A model generated the notes under the pieces. That model was not told where the DNA came from. It saw nothing but the letters and a program-made list of their open reading frames with translations, and did no database searches. The position numbers were made by a program, and so were the translations under genes. From Polytrichum commune (Eukaryota > Streptophyta > Polytrichopsida > Polytrichales > Polytrichaceae), in assembly GCA_950295325.1 (NCBI GenBank), contig OX485806.1:9300001-9364000 (forward strand): a DNA stretch of 64,000 bases. The letters run 5' to 3'. The number at the start of each line of letters is the position of its first letter. The stretch's first letter is position 1. Of the stretch, positions 1 to 64,000 are shown one piece after another.

Positions 1-195
1 CTACATGTTCAAGATATGATCAACGTTATAGGCTCACCATTCAACATCACCACCCGGGGGGGGGGGATGTTGCTGCTATATAACCACTTAACAAACACAC
101 TAATTGTCACTTTGAATACATGCTCCAAAAAAATGATGAAAGTTGGCTATGGCCTTGATTTGGATTTGCTAACCAATTTCTACTAAGCACTTTCG
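1..195 (+). repeat. R1 dispersed repeat, partial copy cut by window edge
   Basis: The stretch resembles the second half of a dispersed repeat seen about a dozen times in the window (called R1 here). The diagnostic part is the phrase around 150-175 (a tggcctTGATTTGGATTTGCTAAC-like segment). A poly-G run at 56-66 lies where another copy (62370-62388) also has poly-G. The left part is lost beyond the window edge. Confidence 0.45.
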
Positions 196-895
196 AATTA
201 AATTATGTATATATAACGAGCTTATAGCATGCCCACGTCAACAATTGGCTCAAAACACTGGGAGAGTTTCCATCTTCATAGGACTTTCTATTGAAATGGA
301 TGGGTGAAACGGAAATACATCTAACAAAGTTATTGTGAGTAGGACGAAAAATCCTTACTAACAACAATAAAAACAAGAAAGAGATGAACTTTCCCTATTA
401 AGAAGAACTTCTCATGTTGCCAAAGAACCAACTTTTGGCCCAAACACAAACATGCTTTTCAAAGAGAAGAATAAAAGAAAAAGGAAAAGAACCGACCGTC
501 GAAGACCCATCAATCTTCCTTAAGTGATTTGGAGCTTTGGAAACGAACTTCCGAATAGCTTAGGTGTTGTTGCATTTTTGTGTAGAGATTCTCGCGGTGG
601 CTTGGATCCCTATTCTAAGTTAGTACCGAGATGTCATATTACCCAAGGCCCCCTTCGGCATGGTACATTAATTACTACACTAGCCCCACATAGAGTAATA
701 ATAATAATGGCCGAGAGGACAAGAAGTTACATAAAGCTGCGAGCCATTTATATATATGTGGCCAAAATTTGCCACGTGGCAGTTGGGAAACTGCCCCAAT
801 TTACTCCATTGTTTGACTCCCCCCTTCACGCTTCCACTGCTCGGAGAGGGGCAATTATGGGGTAATAACGGACGGGCCCACGGAAGCAAATGCCT
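196..895. other. Intergenic sequence, nothing recognised
   Basis: AT-rich sequence with short chance reading frames only. No coding motif, tRNA-like fold or clear terminal inverted repeat was seen. Confidence 0.4.
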
Positions 896-1870
896 TGTCA
901 ACTCGTCATTGCTTTGTCCGCTACACCGTTTACGGTATTTAGTGTCACATACACTATTTGTGGAAGGGCTTAAATTACGCAATCTAGAGGTCTAGTGGTG
1001 TCATGTCTGCTAACCGTCAACATGACACTGTCCATCTGTCAAGGTAAGCAACTTTTTGATGTGCAAGGTTGTTTTCATTTCATGACATGTAGTGTAGCAC
1101 ATTGGAGTGTTTGGGATGATAGTTTTTTTGACAAGTTTTTTGACTTGTCAACTCGTCATTGCTTTGTCCGCTACACTGTTTACGGTATTTAGTGTCACAT
1201 ACACTATTTGTGGAAGGGATTAAATTACATAATCTAGAGGTCTAGTGGTGTCATGTATGCTAACTGTCAACATGACACTGTCCATATGTCAAGATAAGCA
1301 ACTTTTTGATGTGCAAGGTTGTTTTCATTTCATGGCATTTAGTGTAGCACATTGGAGTGTTTGGGATGATAGTTTTTTTGAAAAGTTTTTTGACTTGTCA
1401 AACTTGTCATTGCTTTGTCCGCTACACCATTTATGGTATTTAGTGTCACATACATTATTTGCGGAAGGGCTTAAATTACACAATTTAGAGGTATGGTAGT
1501 GTCATGTCCGCTAACCGTCAACATGACACTGTCCATCTGTCAAGGTAAGCAAGTTTTTGATGTGCAAGGTTGTTTTCATTTCATGACATGTAGTATACCA
1601 CATTGGAGTGTTTGGGATGATAGTTTTTTGACAAGTTTTTTGACTTGTCAACTTGTCATTGCTTTGTCTGCTACATTGTTTACGGTATTTAGTGTCACAT
1701 ACACCATTTGTGGAAGGGCTTAAATTACACGATCTAGAGGTCTAGTGGAGTCATGTCCGTTAACTGTCAGCATGACACTATCCATCTGTCAAGATAAGCA
1801 AGATTTTGATGTGCAAGGTTGTTTTCATTCAATGAAATTTAGTGTAGCACATTAGAGTGTTTGGGATGAT
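896..1870. repeat. ~250-bp tandem array, about 3.9 units
   Basis: Units start at about 896, 1146, 1396 and 1646, giving periods of 250, 251 and 250 bp, and the last unit fades near 1870 into an AT-rich tract. Units differ by scattered substitutions and 1-bp indels. Each carries the phrase TTAGTGTCACATACA. Each unit contains an ATG-started frame of similar sequence, but a 250-bp period is not a multiple of three and the frames break at unit borders, so this is satellite-like DNA and not a coding repeat. A short related segment lies near 26050-26100. Confidence 0.9.
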
Positions 1871-1935
1871 ATATATTTTAATTTAATTTAATTTTATAAT
1901 TTTATAATTTTATAATTTTTTATAATTTTTTTTGG
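1871..1935. repeat. AT-rich simple repeat ending in poly-G
   Basis: Runs of (AATTT)n and (ATAATTTT)n are followed by a T run and a short G run. It directly abuts the 250-bp array. Confidence 0.7.
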
Positions 1936-2108
1936 GGGGGTATGTGTTGATACTATTGAGCATGGACATGAAAGTATGGTGTGGTTACATTGGTGGTCGA
2001 CCTAGTTGGCCATTAGTGTAGCCTAGGGTAGGCCTTCTAATGGAGTTCATTGACACTATTAGCCAAGTGACACTAAATACCATTGACGGCGTACACTAAC
2101 GTGACTTA

Positions 2109-2639
2109 GGGTTGCTTTACACCTAGAGGTTGGGCCAATTCGTTGTGTAAGAGGCTTGAAATCCTCACTTGTGATTGGCCAAAAGGCTGAAATCGGCCCC
2201 AACCCCTTTACACCTACAGGCCATGTCAATTTGGTGGTATGAAATTTTTAATCAAAAAATGCATGGTATGACACGGCCCGAGCTCATTGAATTGGGTGCA
2301 CCCAAAATGGAAGGCCAATTCTTGGACTCGGGGCCTATGTCAAATTTCAATAATCTTTTTTTTTTGTAAAATTTGTATTTTTAGCAAACCATATCCATTG
2401 GATTATGTGGAAATATGAACGGCTCTATGCTAGATTATGCTAGATCCGTTGGATTATGCTAGATTTATTGAATTGGCCTAGCTTCTTGGCCCTAAGGCCT
2501 TTACATATGGGAAAATTGGCCCCCATTATAATCTTATTATAATGTGTAGTTGAGGCATGCCTCCAACCCAAAAAGGGCTGAAATTTCATGCAATTGGCCT
2601 CAAGGGGCATTGGCTCGGCCTCCAGGTGTAAAGCAACCC
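2109..2639. mobile_element. Harbinger/Tourist-like MITE (531 bp)
   Basis: The left end GGGTTGCTTTACACCT and right end AGGTGTAAAGCAACCC are inverted copies, and imperfect similarity continues inward for about 15 more bases. The element is flanked by TTA at 2106-2108 and 2640-2642, the 3-bp target duplication typical of PIF/Harbinger elements. The interior encodes no transposase, so it is non-autonomous. It abuts a second, more decayed element of the same type, with which it shares the TTA. Confidence 0.85.
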
Positions 2640-2642
2640 TTA

Positions 2643-3298
2643 GGGTGGGTTTACGTTCGGGTCCAAGACCAACGAAACTCCAAAACAACGATCGTATTGG
2701 TCGAAAGATTTTCTTTGACCCAAGGAGGTAAGACTTGGGTCCAGGTCCAAGGCATGAAAGAATGGAGTGGCACTGATCTGGCATCACTTTCCCGTCAAAT
2801 CTCAGCAGTCCCACTCAAGAAAATATTCCTCGTGGTAGGATCAAACAATCTTGAGTCCGCAAGTACGCTCCATCAGAAGAGGTGGATTGGACCCGTGTTG
2901 GTTTGGTATCGTCTTGTTTTGATATCATTTAGGTGTCTATGATGAATATTTCACGTTTTTTAGGTACGAGTATTTGGTTGTGTAATTATTATTGATACCA
3001 TTCAAGTCTATAGACCATTCAAGATCCTTCATAGATAGGCAAAGTCGCCCTAGTATCGATATGATTGAGAATGGTATTTGACTCGAATAATAACTCACAT
3101 ATACTAAGAATCTCTCACCTTGACATACCCACCATATATCAATAGTTGACATGTATGACAATTTCGATACCCACAAGTAGATTTCTTTGATGCCACTTTT
3201 AATGTTGATTATTGATACCATGTATACACTTGAATACCATACCAACATTGGTTTGGACCCCGAGTTTATTAGATCCGTATCCTAATGTAAACACAACC
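2643..3298. mobile_element. Decayed Harbinger-like MITE adjoining the previous one
   Basis: The left end starts GGGTGGGTTTACGTTCGGG and the right end, read in reverse complement, starts GGTTGTGTTTACATTAGG, which looks like a diverged terminal inverted repeat. The flanks are TTA (left) and TTG (right), a plausible mutated TTA duplication. No transposase is seen inside. Confidence 0.55.
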
Positions 3299-3955
3299 TT
3301 GACTTAGCTCCCAATATCAACTCTTGGGGGGAGGAACACAAAAAGAAAGATCGAGAGAGACCCCATTTTGCTGTGTCTTTTGGTTTGAAGGTATCCGGTG
3401 TTTAAATCCTAACATTTTTAATAAGCATTCCACAACCTCAATTCTCCACCTCATAATATGTGATGTGATTGTTGCTAAATGAAACAAATTGGTGCTTGAA
3501 CTCTTAATTAGCTAAGGGTTTAACGTATGCTTCAAAGTTCTCAAGAGACGTTGGGAGCTTGCATGACTTGGAAGCTAGGCTAGAAGTGTCCATTTCCATC
3601 AATGGCCCCAATTTTTTGTTTTTCTTTGGGTCACAAAGGAAAGAAGTACATATTTCATCATAAAGATGAATCACATCATTCATAGGACTAAAAACATAAC
3701 GTAGTGGTTGAAAGAGACAAAATGTTAACAATCAACAATGTCCACACTGCAAGAGCCGATGTGACTAAAAAAGGTCAAATGAGGTTTGTGACTTTGAGCA
3801 TTCTACAAGATTCGGTAAGCTCTCAATCATACGATCTCAATGCCGTTGTGCTCAAAACAAATTTGCTATTCCAAATAAAACGTCGAACGATTTGTGAAGG
3901 TTGGGTAAGGGACAATAGTGTTCAAAATGTCTGCCATCTTTCGTCATGGTAATTT
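3299..3955. other. Intergenic sequence, nothing recognised
   Basis: AT-rich spacer with chance reading frames on both strands and no recognised domain. Confidence 0.35.
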
Positions 3956-4066
3956 GGGTGGCTCAAATCCAAGGCCTTGACTTGGATCCCATGGGAACTT
4001 CAAGGTTAAGCCAAAATAGTACCCAAATGGGTGACCTTCCTAGCACTCGATTTTCCGGTGCACCCT
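3956..4066 (+). repeat. 5S-rRNA-derived dispersed element, copy 1
   Basis: The segment follows a plant 5S rRNA gene end to end: it begins GGGTGGCT, contains GGATCCCAT, then AAGGTTAAGC (A-box position), then AAATGGGTGACC (C-box) and ends GTGCACCCT. Compared with 5S it lacks 10 nt between the A-box and C-box. The tail ATCCACCCAATCATAG after the 5S-like end is shared with the copies near 6790 and 47495, so these are members of one mobile family (5S-derived SINE or Cassandra-type LTR remnant) rather than functional 5S genes. Confidence 0.7.
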
Positions 4067-4083
4067 ATCCACCCAATCATAGT

Positions 4084-5266
4084 TGGGGTACCGGTATCCA
4101 GTTGAATTATATATTTTCATCCAACCACATGGGAATGGAAGGGCTTGCCCTTGGGGAAGATAGATGCCTGCCATCTTCTCCGTTCGCGCCTGCTCAAGGT
4201 GTTCACCTTCGAAAGGAAGGTAGTAGTCGTCAAGACCCCTTGAATTCTTGAAATGCCCATTTAGAGATTGCACATAGATTTTAAACAACTCGAAAATGAA
4301 ACAACACCATAATTCACACCGATGCGCGACATCGGAGCCGTTTTTTGGTTTTCTTTCTCTCTTTTTCCAAGTAAAGTATGAGTGAGGGGCAAATTCTCCA
4401 TACATAGCCTTAGCACGTGTCTTTAAACACCGTTTTGAGTAACAAGTGTGGGAAATTATGAGTGTAAAACCCCGGTGAGTTTGCTTGTACGTTGGTGGGG
4501 TGTACCTTGTAAGTTCACCAACCCGTATCACCCCAACCCTCTCCATCCCATGATGCTAAAATGTACGTAGTTGGTTGATCACAAGTAGACTAGTGGTCAA
4601 CATCTACGAGATAGGGTTGCCGTCCTTGCATCATCATTGTGAAGAATCAAATAACCTTGGTGGTGAAAATTGTAAGGTAAAGTTTGAGGGACTCGTACAT
4701 TTCGGAAAAGGAGGATGGCCAACCTCTCTTTCCCAACATGATGCAGGCCGGAGCTTTGTGGTGTCTACCGCCGGAGGGGGCTCTCTATTCCGGGGAAAGG
4801 GAAAAAAATCCCCTCCAAATTTGTCACGTGTCGTGCTCACATTCACCAAGACCCACCTCTACATTTTACATGAAAATTATATTCTAGCGCATCTAAATAT
4901 AAAATAGAGAGCCTTCCACAAAATGTAAACTCAGCCATCGTGGATGAAGGGGTTCCAATGAAAAAAAAATCTCTATAAAAATTGAGGGCTGATTTTGTTT
5001 CAACTTGGTCTGGAATCGACCGAGTTGATTTATGTGGTGAGAATTTAGGAGTCGAAATGCTCAAAAGTAGACAGTTTCTGTTTGTTCCACATTATTTGAA
5101 CAATTCGTTGCATTTTTCTAGCTTCGTAACATATGAGTTTACGTAGCCACACAAAATTCTCATCCCACACACCAAGTCCTCTACTATATAAATGGCGGTT
5201 TGTTCAACAAAATAAACTTAATTCTTGGGTTTAAATGTCCGAAAGGCTCATTATGATTTTGAATAA
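4084..5266. other. Intergenic sequence with chance reading frames
   Basis: The longest frame (minus, 4040-4546) overlaps the 5S-derived element and shows no recognisable domain. No TIR or RNA gene was identified. Confidence 0.3.
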
Positions 5267-5530
5267 CGATGGATTCTTTCAATTCAATTTATCATTGGAG
5301 CGAAACTTCTACATAATCATATTTTTTGCAAAACTGTCATTTGGGATGCATTGCAAGATTATGGTAGGATTGCGTGGACTCTCAAGGATCTTGAAAAGGC
5401 CCCGGATGTGGTCTGTAAGGATGTCTTCAATGAATTTTGTTCGATATGGGGTGTCAAGAACCTTATTGTGACCCAAAGTAACTTAGTTGTCACTTGGATG
5501 AATAGGCCGCATATGAGCACCGTTTCTTGA
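5267..5530 (+). pseudogene. Coding-like fragment without a start codon
   Basis: An 88-codon open frame with no ATG at its front ends at TGA 5528-5530. Its latter part reads like real protein (for example WDALQDYGRIAWTLKDL and KDVFNEFCSIWGVKNL), with hydrophobic and charged residues in a helix-like spacing. I do not recognise the family. Just upstream an ATG-started frame (5235 onward) runs in another frame and could be the front part after a frameshift near 5290. It is best read as a broken gene or transposon-captured fragment. Confidence 0.35.
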
Positions 5531-5990
5531 TTTCCACTCGGGTTGCGTTGACTCACCTAAGTTGGTTGTTTTTGGGATTCCTTCTTGCAATTGATTTTTC
5601 AATTTGTGCTCCCAAAAAAAATTATGCAAAACTCTTTGATGTGATTCCTCATCAAACTCTTGAATTCCCCTCAATATCAATATCATTTGAAGAAGTTGAG
5701 CATAATAGCACATCTCCGGTTTGCACATGAAGGAAGAAATATGTGGCTAAACTACAATTTGACGATCATGTGATGTTTCAATTTTGTAATACAAACATAT
5801 ATGGCTTTTTTCAAAACACCTAGGAGAAGAAAAAAGGAAATTAAAAAAAAAACACAAATCTAAATTTAAGAACAACACGATGAAATGAATATCCTTGTTG
5901 GTGACATGGAGTATATGAAATACACATAAATCATGTCCGTGAACACATAACATTATTCATGTGCGTTACATTGGGTAGGGTGCATCAAGT

Positions 5991-6321
5991 TCAAACTACA
6001 AATTGAGAGGATTTCGACTTTTTAAAAGATTCAACAAATGTCTCGATAGGTTGGATTTTGTTGCAGTACGTTCTCCCAATTGTCCCAGACTTTCCAAATG
6101 GCGCCTTCACTGACTTCATACTCCTGCTCCAACGCATGCTTGCTCGCCAAGTTCGGCTTGCTCCACTTTGCAATGATTTCACATCGTTGGGCTTTTGTCA
6201 AGTGGGTTGCCTCAAGTTTCATATGTTTCCCATTGCGATTCATCAAATCAAAGGGTCTAGAAAGCGATATGAGTAAAGTACGCACCCACCAATTAAGTGC
6301 GCACCAACGGCTCCAATTCAA
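5991..6321 (-). pseudogene. Pogo/CENP-B-type HTH transposase remnant
   Basis: A minus-strand frame (6031-6321) contains LTKAQRCEIIAKWSK followed by ASKHALEQEYEVSEGAIW. This has the layout of the N-terminal helix-turn-helix (Psq/CENP-B_N) of pogo-like Tc1/mariner transposases: a first helix beginning after LT, then an S-hA-LA-EY-VS-I recognition helix. After about residue 88 the frame ends, and a second overlapping minus frame (5991-6182) continues as QPIETFVESFKKSKSSQF, which suggests a frameshift. No DDE catalytic domain follows. This is a truncated, inactive copy. Confidence 0.5.
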
Positions 6322-6339
6322 AGTGCATACTTAACCAGG

Positions 6340-6520
6340 AGATTATTGTAGTAGGTTCTCCCAATCATGTCGACCTTGAGCATGTGATAATTAGCATATT
6401 CAAAACATGCAGTCCAATCTCTTTAAAACACATTATTTTTGGTGTCCATTCTCATATCCACACCTAACCACATACCACTCACATGGGTTTTTAAATTCTT
6501 TATATGTTGGAATTATGCAC
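6340..6520 (-). repeat. R1 dispersed repeat, partial copy
   Basis: It carries the R1 phrases for 'ttctcccaatcatgt', the 'gtccaatctctt' segment and 'cacacctaaccacatacca'. Only the distal half of the repeat is present. Confidence 0.6.
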
Positions 6521-6789
6521 GTCTACCTTCGAAGACAATAGACAACTAGGATGTTGCCAATTTGGCATGATTTAAATGAATTTCCTTCTCTCCAAGTTGG
6601 TTGGTTTTGTAAGTCATATACAACAATCATCAGAAGAATTAGAGGGACCTTGAAGAATCGTTTTTCTCTATTCAACTTTGAACACCTTCTATGGATACAT
6701 ACAAAGTTGTCCACACCTACAACAAACCCCTGGATGCCCACATGGTTGAGTGAAATTATTTAGTATACCTAGAGACTCCCTCTATGATT

Positions 6790-6895
6790 GGGTGCACTAC
6801 ACTTTAAATGCTAGGAAAGTCACCCGTCCTTGCACTATTCTTGTCTTAATCCGCTTAACACTTAAAGGATAAGGAGTTTGTTTATAGGGTACACA
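6790..6895 (-). repeat. 5S-rRNA-derived dispersed element, degraded copy 2
   Basis: Read on the minus strand it shows GTTAAGCGGA at the A-box position, GGACGGGTGACTTTCCTAG at the C-box and the 3' side of 5S, and the GTGCACCCAATCATAG end shared with the other copies. The 5' half is degraded. Confidence 0.55.
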
Positions 6896-8675
6896 TGACG
6901 ACTTGTAAGAATCCCCAACAATATTGAAATATTAATATTGTGATGTATAGTTTTCAACACTTTATTAGCATATCCTATAAGAAAATTAAAGTGAAAATAA
7001 AGTCATATTTGAATAGAATAATTAGTCTACATTGCCCATACAAACTGAATTGCTCCTAAAAATCCATCCTACATATTTGTATGCTCTAATTAGAATTGTG
7101 CTTTTGATAAATGGACTAAGTTATGATAAGATCGTTTTTTTTAATGCTTTTAGCTAAATTGATCAATAAGTAATCTCAAACCCATGTGTATGACATCATG
7201 AGGCCCGACAGATTAATCTCAATATCCCCATAATCGGATTGCAAGCCATCCAAACCATTGTGGAAATCATCTATGAATCATTCAAAGAACAAAGGTGTTG
7301 TAAGGTTTACCTAGTTGGTTGAGAATCAAAGTGCTTAAGAGATCGAGAACAATGATGTGCTTGTTCCATGAGGAAATTGGGTGGGATAATAGGAAAGTGG
7401 CAAGTTAAAACATGATTATGAACCATCAACAAGTTGGATTGTTTACTCAAACATGTATTCAAGTGCATTGTGAGGGTTACTTTTAGTACAAGCGAAGAGA
7501 ATGTATTTGTAAATAAATCATAAGAAGAATTCGTTCAAATGATTTAACCGGTGTGTTCCGTGTTTGATCACCTTGTCATGAAGATCACCTTTGAGTGTAA
7601 ACAATGTAACTCCCAATAGATATTCTATCATAAGTGGAATTAGTGAATAAACGTTATGTAAGAAAATTAATTAATGAGGAGGCTTCTTTCTTTGAACTTT
7701 TCCCTTCAAGGTGCACTCTAAATCTGATTGCGCATGCTAGGAAATGAATGTGTCATGTGAATTAGAGTGGTCTTTAAGACTTGTCATGTAGCACCAAGTG
7801 TCATGGGCCACTTGTTATAGTTGCCACCTAAGGTAGACATCATGTATTATTCAACACCAATTTTATACAAATATCTAGTCCTATGTGAAAAATGGTTCAT
7901 ATATTTTCCTAAGACAAACAAATTTACTATGATTGTAAGGATCTATACGTCGGCTTGGTGGTTGTAATAACCAAGACATCAATTTTCAACACTTGGTCAA
8001 CACCTAGGCACACCTGCATAATTACACCAGAAGATTGGATATATGTTTCTTTTAAAATGTGTCAAGGCTTGAGACTTAGTAATTAACTTTGATCTCAATC
8101 TTATGGCATCGGATGTGTACAAGCTTTGTAAATCAACCTAGTTTTTTTCATGGATTTATTACACATCAAACGAAGTCAAGCTTCGTGAAAGTAAGCATAA
8201 TTGGCTCACCTACCTTGGGGATTGCAATCCAATTCAGTGGATTAATGATGAATCATGTGGGCCACACTAAATTAGGTGAATAGTGTAATGGAAAGTGGGA
8301 GTATGTATGGTGTACGACATTTGCAATGGAAAATGATCAACAATAGGGCACTTGTGTGCTACGAGCTAGGGACCTCACCGACAATTTTCATAGTTTCATT
8401 ATACAATGTGTGACTCATTTGCTCCACGACCTCGCTTTTCTTGTATGATTCATTTCTCATCGCATCCAAAAGACTTAAATAGTGGCAACTTAAGAAGGTG
8501 GAAAATTCACACAAAAGTTGCCTAGAGCTTGCACACGTCCCAAAACATTGGCACAAACCTCGATGTATGTCACGATCTTACTTGCACATGCACTTGTAAT
8601 ATCGTATGGACCCTACCGCCTAGTCACTACTAGCATTATGGTTGCTTTACATTGTTTGGGAGATCACTAGGCTTG
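6896..8675. other. AT-rich intergenic sequence
   Basis: No gene, RNA or terminal-repeat structure could be supported here. Reading frames are short and unremarkable. Confidence 0.35.
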
Positions 8676-9064
8676 AGTCCTTGATCTCTATGTTCACATG
8701 GGGTCCCAAGTTCCAAGTCCCAACATAGAGGCAAACTCCCAACTTTGGAGTCTCAAGAAGCCATTAAAACATGGTTAATAATCATTAAAGTAGGATCTTG
8801 ATTTTATGCATAAATATTTTGCAGGATTTGGATCAAGAGCTGGGTCAAGCTTTTTGCTCAACCCAACTCTCAACACAAGTCCCAAGCCTCACCTTCAAAA
8901 AGTGTTTACCATGTAGATATCCAAGTCATTCTTGGGACTTAGGACTTGAGACCTCGTGTGAAGTGGTATAAGTCTCAAATTCCATGCTCTCAACGGTTGA
9001 GATTGCATAGATTGACTTCGAGTGACTTGGGACTTAGGACTTGGGACCCCATGTGAATTGGCCC
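8676..9064. mobile_element. Harbinger-like MITE with perfect 18-bp internal inverted repeat
   Basis: TTCACATGGGGTCCCAAG at 8692-8709 is repeated exactly inverted at 9040-9057, and similarity continues inward through further CCAAGTCCCA-type motifs. The right terminus reads GGCCC followed by TAA (9065-9067). Reversed, this is TTA-GGGCCAATTCACATGG, which resembles the element end at 63821. The left terminus beyond the 18-bp repeat has diverged, so the left border is approximate. Confidence 0.6.
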
Positions 9065-11211
9065 TAAGATACCGATGTTTCTAAATGGATTTGAGTGTTC
9101 TTAGGGTTTAGGACCAAAGAAACTTTGCAAAACATGTGCTTTTGTTGGTGAAGAACTAAAAATTGGATCCAAGGGGTTTACGATAAGATCCAAAATTGAA
9201 GTTTTATTTTTATTTTTATTTTTATTTTTAAAGCAACAATGTTCATGGGATGAATGCTCACAACAACTATTGAAGGGGAGGGCAACATGGGGGTGAAAAC
9301 GTTTGCTTCTATTGTAGACCTCATAGATTATTATTTCATGCTAAACTTGCTTCTAAATTGGGGTCAAAGACCATGTATCAGTCTAGTGAACTTAAATTGG
9401 GATGAGTTGGCAACAAACCTATGGGGATCAGTTTTTATCAATAACCCCTCGTAGGTGTTAGAAGACCAAACCAAATGTTCATATGTTCATATGTTCATTT
9501 TCCCATGTAAATTCATTGGTCCCACATAAAGAAGTAACTCTTAGTATTCTTAACTACCTAGAAGACCATTGTATAGCTATTTAATATTAAGTCGTTTGAA
9601 TTGTACTTATAAGATACTTTTAATTCAATGTCTTTTAAAATTTCTCAAATGATCATTTATCTCCCTTTGTTATCATCATTGTGTTGAATACGCAACTCCG
9701 TAACATTACTAAGCAATGTGCGTTCATTTTGTGAGCCCTATAAATATAACTATGGGATGCATAAAATATTGTGTAAGAAGATTCATATGTAGACTAAGCT
9801 CCCAACATTTCATAATTGTTTTCCTAGGATCCACAGTTGCCTATTAATGTTATGTCCCCAAAGACTCATTACTAGAACAATGCTACTTTGGCATTCAAGT
9901 GCATTTAGGAATAAATTGTGAGAGCTGAATAATGTTATGAGATCAACTTGATGATAGGTCACGTCGGTGACAACATTGGAGACGACAACATCTCCATTTT
10001 CTTTCTATCTCCTTTGTACTCAAGGTCTAAAGCAACCTCATTACAATATAGAAATCGATTTGGAGTGAGGGCCTTGCACTTGACTAGTAGCTTGTTCCCA
10101 CACAAAGCATCCATGGGCCCATAATAATTGTTAAGCTAGTTGCACATCTCCTCCGCCTTATTGGTGCATTCCGCTAAAGTCGGCCCTCCCAATCACATGG
10201 TCGTCTTTTCAAGCCTTCGTCCCATGGGTTTGGTGGCCCGCTCAAATGGTTACCTCAACACATTTCAATGCATTATTGGGCTTGGTGACTCAAGTCTCTG
10301 GCCATAGTGAAGCACATGAGATTGGGGACCTACATCCTTGACCTTGGAGCACAACTTATGCTAGATTCGTGCCTAGCCCAGTTCATTGACTAAAGTGTGT
10401 AGAACTTGCACATGGTGCTAGTCTCATGTTTATTATACAATGGACAATGTGGTGGTGGTGATGGTAATGGCCCTTGTTCATTGTTGTCCATCGTTCTACA
10501 CCGTTGCCCATTGTCCCATAAAGGCACGGGGGGATCACACCCCCTTACATTTTGTAACCACGTGCGATAATGGGGTATTTAATGGGGGGATATTTATGCA
10601 CCTCTCAATATTTTTTCCCTCCCTATATGTAGATATAAAGCTACTTTGACGTATTTTTTAACACCCTATATTTATTTGTAATTGTTTAGAAAGGCTAATC
10701 TTTGGCATCATAATTTTTTTATAAATTGTACAAGTACCAAATAGTAGACGGAATACTATAGCATTGCAAAGTTGACTATGTGAGCAACAAACTTTCCATA
10801 GCATCCATCTTGTTATTTAATCGGTTTCAATTAGTTTTACCAATGCTAAACCGTTCAAAATGCCGTTCAAAACACAATCAATAACACTTGGATATTATTT
10901 AAAAGGTTACCAATAAACATGGAGATAACAAAATGTACAAGCTAACATAGACAAGTTGTAAAAACGGATAGAACAAAACAAGAAACACAATCAATTATCA
11001 CAAAACATGATTTTTTGCACAACTATGTACTCCAAAAACAAAAGATTGCATTCAAATGAAAGAAAGTTAAATACACAAATTGAAAACATTTACTTCAATT
11101 GTGTTCACAAACACATTCAACCTTGTACCAAATATTTACAATGTGAAGGGTTAGGATATAACTATGCACCCTCCAATACATGTTAATATCCTCTACAATG
11201 TCATGATAAGA
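9065..11211. other. Intergenic repeats and simple sequence
   Basis: It contains an (ATTTTT)n tract at about 9203-9232. The 10200-10440 stretch resembles 13290-13450 (shared 'ggggacttgcatccttcacgtt'-like order of motifs), marking an old dispersed repeat. No gene could be supported. Confidence 0.35.
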
Positions 11212-11400
11212 TTAAAAAATTTGGAGAGATTTGCTTAACACTAATGATGACGAATAACTAAAACTAATTGATGGCATGAGGCGGGTAACCTTTGAAGTTT
11301 CCAACCACTCCACCAAGTCTTCCTCCAAGGCAGAGTGCAAGACAAAGCGCAATCCTCTACGTCTACCACGGTGATGTTGCCAAATGTTGTAGCGCATCAT
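11212..11400 (-). pseudogene. Possible second HTH fragment of a pogo-like transposase
   Basis: A 62-residue minus frame contains HRGRRRGLRFVLHSALEED followed by LVEWLETSK. The order basic patch, then L-x-EE/ED, then LVEWL is the signature of the CENPB-type (HTH_Tnp_Tc5) domain start in pogo-like transposases. The rest of the domain is absent. This is a weak call from pattern only. Confidence 0.3.
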
Positions 11401-11970
11401 CGATCATCTACAAAAGATTGTTGTAGCAAAAATATAATCAATAAAATTTTGGCATATTGGACACTACTAGCATTACTATGATTACATAATGGAGTTTGTA
11501 ATTTTATGTTTGAAATCTTTGAAAGAAACCTATAATTCTAGGGTTAAAAAGGATCATATGAAAAAAATTGGCTCACATTTCCGAGATGATCCCAATATCG
11601 GCCTTTCTAGAACCCAGTTCCAACCTCATGAACTTTTCTTAATATCTTTTTCATTTGAGTAATCTCCTAGTTTCCACGACATTAGTTCCAGTTCAATGAC
11701 AAAATTGGCCTCTCATGGAATGACACTGCAATCTCCTATAGGACCTCGTCCTCTGACTACGAAACCACATGTTACACAAAATCCGAATGACACATCTCAT
11801 CAAAACATACACATTTTTACAACTATTGGTAGCGACATCAGAACATCCCACTTGAGGTAGATGTCTCAAAGAACAAGATACAAGTACAGAATAACCTGGA
11901 AAACATCTCATCTTTCTACGCTCATATTCAGGTTTTGTAACTCTTCATCTTTCTACATCTCACATTTAGG

Positions 11971-12111
11971 AGGGCGTTGGAAATCAATAGCATGTCGTTA
12001 AAAAATAGACAGTGGAAGGGAAAAATCAAGGAGTTGGAATTTGAAATCAATTCTTACCGCATGCAAGCGGAGCAAGTTGAATCTTTGGCGCTCATGAAAC
12101 ACCTTCTGTGA
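11971..12111 (+). pseudogene. Short coding-like coiled-coil fragment
   Basis: A 46-codon open stretch ending in TGA at 12109-12111 reads as an amphipathic helix (KGKIKELEFEINSYRMQAEQ). It has no upstream start and no recognisable family. It may be a captured exon piece or chance. Confidence 0.2.
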
Positions 12112-12639
12112 ATGTTATGAAGCAAAGAAGAAAACTCCAAAAAATGTGTCTTACCTACCGCCTATGCGCCACACTTCACCAACGCAAGACCTCCTACCCG
12201 AACGCTTCACCGCCTTCATGCCACTGTACTTGCCCAATCCTAAGCAAGCCAAGGGCCATTGAGAAGTCACAACATTCCTTCCCAAAAAAAATCCACAACA
12301 TTTCCCTCCATACTAACGCGTTTCATTCAAATTTGGACAAAATTTACACAATTCTTCATCCAAGTAGTCAAACCCATAATTATTCTATTGATCCTACTAC
12401 ACACATTTGGGGGGATCCAATATCTAATACCCTATTTTTTTCTACTCATTACTAAAATGGAGGAATTATGCACCACCCTATTTTACAAATAATCATGTAG
12501 AGGACATATTTCCAATGCTATGGTAGATCTAACGAATTTATAAAATTTACCCTCGATGAATTAAAATGACCCTGTTTTTTATCTCACGTGGTTTCTAAAA
12601 TTTCAATAGTCACCTCCCCGTGCATAAAGGTGGAGGACT

Positions 12640-14930
12640 ATAGATGTGATGGGCAAGGACTTCACATGTCAAAGTAGTGAAACTACATGCAGAAATACAT
12701 TGGTCATGGTATTATCATGATGTATCCCAACCACTCAAATCAAGTTGTTTTTGCAAATCATGTATTCTATTTGTTGTAATCATCATAGATTCATTGTGTG
12801 TGTGTGTGTGTGTGTGTGTTTTCTTATTTCAACTTTTAAGTGAGTGCATTTGTGTGTGTTTGACACAAGTGAAGAAAAACTCATTGCTAAGCCGCATGTG
12901 AGGCTTCCACCTCATGTATGATTCCACCGGCATAGTGTAGATATTGAAGGGCCCAACCATAGTATTGTTGTGAAAAAAAAAAAACACTCGCCCGAGTGTA
13001 GAGGACGCAAACAAGTTTCAAGCCACAAACCTAATAGAATATATCCACACGAGGGCTACTAGACTTCCAAGAACTTCTAGCTCAAATTTACAAAAAAAAA
13101 AAATTTAACCCCTACCCCATGTTATATCAAAGTGGTCAAGAATATCTAATCTATTTATGTCAAAACCGGCTTATACGCATGAACTTTTTACTACCATCGA
13201 AGTCTCCCATGATCAATGAACTTGTGCCGCAAAAAATGGACATGTTCCTTCTCATACAATAGTCTCAGTTCCACATCTCTTTCTGCATTGGCTTTGGAGG
13301 CTCAATTGGTGACCTCAACACCATCAATCCATCAACGGTCTAGGACAATGCCCTTTGTGGAGCTAAATGACTTTGGGGACTTGCATCCTTCACGTTGAAT
13401 GAAACTTACATTAGATTCAAACCTAACACAATGCATTGATTAAAATTTGTAAATTTGTAAATTGAGCACACGACAATTTTGAATTTTATCGTGGCATATC
13501 ACAATCAAATAGAGTGAGTTATTGTTGCAGTTGATTCTCTTTGGTTTGGACATCCTACATCAATTAGATTCAAGTTTGTTTGTTTTTGTTTTTTTGTTTT
13601 TCTTCCTTTCAGTTCCAAGGTTGAGTTTCCATGGGGGGTCAATCACCTATTGTTTAGTTGGCACCCACTTAAAAAGGTTGGAGGTTTTCAAGTGATGAGT
13701 GGTACCGTTATTTTATTAGTCCAGTGCAGTCTTCTACTAGTCTAGTGGGTGAATTGACTAGTGTCACAACCCAAACCCACTCTTAGTTTAAAAGGCGGTT
13801 TGTTAAGTAACAATGGTGGTCACCAAGCGTAATGTACAAATTAGTCCACTTCCTTCGATATACCTAAGTGCAGAGCACATGGCATACACCCCACTATACC
13901 CGGACCCATTGCTAATGGAGTCACCCCCACTCAAGGTCCTTGGAACATGGCTCAAACTCCTTGCAAACTACAATTTCCACACACTGGCCTCGACACTATC
14001 AATTGGGAGTTTGGGTTATGCCCTTACCAGTGCGGGTTGCCAAGGAATTCAAATGGATCAAGTGAGGATAGTCCTGGGAGTGTGGAAAATCCTAGGACAC
14101 AATCTCATAACTTCATTGCATTAATTCACTCAAATAAGCTTTTGGTCCTTCATGTAGGCGCCCCACCTCACCATCGAATAATGGAATGTCCACTCCAAAG
14201 TGAGGTCACTAACCACTTTTGAGGCTAATGCTCTTTGTAGGCTTTGACCAGCTCGGTAGGATGTGTCCTTTGCTTGATCAGGTGGTTGTTTACATAATTG
14301 GAAAGCCCTAGAAAATAACTTTTCAAATTGCTTGAATTTGATAAGATGTCCAAATCAATAAGAAATCAATTAAAAACATGTTGCCTCCTCTAGGAGGCAA
14401 TATGACACTCCTTTTGGGTCAACCCCCCAAACTAAACCTTCGTGAGGCTTAATGTGGTCCCTTAGCACTTCTTTAATGTCACATGTGCACTTAATAGCCA
14501 CCCCTCCATATGGGTGGCCATTGCCTTGTCGCCTTGTAGACTTGGGCATCAACCCAAGGTTCACGATGGCAAACGACGTGTTGGATCACTCCAAATAGCG
14601 GTGCTCCAAGTAGAGTGTGTAAACTTACACATGGTGGCAACTATGTGAAATTACATGCATGATGGGATTGATTATGACTTCTGTTATGACATGTCCCAAT
14701 CACTTGAAACGAGTTGATTCTTTTATGGAATTTGTTAATTTTGACAACCTACATCCACTAGTCTCAACAATATAACTTTTTGCAAATTTAAGTGTGGATT
14801 TCCATGAAGATCTATTCAACCATAATTCCAGTGCCACCCACTTAAATGTTGAAGGTTTTCGTGTGATAAGAGGTACTACTTGTTAATTACTATAGTGTGG
14901 TCACCCACTATTATTTTGCACACTATTCCG
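12640..14930. repeat. Three related segments of an old dispersed repeat (R4)
   Basis: Segments near 12660-12800, 13440-13770 and 14570-14920 share the same order of motifs: a 'catggt..attatcatgatg' part, a 'caatcacttgaaa..gttgatt' part, and a 'ggcacccacttaaa..gttggaggttttc' part. They are diverged direct copies. A (TG)n microsatellite lies at 12797-12820. No protein-coding gene is visible in this block. Confidence 0.45.
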
Positions 14931-16810
14931 GAGGATGAACCTCCACCCTTTTGCTCACCATGTAGACCATTACACTAACGCATGGTGGTTATAAATGATT
15001 TTCCGTCTCTTATTCATTATAAAGTCTAAGTTTGTTGATGGCTTAAGGACGGAATGCACTGCCATGTGGAGGTCAATTCAAGGAGAATACTCTCTAACAC
15101 AATAAAATGTATGGGAGATGTAAAACTCTTTCCAATTACTCGACCACATTAATGAAGTGTGAATAATGGGTGAGCGGAGCCTAGAGGACACGGAAACTCA
15201 CCCTAGAAGACATAATTTGGTGTCCGAGTTGCCCTCAATGTGTGGAACATTTTATACCTCATAAATGACACATGGCAAGTATTACGGGAGGTGTATTGCT
15301 GATAGCCATGTTTGATGATGTTTAAGCCACTTTGTTTCAAACAACACGAGTAAATGCTTCTTAGTGGTGTGCCTCCTCGTTTGTGAGGTATTGTTGGGTC
15401 ATTGTCAAGGTCAATCTTGTTCTAGTTGTGTTTGCGTGTTTAGCCTAAACAATTGTGACTATATGTCAACAATGACAAACATGTTCCTTTTCAATCGTGG
15501 GCACAACTATAGCATATACAACAATCTTCAATATAATATGTCACAAAATATGTTTATTGAATGTTGATTTTCAACATGTGAAGCAAGTCAATACTTAAGA
15601 TAGGATTCTTAGTGAATGGATTGTTTTAGCGACACCATCAGAACTCTTTAACTTGATAATTTATATGCATGAAATAATTCTTCAAAATAAAACTAGTATG
15701 CATTATGTGTTTTTGGACATACTATGGTTGTGCACTTGCCCAATTTTGATACAATTCTTTAGTTGTCACATTAAATGATGAGATTTGTTGACATGCATAT
15801 TGCTATGTATCACTTTTTCATGATAAGAATTTGTACGTAATTGGCGTCCATCTCAAATGTTCAAGATATCATAAGCACTCGATATAACACAGTAAGACCA
15901 CATACATTATGTATGCATAACATTGCAAAGCTCCATATGCCACCACTTACCCCAAGGAGAAGAATAGCCGGCCAAGGAGTTGGGAATAAATATGTTGTGA
16001 TTCTCAAAAACAATAATGTCAATGCCGGGGCAAGGGCCCCATGGAACATGACATCTCCTTTTTGATTTAAAATGTGGTGTGAGGGAGGACAAGGCTCAAT
16101 ATTGTTTGTGCGCCATGAAGAGCCGCCCCTTTCAAAATTATTCAACGTTTCTGGTCATGGTGGCCTTGTATATGTTTTGATGACGACAAAATACCTTGTT
16201 TCATTTGTCTCCAAAAAAAAAGGTAAGGAAATCCCACGCCAAACTTTGGGTTTACTTATGAATGGGGATAACCGACCGTTAGTTACTATGAAGCGGTTGA
16301 GGGGCTGATCACACCGGTCAATTTAGACATCAACTGTCGGCACCTCTGGCTATAATAGTGTGAAACATGGTGGACCGACATCTATTTCTCAACATAATCC
16401 CCAACAATTTCACGGCTGGAATTGGATGAAATTTTTGGTGTGATTGGGGCATGAGTTTGAGAAATGATTGGTTGAAGTTCAAGGCTCCATGAAAATCACC
16501 CATCATTGTAGACAAATCTATGGAATATACCTCAACTCAATCAAGAAATCCCAAAGAATCACAACAAGTAATTGGTTGGACTTGGAACCACTAAGATCTT
16601 GAGCATTGTCAAATAAGATTTTTGGGCACAATCAATCAAGATCCCGGTGTTTCCAAGTGCGCGACCGGTTACATGTTGTGATCTCCGGGTTCTTCTTTAC
16701 TAATTTGAGGTATATTCCATATATTCCTCTCAAATGACCGGTAACTTTCCCTTGAAGGCTTGAATTTCAACCAGTGATTTCTCAAACTCAACCACTTCAT
16801 CCGTTTGTAA
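14931..16810. other. Intergenic sequence, nothing recognised
   Basis: Only short chance frames were seen on both strands. Confidence 0.3.
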
Positions 16811-17142
16811 CTACACTAAATAGGATATTTAGTGTTTGATACACTAAATACGAATGCATACACTAAACATCAATAACCCTATGAAAGTAAGTAACATTAA
16901 ATGTAAACTCAAACACTAAACATCGACTATGGTAAGACGTGGAAGTTACATGTTTGAATTTAGTGTAAGTAAGGATATGAAAAAAAATGATACAATAAGG
17001 GAGGTGACAGTAGGGGGGAAGGTAGTGGCACATTTATGACAAACACTAATTATCAAGGAATTGAAAATTAACATTGAGTAGGGTAGGGTGATAACAACAG
17101 TAAATATAATCAAACACAAAATAAATACCCTATTTAGTGTAG
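16811..17142. mobile_element. CTACACTAAA-type MITE, copy M1 (332 bp)
   Basis: The left end CTACACTAAATAGGATATTT continues into TTAGTGT, so the terminus is itself a palindrome. The right end is TTTAGTGTAG at 17133-17142. Additional ACACTAAA motifs lie just inside the left end. No coding capacity. Confidence 0.65.
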
Positions 17143-17370
17143 GGGTCCGTTTCTCTCCGTTCATTGATCTTGACATATTATACCCAAAAATCCTCCCGAC
17201 ATCGATTTTGTGTGTGTTTGTGAGTGCAGGTGACTAGATAGATAGACGTGAGTACGGAGTCCCTCTTCACACATCATGCTCGAGGGTTGCGTGGGAAGGA
17301 CACATGGAGACACATAATGTCCTTGGTAGGTACATTCAAAGCTCCGGCACCCAACTTTGAAAGTACACTC

Positions 17371-17492
17371 GATAGTCGTATTAGTGTGGGTGGGTGGGGG
17401 AATTAGTGTGGAAATAATTAGGGTGGTGGGTCATGCTCCTTTTCTAGTGAAGGCGGAATTAATGTGGGTTCAAGACCCCGGGTCTTCCCCTA
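17371..17492. repeat. Dispersed repeat pair R5, copy a
   Basis: The segment from TAGTGTGGGTGG to GGTCTTCCCCTAA matches 18076-18185 in the same orientation with scattered differences. Between the two lie further 'aatgtggccca' motifs. It looks like a decayed non-autonomous element. Confidence 0.5.
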
Positions 17493-18058
17493 ATTCTCCG
17501 TGAAGACTTCCGGCCGGCCAACACATTGAGTATTCTTTACAGGACAAAAGTAGCATCAAATAGAATAATCAACCACGTTTGGTTTTTTTGAAAACGATTG
17601 TTGAGGCATGTGCTATTTTTTTTTACTAGAGATTTAGCATGGGTTGAAAATTAATGTGGCCCACGTTAATTCTTATTAGCACGGGCTTTAGAAAGTTAAT
17701 GTGGCCCACAATAATAGGACTATATAGTGTAATTTACTCATTTTTATTGCAGTTCGTGAAAGTTGTCTTCATAGTTGGAGGGGTTATAGGCAAGGTCACC
17801 AACTACAGTTATTAGTGGGATTTTGTTGCCACAATTTTAGTTCATTGACCATTATATATGTAGAGGTCGAGTTGCCTCGGCGTGGGTCGTTCCAAATTTC
17901 CGTTTTCATGTTAGAAATGAAGTTGAGATGGCTACTCACTATGGAAATCACGGTTCTTTGTTGTCGGTTTGCGTGCACTAGATGGATTTATGATCTACTA
18001 CACTAGTTGAATGTTAATCAATATTCATAGATGTCAAATCCGTCTGGTGGAAGAGAAC

Positions 18059-18185
18059 TACACTAAAATAACCATATTAGTGTGGGTGGAAAATTAGCTT
18101 GGAAATACTTAAATGCGGGCTACACTAAGTTTCTTCTAGTGAAGGTGGAATTAGCATGGGTTCAAGATCCCATGTCTTCCCCTAA
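18059..18185. repeat. Dispersed repeat pair R5, copy b
   Basis: Direct copy of 17371-17492. It also has ACTACACTAAAATAACC at its left border, recalling the CTACACTAAA MITE termini. Confidence 0.5.
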
Positions 18186-18602
18186 GTAAGAAAACTACTA
18201 AGAGTTTATAAAGCCATGAATTTCAAAAACTAGGTGTCAAAAGACATGTTGAAATATGACCAGCCCGTCAAAAGACCAATGATGTAAAAATTGACTGTCA
18301 CATGAAAGGCAAAAACGTTTGTCAACTATGAACACTCATAGGGTCAAGCCAAATGTGCCCTTTCTAAATAGTATTGACTTTCTACAGTTAAGCATGGCTT
18401 GTGTGAAGATACATGTGATTTGCTCCATCCAAGTTCGGGAGCATGTGAGTGTCCAATTAAGATGGCAACATGTGAACAAGGACTTTAAGCTTCCATGGAA
18501 ACCGATGTAATTCCAATCCTAGCAGAAGGGAGCCCCACGTACAAGACAATCTCATAGGCAGAGAGACTCTGACAAAAGAGGAAGAGGATTTGCTACACTC
18601 GG

Positions 18603-19364
18603 ACCTCGTTAATAGGACACTCGTTGTTTATACGACACCCTCGATAATTACGACACATTCTTGCAAGACCAAACTTTTGTGGTCCAAAACTCCCTCTTTT
18701 ATACGACCACGACACTCGATAATGTGACGTTTAGAATCTCCGTTTTGTCATACTAAAGAGGTAGTTAATGCTTAAGTTCTTTTCATCTATGCTATGTACA
18801 TCTTAAATGCATCCATTTTCACTTGGGAACTACTTGGGAACTTCACTTACCATTGGGAACTTAATGAGAATTAGGGTTACTAGTGTAGAATGGACATGGG
18901 TTAGGGTTAGAGTGGCCTCCTGCCTAGTATGTTGCCTTGTGCACGGGTGATATAGTATCACTAGTATCTTGATGTTAAACGTCATGCATCATTGTTGTCT
19001 AGTTCCTTATTAGAGAACTCTTTATATTATGGTGTTAGTGAAATTATGAGTTTTCAAAAGTTCGTAGGGAATTTAGATATGATGACAATTGCTAACTTGG
19101 GTAGGCAACACCAGAGATCTTTGGACACTTATTTCAGGAGTTCTTGAGAATATTTGTATTTGTCTGGAGTTACAAGTTCTTATATCATACCATCTATATT
19201 GCTTAAACTTGTTGTATGTATATTTTAAAGCTCATATTATGTATATTTTTGTATTCCCTCGATAATACGACAACTTTACGCCATTTGTCATATTAATGAG
19301 AAGACGGCACCTCGATAATACGACTTTTTTTGTGTGTTTCCCAAATGTGTCATACTAAAGAGGG
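18603..19364. mobile_element. Non-autonomous element with repeated subterminal CCTCGATAATACGAC motifs
   Basis: The motif CTCGATAATACGAC or a close variant occurs at about 18649, 18716, 19258 and 19311, and its relative CCTCTTTAGTATGAC appears inverted at about 18749 and 19350. CCTCGTTAATAGGAC opens the element at about 18604. Clusters of one motif in both orientations near both ends are typical of transposase binding sites, and this termini style (CCTCG-TAATACGA) recalls pogo/Tigger-like Tc1/mariner elements. No transposase is encoded. Borders are approximate and no target duplication was verified. Confidence 0.5.
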
Positions 19365-19370
19365 TGAACA

Positions 19371-19768
19371 TTACACTAAATATGATATAGAGTTGTCATA
19401 TGGTATTTTATGTCACTATGGTAAACTTTCCAGATGACACTTCTTATGAATAAGTGAACAAAGATTGCCATGCATCATGATGGATGAGTTCATCCATTGG
19501 CCAAACCCCTACCCTCTCTTCTCTTGTCGGCAACTTGTGATGAAATATTATCATGGATGATTGAAATTTGGGTGAGTAATCACTTGGTAAGTGACAATAA
19601 CTGCAACACCGTAAATCTGTAATCCCCCCTACAAAAGCTTACAAGGAATGACAAAAATAACGTTGGGTTAACATTAAGTGCTAATGACACTAGCTACACC
19701 GCGGTTTACAATTAATATTGAGCAAGACAACTAGAATTGGTGACAGTAAATATCATATTTTAGTGTAG
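19371..19768 (+). mobile_element. CTACACTAAA-type MITE, copy M2
   Basis: The left end TTACACTAAATATGATAT and right end ATATCATATTTTAGTGTAG are inverted copies with one indel. The interior shares long stretches with M3, M4, M5 and M6 (for example the 'ggtttacaatta.tattgagcaagacaa.tagaattggtgaca' order near the right end). Confidence 0.75.
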
Positions 19769-20052
19769 TTCTTGCCCATGAGCATCTTATCAAAGCTCTG
19801 CCAGGAATGTGGAAAGTGAAGTTTATTTTTTTCTTTTGGTAGATGCCGAATACTCTTCGATTCAACCAGCAACTGATTATGTAATTAGTGTTGCTGCTTG
19901 TAAATTCAACAAAGGAGATCATCCTCTAGTATACGGCACCTTGCAAACATACTTGACTGATTCCTTTCAACGACTCCATCTGACCGTGAAAGGGTCACAT
20001 GAACAAGGACTCTCCAGCAGTGTGAAAATTGTTCGATGAGTGAGAAAAAGCA
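19769..20052 (+). pseudogene. Exon-like fragment bracketed by two inverted MITE copies
   Basis: The frame from about 19842 to the TGA at 20037-20039 has no convincing own start, but reads like conserved protein (PATDYVISVAACKFNKGD, then HPLVYGTLQTYLTDSFQRL). It is preceded by a CTTTTGGTAG acceptor-like site, and before that by another coding-like piece (EHLIKALPGMWKVK at about 19780-19825). I do not recognise the family. The fragment sits exactly between MITE copies M2 and M3, which are in opposite orientation. Confidence 0.35.
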
Positions 20053-20357
20053 CTACACTAAATACAATCTGTACTGTCTCCAATTCTAAGTGTCTTGCTC
20101 AATACTAATTGTAAACCGTGGTGTAGTTTAGTGTCACCAACACTAATTGTTAATCCAATATTATTTATCATTCCTTGTAATCTTTTGGATGGGTGATTAT
20201 AGATTTACAGCGATGCAATTACAATCACTTACCAATTGCTTTTTCATACAAATTTCAATCATCCATGACAATACTTCACCACAAGTTGCTGAGAAAAGTT
20301 TACCATAGCAACATAAAATACATACCATATGACACTACATATCATATTTAGTGTAGC
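20053..20357 (-). mobile_element. CTACACTAAA-type MITE, copy M3
   Basis: The ends are CTACACTAAATACAATCT and ATCATATTTAGTGTAG. It is the reverse orientation of M2, with which it brackets a coding-like segment. Confidence 0.75.
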
Positions 20358-20607
20358 TGCCTCTTTGCAAGCACCTTCTCCAATTCACTCAAATATTGAG
20401 GAAACACACCGATGTTACAACTCATGTGCGAGCATTCATGTTAGAGCAAATAAGCTCAAGGAATGCGTATGTGGTGGTAGCCACTCATAACATGGCCTTC
20501 GGTATGAACCCTAAATTTTCCTTCCAAAACAAGAAAGCCGACACTCATTCACATAAGCTACATGGATGGGCTTACATAAAGACCCAAGCCGAATATCCCT
20601 CTGTAAC

Positions 20608-21180
20608 GTGATGAGATGGCCTTATTTTGCATAACGTACCCCACATATTTCGGAGTGCAAATACGTTTTTGGACAGGGCATTACGTTTCTCAAGCAATCA
20701 TAACCATCAAAATGAAACCACCTCAAAGCCAAGTTCCTACAGGTTTCGCTGTATCTTTGTAGCGTCGTCAATACGCCTAATCAACTTGACAGATTGTATT
20801 GCCCTTTGTATTTTGTAAAATAATTTGCTGCAATTTACGTGTTGCAATCGCGAAAAGACGTGGGGCGGCTTGTTTCACTATCTTTCAAACAATAGACTCT
20901 TTGACTATTTTTTGCTTGTGCTAGTGCCTTTTCCGAACCCCATCATTATTTCATTTCCTGCACGTAAAATAACTAATCTTCAATATCCAAAGACTTCATT
21001 TTTGGATTACGGATGTCCTTTGACCTTCTTTATGTTCGGTAATGCATTAGGGGACTTCATTATGAGGAACATGGACACCTATGCTCAGCTATTGCCCTTA
21101 TTCGCCACACAATGCACTTCCCCAAATGCACTTCCTATTACAGAATTCATCACTCCATGCTGGGTACTTTTGTGTGAACA
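20608..21180. repeat. Dispersed repeat R3, longer copy
   Basis: Two blocks of this stretch (20620-20700 and 21020-21150) align in order with 32685-32890: both share 'ttacgtttttggagagggcatta' and 'gaggaacatggacaactatgctc' type segments (variants). The spacing differs, so one copy has an insertion or the other a deletion. A 119-aa frame here is spurious. Confidence 0.5.
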
Positions 21181-21353
21181 CTGACTACTTCCAGTGAGGA
21201 GGCGCATTCTTCTGTGTGGCATCGCCATGATCGATAATTGGGTTGCCAATTTATGTGAAGGAGTTTGCTGTTATTCACTGAGAGATCAGTTTGAAGGTTT
21301 GTGTGGAGCTTTTGAGAGATGATTCATGACAAGCCGTAACTGTTGATTTGCAG

Positions 21354-21577
21354 GCCGGGCAGCAGCATCAAAATCGCAAGCATTAGGGATGTCACCAGGT
21401 AACCCACGGTTGCAATTTGCACAGCGGAAAAGGGTGGCTGATGTCCTTTCCATGTCATTGACACATGCTGGATTCCAAGAACAAGATGTTGCCGTTTGGA
21501 ACCGTTCTGGAGTTCATTCCCTACATTGTGAGACGTGCAGTGGAAAATCGTGGTCTTCTGTAGGTGCAGTGATATGA
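21354..21577 (+). pseudogene. Orphan exon-like segment
   Basis: After a good acceptor (GATTTGCAG at 21345-21353) an open frame runs for about 73 codons and ends with TGA 21575-21577. It contains GNPRLQFAQRKRVADVLSMS and HAGFQEQDVAVWNRSG, which looks like real protein. No matching upstream exon or known family was identified. It could be the last exon of a broken gene or a captured exon. Confidence 0.3.
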
Positions 21578-21644
21578 AAATCTGACACTCTCTTAGATAC
21601 CTAATCTCCGGAAGCTCAGAAACATTCTTGAGTAGCCTTTTGTG

Positions 21645-21645
21645 T

Positions 21646-21673
<28 letters not shown>
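21645..21673. repeat. (CT)n microsatellite
   Basis: An uninterrupted CT dinucleotide run of about 28 bp. Confidence 0.9.
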
Positions 21674-21676
<3 letters not shown>

Positions 21677-21779
21677 AAAAGTGGATAATTCTTAGGTAAT
21701 CCGGATAACCTCTGAATGATTCCATTCGCGCACACCACTTCAATTCAATTCAAGCTTGGTGGATGAATGGGAGAAGGCT

Positions 21780-23537
21780 TCATGTCTGAAGAAGATAGGC
21801 AGCAATGAGGTTATTGTCCAATGACGAGACTTTAATGCCAATTAACTATACTTGGTATTCATACATGATGCAATCAAGCACCTTGGTTCCTGGAAATTTA
21901 TTCTTGAACCTAGCACAGAAAGTAAGCGTTCTTACGAGGCTCAAGAATTTCATGAGATTTCCCCAATTCACAACCAACACATACATGACTTCACGCGGGG
22001 AGGTGGCCACCTTGAGATGGTGAGCAACACGTCAATGTTCATGTTTGTCTCTTCTTGTTTTTGGCCAATGGTACCCGATGAACGACTCAATTGAGCTTCT
22101 TCAAATTTTGAGGTGGGCAACTTGAGATTGTGACCTCGACCAAAACCGAGAAGAGACAATTCATTGATTACAGATTGTTCAAACGAACGGAAAAAAGAAA
22201 AGGAACAGAAGAAAACCAGCACCACATGGAATGACACCACACATAGTACCAAACATCGGAACAGAAAACCTCCCTGGCTTATAAATCGATGGATGTCCAG
22301 ATTGATACCTCAATCTACCAAACCCAAACTCGCGTACCTTCTTCACACTCAAAATTCGTTCAGGCCCGACACTTGTTACCAACTCCAAGCCTACCTTCGG
22401 AGCAAAACAGCAATGTAGGCTCCGAGACTCCAAATTCTGTTGCAATCCAACCTCGTGGATCTTCCACGCGGTTCACTTGTGCAGAGAAAGTGACTTTCCT
22501 GTTATACAAATTGAATTGACTTGGATTGTATGTGAACACGACCCTAACAAAAGGAGAGGAATAGGAACAAGAGAAGAACTTTTAATGGACGTCTGCACAT
22601 GACACGGTGAACATATTGTCAATATTTAAAACCTCATGTTTTCATTACTCGGACTGCGTCTTCCAGTAAGGAATTGAATGCACGCAGACACACTGAAACC
22701 TTTTTAATGCACTGCTAGGTGATGATCTACAATCCTGCTTCACTTCAGAAAAGAAAGCTTCACATTTGATGTACCATAAATTAATCAAGAGAATCCTCAA
22801 GGATAAAAGTAAGCAGGGCGTATAAAATACTGATTGGCAATCTAGACAACCTGGAGCTTCCTTGAATTGCTAGAAGATGTTTCGTTGATTACTGTGAAGG
22901 AAGAGTACCTGAATCTATTGTGAATTGAGGCAATCTTCAGTTACTGAAAATAATCTTCAACCATTGCTTCTGGCAGGCTCTGGACGTGGTTTCATGATAA
23001 GGTGCAAGGGCCATTGTGGCCACACTCCAGTTACGATTTTGGCTGTTGAATGGGATTAGAAATCATCCCATCCAGGTAGCAACTGCAAATCACGAAGGTT
23101 GTCCTCATATCAAGTGACGGGGCTGATGCAAAGCTCGCAACCTTGTTGTCGATCCCATCTACCTCGCTGATCACTGGACGGAAGAATCTTGGCATGTTAC
23201 TGAGGCCACTTTAGGGCTGCATTCTTTAACTCCTGTGAAGAATTGTTTTGATTTAAATGTGAATTAGGGCCATCTTCAGTTCCTGTGTTGTGAGTTCGTT
23301 GTGAAAGAGGAATAATTCCACGTCGGGTAGAATTATACACATGCTCTTTAGAATAGATTGTCACTCTGTTGCATTCGATAGGACACAATCACATTGGAAA
23401 ATATGTGTATAACATCCACACAATCGAGTGAGTGTGGCACATTGGAAGTTGATACAGATTCCATTCCGCCCTAATTCTCGCAATAAGTCATACGCACATG
23501 GACTCGAGACATGGAAATGCACTACCAATCATGCAGA
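21780..23537. other. Unassigned sequence flanking the inverted repeat
   Basis: Base composition is less AT-rich than the rest of the left half, and several frames of 70-95 codons exist on both strands, but none shows a recognisable domain or consistent splice model. It could hold decayed gene sequence. Confidence 0.25.
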
Positions 23538-23789
23538 GAGCAAATGCACAATCAGTGGGAGTGCATGGAATTGCACTACCAATCATGGAAATGCAGTAGC
23601 AATCATGCACTCACATTTGCGTCGATGCCACCCACTCTTCCCTCTTGACGCCTGAAATTTACACACATGATGGTCGGACATGGTTGGACGTTTCAAAGTA
23701 GCAGGAGGCATTATTTCATTACAAGGACTGTCCCCTCTTCCAGAATCCTTGGCACTGGAGGACTCGTGAGAACAAAATTGTCACTACGC

Positions 23790-23990
23790 GGCCCCAATGT
23801 AGGGCACCTGCAGTCGTCTATCCAGAAGATCAAAATTGCCTATATGAAGTGCTTGCTTGTGTGGCTCCAATGTGGAGACGTAATGCTCAATTCCTTGGTA
23901 CAGAATTGAGACCGATGCTCTACAAAATTGATAGCCCCGATGTGGGGCTGCTCTCCGAATCATCTGCCTTTTGGCTCCAATGTGGAGACA
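23790..23990 (+). other. Cluster of five short hairpins beyond the HMA gene (left arm)
   Basis: GGCCCCAATGTAGGGC (about 23790), GGCTCCAATGTGGAGAC (23863), CTCAATTC..GAATTGAG (23886-23910), GCCCCGATGTGGGGC (23934) and GGCTCCAATGTGGAGAC (23973) are each self-complementary with a 3-9 nt loop. Four share the core CCRATGTRGRG. They lie 50-260 bp past the stop codon of the HMA gene, so they may be in its 3' UTR. Confidence 0.6.
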
Positions 23991-24045
23991 TGATCACTAA
24001 ACCTATCTATCTGTACAAATTCAGACTTATATACGTGCGGCTGCT

Positions 24046-24558
24046 TCAGTATCCATATTCCACCCGCTGCACATTGTTAGTGTCGAGTGTCATGTAGTGC
24101 GTGGAACTCGAGTCTCGGTAGCTTGGACAATAGCTCGAAGAATATGAAGACCCGCTGTTGGAAGGGTTCCTTTGTCGAGAGTGGCTTCTCTGCAGGTATG
24201 TGCCGCGGTCTCGGCATGTTATATCCGAGGGCAGGCACTCTACATCTGGGTAATGAGCGTGGGAGCTCTGAGATCGGAGTGCAGCGTGCCGCGCTCGCTT
24301 CAATGCTCGCATGGGATCCACGTAGCCGGTCACGAATAGCCTGTTCTTGTATGGGTCGCTCGCCACATCGACAACGCCTTCCAAGTCGAAGAGCGCCTCT
24401 CTGGCCTGCTCTTCGCATGCGGCGCAACACATGGCCACAGTCAACTCGAAAGTGGGAACCGCGCACCGCTCAGGCCGAGATGGGCGGCTTTGGGAGGAGC
24501 AGAATTGGCGCCTTGAGTCGCATTCTCCGTAGAAGAAATCAGTCATTGACATTGCCAT
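24046..24558 (-). CDS. HMA-domain metal-binding protein, copy 1
   Basis: This single-exon gene encodes 170 residues. Residues about 36-92 form a heavy-metal-associated (HMA, ferredoxin-like) domain: TFELTVAMCCAAC gives the MxCxxC metal site (M43, C45, C48), followed by an amphipathic helix (EEQAREALFDLEGV) and a second strand (KNRLFVTGYV). The C-terminal third is Ser/Tyr/Arg-rich, low in complexity and ends EYGY; there is no CaaX box, so it is an HPP-like rather than an isoprenylated HIPP protein. Known HMA proteins bind Cu(I), Zn(II) or Cd(II) and act as cytosolic metallochaperones or sensors. The start is in a GCCATGG context. The gene lies in the left arm of an inverted repeat and points outward. 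Its twin at 30897-31409 differs at only three residues. Confidence 0.85.
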   Translation of the reverse strand: MAMSMTDFFYGECDSRRQFCSSQSRPSRPERCAVPTFELTVAMCCAACEEQAREALFDLEGVVDVASDPYKNRLFVTGYVDPMRALKRARHAALRSQSSHAHYPDVECLPSDITCRDRGTYLQRSHSRQRNPSNSGSSYSSSYCPSYRDSSSTHYMTLDTNNVQRVEYGY

Positions 24559-24966
24559 GGCAATGTCGTCGAAGGTCGATGAACCTCTTGATCAACGCAG
24601 GTGTGACCTCCTTCCGCAAATGTGCAGGCAAGCGGGTTTTTCCGAGCCGACAATTGGGCGAAGCCTAAACCCTGAAGCTCTCGATGTGTGGGAATTGAAG
24701 CAGGGGTGAAATTCGTGGTGCGCTCGCATACGGGAAGAGCCTTCTCTCCTGCTTCTCGGGAAAATACTATGTCAATCTAGGTTCCAAGGGAAGAAACCCC
24801 TGAGTCGAGGTTTTGTGCCCGTTTTGTGAACCCGAAGGGGGTTTTTGCTGCTAAGGGAAGCTCGCTCTGCTGGGTTTCTTGCGCACTGGTGAGGAAATGT
24901 AGCAATCTCTCTCCCTTGCTTACCAACGGCAGAGAGAACTGACAAAACACGAATGGCTTTCTTCGA

Positions 24967-25173
24967 GTGGCAGGCTGGGCGGCGGACAACCAAATGCCAT
25001 GCGGGACCGATGTGCAGGCGATGCTCATATACTTCCTAGAGTGCAAGGAGTGCTTCGAGAAGGTGCGAGGTAGGCACGGATTCCCAGTGAGAGGAATGCT
25101 TACAGGATCGAGCTGTCTTGAGGAAGAATGTGACAGTTATGCAGATCGATGTGCACCGCTTGTTGAAACCTGA
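24967..25173 (+). CDS. Small Cys-rich open frame upstream of HMA copy 1 (uncertain)
   Basis: A 68-residue frame runs divergently from the HMA gene. From an internal Met it reads MPCGTDVQAMLIYFLECKEC, then a second Cys-containing part (SSCLEEECDSYADRC). It has a CxxC pair and an even spread of Cys. A GTGCGAG/GTAGGC donor-like and CTTACAG acceptor-like pair inside could remove a short in-frame piece. In the right arm the corresponding start region is deleted, so if it is a gene only this copy is intact. I do not recognise the family, and it may be chance. Confidence 0.25.
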   Translation: MAGWAADNQMPCGTDVQAMLIYFLECKECFEKVRGRHGFPVRGMLTGSSCLEEECDSYADRCAPLVET

Positions 25174-25419
25174 CAATCCGTGTGTACAGTAACAAATGTA
25201 TGCTACCGCTTGCCATGCCATGTGTACCGAGAGAGTAGTGAGAGGCTAGAGGTTGAAGAATGCAAGGAAGGACGTCCAAGATATATTTAGGAAGACGAGC
25301 TGCCTGCAGATTTCTGAAACGATGGCTCCTTCCTGGCATCTGCCGTGTCGTACCGCAGCCTGGCTTACTGACTTGTTGCCCACTTGCAGAATTCCTGTGG
25401 ACTTGCGGCGAGCAGGTCT

Positions 25420-25785
25420 TAAATGGACACTTTTTTCTCTCTGCAACCACTTCTCTTAGGATATGCAACACGCGATTACTGCGAGATGATTAGCAAATCC
25501 ATATCATGCACATCGCCACTCTTCTTGTAATTTTAATTTTTGGAGATATTGTGTTCATTGTTGAAGTGAAAAATCTCTTTGTTGATCAATGATCGTATAG
25601 GTCCACCCAATCGCATTGACAACTACATCTAGAACGGTTAACAAATGTTGAGCACGTAGTCCAATCCTTTTGCAACACACGTCGTTTGGGTGTCCGTTCT
25701 TAGATTTGTACCCAACCACACACCACTCAAAAATAAGTGTCCATTTAAGATCAAGATCCGAATTAGGCACATTTGGGTCATCCAC
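25420..25785 (-). repeat. R1 dispersed repeat crossing the inverted-repeat border
   Basis: A nearly full R1 copy starts with GTCTTAAATGGACACTTTTT and ends with the 'gaattaggcac' motif. Only its first half (to about 25607) is present in the right arm, so the arm border falls inside this repeat. Confidence 0.65.
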
Positions 25786-25975
25786 TTCTTTGCACCTGCT
25801 TCTCATAGGATATGAAACATTTTGTTTAGTGCGAGGAGATTAAGTAGCAAATCCATAGCATGCTGAGTCCACTTTCCTCATAATTTTGGGAGTTTGTATG
25901 ATTATCCTATATAGTGTCAAAGAGGGAAATTCTATAAGTTATCAAATGATCATATAGGTACCCCATGCCCATTTA
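25786..25975 (-). repeat. R1 dispersed repeat, partial tandem copy
   Basis: It starts again at 'gcacctgcttctcataggatatgaaac' type sequence directly after the previous copy and covers about the first half of R1. Confidence 0.55.
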
Positions 25976-28900
25976 TGTCAGCATAAATGCCCAGGTGGTT
26001 GTTTGTCTTGTTGATGTGAACTCTTCCCCTGACACATGGACATGCTTGGCAGTTAGTTGTCACTACATTGTTTATGGTATTCCGTGCCATACACTTTTCA
26101 AACTTATGCCATGCTACAAATCTTTGCTCAACTTGTTAGTATTTATGTTAATAAAGCAAAGATGTTTATGTTCTATAATATCCAAACATCTACTTGTTTG
26201 ACCTTTGTTGGTAGAAAATAAAATCTCTACCCAAAACGTATAGGATTATGAAATAATGAATAGGAAATGACATTGGACACCATAAACACCAGTATAATTC
26301 CACAAAACGACTTGCATGGTCAAATGAAATTAAGATACTTCCATGTGGGCTTCGTGGAGATAGATGACATTTCTATGCCATCTAAGATATTAAGTGTTGA
26401 GATGAATGAAAACGTTGGTGATGGTGAGGTTGGTGGTTGGGAATTTCACGCTTTCACACTTTCACATAGATTTTCATTTAGGATCCATTTTTAAATTGGT
26501 TTGTCCAAACCCTATTGCAATGTCCAAGCCATAATGTTGAATTATTTTGTGGCCATAATGGTGGGCTCTCCTAGTTGTTTTATTAAAGCCTACATTGTGA
26601 TTTTTAATTTAGCATAATTCATCTTTTTAAGTATGCGAAAAATTCAAAAGATTTGAAGGAGATATCATCAATTCCAGTTGTTGGAGGTGCTTCTTGAAAG
26701 TAGCTTTTGCTAGTGAGCAACACCTCATTGTAGGAGAGAATACCCATTTGTCAAATAGTTAGCATACATTACACACTATCTTCAATCCAATGAAAATACT
26801 ATAACCAACAACATGGAATTTTGATGTTCATTAAAATGCGTTGGTGAATAATGTAAGCATGTTGTGTTTCTAGTGTGAAGGCCATTTAAAACCCCTTTCA
26901 TGGACCAAATTCAAATCCTCATTCCAAAGGGTATGGGTCAATGCATAGCTTGCTACCTTGCTAACTTATGTACAAAAGAATCTTGGTATGCTACTAATTG
27001 AACTATGGGGCCATCTTCTATAGTTCTTGTGAAGTATCAACTCCTAAACTCGGATGTTGTGGATTGGAGCCATCTTCAACTCCTAAATTCATATTCAAAA
27101 CAAATTGTCAATGTGTTGCATTCCAAAAGAGACAATTGTATTAGATGATATGTGCACAACTAAGTTAGTGTGCCACAATTCCTACAATTATACTTCATGT
27201 GGACTTGAATCCAAAATGTAAACAAAAATGTTATGCCAGTAGTTGAAACTTGTATCGACCCACCGAGCGCACATTCTTTTGGAATCATTGAAGGTGTTGC
27301 ACCGTGCATGGATAGTATGATCCACATTAATAAGGCGGACGTTAAGTTCCCCCCCCCCCCCCCACGAACTTTTCGGGGGAGGAATATTCGGGCAGGGGCA
27401 GCCGCCCGTCGAATTTTTTGGACCCAACCGAAAACTGCCGCCCGCCCGCCCGACTTCGAGAAAATTACTGTCCTTGAAATCTTAAAGGCCACTTATCCAC
27501 AAATCCCATATTGAGTGCACTACTTCATTCTCAAGGTCCCAAATCCAATATATATGTTCACTTCCATTGAGTAAATAAGCAATTGATTGGATTTCATTTT
27601 CAAAGTGAAACCCCCAATAAAGCATGTAATTAACTTAGAAGTTAAAAATATCACGAAATCCTCATTAGCACTAAAGTTATAATTTTTGTGACTTACAATT
27701 GAAAGGGACTTTGTCATTCTAAAATGGAACTAAGATTAATGACTTATTTTAATATGTTTTTAATATTTTAGTTAATACCTTCTACTTTCATAAAGTATTC
27801 ATACGCATTTAAATTAGTTAAGTGTGATTGAATGCAACTAAGTCTAATTAATTTTGATTGATGTTAATTAAGCCCAATTAAATCAAATTGCATACTAACC
27901 ATCCATGTGCGCAATTTGGCGACAAATCTCACTGACGGCATTTGCCACTCACTTGTTTCACTTCACAATCTTTGTGCAAAGGGAGACAAGACTATGAGCT
28001 TTTCTATGCGCTCAAAAAGATCAAAGAATTGCATGCCTCTCTCTTCTCTACCAACCTCTTTGGGCATGGTAGGGACGTTAATTATTGCCATGTACCTAAC
28101 TATGGGCTCCTAAGCCTATGCCTATAGTTATAACTACCTTTGATAGCCTATAGTTAACTATTTTCATTTGCTTGAATGTTACTTCATCCAACTACTTTTC
28201 TATTTGCCCATATTTAAATTAATTGGCAAAAAATTCAGCTCACAAATTCCATATCTTTTAGAATAAGAAATGGTCAATGTATTCTAAATAAAGATTACAT
28301 CAACTGAAATGGTCCATCCTAACTAGTGTATTTTTCTTCCAAGGCTTGGTCCACCTTCATTTTCATTAGTTTTTTTCATGCCCTTCAATGTGACAGACAA
28401 TATTACAAACTACATTGTTTCGTCTAATTATTATGGGTTTCCATTGGGAGTTACGCATTGGTGCAACATTTTATAAAGAGTATCATGTTGTACCCAAATA
28501 TGCTAAGTAGTTAGTATGCACACCAAAAAAATATGATATAACATTGTTGGTTAAAAACAATAATGTTGGTAAAAATTTATCCACACACTGTAACTCTAAC
28601 TAGCAACCCACAGAAATGGGACAAAGCAATGTACCTCTTAAGTGCCGGTTGACATAATCTTCATGATTTTTAAATATACATGCACATAACTTTCAACTTC
28701 TTACAATATGTAGTTCAAACACAAAACCAATGGGCAAATTTATTTTTTCCCTTTCCTTGGGACAGGCATTATTCCATTTTGCCCTTTTTCCAACATGCAT
28801 GATCTATCTCAGACTATATATGCCTTTCTTCAGGCCCTATGATGAGTACAAAGTGAATCATAACACACATGCATATTCTTGCACATTGTCACCCCTCATG

Positions 28901-29376
28901 TTCTGTTAACTTTAACCCCATTGACGACTATTGTGGGTTGCCAACATTGTGTTAAAGAAAAACTATGATATTGAGTCGAGCAAAATCATTCACATAGTGT
29001 GTATTTATTGGAAACTCAACGATGTACCACAAGTTACTAGCCCTATTTGTGGAAAATAATTCAAATTAAATAAGGCTAGTTTTTTTTTAAATTACCAAGG
29101 CATGTCGCCTAAATCGGAGGAAAAGTAATCATAAATATGATGCAAGTCCAGGAAATTCTCTCCAATCAATGCAAGGAAATCTCTCTCAACTTGGACATTC
29201 AAAACTTCAATATCAATTGCATCACCCACATAACATGATTAAGTACAATGCATACGTCCATGTGAGTCCAAGGGATATAACCATGGGATGTCCCAACCTA
29301 GTGCAAAAATACTCACATTAAGTGTGAATGTGCACTACGTTACGACATCCTACGATTATGTTGGATGTTATTGCTG
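25976..29376. other. AT-rich spacer between inverted-repeat arms
   Basis: No gene was recognised. It contains a short piece related to the 250-bp array (about 26050-26100), a run of 14 C at about 27350-27363 followed by a GC-rich stretch to 27460, and TTAACTATAGTTA-like motifs near 28125-28165. Confidence 0.4.
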
Positions 29377-29528
29377 TGGTGGACCTGTACGATCATTGAT
29401 CAACGAAGAATTTTTTCACTTTAACAATGAACACGATATCTCCAAAAATTAAAATTACAAGAAAAGTGGCGATGTGCATGATATGGATTGCTAATCATCT
29501 CGCAGTAATTGCGTGTTGCATATCCTAA

Positions 29529-30030
29529 GGGGCGGTTTACACTATGGACCAAGAGCCATGACCATGAAATTCTAAAATCTGTGATTGGAGAGTAAAGTGC
29601 TCTTGGTCCCATTTGGCTTTACACTACCTTGAAAAAAGGAGAATGACCACTAACTTTGAGGTCCCCAAAAACTACTAAAATATGCCATTTGGATAATGTG
29701 CCATGGTCCAACGGGTTTTCCGTTGAGGCGAGGCAAAATGCTCGACTCAACGGAAATCAAGGGAGCCGTAAGGCTGAAAATCAGCCATTGGCCGATTTTT
29801 TTTTTAATATTTTTTTTTCCCGATTTTTTTTGACGTTACTGTATTTATATTGAAAAAAATCAGCCCAAAGTTGTCCCGGTCCAAATCCACTTTACACTAC
29901 AAGAGTGACCAAGCCACTCAAAAATCCATTTTTGATTTTTCATGGTCACGGCTCTTGGCCAAGAGCTATGACCATGAAAATGATTTAATTTTCTTGGTCA
30001 TGGCTCTTGGTCCATAGTGTAAACCGCCCC
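29529..30030. mobile_element. Harbinger/Tourist-like MITE (502 bp) inside the right arm
   Basis: The termini are GGGGCGGTTTACACTATGG and its inverse, and the similarity extends to about 40 bp through 'accaagagccatgaccatgaaa'. TAA flanks both sides (29526-29528, 30031-30033). The left arm of the inverted repeat keeps the uninterrupted site CATATCCTAAGAGAAG with a single TAA, which proves insertion and target duplication. No transposase is encoded. Confidence 0.93.
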
Positions 30031-30896
30031 TAAGAGAAGTGGTTGCAGAGAGAAAAAAGTGTCCATTTAAGACCTGCTCGCCGCAAGTCCACTGGAATTC
30101 TGCAAGTGGGCAACAAGTCAGTAAGCCAGGCTGCGGTACGACACATGCAGCTTCGGCAGATGCAAGGAAGGAGCCATCGTTTCAGAAATCTGGAGGCAGG
30201 CTCGTCTTCCTAAATATATCTTGGACGTCCTTCCTTGCATCCTTCAACCTCTAGCCTCTCACTACTCTCTCGGTACACATGGCATGGCAAGCGGTAGCAT
30301 ACATTTGTTACTGTACACACGGATTGTCAGGTTTCAACAAGCGGTGCACATCGATCTGCATAACTGTCACATTCTTCCTCAAGACAGCTCGATCCTGTAA
30401 GCACTCCTCTCACTGGGAATTCGTGCCTACCTCGCACCTTCTCGAAGCACTCCTTGCACTGTAGGAAGTATATGAGCATCGCCTGCACTCGAAGAAATCC
30501 GTTCGTGTTTTGTCAGTTCTTTCTGCCGTCGGTAAGCAGGGGAGAGAGATTGCTACATTTCCTCACCAGTGCGCAAGAAACCCAGCAGAGCGAGCTTCCC
30601 TTAGCAGCAAAAACCCTCTTCGGGTTCACAAAACGGGCACAAAACCTCGACTCAGGGGTTTCTTCCCTTGGAACCTAGATTGACATAGTATTTTCCCGAG
30701 AAGCAGGAGAGAAGGCTCTTCCCGTATGCGAGCGCACCACGAATTTCTCCCCTTCTTCAATTCCCACACATCGAGAGCTTAAGGGTTTAGGCTTCGCCCA
30801 ATTGTCGGCTCGGAAAAACCCGCTTGCCTGCACATTTGCGGAAGGAGGTCACACCTGCGTTGATCAAGAGGTTCATCGACCTTCCACGACATTGCC

Positions 30897-31409
30897 ATGG
30901 CAATGTCAATGACTGACTTCTTCTACGGAGAATGCGACTCAAGGCGCCAATTCTGCTCCTCCCAAAGCCGTCCATCTCGGCCTGAGCGGTGCGCGGTTCC
31001 CACTTTCGAGTTGACTGTGGCCATGTGTTGCGCCGCATGCGAAGAGCAGGCCAGAGAGGCGCTCTTCGACTTGGAAGGCGTTGTCGATGTGGCGAGCGAC
31101 CCATACAAGAACAGGCTATTCGTGACCGGCTATGTGGATCCCATGCGAGCATTGAAGCGAGCGCGGCACGCTGCACTCCGATCTCAGAGCTCCCACGCTC
31201 ATTACCCAGATGTAGAGTGCCTGCCCTCGGATATAACATGCCGAGACCGCGGCACATACCTGAAGAGAGGTCACTCTCGACAAAGGAACCCTTCCAACAG
31301 CGGGTCTTCATATTCTTCGAGCTATTGTCCAAGCTATCAAGACTCGAGCTCCACGCACTACATGACACTCGACACTAACAATGTGCAGCGGGTGGAATAT
31401 GGATACTGA
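30897..31409 (+). CDS. HMA-domain metal-binding protein, copy 2
   Basis: Twin of the gene at 24046-24558: 170 residues, HMA domain at about 36-92 with M43-x-C45-x-x-C48, and a Ser/Tyr-rich tail without a CaaX box. Against copy 1 it differs only at Q to K, S to G and R to Q in the segment after residue 120; the metal site and whole HMA domain are identical. The start ATG is in a GCCATGG context, and the stop is TGA 31407-31409. A TATATAAG motif and the hairpin cluster follow the stop. Both copies look intact, so both may be expressed. Transcription points away from its twin across the spacer. Confidence 0.85.
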   Translation: MAMSMTDFFYGECDSRRQFCSSQSRPSRPERCAVPTFELTVAMCCAACEEQAREALFDLEGVVDVASDPYKNRLFVTGYVDPMRALKRARHAALRSQSSHAHYPDVECLPSDITCRDRGTYLKRGHSRQRNPSNSGSSYSSSYCPSYQDSSSTHYMTLDTNNVQRVEYGY

Positions 31410-31464
31410 AGCAGCCGCACGTATATAAGTCTGAATTTGTACAGATAGATAGGTTTAGTGATCA

Positions 31465-31666
31465 TGTCTCCACATTGGAGCCAAAAGGCAGATGATTCGG
31501 AGAGCAGCCCCACATCGGGGCTATCAATTTTGTAGAGCATCGGTCTCAATTCTGTACCAAGGAATTGAGCATTACGTCTCCACATTGGAGCCACACAAGC
31601 AAGCACTTCATATAGGCAATTTTGATCTTCTGGATAGACGACTGCAGGTGCCCTACATTGGGGCCG
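31465..31666 (+). other. Cluster of five short hairpins beyond the HMA gene (right arm)
   Basis: GTCTCCACATTGGAGCC at 31466 and 31576, GCCCCACATCGGGGC at 31507, CTCAATTC..GAATTGAG at about 31544-31569 and GCCCTACATTGGGGCC at 31650 mirror the left-arm cluster exactly in order. Confidence 0.6.
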
Positions 31667-32434
31667 CGTAGTGACAATTTTGTTCTCACGAGTCCTCCAG
31701 TGCCAAGGATTCTGGAAGAGGGGACAGTCCTTGTAATGAAATAATGCCTCCTGCTACTTTGAAATGTCCAACCATGTCCGACCATCATGTGTGTAAATTT
31801 CAAGCGTCAAGAGGGAAGAGTGGGTGGCATCGACGCAAATGTGAGTGCATGATTGCTACTGCATTTCCATGTTTTGCTCTCTGCATCCTCAGTAACGTAG
31901 GATGCAATATTATTGTGGACCTGCGCACTAGGTATCCATCCTTGTGGGTGTAGCAACCCATCTTTCATTTTGCCGTGCGCAATTTTCAAACTTTGCATTT
32001 TCTGTGTCCAGATGTTCCAAATAGTGAGAGAACTATACTCTGATCTGCATCATCTGCTCATCACAAAAGCTTTATTGTTATTCCTAAACGTTCATCATCA
32101 CTGCCATGTCAAGCTCTTGATGCCATAGAAGTTAGACAAATGCTAGATCTATTAATGATGCATCTCTTGGTTCTGAGACCCATTGCATATTTCATAATTC
32201 CTTGTATGGACGTCTTTCCTTTCAAGCATGCCAAGAGGTGTTAAAATGAGTTTGGCCCTTAATGATATGATAAAGAATGTTCTTCCAAACCTCCACACTA
32301 ACTCCAAACATGCACGGGAAACTTACCAATCATGGAAGGTTTTGGATCCGTTCATCCAAATGCCAGTTATTGAAACAAAGTTTGGTATATTTATGCATCT
32401 TAACATTTTTGGTAATGGAAATGTTTTCATGGAG

Positions 32435-32638
32435 GATTGAAATTTGGATGAAAAATAGTTAGTAAGTGTCAACACTTTCAACGTTGTAAATCTATAATGC
32501 CCAAGTTTTTTTACAAGGGATGACAAAGAATGTTAGGTTTACATTTGGCGTTGGTGAAACTACACGGGTGGTTTACAATTAGTGTTGAGGAAGACAAATA
32601 GAATTGGTGACACTAAATATATATAATACTCAATGTAG
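32435..32638 (+). mobile_element. CTACACTAAA-type MITE, 3' half (M6)
   Basis: It matches the right half of M2 (the 'ggtttacaatta.tgttgagg.agacaa.tagaattggtgaca' order) and ends with a mutated terminus (ACTCAATGTAG). The left terminus is missing. Confidence 0.55.
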
Positions 32639-32679
32639 TAAGGTACCATAAAGACCTAGGAAGAATTTCCCTTTGTAAA

Positions 32680-32960
32680 TAAGGTGCCCTTACTTTGCAT
32701 GATGCACCCCAAGTGTTTTGGAGTCCATTACGTTTTTGGAGAGGGCATTATGTTTTTCCAACCAATCTGTCCCTGGGCCTTTACATTTAGTAATGCATTC
32801 AGGGAGGAGGGGGGTGTGCAATATGGAGAACATGGACAACTATGCTCGGCTACCGCCTTGCACGGTGTCCTTATTCCCCATAATGCACTCCCTCATATAC
32901 ATTACCTAAAGTACGTGAGTGTTATTTGGTTTGTTTTTCATGGTCTCCAACTTCTACCTA
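32680..32960. repeat. Dispersed repeat R3, shorter copy
   Basis: It aligns in order with two blocks of 20608-21180. The 135-aa frame over it is therefore repeat-derived. Confidence 0.5.
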
Positions 32961-33419
32961 TCAAATTCACACATCAAAACTCGTGTTGTAATGAAAAATC
33001 TATAATGAAACATTTGCAGAACCGATTTGAGAATCAGACCTCCCCTGATTTAGTTATGTTTATTGGAAATACATGTTTGTTGATTTTTTAAAATGAATAC
33101 ATAGGTCCTCCCAACTGTATGTTCACTATTAAGTGTAAAATATTTGAAGACATAATCCAATATCTTTCAACCATGTATCTTTATGATGTATGCTCTTTGA
33201 TCCTCACCAATCCAATATAGGGGTCCGATTTAAGAAAACGACCCAGTGAAGACAATTGACAAAAGTAAGTTAAATCTTTCTAAGCCTGCTCACTGCTCAG
33301 TGACAAGAGGGATCGTATCCGTGAGGGTGAAGCGAGATTGGATGACGATGTGCAAAACTTTCAGCCAAGTGGTTGAATCTTTAGGTTGTGCGATCACTGC
33401 ATCTCTACCGTCGCTGCTT

Positions 33420-33448
33420 CATCCATCTATCCATCCATCCATCCGTCA
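33420..33448. repeat. (ATCC)n microsatellite upstream of the PPR gene
   Basis: A short ATCC run in the presumed promoter or far 5' leader of the PPR gene, followed by a GA-rich stretch (about 33452-33485). Confidence 0.8.
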
Positions 33449-33568
33449 CAGATAGAGAAGAGACACACAGAGAGCGCTAGAGAGCTCAGACATCATCTCT
33501 CCACAACAAGTAAGGAAGCGCAGATGATCTCTTAAGAATAACATCCACAATTGCGAAGGAATTTTGCC

Positions 33569-33664
33569 ATGCTCGCCATTGCCATGGCTCCTCCTCTGCA
33601 ATCCAACCGAAGTAGTGCAAGCCAAGTTGTTGACACTTTAGATTGTGTGAAGACAGCACGGTAA
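33569..33664 (+). promoter_or_regulatory. Upstream ORF 1 of the PPR gene (31 codons)
   Basis: ATG at 33569 opens a 31-codon frame starting MLAIAMAPPLQSNRSS and ending with TAA 33662-33664. It lies 244 bp before the main ATG. It may lower translation of the main frame if the leader extends this far. CACG/GTAATT at its end is donor-like, so it could alternatively belong to a separate first exon. Confidence 0.35.
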
Positions 33665-33699
33665 TTCACTCTTCAGTGCATTGCGGGCAAAAGGCGTGG

Positions 33700-33750
33700 A
33701 TGGAGAGAAGACAGTGCTGCAGTCGGAGATTCATCACCAAGCTCAGATAA
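33700..33750 (+). promoter_or_regulatory. Upstream ORF 2 of the PPR gene (16 codons)
   Basis: ATG at 33700 opens MERRQCCSRRFITKLR and stops with TAA 33748-33750, 62 bp before the main ATG. Confidence 0.4.
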
Positions 33751-33757
33751 GAAGTAA

Positions 33758-33805
33758 GAGGAGGAGGAGGAGGAGGAGGAGGAGGAGGAGGAGGAGGAGG
33801 AGGAG
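33758..33805. repeat. (GAG)n trinucleotide tract in the PPR 5' leader
   Basis: About 16 GAG units end 8 bp before the main start codon. If the frame is extended upstream it would encode poly-Arg, but there is no ATG upstream in that frame before the stop at 33648, so the tract is untranslated. Confidence 0.8.
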
Positions 33806-33812
33806 AAGAAAA

Positions 33813-36800
33813 ATGATTGGCGTGGCCATGGCTGCTCTGCAAGCCAACCTGGTGCTTGCGGGGCCGCCTCGGGGCCACCCGCACCGCACCCCCGCACTCT
33901 GGGACCAGCAGCAACAGCAACAACAACATCAACCACAACAGCAGCAGCAACAACAGCAACAATTGTCTTGCACATCTTCCGCACCAGCGTCGGTGCCTAT
34001 GCCTCTGCCCGCCTCCCAGCCGGGGTGGTCCGGGTACGGCCGATTGACGGCCATTCTTGAGCCCGTGTTCGAGGCTAGGGTTAGGAGCAAAGAGAAGGAA
34101 GCGCAGGATCGCAAACGGGAGCAGGAAGAGGAAGAGGAAGAGCGAGAGCAACAGCAACATGAAGGGAATGCAGGCCACGGCCGTATCTCCTGGGAGCGAG
34201 AGCGAGGCAGCAACTCCAATTCAGAAGGAGGAGATGAAAAGACAGCAACAACAGCGTCAACAGGAGCAGCGGCAGGAGCAGGGCAGGGGTGGAGAGACGG
34301 AGCCAAGTTTTCGCGGTGGAAGAAGCAACGGGGGGCGACGGGGCAGAACAGGACGGTAATAGGGAAGCCACGGTTAGGGAAGCTGGAGTCCAAGCGAGGG
34401 GAGCCATGGCAGAGCGGGTTAACGGAGTTCGGGGAGGTTTTGTTCAATGCAATTCGCGGCACGGAGGAGGCAGAGTGTGCGAGTGTGCATTTGAGTCCTT
34501 CGGAGTCGAAGCTGACAACAAGGGAGCTGCTGGCGATTATCAAGGGGTTAGGGAATCAGAGAGCATGGGCTAAGGCGCTCCAGGTGTTCAACTGGATGAA
34601 GGGGACGGAGAAATTGAAGCCTGACAATGCGACCATTTCGGTTATGTTGAGGATTCTTGGACGGGAGTCACAGCTGTTGGCGGCGTCGAAGCTGTTTGAG
34701 AGTTTGAAAATGGAGGGTTACTCCTTGAATGTGTATGCGTACACTTCGCTTATTAGTGCGTTAGCGAGGAGCCGGAATTATAAGCAAGCGCTGGGGTTCT
34801 TTGAGCAGATGAAGGAGGAAGGGCCGCAACCGAGCCTTGTGACGTATAATGTGATCATAGATTTGTATGGTAAGAAGGGGAGGTCGTGGGATAAGATTCT
34901 GGAGCTGTTCAAGGAAATGAGAGCACAGGGAATTCGGCCTGATGAATACACATACAATACGGCGATTACTGCATGTGCGAGTGGATTCCTTTGTGAGGAA
35001 GCTAAGAAACTTTTCGCGGAAATGAAAGGTTCTAAGTTAGCACCTGATAGGGTGACGTATAATGCGCTACTGGATGTGTATGGGAAGGCAGGGTGGCACC
35101 AGGAAGCTCAAAATGTTCTAAAAGAGATGGAAATCGCAGGATGTCCACCTAACATTGTGACTTATAACGAGCTTCTTTCTGCATTTGGAAGAGCAGGGCT
35201 CTACAAAGAGGCCGCTGCGATGAAAGATACGATGATCAGTAAGGGATTTGAGCCAGATGTGTTTACTTACACCAGTCTTCTCTCAGCTTATGGGAGGGCG
35301 AGCTGTGTCAAGGAAGCCATGGATATCTACAAGCTCATGCGGAGCAAGAATTGCACACCCAATCTTTTCACATTTAACGCCTTGATAGACATGCACGGGA
35401 AGCAGAAGAATTTCAATGAGATGATGGAGATATTCGAAGATATGCAGGCAAATTTCTCAAACCATGGATTAGATACTTGTCGTTCTCCCTTTCCTTAGTA
35501 TAAACTTTCACTCTTATCCATTTGCAAAGGTGCAATTACAAGGGTTTAGGGTTTCGAGGACCAAATTGTGGATCACAAAGTTGGTTCAGTAAGGCTACCA
35601 GTTGGGACTTCCATGAAAATTATGGGGAAAATATGGCATGCTAAATGGGAAATGTTATTCAGCTTTGCAAATGGATACGATGGAACTTGACTGCATATTC
35701 AAAGATATGCAGGCAAGTTTCTTGAACTGTGGATTAGATACTCCTCGTTCTCCCTTTCCTAGGATGAACCTTCGTTCTTATCCATTTGCAAAGGTGCAAT
35801 AACTGGGGTTTAGGGTTTTGAGGACCGGACTGTAATCCACAAAGTTGGTCTACAGGGCTACCAGTTGGACTTCCATGAAAAACGTGGGCCACTCCTCTGG
35901 AGTTTCGTATGGCCTGCTTAATGGGAAATGCTATTTCTCATTTTTAGAATTGGGTTGAAGCTGCAAACTAAGAGCAGGCAATTGTTCTTCAATTCTCTGT
36001 AGATCAAGAAATTTTTGCTTCTGACCTTGCACTTTGCAACGGAGGAGCTCTCATTGCATTGGAAGGTTGTCCATTGAATTTTCACGTTAGGGGACAGGGT
36101 TTTGCAGGAATGTGATTGTGAGCCTGACATTGTGACATGGAACACTCTTTTGGGAGTTTTTGGCAAAAACAGCATGTACGAAGAAGTCTTGAAGGTATTT
36201 TTTACATGTTCCTTGTTCAGTTGTAGGCCCTGTTCTTATTAACTGGAAAACTTTTGTGTACCTAGACAAGGACTACGTGCATGAGCACATGATCTTTTTC
36301 AGCACAGTTAATAGGGCAATTTAAGACACCATGAAGCAATTATCTAGAAAAATAATGTGAAACATATGCTAGTACTTGTTCTCTTATCGTCTGCTTCCAA
36401 GGTATCTACAAAGTTGTGCTCATTTTAATACTCTAGACACTTAAATGATTGGTATGGGGTGTTTGCAGGTATTCCGAGATATGAAGAAGGCAGGTCATGA
36501 GCCAGAGAAGGCAACTTTTAACACCCTCATTGATGCTTATGGACGATGTGGGTCTTCAGAGCAGGCAATGGGTATTTATAATGGCATGTTACGGGCTGGA
36601 TGCACCCCGGATTTGGCCACTTATAACTCTTTATTGGCTGCCCTTGCAAGAGAAGGTCAATGGGAACAAGCTGAACAGGTGTTAGAAGAGTTGAAGAAAA
36701 GCAATTATAAGCCAAATGATGTTTCATATGCCTCAATATTACATTCATATGCAAATGGTGGACAAATACAAATTATGAAGTCACTAATTGAAGATCTATA

Positions 36801-38294
36801 CGGCACTCAACAACCTTTTAGCAAAATTTTATATAAGACATTTATTCTTGTGTACAGGTGCATCCCTCTTCATGTCAGCTCCTACTCTTTGACAATGAAT
36901 CTATGCATAATGATCTTGGTTCATCAAACATGTTAGTTTTCTTTCTGCTCATAGATGAATTCTTGTGTGCGGTTGGCAAGGTTGTCAGATGGTCAGGTTC
37001 ACTCATCATGGAACCTAGGTGCACTAGAATGTTGTATCTGAAACTCAACAACTTACATGACTAACCTGTACAACCCTTGTGTACAGCAAATGTGGCCTCT
37101 TTGAAGAAGCAGAGCTGGCATTCCAGGAAATGCAATGTCAAGGGCATGTACTAGATAACATCACCTTCAATGCCATGATTGCTTTGTATGGAAAAAGAGG
37201 AAGGGTGGACAAGGCTACTGAGACTTTAACGTTGATGAAGGCGACTGGATTGGCACCTGACCTTGTGACATATAACTGCATGATGAGTATGTATGGGCGT
37301 GAAGGGATGTATCGAAAAGCAGAGCAACTCTTAAGAGATATGGTTGAAACAGGAAATACTCCTGATTTGGTCTCCTACAACACTGTCATATTCTCATACA
37401 GGTCTGCACTCTCTTATCACTTCCTCAACCCTCTGGATCAGTGATCATTGGTGTCCTCCCCAGGATTCAGTAAACAATAGAGTCATCTGCTAGGAGTTTG
37501 GTACCTCTTTGAGGGACTTTTCTATTAAGAGCTGATTAGAGCATCTTGTGTCAGAGCCTAAGTTTGCAAGTGGGTGACACTCCTTGGACCTCCGCTTTCA
37601 ACTTAAAAACAATAGAGAGAACTTAGGATCTAAAACAGGGTTTAACCTAAATCTTGGTTCAGTCTACGCAAGGCTAGCTTGGCCCACTGATTCTAGTATA
37701 ACAACCTAGAAAGTTAGTTACTTATAGCCTGACCTCACTCTTTTAGCATGTTAGTTCAAGTCCTAAGAAACTCAACTTTTTCACCAACTCATCAGGAGTT
37801 TGACCCAGAGGCTTTACGGATAACTCTAATGGCTTCTCTCTTTTTCCAACAGATGTTGTCCCAACTACACAGGTCATGCAAGGGGACAGTGATATGTTCT
37901 GATAATTAAGAGTATGAAGTCACTTTAATATCTGATGATAAGTGGTGCTGATTGCAGCAAGCACGGACAAATGGATGAAGCAGCTCGAATCTTCCATGAG
38001 ATGGTCAGCAAGGGCCTTCAGCCTGATGCATTCACCTACAATAGCTTTGTGAGTTGCTATGCAAATCTGGGAATGTTTGCAGAAGCGATGGATGTAATCA
38101 AACACATGAAGAAAACTGGCTGCAGGCCAGGCGAGGTCACTTATCGCACCCTAATTGACGCATACTGCAAGTTGGGAAAGTTTTCAGAAGTGGACAGGAT
38201 CTTTCGATTTATCAAAGATTCAGACCCACATCTTGATAAGGCGGCGTATCGTAGAATAGCAGCACGGATTGATGAGTATGAGATGCGGTCTTGA
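33813..38294 (+). CDS. P-class pentatricopeptide-repeat protein, five exons (At5g02860-like)
   Basis: Exons 33813-35447, 36108-36194, 36469-36857, 37087-37401 and 37958-38294 join in frame to 920 residues. After an N-terminal low-complexity region (poly-Gln at about 32-50, acidic Glu/Arg/Gln segment at about 91-123), about 18 tandem 35-residue PPR motifs run from about residue 270 to the end; typical motifs are PSLVTYNVIIDLYGKKG and PDEYTYNTAI. The order and spacing match Arabidopsis At5g02860 as I recall it, including the junction EMMEIFEDMQ/ECDCEPDIVTW and the HSYANG and YSKCGLFEEAE regions. There is no E/DYW editing domain. P-class PPR proteins bind organellar RNA for stability, splicing or translation; the N-terminus could be a transit peptide, but this is inferred. 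Intron 1 has a GC donor; introns 2-4 are GT-AG. The start ATG is the first in frame after a stop at 33648. Confidence 0.9.
35410..35945. repeat. 265-bp tandem duplication across exon 1 end and intron 1 of the PPR gene
   Basis: Copy A (about 35410-35665) and copy B (about 35675-35945) are offset by 265 bp. Both contain GATATGCAGGCAA, that is the last exon codons plus the GC donor, then 'ctcgttctccctttcct', 'ttatccatttgcaaaggtgcaa' and 'ggctaccagttgg' segments. Copy B is thus a decayed duplicate of the exon end inside the intron. Confidence 0.8.
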
Positions 38295-39393
38295 TGATTG
38301 TGCTATTATACTTTTCATTTTCCATTCATCTTTAGTCTGCGTGGAGTCCCTACTATCTCCAGGGAGAAGGTAATTGTTGTAATAGAAGCAACCCATTTAC
38401 AAATCAATCAAAGTTCTCGGTTTTAGGATTTGATCAGTGTCTCCTGAGAATTTGTTGGGAATTCTTTCCAGAATTAAACTCTGGATGTGGGCACAGTTGC
38501 AGCAGCCTCAATCGCATGTAATAATTAAGAATTGGGAGCAACAGATACCAGATGAAGCCCTTGATTCAGAATCACTGGGTGAGCAAATTGTGCATAAGCA
38601 ATTTCTTAATTCACATGCTAAATGTGAGGTGGATGAGGTTAAATCGATTAGTTTCCTTGATCAGACACCTGTTTTTGGCACCTAATTGGCAATACAATCA
38701 TTCTAATTTGGTGGGTGAGTAATACATGCTGATTTAGCTGCCATGTTGATGACGTTAGAATCAAACTGTGCCATCATCCTTACATGGAAACTAACCCTAA
38801 GCCTCCAACTGACAGCAAGGAATGGATAGTGCCATGACACACATGTCCCCGATTTTGAGTGCAAAAGTGAGGAGGCGTTCGTCTCAAAATGAGCAGTTGT
38901 AGCATTGGTAATGTGTTTAGACCAACTTTTGGCTTCAAAAATTCACAGTATTTTCAATTGAAGGAATAAAATTACCGAAAACATTGCCGTCCTCCTTGTT
39001 TCCATCTTCCTACACGGGAAAAATTTACACAGCCACATACTTCTCCAAACTTGGGGCAGAATCTCTTAAGCGATCGGTTTTGAAGGAATGATTGGAATTT
39101 CATGATCTTGGGCAAAGAAATTCATGCACTGCCACACGGCCCGATTAGAAGGCTCCGAGTGTAAGCTGAGTGAAACATAAATTACAAGTTTTATGTTGGC
39201 AGGTGACTCACCCTCCCAATATGAGACATTTATTCTCTTGATTGACAACAAAGACTAACTTACTACACGTAGTCGTCGGATGGCATCACAAGTTTATATT
39301 CTGATTGGGCCAATTGTGAGTCATCGTGGCACATGGATATCCGAGATCTTACTACCTACGATGGGGTTAATCAATTACGAAGTTCATTCAAGG
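38295..39393. other. 3' flank of the PPR gene, no further gene seen
   Basis: The first several hundred bases probably include the 3' UTR. An 82-codon frame at 38437-38685 has no recognisable domain and is taken as 3' UTR or chance. Confidence 0.4.
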
Positions 39394-39532
39394 GCATCCA
39401 TAACATTATTCAGATCTATAACAATGTTCTATGGGACTGACATTATTCCACATAATATTCTTCATATTAAGACTGAATATGGGGAATATTCTGTGGAATG
39501 TTGTCCATCCCATATAACATTGTTATGGATGT
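39394..39532. mobile_element. Small fold-back MITE (~138 bp)
   Basis: CATCCATAACATT at the left and ACATTGTTATGGATG at the right are inverted, and the interior is also self-complementary (ATTCCACATAATATTC against GAATATTCTGTGGAAT). The whole piece can fold into a long hairpin. Confidence 0.65.
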
Positions 39533-40889
39533 GAATCATGTTATGTCAAATGCTAATGTAGCTTAATAATAATAGCAACATATTTTCACACGTCACCTGA
39601 GGGCACTTCAAACGTGATCATTGCGTTCTAAGATCTCTCATTGGTCGAAAAGGCCGAGACCGTCCAAGTTCACTTCACACTAGTAGGTAGAGGGCTAAGG
39701 GCCCAAAGAAATTATCACGCATGAAAAGTCTACGTGGATTCTTATATGGCATACCATGTTAATGTTACGGCCTTTTGATGAGAATCAAAAGGGCCCTCAC
39801 ATTTGCACAGTCACAACAACTTGGTCAATGCATGAAGTGGCCATGAGTGACGGTGCTAGTAAGGCATCTTCAATTCAAGGTAGATTAGTTGTGTTTTTTT
39901 TTTTGGTGGATTGGATGGATTTTCATATTGACGTATCCAATAGGAAGTCGTCCCAACATTGGCTTCATCCACAAACCACTCCCATGACTTGAGGAGCCAA
40001 TTAGTCAGGCCATAGTGACATTCGGTTCTCTATGTCTTTCGGTGGGATGAGGGAGAGGACACATGATTGTAGCAAAAGGGTTACAATAGTGGTGACTAGT
40101 GGTGATTGATAGATGGTGATTGATAGATGGAGGTCACATTCCCAAAGTCCTAGATGAGTTTCAACGTAATACACATGTCAAAAAGGAACTCCATACTACG
40201 TTCTCGTATTTACTTGGAATGATTATGTTTTGCTCAACAATACAAGGAAATCATATGATATAATTAAGATCATATTGCCCAAAATCGTAATATATGGTTC
40301 GAATAAATGAACACCATTATGAAATTTCAGGGGGATTTGGGTTGTCCACACCCACTAAAGGGGGAAGGGATAAAAAATGTGCCATGTGGATTTGTTGTTG
40401 ACTCATCCACCATAACAATATATGAGGAGTGTTGGGGCACATAAGTGTGGGCCGATGAGGTGGACATAGTTACTTGTCCAACAATGTGATTGGACGGCGG
40501 GGGGAGGGGGTGTTTCTTTTTTGGAGTTGACAAGCTGAGTTGTGGTGGATGACTAAATGTGGGGATGGACACTCATGTTAAGTGGTTGCGGGGATTGGCT
40601 ATGGTTGGTCGCCAATCTTAGGTATATTGGTTGGTTCTTTCCTCATGCATGGTACTCAACCCCATCCCATTTGTCCAAGATAAGAGGTATTAAGAAGAGT
40701 TACAAGTAGTTAGCAAGATTACCACTAGGGGTTACAAGTAGTTGATTGGGTTGCCACCTCGGGGGGTTCACTAGCGAAAATCGTAGAACAACGTGCGATA
40801 AAAAATAGGGTCTAATATATTCATTCTAGATAAATTTTGTAAAAAACTTACATATAATATAGGGGGTTTTAAAATAGTGAAAAAGGATT

Positions 40890-40959
40890 ACATGTAGAAT
40901 ACCATCACATGTAAAATACCATCACATGTAAAATACCATCACATGTAAAATACCATCAC
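40890..40959. repeat. 17-bp tandem array, four units
   Basis: ACATGTAAAATACCATC repeats at 40890, 40907, 40924 and 40941; the first unit has one substitution. Confidence 0.9.
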
Positions 40960-42195
40960 ACCTTTATTTTGAAAAATACCATACCTTATAATCTTTTCTG
41001 CAAGGTAAATAGCCCCCCAATAAATAGGTCCCGAACGCACGTGTATGCAAAATACAAGAGGGAGTGAACCCCCCGAGGTTGCCACTAATCCATTTTTAAT
41101 CACTCGGCTACATAATAGCCTAGTTGAGTGCACCCTTGAGGCTTCGTAATACTAGTTTTGAGATGCCTCAAAGAATCAAAGCGATGACTTATACAAAAGA
41201 ATACACTAGAATATTATGCACAATTGGTCTAGTTCTTTCACTCTTCGATGTTTGCATGTGTTGTGGAAATTGTTGAGAGTGTTGTGCTTGCACATTTAAG
41301 TCTCTGGTAGAGTCTTGTAAATGTGAAAGTGATATTGTTACTTCAACCTTTCAGAGTAATAGGTGTTGGTGACGTCTCAATCTCCATGTGTTTTTTCTTT
41401 CCTAAAATATTTATGAGGGGTGTATGCCATATCAATAGAATGCCCAATATACAATATCCTAGCAAAAGTGGGACAGTTCTTATCTTTTTCTTCCAATACC
41501 CAAGTCACTACATGACCTTTGTTACTCTTAACAATGAATTGTTGAAATGGTAGTTGCCCACCTTTACTCATTGGATATTCAAGTTACCTTTGTGGTAAAA
41601 TATTAGTGAAATGGGACATAAATTCACTTGGGAACATGCTTGAGAGCGTGCTTGGGATCGTGTTTGAGACGTGCATAACTATGGATAATGAAGTAGTATA
41701 GTCAATTGAGACATGCCGTATGTGCAACATGTGCACTGAATACTCGTGAATAATATCACATTTGTAATGGATTCATAATGACTTATACATATGAATACAC
41801 AATATGACATGTCTAAGCACTACACATATTTTAATATAATATATTTAGAACATCTTCGTCTTATTGAATGGCCATATCATTCTCATCTTCATTTGTGCTA
41901 AAAACTACAATCACTTGATGACTACTTAAAACCGCGACCTCGTTTAATTTTGGATCAATTGATGTTGTATCTTTGTCTAACAATCAACGTTTGAATTTCT
42001 TGGACCAAAAACCTCCAAAAGAAAGAAACTCGGAGCTTGCTCAAACAACACATGCATCCGACACCCAAAGACTGCAACCAGAAGGTTTGGAAGGCTTGAT
42101 TACATTTAATCACGCTTAATTGGTTTGAATGCGTATGAATACTTGTGAAAGTACAAGACAATACCTATACTACCATTGAATATACACACTATTGT

Positions 42196-42660
42196 TTTTG
42201 GGGGTGTTTTTTGCTTTGGGCTTCACCCGAGCTCCATTGGCTCCTATTGTTGAGCTTCAATGGCATACTTTTGAGCTTCATTGGCTCTTGTTTTGGGGGG
42301 TGTTTTGCTTTGGGCTTCACCCCAGCTCCATTGGCTCATATTGTTGAGCTTCAATGGCATATATTTGAGCTTCATTGGCTCTTGTTTTGGCAGGTGTTTT
42401 GCTTTGGGCTTCACCCGAGCTCCATCGGCTCATATTGCTGAGCTTCAATGGCATAATTTTGAGCTTCATTGGCTCTTGTTTTGGCGGGTGTTTTGCTTTG
42501 GGCTTCACCCGAGCTCCATCGGCTCACATTGTTGAGCTTCAATGGCATATATTTGAGCTTCATTGGCTCTTGTTCTATCGGGTGTTTTGCTTTGGGCTTC
42601 ACCCGAGAGCTCCATTGGCTCGTACTGTTGTGCTTCAATGGCATATATTTGAGCTTCTTT
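42196..42660. repeat. 94-bp tandem array, five units
   Basis: GCTCCAT(T/C)GGCTC recurs at 42231, 42325, 42419, 42513 and 42609, giving periods of 94, 94, 94 and 96. On the minus strand the units encode peptides such as EAQSKTPAKTRANEAQ, but 94 is not a multiple of three, so frames rotate between units. Confidence 0.92.
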
Positions 42661-43191
42661 GGCTCTTAGGCCTTGAGCGCGTCTTTTGTGCACGTCAAGA
42701 CGTTGTTGCCGAGCTTCAATGGCATATATTTGAGCTTCTTTGGCTCTTACGCCTTGAGCGCGTCTTTTGTGCGCGTCAAGACGTTGTTGCTGAGCTTCGG
42801 CAGCTCTTTGGACTTTGGCTTGCTTCGCGGCTTTTGCCTTGGCGAGCAAGCTGGCCATGCTAGGAGCGTGGCCTCGCTCCATGGGAATGGAGCTTCCATA
42901 GAATTCTCGCTCTGGAGTGGGATCCGATGCCACCTCCGCCACCAATCGGAGGCACGGCAAGCGTTCCTCTTTGCAACTCATTTCGAGCGAGCTGGTTTTA
43001 TGTGTGGTTCCAAATGTAGTAGGGCGAGGCAAGTCAGGGCGCAAGGATTTCAACCCGACACCTCGTGGGTTGTTGAGGAAGTGCCTTTCTGTTGCCTCTC
43101 CTTGAGAACCACGCCCACGGTATTCAATGGGTGTATGTGTAGGGCGAATATCACAGAGACCTTGCAGCTGCGGTGACAAGGCCACCCCCAT
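42505..43191 (-). CDS. Hypothetical protein with helical 27-residue repeats
   Basis: A 228-codon frame, one of the longest here outside the recognised genes. Residues 1-115 are non-repetitive (for example TPEREFYGSSIPMERGHAPS). Then an Ala/Lys/Gln/Arg-rich helical region contains two direct 27-residue repeats (AKEAQIYAIEARQQRLDVHK type), encoded by an 81-bp tandem repeat, and finally runs into the 94-bp array. The composition suggests a long alpha-helix or coiled coil. I do not recognise the family. It could be a decayed gene whose 3' end expanded into a tandem array, or an accidental frame; the exact 81-bp period supports past selection for frame. Confidence 0.35.
   Translation of the reverse strand: MGVALSPQLQGLCDIRPTHTPIEYRGRGSQGEATERHFLNNPRGVGLKSLRPDLPRPTTFGTTHKTSSLEMSCKEERLPCLRLVAEVASDPTPEREFYGSSIPMERGHAPSMASLLAKAKAAKQAKVQRAAEAQQQRLDAHKRRAQGVRAKEAQIYAIEARQQRLDVHKRRAQGLRAKEAQIYAIEAQQYEPMELSGEAQSKTPDRTRANEAQIYAIEAQQCEPMELG
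42641..42805. repeat. 81-bp tandem repeat, two units and a partial third
   Basis: GCATATATTTGAGCTTCTTT occurs at 42641 and 42722, and CGTCAAGACGTTGTTG recurs with the same 81-bp offset. The period keeps the minus-strand reading frame. Confidence 0.85.
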
Positions 43192-43275
43192 GAGCTTCTC
43201 TTCATTACCCTCATTTGTTCTTGAATTTTCTTATAAAGAATTCACAAAGAAAGCAGTTCCATGCATGTCGCGTAT

Positions 43276-43556
43276 GATCACAACAACTCTGCCGCACAAT
43301 GCTACGATGAGCGAGAGAGAGACACAGATAGATCACAACAACTCTGCCGCACAATGCTACGATGAGCGAGAGAGAGACACAGATAGATCACAACAACTCT
43401 GCCGCACAATGCTACGATGAGCAGAGAGAGACAGATAGATCACAACAACTCTGCCGCACAATGCTACGATGAGCGAGAGAGAGACACAGATAGATCACAA
43501 CAACTCTGCCGCACAATGCTACGATGAGCGAGAGAGAGACATAGATAGATGAGCGA
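43276..43556. repeat. 55-bp tandem array, five units
   Basis: GATCACAACAACTCTGCCGC starts at 43276, 43331, 43386, 43438 and 43493. Each unit ends in a GA-rich stretch (GAGCGAGAGAGAGACAC). A degenerate continuation reaches about 43700. Confidence 0.92.
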
Positions 43557-43974
43557 GAGAGACACGGATAAATGCTTCACTGCGATGAGCGACAGACCCA
43601 GACAAGTGCTTCTGGGCTTAAGGCTCTCCTCACACAACCTGCAAAACATATATGCCGCACCACCGCTGATGAGCGAGAGAGAGAGACACGGGAAAATGCT
43701 TCTGCGCTTAAGCCTTTTTTCACTTTATGGGCCACTCGTTGGTGGCTTCTGTAACCTAGGACTACTCGGATTCATCTGAGCCCTCTATACACATCTGACG
43801 GTTCAGATGTCATCTCTGTCACAACGTGGGCCCTATCAAGTGGTAGTCAGGTACCTTGGGTCCCAAACCTAACCAGATATCCACAGAATAAAGATGACGT
43901 ATCTCAACTCTCGTAGATATGACGATACCATATTCGTAGATATATGGATCTATGACACACTATGGTTGTCAGGT

Positions 43975-44350
43975 AGAGGGGTCTTAAATGGTTATTTTTT
44001 GCCAACTGGCTCACCTCTTCTCCTAGGGTATGAAAACACACTATTCTATGATCATGGTTGGCAATTGCAAACCAATGCCATCGCCACTTTCCTCATAATT
44101 TTCGGACCTCGCATGAATATCTCGTTCATTATCCAACTCAAGACATTCGTGCTTGTTAAATGGTCATAGAGCTTCCCCCAATTATGTTGATTGTTCAACC
44201 TAGACTAGTTATCAAAAAATTGAGCACGTCGTCCAGTTTATTTTAATCACATGTCTTTTTGGTATCCATTCTTGCAGTTAGACTTCACCACTCATCATTG
44301 AATACAGGTGTCCCATCATCAAGACGACAAATGAATTAGGCACGTTTTCC
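43975..44350 (-). repeat. R1 dispersed repeat, near full length
   Basis: It starts at GGTCTTAAATGGTTATTTTT, contains the central 'gagcacgt.gtccag' segment, and ends at 'gaattaggcacg'. It defines the approximate full length of R1 (~375 bp). Confidence 0.65.
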
Positions 44351-44459
44351 TTAATTTCACTCTTTGGCAGTGGAAATGCGTTGCTCGTATTAAACAATTT
44401 AAACAATTAAACGCTCACAAGTGTCACTCCTTCAGCATCGCCTTCATATGATATATTGT

Positions 44460-44800
44460 TGTCTATGGATCACGCTACGAATATTATGATGAAAGGTTCG
44501 GCACCCACTTCTTCAAGGAGACGAAACATGCAATCAATGCGAGTTCTCTTAGCCAATCTTGCAACTTTGGCTTGTAGCCGTTTTCCCCGTGGCTTTCGGA
44601 GCTCCTATGAATATGTCGACCGTTATCATCCAAACAAAGATTTTTTTTCATCGTAATAGCTGACCATATACCTCCCCCGCCACCCAATTATATTGACTAT
44701 TGACCGTAGAATGGTTAGCAAATTGTGAGCAATTAATCTAGTTTCCCTTAAAGACATGTCTCTTTGGTGTCATCTCCCACTCCAAAAATACAATACCAAA
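44460..44800 (-). repeat. R1 dispersed repeat, diverged copy
   Basis: It keeps 'ggagctcctatgaatat', 'tattgactattga.cgtagaatggttagcaaat' and 'tctttggtgtc' in order. It lies 110 bp after another copy. Confidence 0.5.
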
Positions 44801-46079
44801 CGTAAGACAATGATTATCTAATGAAACATCCATCTGAAATGGTTGAACCTATTTTGGGACGCACCCTAGATCACAGAGGCCCAAATTACACAAGTCCTCA
44901 AATGCCAATATGGTAGATATATGGGCAATTACGCGGGGCGGGGTGGGGGGGGGGGACACAAAATAAAGTCAAAACAAATCCTCAAATAAAACATATCACC
45001 ACTCTATAACCTATGCCCACCCAAACAATACGACGTTTGTCTTCACCTTCTCTCATGTTGCACAAAAAAACACATCAACAATCTTTGCACTAATCGACAC
45101 AATAAAAGCATTCCATGGCTTGGCGAACACCCTACTATCACACCCCTCAGCACAGTGCTTCACACTCATTAGTGTCGTTAGACTCAATGGATGCACACTG
45201 GACACACAAAACCCACAAAGCTCTTGGAAACATATCTCAAATCTCTATTTGATACCTCACACACATACCTCAATAAAAGGAGACTGGAAAAGAAACAAGC
45301 ACCAATTTCATTACACTAAATTATTCCACCCCACCTCTACTTTACCCCAATAATGAAAAAATTAATATACTACAATCCATCCATGAAAATAGGGATTAAA
45401 CCACAACCTACCCACGGCCACGTGGCCATTACAAGGAGGAGGCGAACGGACATCACATTTCAGATGTAATACAAACACCAATGTTCTTTTTTCCCTTCTT
45501 TACTTTTCTCTTCTTTTCTTTCTACTGATGCTATAGATTGGTGAAGATTTGCAAATATAATATGATCTTGAAGTGATCAAAATGTCACAATGTTGTTGAG
45601 ATATGAGCATTTCATGAGGTTGAGAGGATAACCATGCACGTGACGTCATGATCAAGCTTTTAAAGGCGACATACAAAATTGAATGTTATGTCTAGTGAAC
45701 AACAAATGGCTAAATAATAGCGAAATCCAAGGGGCATTTATGTTGCAGTCACAAATGTCCTCTTAGGCATATGTATGTTCAAGAAAAGTTTCTATTCTAA
45801 CTTAGGCTCACATAACTTAAGCCCACACTTAGCTTATGGCTTGCTGCTTACAAACTCTTAACATTCCAATGCAAATGACTCAAATGAAACTCATCAAAGT
45901 CAACGTGAATTGACAACAGTCAACAATTTATGATTCAAGAGTGAAATGCAAATTTGTATCCCTTTGACAAATGCAAATCGTGCATTTTGGGTTCATCTTG
46001 CCATCTGAACCTAATAATACTTGAATCTTACAGTGTTTGGGGCACAAAACTCCAGCAAGAGAGTGAACGGGTTTAAGGT
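44801..46079. other. Intergenic sequence, nothing recognised
   Basis: A G run occurs at about 44940-44955. No gene or element could be supported. Confidence 0.3.
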
Positions 46080-46430
46080 AGAAATGCCTTGAATGGATAC
46101 TTTCCTCTCTGCGCCCACTTCTCATAGAGTATGAAACACAATTAGTGTGTAATAATAAGAAAATCCGAGTTGTGCTCTTAGCCATTTGCCTCATAAATTT
46201 TAGAGCTCATATGGTAATCTTATTCATTATCAAAGTGAAGATTCTCGTGCTCATTAAGTAGGTCCTCCCAATCATGTTGACTATTGAGTCTAAAATGATT
46301 AGCATATTTTGAGCATGTACCAAAATCTATTTTAACTACATGTTTTTTGTTTTTTGGTGTGTCTTCTTAGATCCACACCTAACCACATACCTCTCAAATA
46401 TAGCTATGTTGGATTTAGGCACATCTACCT
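46080..46430 (-). repeat. R1 dispersed repeat
   Basis: A clear copy from 'gcgcccacttctcatagagtatgaaacac' to 'ggcacatctacctta' type sequence. Confidence 0.65.
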
Positions 46431-46894
46431 TACAAATAAGTAAACAAGATGATGCTGATAGCAACATCCAGTACACAGGAAGCACAACACTTGGAGAACA
46501 CTTGGACACAGATGTTTGGTACAATTTTACGTTGAATGATGTGAGCGCCACCTAGACATTGTAGATTACAAAAACACATGGAACATGTGTATCATGAATG
46601 ATTCCCACATAATCCAAGGTCCAAAGATTACGATAGCAAATATAAAATGGGTAAAACAAATGCTAAACACTGGATCTGGGCCGAGCTGACTTGTGAGGTC
46701 AGCCCTCTTATGCCGAAAAATGTCTCTCTCTTTCTAAGAGACGACAATAATTTCCCCCAAGTGGAGCTAGGCACTAAGTCAAGTAGCTTCAAATACATGG
46801 CTGCTTGTGGGTATTTACAACTATCATATAGTTACAAAGGATAAGACTGCAATAGAACTTCCAACAGAGGTGATGACAAAGTAGAAGGTTTTTG

Positions 46895-49800
46895 TCAAGA
46901 TGATTCGTCAGTAAGAAGTGGCGCTTCTTGAGACTTGTATGGTTGGTCACTGTTAAAGCCAACATCTTTGACTCCATCGTTTTCTAAAGTCAGGAACAAA
47001 GCCCCTGCATAAAGCATGAAACATCTCAATAAGTAAATCATCACCGAAGTACCTTTGTGCAAAATGACCTTTGCTCAACATGAACCGAAGACTTTCATGT
47101 AAACCCAATACGGAGAGGATAATTTGTTAAGAGAATAATTTACCAGCTCCCCAAATGGCAGCAGCAAGATAGAATATGGAGGTCAGAAGCAGCGTGGTGA
47201 AGCGCCAGTTATGTACCCAATCCTGTGATAAGAGAAGGATAAATCCCAAGTTAGGAACAAAGTGCAAAATCTCACAAACAGGTAATTCATTTTGAACAGA
47301 CGGAGTAGATTTTTTTTTTTTCCTTTAATGAGTGATGATGCCACCGGCTTGAATTCTGGTGTTGCTTCATCTTCACTAAGTTGGACTGATTCTATATGTA
47401 ATTCGAAACAAACATCACAAGGTTCCTACATGGTTGGTTGAAAATATTCAATTCACACTGGATACTTCCACTATGATTAGGTGGACCATAGCAGTAGGAT
47501 GCACCGGCAATTAATTGCTAGGAAGGTCGCCCATTTGAGCACTATTCCGGCCTTAGGCGGCTTAACTTTGGAGTTCCCATAGGGTCATGGTTAAGACCTT
47601 GGGTTTAAGGCATCCCCAAGTAGAGAACATAACAAAGGATGGAGACAATTCCAATTGTAAGGTGGGCATGCCTAAATCAAACATAGTAATAATTTGGATG
47701 ATGTATTTGAGTGGTATGTGGTTAGGTGTAAATCTAAGAACAGCCACCAAAAAACCATGTGTTTAAAAGAGATCGGACTACATGCTCAAAATATGCTAAT
47801 CATTCTAGGCTCAATAATCAACATGATTGGGAGGACCTATGTTGCCACTTGATGAGCATGAGAATCTTCACTTTGATGATATATAAAATATTCATTAGAG
47901 CTCCGAAAATTGTCGCTACAGGTGCGGTTTCATTTTGCTAATCATCTCGCACTAATTGCGTGTTTCATATCCTACAAGAAGTGGGTGCAGAGAGAAAAGT
48001 ATTTGAATAACACACATTTACCTTAAATAAGCGATCCAACGGAGAAACTACATGGTAATAGACGTAGAAGGAACTAGCAATGAAGTGAGGGAGTACCTGA
48101 AAGGCTCCTACAATAGGAGACGAGGGAACGTCTCCAAATACATGTATAAACACCGTTGACATAGCCATGGCAAGTGGCATTAGAGTAGGGCTTACACTGC
48201 GTAAAGAGACAAAATTCACAGGTCCCTGCCAGCCAAACATCATGCTATTATCAATACAAATTGCAAGGCCTTCACATAGCCCTTAATAACCATGTTAGCC
48301 ATAAAAACCATTGTCCACCTGCAATGATCTAAAACTAGAATGTGTGGATGACATATTTTGAACAGGTCACCACCAATGTTGGACTAGTATATAGGTGAAT
48401 GCATGGTATCAATACACGATATTAATAGTGGTATCAAAGAACCTACCTAACCGTTATCAAGCCAATATTCGTACTTGGTGGGTATCACAGGATGAGAGAA
48501 TCTTTGTATACCCAAGTTATTATTTGGGTCAATACCATCCTAATACCATATTGCTACTAGGGTGAATTTACCTAGGTTTGAAGTTCCTTGGATGGTACAT
48601 AGACCCCAATGGTATTGAAACAAAAGAGCCTTCAAATACGTGTACCCTACCGGTGTCAAACAGATGTAAAAACTCATTATATATATTACAAGTTGCAACA
48701 GCGTTTACATGGACTTCTGTGAGAGACGACATAAACATGACTTACCTGAGTGGCAAATAAGAAAAACTCTCCAATTGCAAAGAGAGGAATAAAGACTGTC
48801 AAGCTCCGTGACATGAATGCTATCAAGCAACCCGAGGCACCCAGTGCTGTCGCCAATGCAAGCAGCTGTTTTACCCACCACAAAAAATGATAAAAATACT
48901 CACTTGTACTCCTTCAGATAACTTAATTATGTAATCTCCACCGAGGAATTATGAACTAAACGGGGAACTCACAATTACACCCAATAGCATCTTACTTGAG
49001 GTAAAACTCTCCCATTATCAATATGCAGCATCTAAGTTTCATTTTCTTGCAAAAATATCTTCTGATCTAACCAAAGACCTGATTGATCTCAGAAGATTCA
49101 TTTTCAAAAGACACTACAATTATTGCTGATGGAAAATCATAAAACAAAAGACAATTGCGCAAGGCAGCACACAGCACACCTTGAATGCATTCCGAACGGT
49201 GGACCCAATATAATCCAAGAAAAGACCACCACATATTGTGCCCACAAGTCCAGCAAATATGGTTACACCTCCGAATACCACATCTGCATTCTCCTGTTCA
49301 TTTGCACATTTCCATACATTTATGAGCTCATTCATGTAAAGCATCTGACACTCTACATTGAGTGGCCTTCAGCTTTCTATAAGAGAGCCAAATAGAAAAA
49401 GAAAATGCATGTTTCATGTTCTCTCTGCCATTAAGTTCTCTACAAGCATCTCTACAAATATCAAGTAATGCCTCTAAAAGCCTAACGAACTTCACAAATT
49501 TTATAGTAAATATGAAGTTAAGGTCACAAGACTGTAAAGAGACATCTTCAAGAAGCAACTTGGTGCAACTGAATAATTGATCACAGCCATATAGTCTACA
49601 CTCATCCATAAGTTAAAGATTTGTTCACAAAGAAGTTGACATGTGTGTATGATATTCAAGAGATATCAAATCTGTCAATTAGGGTGAACACTTTTGAGGT
49701 TCTAAGGCGAAAGCATACCATGTTGAAGATTGCTTGACCTGCCTTTGGACCCCAATAAGCATAGGCACCCAACACGAAGTTGTAGACAATGTAACCTGCA

Positions 49801-52800
49801 GACAACCACCAATACTTAAAGTCAATAATTTGCAACAGACAACCTCAACGGAAGCTTCACTTCCTGGATGGGTTCCACTTCAGAAATGTGGGCTTCAAAA
49901 TGCGGTGACAAGAATGGCAATGCAATAAGGTAAGGGGACCTAGTTCGGTTACTTATCTCAATCAGGGCACCTATATTTGAGTGGTGTCTGATTCTGTGTA
50001 GATCTAAGAATGGACACCAAAAGGACATGTGCTTGAAAGAAATTAAACGTACTCAAAATTTGTTAACCATTCTAGACTCAATAATTAACACAATTGGAGA
50101 AACCTACATGATTGCTAAATATGAAATTCTTCAATTTTATAATTGCCGTGATATTTATGTGAGCTCCAAAAATTATGAGGAAAGTGGCTACAACCTCGAC
50201 TTGGATTTGCTAACCATCTCACCCCAATTTCGAGTTTAATATCCTCAGAAACCTGGGTGCAGAGCTAAAAGTGTCTAATCTAGGCCCACTTACCTTACCA
50301 CACAAATTGATATAAAGTAGACAATCATGAAAATAGAGCTACTTGCCACTACGGATGACTACAGTGTGATGGGATAAACTCAATACCTAAAACATTAGTG
50401 GTATAAGCTTTGGACAGCCCAAGCTCCTTGACATCTTCCAGCACACTGCTCAGTTGTGGACCTGACAAAACTCTTGTAGCCCAAAAGAAATTGGAATATC
50501 AGTACATGGCCTCAAACCTGGAAAATAAGACTTCAGACAGCCAACCTAATGTGATTTTACAAGAGAAACCACTCCTCAAGGATTGCAAAACAAGGTTGCA
50601 CTAAACAAGGAATGTGAATGACAGAAACTCACTGACTCTTTCCATCATCCCCTCCTAGTGGTTCATGCAGAGTTTCAGCCACGTCATCTATCATGGAAAT
50701 CTTCATTGTTAGTTTCCAAGTATACACAAATGTAACAAAGTGTAGAGCAACACAGAAGGTTGCTATGCTCAAAGTCAAAATTGGTCATAAAATTGAAAAA
50801 GTGATACATCGGCAGCATCTAAGTCAAGCTCTGCTCCTGCCCTAAGGAAGCAACACTACTCAAGCAGCACCCCTATGGAACAGTCAACCATGAATGATAT
50901 TTGCATAGTAAAGAAGTTAATGACCAAACAACAAACCTCCAGCTGGTGTGTCCTGGGTTTCTAAGTCAGATTGTGGAATGATACTAGCCTCCTTTGCACC
51001 TCCTGTTTGGATACCAGATAGAAATAGAATGCATCAGCTAGGTACATACACAAATCAGGATTCCATGTACATGAATTTTGAGAGAAATACTTTCTATCCT
51101 GGTCCACCAGAATGTACACCAGGTTAGGAGGATGTTGGTCATAAAGGATAGTGTATAGTTAAATTTCTTGTAATGCAAACTGCACTCTCATCCGATCTAT
51201 CACGCTAGCATTTTGGAAAGTCATGGACAATAGACTTCACACTAGGAAGCAAGGGCAAAAAATCAACCAATTTAAGGTGAGCTAAATATGATTCGATGTC
51301 ATAAACCATATAACATATTATGTCAATACTAGTCCGGGGTTCATACATATTGTCACATATCCCATATAAATACACCACTGGTCTTTCAAGGGTGATGTGC
51401 CAAAAAGTCTCACAAAGGAAGTCGCCTGAATTTTCCTTGGCTGCCTCCTAAAGAACACCCTTTAGGGCCACCTTAGGGCCAATGTGAAGACTCGACCACA
51501 AAATGTGCTCAATCTTGACCTGGCTTGCCTGGACGCCTTGTATAAAGCAGCTCTAAGACTGTATTCTGAGGCCTAACTGATTTTTTGCAAAGGAACAGCC
51601 CCGGCACTGGAACAAAGCACAAAGCAAGACAAGTGGATTACCTGTCAAATAGATTCGATCTGACACAAAACCAAAGATAGCAAATGGTAGCATAAGCAGG
51701 CTCTCAATCCAAAATGCAGCCCGCCAGCCCAAAGCTCCTCCAACCTGCATTATTAGATGGAAAATCCATACCAACCCACTCTCAAAAAGTGGACTCAGAA
51801 ACAGAAACCACCACAGAAGTTTACAAACTTCTTCAAGGAAAGGATAAATCACTGACAAACTCAGGCATCCAAGATAATTATATCCACTGCTAACTAAAAG
51901 GACTGAAAAGAGAGAAGAACCCTGGCTATGTTCACTTACCACACCTCCATACACATAGCCTATGGCAATTCCTACTGGTATGAACATGTAGAAGATCGAA
52001 AGCCATGCTGAACTCTGCAATCCAACCATCTGGCCACATTAGCAGCATGCCCTCAAAGAAGAATTTTCATCACAGAAACTACACCTCCAGCAAAGCGGAC
52101 AAGAAAACAATGTGATCATGCACCCATTGGAATCAAACAAGGAATTATGAACCAATAGAACCAACCTTCAATGCAAACAAGTTATTTTCCATAAGAGACA
52201 TATATTGGAGTATTTCATCACAGAAACATGCCTCTAGGAATGAACACGAGAACAAATGTTGATCAAGAACCCATTGGAATCAAACAAGAAATATGAACCA
52301 AAAGCACCGACCCACAGTTGTAAGCAGCTTATTAATAATGATAGAGCCATGATCAAACAAGAAATATGAACCAAAAGCACCGACCCACAGTTGTAAGCAG
52401 CTTATTAATAATGATAGAGCCATGATCCAAAAAAGCTCATGAGTCCAAGACAGCAACTGGCTGCCAGTCAGACCTTGTAAATAGACTTGTATGGAATTTA
52501 TCTCTAAGAGTTCTACCTGAGAAGGTGGGGCAACATCAAGAATAAAGGGAGCAGCAAGGCTGATAAAAGATGCCTCTCCCACTCCAACCAACCTGCAACA
52601 GCCATAACCTTATTGATTATGTTCTACTATCCTTGTGAAATACTAATCTATGAAGTCACAAGAAAAGCATGCACAGTTTTCAGGCCAGATATATGATGGG
52701 TGTGCATGAAGGGTGTAATACATGTAATTGTTTACTTACATTCGAAAAACTGTGATGGACCAGAAACCGGTAGAAAAACCACAGCCTGCTGTCGCAAATA

Positions 52801-54247
52801 CCCAGACTGATAAACCCACGCCGATCAGTCGAAACGGATTCAACCTGTAGAGGTCCAGAATAGAGCGTCAAAGAAGTCAGACTCTGCAATTGCATCAGGA
52901 GAGCATGCAGAAGTGCCGGATGATTATGCACATCAACCTATCAAACTCAACAATTGCAAACAAGATTCAACTATTTGATGCAGGATTCAAAGAGCAGAAG
53001 TTAAACAACCCAACCCTCATAATTTGAAGTTGTAAACATCTTTTAATTTTAACAACCTACAGACAATACATATGTTGTTGTTCGGTAAGGTGCACTTACG
53101 TCTTCGAAAGATGTGCAAATACAGGAGATGCCACCAAAAGCCCAACCATGAACGCCGACGACAAGAACCCATCTTGAAAGTACGACAACCCAAATTCACC
53201 CCTGCCAGAAAACAAGAGATGTGACTAAAACCTCATGCCGTACCAAGTGTTGATGAGAACCACTTTCCTAAATCACAGCTAATACTTGAATGCTATAACC
53301 GGATCACTTTGCACTAGAACAGAATACAGAATGAAAAGACAACTTTGTGAAGAAATTTGAAAACTTATACAGGAAGTTCAAGATAACAAGAAAAACCGTA
53401 ACAGCACCACAAATCTTTCTAAATGCATGGCCTAATTTTCACAGGGAAGAAAACTCCATCTTTTGTTCTTTACAACCTAGTGTAGCCCTAGGACTCGTGC
53501 AATAGCAAGTCTCGATGACGACGTGTTTCCTGAACCACAGCTACTACTTCAATGCTGTGATTAATCACTTCGCACTAGAACAGAATACAGAGTGAAAAGA
53601 TGACTATGAGAATGAATTTGAGGGACTGACACAGGAAGTTAAAAACAACAAGAAAATGACCAAGTCCTGTAACACCATCATAATTCTTTCTAAACACGTA
53701 GCCTAAATCCCACTGTAACGAAAAACTTCAACATTGGTTCTTCAAAACCCTGTGTAGCCCTAAGGCTCATAAGTTAAAAAAACTTCTGCCAAAGATCAGA
53801 GAGACTCCCGTATCAATTTCGCATAAAACAACACGAAGACTGCTGATGATTTTGAGCACAGGTGAGCATAATTTCATTAGAAAAGTGGTGTGATCATCAA
53901 TAGAGAAGAACTTTACTTACTGGATGCCCGAACCATGGGAACAAGTGTCATCTGGCTTACAGCTAGCGTCTCCTGGAGCTCCGTTCACTCCATTGCTCGC
54001 AATTGTTCCTCGGTCCAAGTAATTGAGCATGTTAATGCAGCAAAAAATGATGAGCAACCTGCACATGAATCATCCATGGGAAAAAATGCACTTCCAAAAT
54101 TGAGGTAAGAGTTTCTCAAAACCGGACAGAATCCCCTCACAAAATCAGAAATCGAAATTGAAAGAAGGATATTGAAGCGAACCTCCGAGGTGTGAACCAT
54201 CGGGGCTGTTGTTGGCGTCTGCCATCGTCGTCCACGGTGCCCGCCAT
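46895..54247 (-). CDS. Spinster-like major facilitator superfamily transporter, 16 exons
   Basis: Exons in transcription order: 54183-54247, 53921-54058, 53100-53201, 52740-52844, 52517-52592, 51940-52014, 51642-51744, 50937-51002, 50637-50687, 50387-50461, 49719-49795, 49180-49293, 48746-48865, 48097-48225, 47144-47222 and 46895-47004. They join in frame to about 494 residues. Recognisable blocks are WFTPRRLLIIFCCINMLNYL, FQDGFLSSAFMVGLLVASPV, MLVGVGEASFISLAAPFI, FYMFIPVGIAIGYVYGG, GWRAAFW, GAYAYWGPKAG, NADVVFGGVTI, GEFFLFATQ and FIHVFGDVPSSPIVG, all hallmarks of plant Spinster homologues (At5g64500, At5g65687). The family has 12 membrane helices; animal relatives export sphingosine-1-phosphate or lysophospholipids, and plant substrates are uncertain. 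The tail ends APLLTDESS with a dileucine-type sorting motif. The ATG at 54245-54247 was chosen because only it joins exon 2 in frame. The exon 9/10 join is the least certain. Confidence 0.92.
47495..47617 (-). repeat. 5S-rRNA-derived dispersed element, copy 3, in intron 14 of the Spinster gene
   Basis: On the minus strand it shows GGGAACTCCAAAGTTAAGCC (A-box region) and AAATGGGCGACCTTCC (C-box), ending GGTGCATCC. From the 'tgaccctat' block to GCGACC it spans 63 nt, exactly the distance in plant 5S rRNA. It is in the sense orientation of the host gene. Confidence 0.75.
47640..48000 (+). repeat. R1 dispersed repeat in intron 14 of the Spinster gene
   Basis: Near full copy in antisense to the gene, ending 'tcatatcctacaagaagtgggtgcagagagaaaagt'-like sequence. 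Confidence 0.65.
49920..50280 (+). repeat. R1 dispersed repeat in intron 10 of the Spinster gene
   Basis: Near full copy: 'gagtggtgtctgattctgtgtagatctaagaatggacacc', 'ccattctagactcaataatt' and 'gatttgctaaccatctc' type segments are in the family order. Confidence 0.65.
52275..52427. repeat. 73-bp tandem duplication in an intron of the Spinster gene
   Basis: The segment from CAAACAAGAAATATGAACC to TAATGATAGAGCCATGATC occurs twice head to tail, nearly identical. It lies in intron 5, and a weaker relative lies near 52130-52165. Confidence 0.9.
53255..53775. repeat. ~261-bp tandem duplication in intron 2 of the Spinster gene
   Basis: GCACTAGAACAGAATACAGA occurs at 53311 and 53572, and the flanks align in order (aggaagtt..aa.aacaagaaaa, tttctaaa.., tgtagccctagg). 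The two halves are diverged. Confidence 0.8.
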
Positions 54248-54372
54248 CGTCGGATTTTGCGAAAGGGAATTCAAGCTTGCTTCGCCATAGCCAGAAACCA
54301 GAAAACCCTAATCCTGGCCTGAAGACAGAGGATCCCAATTCATTCCTTTTCGTTTCTATCACTTTCCTATCA

Positions 54373-54450
54373 TCTTACTTTTTTCTCCTTATAGGTTACT
54401 TTTTCTCCTTTCACGTTACTTTTTCTTGTTTTCCTCTTACTTTTCTGCTA
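54373..54450. repeat. Short degenerate repeats upstream of the Spinster gene
   Basis: TTACTTTTTCTCCTT-like units of about 22-24 bp recur four times. In the gene's sense they are purine-rich (AAGGAGAAAAAGTAAC) and lie 125-200 bp upstream of the start codon, in the promoter or leader. Confidence 0.6.
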
Positions 54451-54690
54451 TATTGACTTTTTTCATTCTAGGGCCGCTTTGTTGGAGAGGAGATAAAGTT
54501 TGTAAAGGACACTAAGTACCTAATGTACCTTCTAAGTTACATGTTCTACATTCTTTACACTAGACATTTATTTATTTATTTATGAGTATGGCTCATGCCA
54601 ATGACTTGTGACACCTATGTACATATGTTGAAGGTGACAACATTGGGAACCCTTCATAGATCGGATTTTTAAGTTACTTTGACTCAAAAA

Positions 54691-55287
54691 CTACACTAAA
54701 TAATACATTCGTTGTCATATCATATTTTATGTCATTATGGTAACTTGTTCAATGACACTTCTAATGAATAGGTTTATAAGTATTATCATCCCAAATTACT
54801 TTTAGTTCACCCACTCTTAGTTTGGTATATGTATCATGCATTCTAAACTTTTGTGATGAACAAATGATTGAAAATTGGATAAAAAATTGCTCGGTAAGTG
54901 ATAATCATTGCATTATTGTAAATCTAGAATACCCAATTTTTCTATACAAGGATTGGTAAATAATATAAGGTTTATATCTAGTATGGTGACGTTATCTATG
55001 TGCTTTACAACTACACTTTTTCAATCGATTAATGTCGGTAACCATTTGGAGTTACACATTGCTATAGTATTTTAGTAAGAGTACCAGTTTTTGCCCAAAT
55101 AACATACATAACTAATATGCACATCAAAGACACACGATATAACTTACTTGATAAAAAAAGGTCAATGTCGGCAAAAAGTTATAGCAACACATAACTCCAA
55201 ATGGTAACCCACACTAATAGGACGATTTGGTGTAGTATTGAGCAAGACAAATAGAATTGGCAACACTAAATACAATATTTAATGTAG
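54691..55287 (+). mobile_element. CTACACTAAA-type MITE, copy M4 (~597 bp)
   Basis: The left end is CTACACTAAATAATACATTC and the right end is AATATTTAATGTAG. It is twice the length of M1-M3, with an extra internal segment around 54990-55200 containing two related 'taactccaaatggtaaccca' inverted pieces, suggesting a nested element. Confidence 0.65.
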
Positions 55288-55444
55288 TGTACTCGAGAAG
55301 ATTGAATTTGGATGCATCGATCATAAACTTGAAAGGGTCGGATTTTAACCAATATTTTTAACATGGGTTTCATGAATTATATGTTGTAATGTTGTCCATG
55401 CTTTAGATTAGAAAAACAAAATTCTAAGAAAAAATCAAACACGC

Positions 55445-55478
55445 ATGCGCGCGCACGCACACACGCACACACACACAT
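55445..55478. repeat. (CA)n/(CG) microsatellite
   Basis: A CGCGCACGCACACACGCACA-type run. Confidence 0.85.
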
Positions 55479-55499
55479 TGTGGTTGCACTGCTTGGTCA

Positions 55500-56566
55500 A
55501 GGACTCGAGACACTCATGTATGTTGAAGGTGACAACGTTGGGAATTCTTATTAGCTCAAGGTTATTCTTTAAAATTTATTTGCTTGGAAGTAGAATTAAC
55601 ATTAAAGACCCTAAATTAATTGAGTAAGTGTGAATTGGGATGCATCGGCTGCAAACTTTAAAGGGCGTTTTTTTTTATCAAATTCCTTAACATGGGTGTC
55701 ACAAATCCTTAGCCATTGAACCATGCAGTTGGTGTATGTAATGGATGTCCAGTAAAATAAGCTATGGTGGTTGCCCCTAACTATGACCAAGTCATCATCA
55801 TGTGAATCCACATTTTGTGAGTTGAACTCCAAACTCAAAAAATGAGGGAAAGACTTGGGGTTCACTTTCAATGTCATTTCTTCATATTCAAGCAAAGTTT
55901 TGTTGAAAATTTCCCAAAAGTCAAGACCTTGTTTGGAAAGTTTGTTAAGCTTATTATGGCCATTGTGACCTCGAGGTGTGCATGGCCATGAAATTGGAAA
56001 ATGGAGACCACCCATGATATTAAAGATAGTTGAGCCCGACATGACCAACATTCTTTTAAAATCGACATTTGCATGTGCACGCCATTAAATTTAGAGAACA
56101 CCCAACAATCAAAAGTTGAAGTTTTGAAGTTGGGGCACCTTAAGAAAACGACGTTTCTCCAATTTTGGGTGACACGATGAATGAAATTGTTGGGTAAAAT
56201 CGGATCTAGATGTATATTTGTTACTTCATTTTTTGATAGGCGTGTGAGAAATCCAAGTTGTCATTCATATTCCAAAGGTGGTCAAAGTGCATTCAATGTG
56301 TAGCTACATGTAGTGAGTGTCTCTCGGATTCATTGTAAGCATGTTTGGGTTGGTCCAAATCGTAAAACATGATGATTCTCCCTTCATTCTTGGAATAGAG
56401 CTAAGCAGTAGGACACTATCCATGGTCAAAGTGTCTCTTATCCATGTTGGACCCCATCTCAACCCCGATCAATGTCATCTCACATGGTATGTATCTAAAC
56501 CCAATCCAATTGAGTGAAATTGGTTTAAAAAAATAAAAATAAAAATAAAAAACTATGTTCATATGA
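55500..56566. other. Intergenic sequence, no gene recognised
   Basis: A 146-aa minus frame (55611-56051) shows no recognised domain. A-rich (AAAAAT)n lies at about 56527-56552. Confidence 0.3.
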
Positions 56567-56672
56567 GGGTGGCTTAAACCCAAGGCCTTAACATGGATCC
56601 CCTAGGAACTTCAAGGCTAAGCTTCTTAAGGCCACAACAATACTTAGATGGGTGACCATTGGAACATGCCAC
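56567..56672 (+). repeat. 5S-rRNA-derived dispersed element, copy 4
   Basis: It opens GGGTGGCTTAAACCC, contains GGATCCC, AAGGCTAAGC (A-box position) and TAGATGGGTGACC (C-box). From GGATCCC to GGGTGACC is 63 nt, identical to plant 5S rRNA. An A-rich run precedes it. The 3' end beyond the C-box is diverged. Confidence 0.75.
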
Positions 56673-57146
56673 ATTTAATTTTATTTCTTAAATGTTCATA
56701 TGAGATAATATTTTGATAATTCATTACTGTCAATTGGGTTTGGACATGTTAATTTCAGGTCTTTGAAGTTAATTATTGTGTCAATTAGCATCAAGTAACT
56801 TTGGGCTATACAATATTTGAGGTTATTTTTGTTGGATAAATGAGGGGTACATCATGAATTCCAAAGAGTGGTGCATCATACATTTTGATTATGTTAATCA
56901 TACATGATGGTGTATAATGTAATTATCTTATGATATATGCAATATTGTTTATGCTTGTAGATGCTTCATAGTAGCATGACGTGGCACACATCAAAGCAAA
57001 TAAGAGAATCATGTAGTTATTACATCCTTAATCATGAAATCAAGAGGTTCTTTTAGCATTTTATTGGATCCACATGATAATTTGGCCTCCATAATCTTGT
57101 TATGTATGGTTATGAACCATATTTTCCTTTTGCCAAAGACTGCTTA

Positions 57147-57788
57147 GGGTGAGTTTTCATGTAGACCACTTGCCCACTAGATTCTAGAAAATAACGTGCC
57201 AGAGGTGTTCACATGTAGTTTAGCACGAGTTGTCATTCAACCACGTGATAGCAGTCCACTAGAATGTGGAGGGATGTGGACACATGTTGCTAGACTTTCA
57301 TGCACCCATTGAAGAATCTTTAATCTACAAGTGTTGGTTACCGAAGGATTGAAGATTGGTTTTAGAAGAGGAGGATTCCAGTAGGTGGGGAGATTTTTTT
57401 AGAAGATGGGAGTAGCTACACTAAATATGATATTTAGTGTCACCAATTCTAATTATCTTGCTCAATATTAATTGTAAACCGCGGTATAGTGTCACCAACA
57501 CTAGATGCTACCAATATTTCATCACAAGTTGCTAACAAGAGAAGGTAGGGTTTTGGCCAATGGATGAACTCATCCATCATCCATGACAATATTTGTAAAC
57601 TTATTCATAAGAAACATCATCCAAAAAGTTACCTTAGTGACATCAAATACCGTATGACACTAAATATCATATTTAGTGTAGTTGGCACGTACAAATCCTA
57701 CCCCACCAAATTTCTTCTACATTTGGACGGGTTTGTTCTTATTTACATTATAGTTTGGTCGGCAAGCGGTCTACATGAAAACTCACCC
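57147..57788. mobile_element. Harbinger-like MITE (642 bp) with a nested MITE
   Basis: The termini GGGTGAGTTTTCATGTAGACC and its inverse (about 21 bp, nearly perfect) are flanked by TTA at 57144-57146 and 57789-57791. A 266-bp CTACACTAAA-type MITE lies inside at 57416-57681, so the Harbinger-like insertion is the older event. Confidence 0.88.
57416..57681 (-). mobile_element. CTACACTAAA-type MITE, copy M5 (266 bp), nested
   Basis: The termini CTACACTAAATATGATATT and AATATCATATTTAGTGTAG-like right end are almost perfect inverted repeats, and each terminus is itself a palindrome centred on TATGATA. This is the best preserved copy. Confidence 0.8.
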
Positions 57789-57791
57789 TTA

Positions 57792-60400
57792 GAGTATTTT
57801 CCTACAAACAATTTTTCAATGTCGAGCAATTATACACATAAAGAAACCTATGCCTTTATGACATGGGAAGATGTTGAATTTCAACCAAAATTAATTAATT
57901 CTCTCCACTTGAGACAAAAATTTTAAAATTTTAAAATAACTTGAAACCATGTTTTGGTCTCCCATGCCCTAAGTGGTTCATAGCAATGAAATGAAATGGA
58001 ATCGATTTTGGAATCCAAGAGACTAAAAGTAATACATCCAGACAGTGACCAAAAGACTAAGTCCATGGAATAACAAAGGGTAATGACCTTCATGAGTTGA
58101 GAACCACTGCATGAGATCAATGGCAACATGTGAAAAACAATTCCATTTAAAAACCACATTTTGACAACACATACACAAGTTATTGGACATGTTTTTTTCA
58201 TCATGGATAAACATTGGAAGTTTCCATTGTTGAACTCACCCCATCTCAGTTTGAGATATTTTGGTGAGGTGGAACCTTATCTCCCACAAGCATTTAGAGA
58301 TTAACCTTTCATCAAAGCTTTCATCGCAGGGCGTGACTCTGCCCACCTTACCGTGAGGTGTTTACGCAGGGTCTATGATCTAGCCCAACTGCGGCTACCC
58401 AATGCCTCCAAACCTAGTTAGCGTTCGGTGCCACTATTAGAAAAATCAACGGCCCAAGGTCCAATGGTTAATTTCACATGTCATTGGGCAACGTGTACAA
58501 AAGGCAAGGAAAGCTAGGTCAGCCAAAACCAACCCATTATTTTAAAAGCAATCTACTAAGAGCTAAATCACAACTACCCCTCCACATAAAATTGCATGTG
58601 CATGCATATCGTAGAGGACGCTTTATTGTGCCATAATGAACTTTCCACGTGGGACGCAAATGGATCTAATCCAATGTGAGCATGACATGTGGCAAACATG
58701 AAGAAGACATTGGACATTTGTGTCATGTAAACCAGATGTTCTAGCAAAGTCGATCGCGCATGCACACACGGGACGAACCCCCACAATAACACCATAGCCC
58801 ACATATTTCATCATCGCCCCACATTAATTGTCTTGCAATATCCTTAGGTGGCAACTACAGAGGATGTCATGTGACACTTGGTACTACATGACAAGTCATG
58901 AATGCCGCTCAAAACAACATGCTGCACCGATTCAACACCACACTAAAACCACATGTTCAGCGAAATGTGCTCTTGATGAACTTTGCAGCGAAAGGAACAT
59001 ACACAACGATCATTGAGTGGAGAGTGCAAACATAATGCCATGCAGTTGAGTCAACCGCCCGATACGATACTTTCGTTTCTTTCATCGGGATCTTGGACCG
59101 CTTCCTCTCTACAACGGCACTCAAATAACCAACAATAATTGCTAAGTCCGAAAGGTTTGTTATGTAGAAATGGCACCGCACTAAATAATCCATTGCACTA
59201 ATCCCACCTACCTACCTTCGTACAAAGGAAAGAGAAGGGAAGGGAAGGGGGGCTTCACTATCATGTACTATTATTCATGCATGGGCGGGCATAGGGGGAA
59301 GTAGCCTTTCCAACTGACGCAGGGTTCATGGCGCCACGTGTCATATTCCTCTTGATGAGTCGTCCTGCCCCGGAGCCACAGCTGCTCTCCATGTGGCTCC
59401 CTCTTTGGACCACTTCCGTTCCTTGGAAGACCCCCCTCCCTCAAGACCCCCCCTCTTCGGGCTTGGCCCGGGTGGGGCAGCCCAAAATAAAGGGTGGTGG
59501 ATGGAAGGTCTAGTGAAGTGAAATTGATTGTAAAGTCTGGCTAAGTTATTGTAAATTGTGCATGCTCGATAGTTGATTCTAATGTACGTATCCAAAAGAA
59601 ACCCATTGCATGCTATCGACGACTTCTCACTTCAAGAATTCATTAGATATTTGTATTACCTTTGGAAACGGCAAGTCCAATTCTCGTGTTCTTTGTTTTC
59701 GTATGCTAATGTGCTCATGCGACATTCATTTGTTATCAAACTCCTACATGTGGTTAAATATTATATTTCTCATAACGAGAGAGTGAGTATGTGTGTTTGT
59801 GTTTATAAATAGTAGTTTAGAGCAAATGGTGGGATCACTTAATGCAAATGATGAGTAGACAAGGGATGGACTCATGGCAAGTTTCCATGTTAGAGGGTCT
59901 AGTTATCTCCCCCCCCCCCGCTCTTCTTCCTTATGTGTTCATGGCTAATTCATCCCACTTAATTTCATTAGAATGATCTAAAGACTTCATAACATCATTG
60001 AACAATGTGCATTTGTTCATGTAGGGTCTGAGAATGTAACCATGGATGCCATAGCTAGTGCAACTTCGATTTGAATGTGCATTGGTTGTGACATCTCATG
60101 GTTATATTATCCGGGTCCACACGAACGAACACACTCTTTTTAATAATGTTATGTTTGATGCTAATTAAAAAGTTTGAATGTTTAAGCTACAAGAGGTTGT
60201 TGAGTTTTATACCTTCCACTTTTACGGTTGTCATGGGGGAGGGAGGAGCCATGCGTTTTGTTTGAATATTTGACAGGGAATATATTTGAACCATCTATTG
60301 TGGACACTCCCAACACTTAAAAGAGTTTTTTTTAATTTATTTTTAAGAACTCAAACCACAAACTTTATTTCTTATCAAAATGTTACAGACATTGGACAAG
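57792..60400. other. Intergenic sequence, no gene recognised
   Basis: It holds C runs (59430-59455 and 59910-59919) and short chance frames. Nothing further can be supported. Confidence 0.3.
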
Positions 60401-60404
60401 TGCC

Positions 60405-61045
60405 AAAATAACTATAGTTAATTATATATTTTTCAATACATTTAAGGGAACAACTATAGTTAACTGGAAAATTTTCAAATTGATTTGAAGCACAACTATT
60501 GTTAACTAGAAAAATTTAAGATTGGATTAAAAAATAACTATAGTTAACTATAAAAAGTTCAGACATCTTTAACTTGAGAGTCCCAAAATTTGTAAGGAAC
60601 CAACCAGCAAGTTCTTTCATTCATCTCAAAAAATTAAATGAAATATATTATAGTAATTGTTTAAAGAGACCTTATGTTAGAATCAATGTTTGTCACCCAT
60701 ATATGCTGGTCCATCCCAAGAAGGAATAAAACCCATCGTTCCTTGCAGCAGTTGAACCCATTATACTTTAAATTACTTATAGATAATGAGGTCATGCTCA
60801 TTAGGTGTTGATTGAGTCCAAGGCACAACTGGAATTAGGTCCCAAATTTAAAAGTACGAATGAAAAGAAAAAAGAAAAGATATAATGATTTGTCATGGTA
60901 CTACATTACAGGCTACACTCAAGTTTAGTTAACTAGATATAACTATAGTTAATTATATTTTATGGTAGACCAAAATTAAAACAACCATACTTAACTACAT
61001 TTTTTGGCAGGTTAAATCACGAACAACTATAGTTATGAAAGGCAA
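60405..61045. repeat. Cluster of TTAACTATAGTTAA-type palindromes
   Basis: AACTATAGTTA or a one-base variant appears near 60412, 60451, 60494, 60536, 60937, 60981 and 61023, at irregular spacing of about 40 bp in the first group. The motif is palindromic. It is probably a decayed repeat or an element's internal structure. Confidence 0.6.
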
Positions 61046-61050
61046 CTAAT

Positions 61051-61647
61051 TAACCCCTAAAGGACCGTAAGGCCCCCGGGGGGCTTTTGGTTGTAGAAAA
61101 GTGCAAATTGGATGAGATTGTTCCAAAGAAGTCCAAATTTGCGGGGAGAGGACCCTGGCTATTTTTGCGAGATGGATCCAATGGTCTTTTCCGATCAGAA
61201 AATGATGAAGGATTGGATTTTTGGCGAATTCTTTGAGTTTTCAGTTTTTGGGCCCAATCTCATTGCTTGGAGACTTCAGAGTCCCATATCTTTTTTTCCG
61301 CACCTCAAAATTTGACGAAAAAATTTCCACATGAGGGTCATAATGTTCTTTACATGTGGTAAAAATTTCAGATGTTTTGGAGCACTTCTAAGCAATCCGA
61401 TTCCAGCATAAGTACGAAGTACCCCCTGCCTGAACAATTTCCATCAATCTTCTCAACGGTGGCAATTTCTCATAAATTGTGCAATCTTGTTGATCTTTTT
61501 TCCATAAACAAGCTATGTAAGTCTTCTTTAGTTTCAACGGTGCCGATCGTGAAAATTACCCCACACTAATAAGAAATTGAGCTTGCTACAAGAGCTAATC
61601 AAGAAAACATGACCTAAGCTAAAACACCCCTGGTCCTTTAGGGGTTA
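61051..61647. mobile_element. TIR element, 16-bp perfect termini, ACTAAT duplication
   Basis: TAACCCCTAAAGGACC (61051-61066) and GGTCCTTTAGGGGTTA (61632-61647) are exact inverted repeats. The flanks carry ACTAAT on both sides, consistent with a 6-bp (possibly 7-bp) target duplication. Just inside the left end is a GGCCCCCGGGGGGC palindrome. No transposase is encoded; the superfamily is not clear. Confidence 0.8.
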
Positions 61648-61719
61648 ACTAATAATTGAATCAGTTGGTTAGTTGTCCAAGGTATGAAATGGTGCCACAC
61701 AAGTTCACCCCTTTTAAGG

Positions 61720-62065
61720 TTGAAGGGTCTTAAATGGTTATTTTTTCCAACTAGCCCTACTTCTCCCAAGATGAATCACACAATTAGTACAAGATGGTTA
61801 GCGAATCAAAATCCAGACAGTAACAACTGTTCCGACTCAAATGATTATTTTATTCATTATGAAAATGAATAGTCTTGTGTTCATTAAATGGTCGTATAGT
61901 TTCCCAAAGAAAAAGTTGCCTCTTGAGCCTAAAATGGATGAAACATCTTGAAGTTAGTCCAATCTTTTCTTGGTACTTGTTCTTGGATGCACACCTAACC
62001 ACAAAACACTCATGTATAGGTGTCCAATTAAGAGAAGTAACCAAATTAGGTACATCTACCATGTA
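61720..62065 (-). repeat. R1 dispersed repeat
   Basis: It starts at GGTCTTAAATGGTTATTTTT and ends at 'aaattaggtacatctacc'. Confidence 0.65.
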
Positions 62066-62149
62066 TCTTATTGCAAACTTTAACTCTTGTGCAAAGTTGC
62101 CTTGTAGTTCAATTCTTTGCTTTCACAATTAAAATCAGTTCATTCCAGA

Positions 62150-62560
62150 AGTTTCTTGGGTATTTGATCCCAAGGTAGATGTGCCTAATTTGGTCCCTGA
62201 TCTCAGTTGCACACATGTATTTGAGTGGTTTATGGTTGGGTGTGACTCCAAAAACAAATATAAAAAAGAGAGTGTTTAAGAGAAGTTGGACTGCGTGCCC
62301 CGTACATGCTTAACAATACGATAACCATTCTAGGCTCCATATTCAACATGATTTTGTGAGTGTGTGCATGTGGGGGGGGGGGGGAGGGGCTATATGACCA
62401 ACGAGTACGAGAATCTTCACTTTGGTAATGAACTCAATATTCACATGAGCTCCAAGAATTATGAGGTGGCTATGACCTCGATTTGGATTTGCTAGCCACC
62501 TTGTACTAATCTCGTGTTTCATGCCCTAGGAGAGGTAGCATGCTAGTTGGAAAAGAAAAA
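62150..62560 (+). repeat. R1 dispersed repeat with a poly-G insertion
   Basis: A copy in the opposite orientation to its neighbour at 61720, interrupted by a G run at 62370-62388. Confidence 0.65.
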
Positions 62561-62639
62561 TAACCACTTAGGACTCATCTACTACCTTGGTCCAATCTTT
62601 GGCTTTTGACCATTTAAATCACTCCATTCTAGAAGTTTC

Positions 62640-63020
62640 TTGGGTATTCAACCCCCGATGCTATATTAAGGTGGATGTGCCTAAATCAAACACAACAACA
62701 ATACAAACGTCTTTATTTGAGTGGTATGTGATTAGGCATGGATCTAAGAATTGACACCAAAAGACATGTGTTCAAAAGAGATTGGACTACGTGCTCAAAA
62801 TAACCATTTTAAGTTTCATAGTCAACATTATTGAGAGGACCTATATGACCACTTAATGAGCACAAGATTCTTCACGTTCATATCAATTGAGATATCCTCA
62901 TGAGCTTCGAAGATCATGATTTAGATGGCTACATGTACGATATGGATTTGCTAATAATCTTGCACCAATTGTGTGTTTTCATATCCTATAAGGAATGGGT
63001 GCAAACATAAAAAATCAAAA
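62640..63020 (+). repeat. R1 dispersed repeat
   Basis: Near full copy, direct repeat of the previous one; both are preceded by a shared 'ttctagaagtttcttgggtatt'-like segment, so the repeated unit extends about 40 bp further left here. Confidence 0.65.
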
Positions 63021-63025
63021 TAACA

Positions 63026-63820
63026 CATGTCTACTTTAGACTACCCTGCCATGCCCTATCCCTAAAACATGAGACAACCATATTTGGGGTTGCAATTGAT
63101 GATAGATAATGCCTAATGGCGCATCTATGCACATAAGGCCCCGTACAAGGGCAACAACCCGAGAGGCAAGTACGTACACGCATAATGATCCCCTAGAGGA
63201 TATCATCTAACGTAAGACCACTATGACTTTCATGGTTGTTCAATTTCAATAAGGTTTATAATATCCACCATGAATCGTGGTGACATAACATTACTTAACG
63301 CTTTCATGGTGTTTTGTGGGCCACGGCTAAGATTCTAGAACAATGTGGAGGGATCCAAATATTTGGTTAGTCTTAGTCCTAATCTAAGAGCATGTCTCCT
63401 CCCTTACTTGGTACTATTGGTCACCTCTCATCACGCGTTAGATGATCATTGCTTTCATATTTGGTCTATCCTTCATCTTGACATGATATTCATGCTTATC
63501 CCCTACCACCAACCAAGTCATAAACACTCTCAAAACAAGCAATTTTAAACCAACAAAAAATCCTACGTGCTTTGGAGTGTGAAGTTTTAATGTGTTATGT
63601 TGGTGCACATGGTAATGGACACCACCTTATAACAATAAATACCTTCCATTCATGTAGATTGCCACCTAGTGAGTCACAAACCCCATCATAATATTAGGTG
63701 CCAACTCTTTTTGGGTTACATGAACATTGAAGGGTGAAAATGTGGTTAGTACCTTCCCAATCACTGTCTTCCTGAAAACACGCACCCTCAAATGGAAAGA
63801 GAACAAAGTCTATGGTCTAA
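63026..63820. other. Intergenic sequence, nothing recognised
   Basis: Short chance frames only. Confidence 0.3.
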
Positions 63821-64000
63821 GGGCCACTTCACACACGAGCCAAGAGCCGTGACCGTGAAATTGTGAGAGCCCAAAAGAAAGTGTCCAAAGGCCGTCCCAA
63901 GACACCTTCAAAATCATGTGGTGTGGTCACAAATCCTCAAGTGTAGTGTGAAGTCATATGTGACCGGACCCTCAACCAAATGCAATTTCAATGAATTTCT
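63821..64000. mobile_element. Harbinger-like MITE, left part, cut by the window edge
   Basis: After TAA (63818-63820) the sequence GGGCCACTTCACACACGAGC continues as 'caagagccgtgaccgtgaaatt', the same layout as the MITE at 29529 (GGGGCGGTTTACACTATGG, 'accaagagccatgaccatgaaatt'). It is a diverged member of the same family. Confidence 0.65.

Follow-up and report, generated by a model that had tools for sequence, protein, structure and literature searches.

Four dispersed loci in a plant nuclear genome are probably decayed copies of a 5S rRNA-headed SINE family

SINEs with a 5S rRNA-derived head have been described in fish, mammals, insects and fungi (PMC3747384, PMC3272025, PMC5063351). Zebrafish SINE3, HaSE3 of moths and AfuSINE3 of Aspergillus start at the 5' end with the 5S-derived head and continue into a non-5S body. 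In plants, the only mobile elements with 5S sequence among the literature matches listed are the Cassandra LTRs. In Cassandra, the 5S region occupies the 25-75% part of the LTR, never either end, and a tRNA-Met primer site is present (PMC10853983). The origin of Cassandra is debated, and one proposal is that a SINE3 inserted into an LTR (PMC10886601). Capture of a 5S promoter by a non-autonomous retroelement is also described for Ajax of nemerteans, which differs from the loci reported here in being an LTR element with 5-bp duplications and only the promoter part of 5S (PMC10886601). A 5S-headed plant SINE was not found among the matches listed in the open-access literature (titles and beginnings of abstracts). 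The plant SINEs Au, p-SINE and ZmSINE have tRNA-derived heads. Many plant SINEs end in T or A runs (PMC3747384). No tRNA gene was detected by ARAGORN in the DNA analysed here. Plant TFIIIA has a 5S-derived exon, which is a precedent for 5S capture in plant DNA but differs in being a single gene exon; a TFIIIA exon reading of the present loci was rejected, as no C2H2 motif was matched in the six frames of this DNA.

The window, a stretch of 64,000 nucleotides from Polytrichum commune, contains four loci (Table 1) which, judged from the four copies examined, are probably decayed copies of a 5S-rRNA-headed, SINE3-like family in a plant nuclear genome. Copies 1-3 span ~280-390 bp and the heads share ~52-60% identity with 5S, compared to 259-343 bp and 50-65% given for AfuSINE3 (PMC5063351). 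The likeness thus drawn covers element length and head identity; the present family differs from described SINE3 elements in its plant host and in having only one copy with a target-site duplication.

Table 1. Positions of the putative 5S-headed copies and associated features in the window
Feature	Positions	Strand	Description
Copy 1 (longest)	3956..4348	+	5S-like head 3956-4066, non-5S body up to ~4348; 393 bp; T6 run at end
Copy 2	6537..6895	-	Degenerate 5S-like head 6790-6895, body down to ~6537; 359 bp
Copy 3	47334..47615	-	Head 47496-47615, closest of the four to 5S, covers Rfam model positions 1-120; body ~160 bp
Copy 4	56568..56691	+	124-bp element, 13-bp repeat on each side; 5S-like head through C-box
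Left 13-bp direct repeat of copy 4	56555..56567	+	ATGTTCATATGAG; last G doubles as 5S base 1
Right 13-bp direct repeat of copy 4	56692..56704	+	Exact match to left repeat
Stretch upstream of copy 1	3925..3948	+	Matches copy 3 upstream 47650-47628 (-), 19/24 aligned columns
Block A	2963..3259	+	70% identity to 48365-48646 (-)

In local alignments to the plant 5S gene of Arabidopsis, copies 1-4 reached z values of 8.2, 7.0, 12.5 and 8.7, and at each of the four loci 0 of 1000 dinucleotide shuffles matched the real score, so that the similarity to 5S is better than that of shuffled sequence. Among 200-base stretches covering both strands of the whole window, the top 12 all fall in the four loci; the best scores are 60.5, 58.0, 82.0 and 62.0 for copies 1-4, and 48.5 for the next locus. 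A candidate fifth copy at 23101, with a 5S score of 48.5, was missed by the family profiles and dropped. With the structure-aware 5S model of Rfam, copy 3 scored 21.7 bits (E 5.8 for the whole window, 0.015 when 161 bases were searched) and copy 4, weakly, 14.4 bits (E 1.3, again with 161 bases); copies 1 and 2 were not matched to 5S even with E values of up to 10 allowed, and none of the four copies reached the gathering cut-off of 38 bits. RNA folding yielded z values of -1.5, -1.2, -2.8 and -0.4 for copies 1-4, with 17, 29, 3 and 66 of 200 shuffles, respectively, folding as well. The minimum-energy folds of copies 2, 3 and 4, not of copy 1, pair the first bases with a later part in a helix of 5-6 bp. 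Because copy 3 alone clearly beats its shuffles, folding is not counted as evidence.

The heads contain the A-box, the intermediate element and the C-box in 5S-like arrangement. As predicted, copies 3 and 4 keep the 5S value of 63 nt for the distance between the GGATCCC-like block and the C-box end; in copy 1 this distance is shortened to 53 nt. The original prediction that all four loci follow 5S from the first to the last base was too broad: in copy 2 the GGATCCC block is lost and the start is poorly alignable, and copy 4 remains 5S-like through the C-box, whose end is position 92, and no further than about position 100. Nor are the A-box and the C-box clearly the best-kept parts. When only aligned positions are counted, so that deletions drop out (copy 1, for example, lacks 7 of the 15 positions from 50 to 64), the matches to 5S within positions 30-49, 50-64 and 80-97 number 15/20, 7/8 and 14/17 in copy 1, 8/13, 11/13 and 15/17 in copy 2, 13/20, 10/15 and 13/18 in copy 3, and 14/20, 10/14 and 13/17 in copy 4.

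Over 84 columns, 18 departures from 5S are identical in copies 1, 3 and 4, while the null mean is 0.5 and 0 of 20000 trials reached this number. The heads of these three copies descend from one already diverged 5S-derived ancestor and are therefore not independent 5S pseudogenes. Taken in isolation, copy 4 would fit a 5S retropseudogene; as an account of all loci, independent retro- or segmental pseudogenes without any mobile family are very improbable, given both these common departures and the non-5S body of copies 1-3. This body, 160-280 bp long, was recognized with held-out profiles and is absent from copy 4, whose different tail has no counterpart in copies 1-3. Sequence is thus shared outside the 5S-like core, and the tail CACC(C/T)AATCATAG noticed earlier is indeed common to copies 1, 2 and 3, with further shared sequence beyond it. 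About 95-110 bp of the copy 1 body are absent from copy 3. A profile of copies 1 and 3 retrieves copy 2 at E 6e-25 (6861-6539) and copy 4 at E 1.5e-20. Profiles of the 3' part only lead from copies 1 and 3 to copy 2 (E 1e-4) and from copies 2 and 3 to copy 1 (E 2e-6); a profile of copies 2 and 3 also reaches 4348 in copy 1 and ends there. The 3' part of copy 3 reaches just E 0.004 with the whole profile of copies 1 and 2 and is not among the matches listed for the corresponding 3'-part profile, and single-sequence 3' queries between copies 1-3 range from E 0.0012 to 2.2. Profiles that include copy 2 also match a second repeat family, because the copy 2 stretch supplied ran into it. Taken together, the 5S scores relative to shuffles, the shared departures and the shared body support the predicted dispersed family with a 5S-derived head.

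The exact 13-bp direct repeat around copy 4 was equalled by 0 of 2000 shuffles, and the 13-mer occurs twice in the whole window, both times flanking this copy. The repeat is read as a target-site duplication. Its left unit ends at the first 5S base, and a duplication abutting this base is the expectation for LINE-mediated retroposition of a transcript that starts at 5S +1. The proposed route is that the 5S internal control region, with which the element begins at its 5' side, would recruit TFIIIA/TFIIIC and RNA polymerase III, which would start at 5S base 1 and continue into the body. The predicted transcript would measure up to ~390 nt, with an approximate 3' end; T4 runs, potential Pol III stops, lie inside copies 1 and 3, and a T6 run at the 3' end is found in copy 1 only. 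A LINE reverse transcriptase, presumably acting in trans, would copy the transcript at a nicked chromosomal target and leave the duplication behind. By Pfam, no LINE domain was detected in the 10 ORFs checked of the 21 ORFs of at least 130 aa. Copies 1-3 show no duplication beyond chance: 1447, 1693 and 769 of 2000 shuffles, respectively, do equally well. For HaSE3-type copies, duplications of 19 bp, of 8 bp and, in a third copy, none are described (PMC3272025). As copy 4, the sole copy with a duplication, lacks the shared body, duplication and body never occur together in one copy; copy 4 may be a shortened or chimeric copy.

The original prediction had left the choice between a SINE and Cassandra to the element ends. 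The duplication abutting 5S base 1 favours a SINE, which is not proved by one copy of four. Cassandra is the plant element known for carrying 5S sequence (PMC10853983), and this TRIM resembles the present family in being dispersed, non-coding and equipped with a 5S internal promoter. A reading in which copies 1-3 represent solo LTRs in decay, or pieces of a miniature LTR retrotransposon of the Cassandra type, with copy 4 as a separate retroposed transcript of it, is nevertheless unlikely. LTR integrases produce duplications of 4-6 bp, to which the 13 bp of copy 4 are unsuited. The 5' end lies at 5S base 1 in copy 4, as marked by the duplication boundary, whereas copies 1 and 3 remain similar further upstream, where TGTCT near the start of the similarity would fit an LTR beginning ~30 nt before the head. 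Even so, in three copies the head is at the 5' boundary or at most ~31 nt from it, not in the middle of an LTR. In an all-against-all comparison at E 1e-4, none of the loci had another same-strand copy nearby, and hence no LTR pair was seen. The tRNA-Met primer motif has two sites with up to 2 mismatches in the window, neither of them inside a copy; the Met-primer-like site at 48429 (+, 2 mismatches) lies in the block A of copy 3, yet on the opposite strand and ~800 bp off. Cassandra thus fits poorly: the head occupies the 5' end or a place close to it, and a second terminal repeat was not detected.

The similarity upstream of copies 1 and 3 raises another alternative to the SINE3-like family. 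In two tests, the 24-column stretch just upstream of these heads was equalled by 3 of 2000 and 4 of 2000 shuffles. Further upstream, block A matches between both regions at E 7e-39, in the same orientation and at similar distances: it starts 993 bp (copy 1) and 1029 bp (copy 3) before the head and ends 697 and 748 bp before it. Together with the upstream stretch, block A hints that copies 1 and 3 may have been duplicated as parts of a bigger unit. It is quite unlikely, however, that the 5S-like stretch is one piece of a longer repeat or segmental duplication, composed of block A, spacer and 5S-like part and moved as a whole, with copies 2 and 4 as the only separate events. The two spacers do not align outside the short upstream stretch, block A has no match in the 2.3 and 1.5 kb compared upstream of copies 2 and 4, and the stop at 4348 in copy 1 is also obtained with the profile of copies 2 and 3. 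Moreover, a 5S-derived mobile ancestor would still be needed for copies 2 and 4.

If a plant SINE3 exists, the proposed SINE3-into-LTR origin of Cassandra becomes testable via the departures from 5S in both. A further-reaching view, that four recognisable copies in 64 kb represent an abundant and ancient 5S-headed plant SINE family, the first in the kingdom and a possible source of the 5S promoter of Cassandra, is tentative and rather doubtful. As a caution, a 5S-like match found in a plant genome may mark the head of a SINE. Contaminant plant copies were also sought, with two exact head-derived patterns, in publicly available contigs of prokaryotes and of viruses; each pattern had 0 matches in both sets.

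The second repeat family is abundant and adjoins copies 2 and 3. Its self-reverse alignment score of 18, obtained without a control, is unconvincing as terminal inverted repeats. As a possible partner of the 5S-headed copies it was set aside on this ground and also because its consensus contains no tRNA according to ARAGORN and the side on which it is found differs between copies 2 and 3.

The four 5S-like loci in the window (copies 1-4, coordinates in the table) are read as real, though strongly decayed, 5S sequence. Aligned to the Arabidopsis 5S gene, they score 60.5, 53.0, 82.0 and 62.0, where their shuffled versions average 23.6-25.4 (z 8.2, 7.0, 12.5 and 8.7; 0 of 1000 shuffles reached the real score at each), with 52-60% identity. 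In a both-strand scan of the window in 200-base stretches, the 12 top-scoring stretches all lie within these copies, and the next-best locus (23101) scores 48.5. The Rfam 5S model includes structure and is less generous than plain alignment; it gives copy 3 21.7 bits, below the gathering cut-off of 38 (E 5.8 for the whole window, 0.015 for 161 bases), and copy 4 an E of 1.3, with no match for copies 1 and 2 and none anywhere in the window for Rfam at gathering thresholds. The 63-nt spacing noted earlier from the GGATCCC-like block to the end of the C-box, as in 5S, is present in copies 3 and 4 and is 53 nt in copy 1. The original prediction that the loci follow 5S from first to last base fails for copy 4, whose 5S likeness stops no later than about position 100. 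Copy 2 has lost the GGATCCC block.

Features of the window (window positions)
Feature	Position	Strand	Remarks
Copy 1	3956-4348	+	
Copy 2	6537-6895	-	
Copy 3	47334-47615	-	
Copy 4	56568-56691	+	
Block A, repeat pair	2963-3259; 48365-48646		same orientation relative to copies 1 and 3; ~298 columns, 70% identity
Pentatricopeptide-repeat reading frames	33651-35498; 36445-36936; 35430-35935		
Second repeat family	47655-48027; 62667-63041; 46072-46435; 25390-25774; 43964-44353; 44450-44821; 49926-50308; 62154-62582; 61712-62060; 6323-6529		plus fragments
Inverted repeat, ~1.9 kb	23581-25460; 30029-31874		95.5% identity over length; pieces 98-99%
Near-palindrome, 147 bp	39399-39545		83% self-complementary
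Tandem arrays	891-1890; 42189-42793; 43276-43605		units 250, 94 and ~55 bp

The copies form one family, judged by shared departures from 5S and held-out profile matches. Copies 1, 3 and 4 are 72-82% identical to one another and carry 18 identical departures in 84 comparable columns, where independent change would give 0.5 (0 of 20000 simulations, under a null without mutational bias and with an Arabidopsis reference from which the host 5S may differ at a few sites). Origin as independent pseudogenes, which would not predict such sharing, is therefore very improbable. Copy 2 is more distant from the others (53-62% identity). A profile built only from copies 1 and 3 recovers copy 2 at E 6e-25 (6861-6539) and copy 4 at E 1.5e-20. 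The non-5S body common to copies 1-3 begins where the 5S part stops, passes through CACC(C/T)AATCATAG and reaches ~4348, ~6537 and ~47334, over ~280, ~250 and ~160 bp, copy 3 being without ~95-110 bp of mid-body. Profiles of this 3' part find copy 2 from copies 1 and 3 (E 1e-4; next match an unrelated stretch at 41130, E 0.017) and copy 1 from copies 2 and 3 (E 2e-6). Copy 3 is absent among the matches listed for the 3'-part profile of copies 1 and 2, whose whole profile reaches its 3' part weakly (E 0.004); searches among copies 1-3 with one 3' sequence as query yield E values of 0.0012, 0.0021, 0.026, 0.41, 1.9 and 2.2. Profiles containing copy 2 match the second repeat family as well, because the copy 2 stretch supplied extended into it. 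Apart from copy 4, a profile of copies 1-3 finds no extra copy in the window below E 5.

The best reading of copies 1-4, and a fairly probable one, is a SINE-like family with a 5S-derived head. Its layout resembles that of moth 5S-derived SINEs in passages of PMC3272025, and its layout, size and degree of 5S identity resemble those of Aspergillus 5S-derived SINEs in passages of PMC5063351. Plant SINE annotation in PMC8825457 provides for 5S heads, in passages naming no plant example, and no plant 5S-headed SINE is among the matches listed for the open-access literature. Derivation from Cassandra, the plant LTR retroelement carrying 5S sequence, is unlikely, as none of its three structural features described in passages of PMC10853983 (two LTRs, a tRNA-Met primer site, a 5S region at 25-75% of the LTR and never at its ends) was found in copies 1-4.

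An exact 13-base repeat flanks copy 4 (56555-56567 and 56692-56704, its sole two occurrences in the window; 0 of 2000 shuffles match it), and its left unit ends on the first base of the head. Nine 13-base repeats at 100-450 bp spacing, this one included, were counted in the whole window by manual reading of the repeat list (tandem arrays and simple repeats excluded), so its meeting with 5S base 1 is probably no accident. Pol III would start the transcript at base 1 and target-primed reverse transcription would then insert it, which predicts a repeat abutting that base. No such repeat was found around copies 1-3; this may reflect decay, given the divergence of the copies, and is still a missing piece.

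The stretches just upstream of the head are alike in copies 1 and 3 (19 of 24 aligned columns; 3/2000 and 4/2000 shuffles in two tests) and marginally so in copies 1 and 2 (50/2000 shuffles as good). Block A ends 697 bp (copy 1) and 748 bp (copy 3) upstream of the head. This likeness, together with block A in the same orientation, would fit copies that are part of a larger repeat, but the sequence between block A and the head does not align between copies 1 and 3, and we consider that reading quite unlikely. There are two ways to read this: copies 1 and 3 lie in an old duplicated segment in which the element was already present, or the unit extends further than a SINE would. Should these two loci count as a single event, the number of independent insertions falls from four to three.

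The long pentatricopeptide-repeat frames (the first two in the table), members of a family very large in land plants, are the reason for treating the window as plant nuclear DNA; a direct duplication with ~265-bp spacing lies at the end of the first. ARAGORN found no tRNA in the window. The second repeat family (~375-470 bp, dispersed) is very abundant: a profile made from 10 of its copies gives 15 matches below E 1e-10 across the 64 kb, those 10 among them. Upstream of copy 3, one member ends at a distance of ~38 bp; a second member starts within ~10 bp of the 3' end of copy 2 or overlaps it. The arms of the inverted repeat resemble each other far more closely than do most other dispersed repeats in the window, and an ORF in one arm gives a sub-threshold match to a heavy-metal-associated domain. 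The near-palindrome looks like a small foldback element and has Rfam mir-1422 matches below cut-off on both strands.
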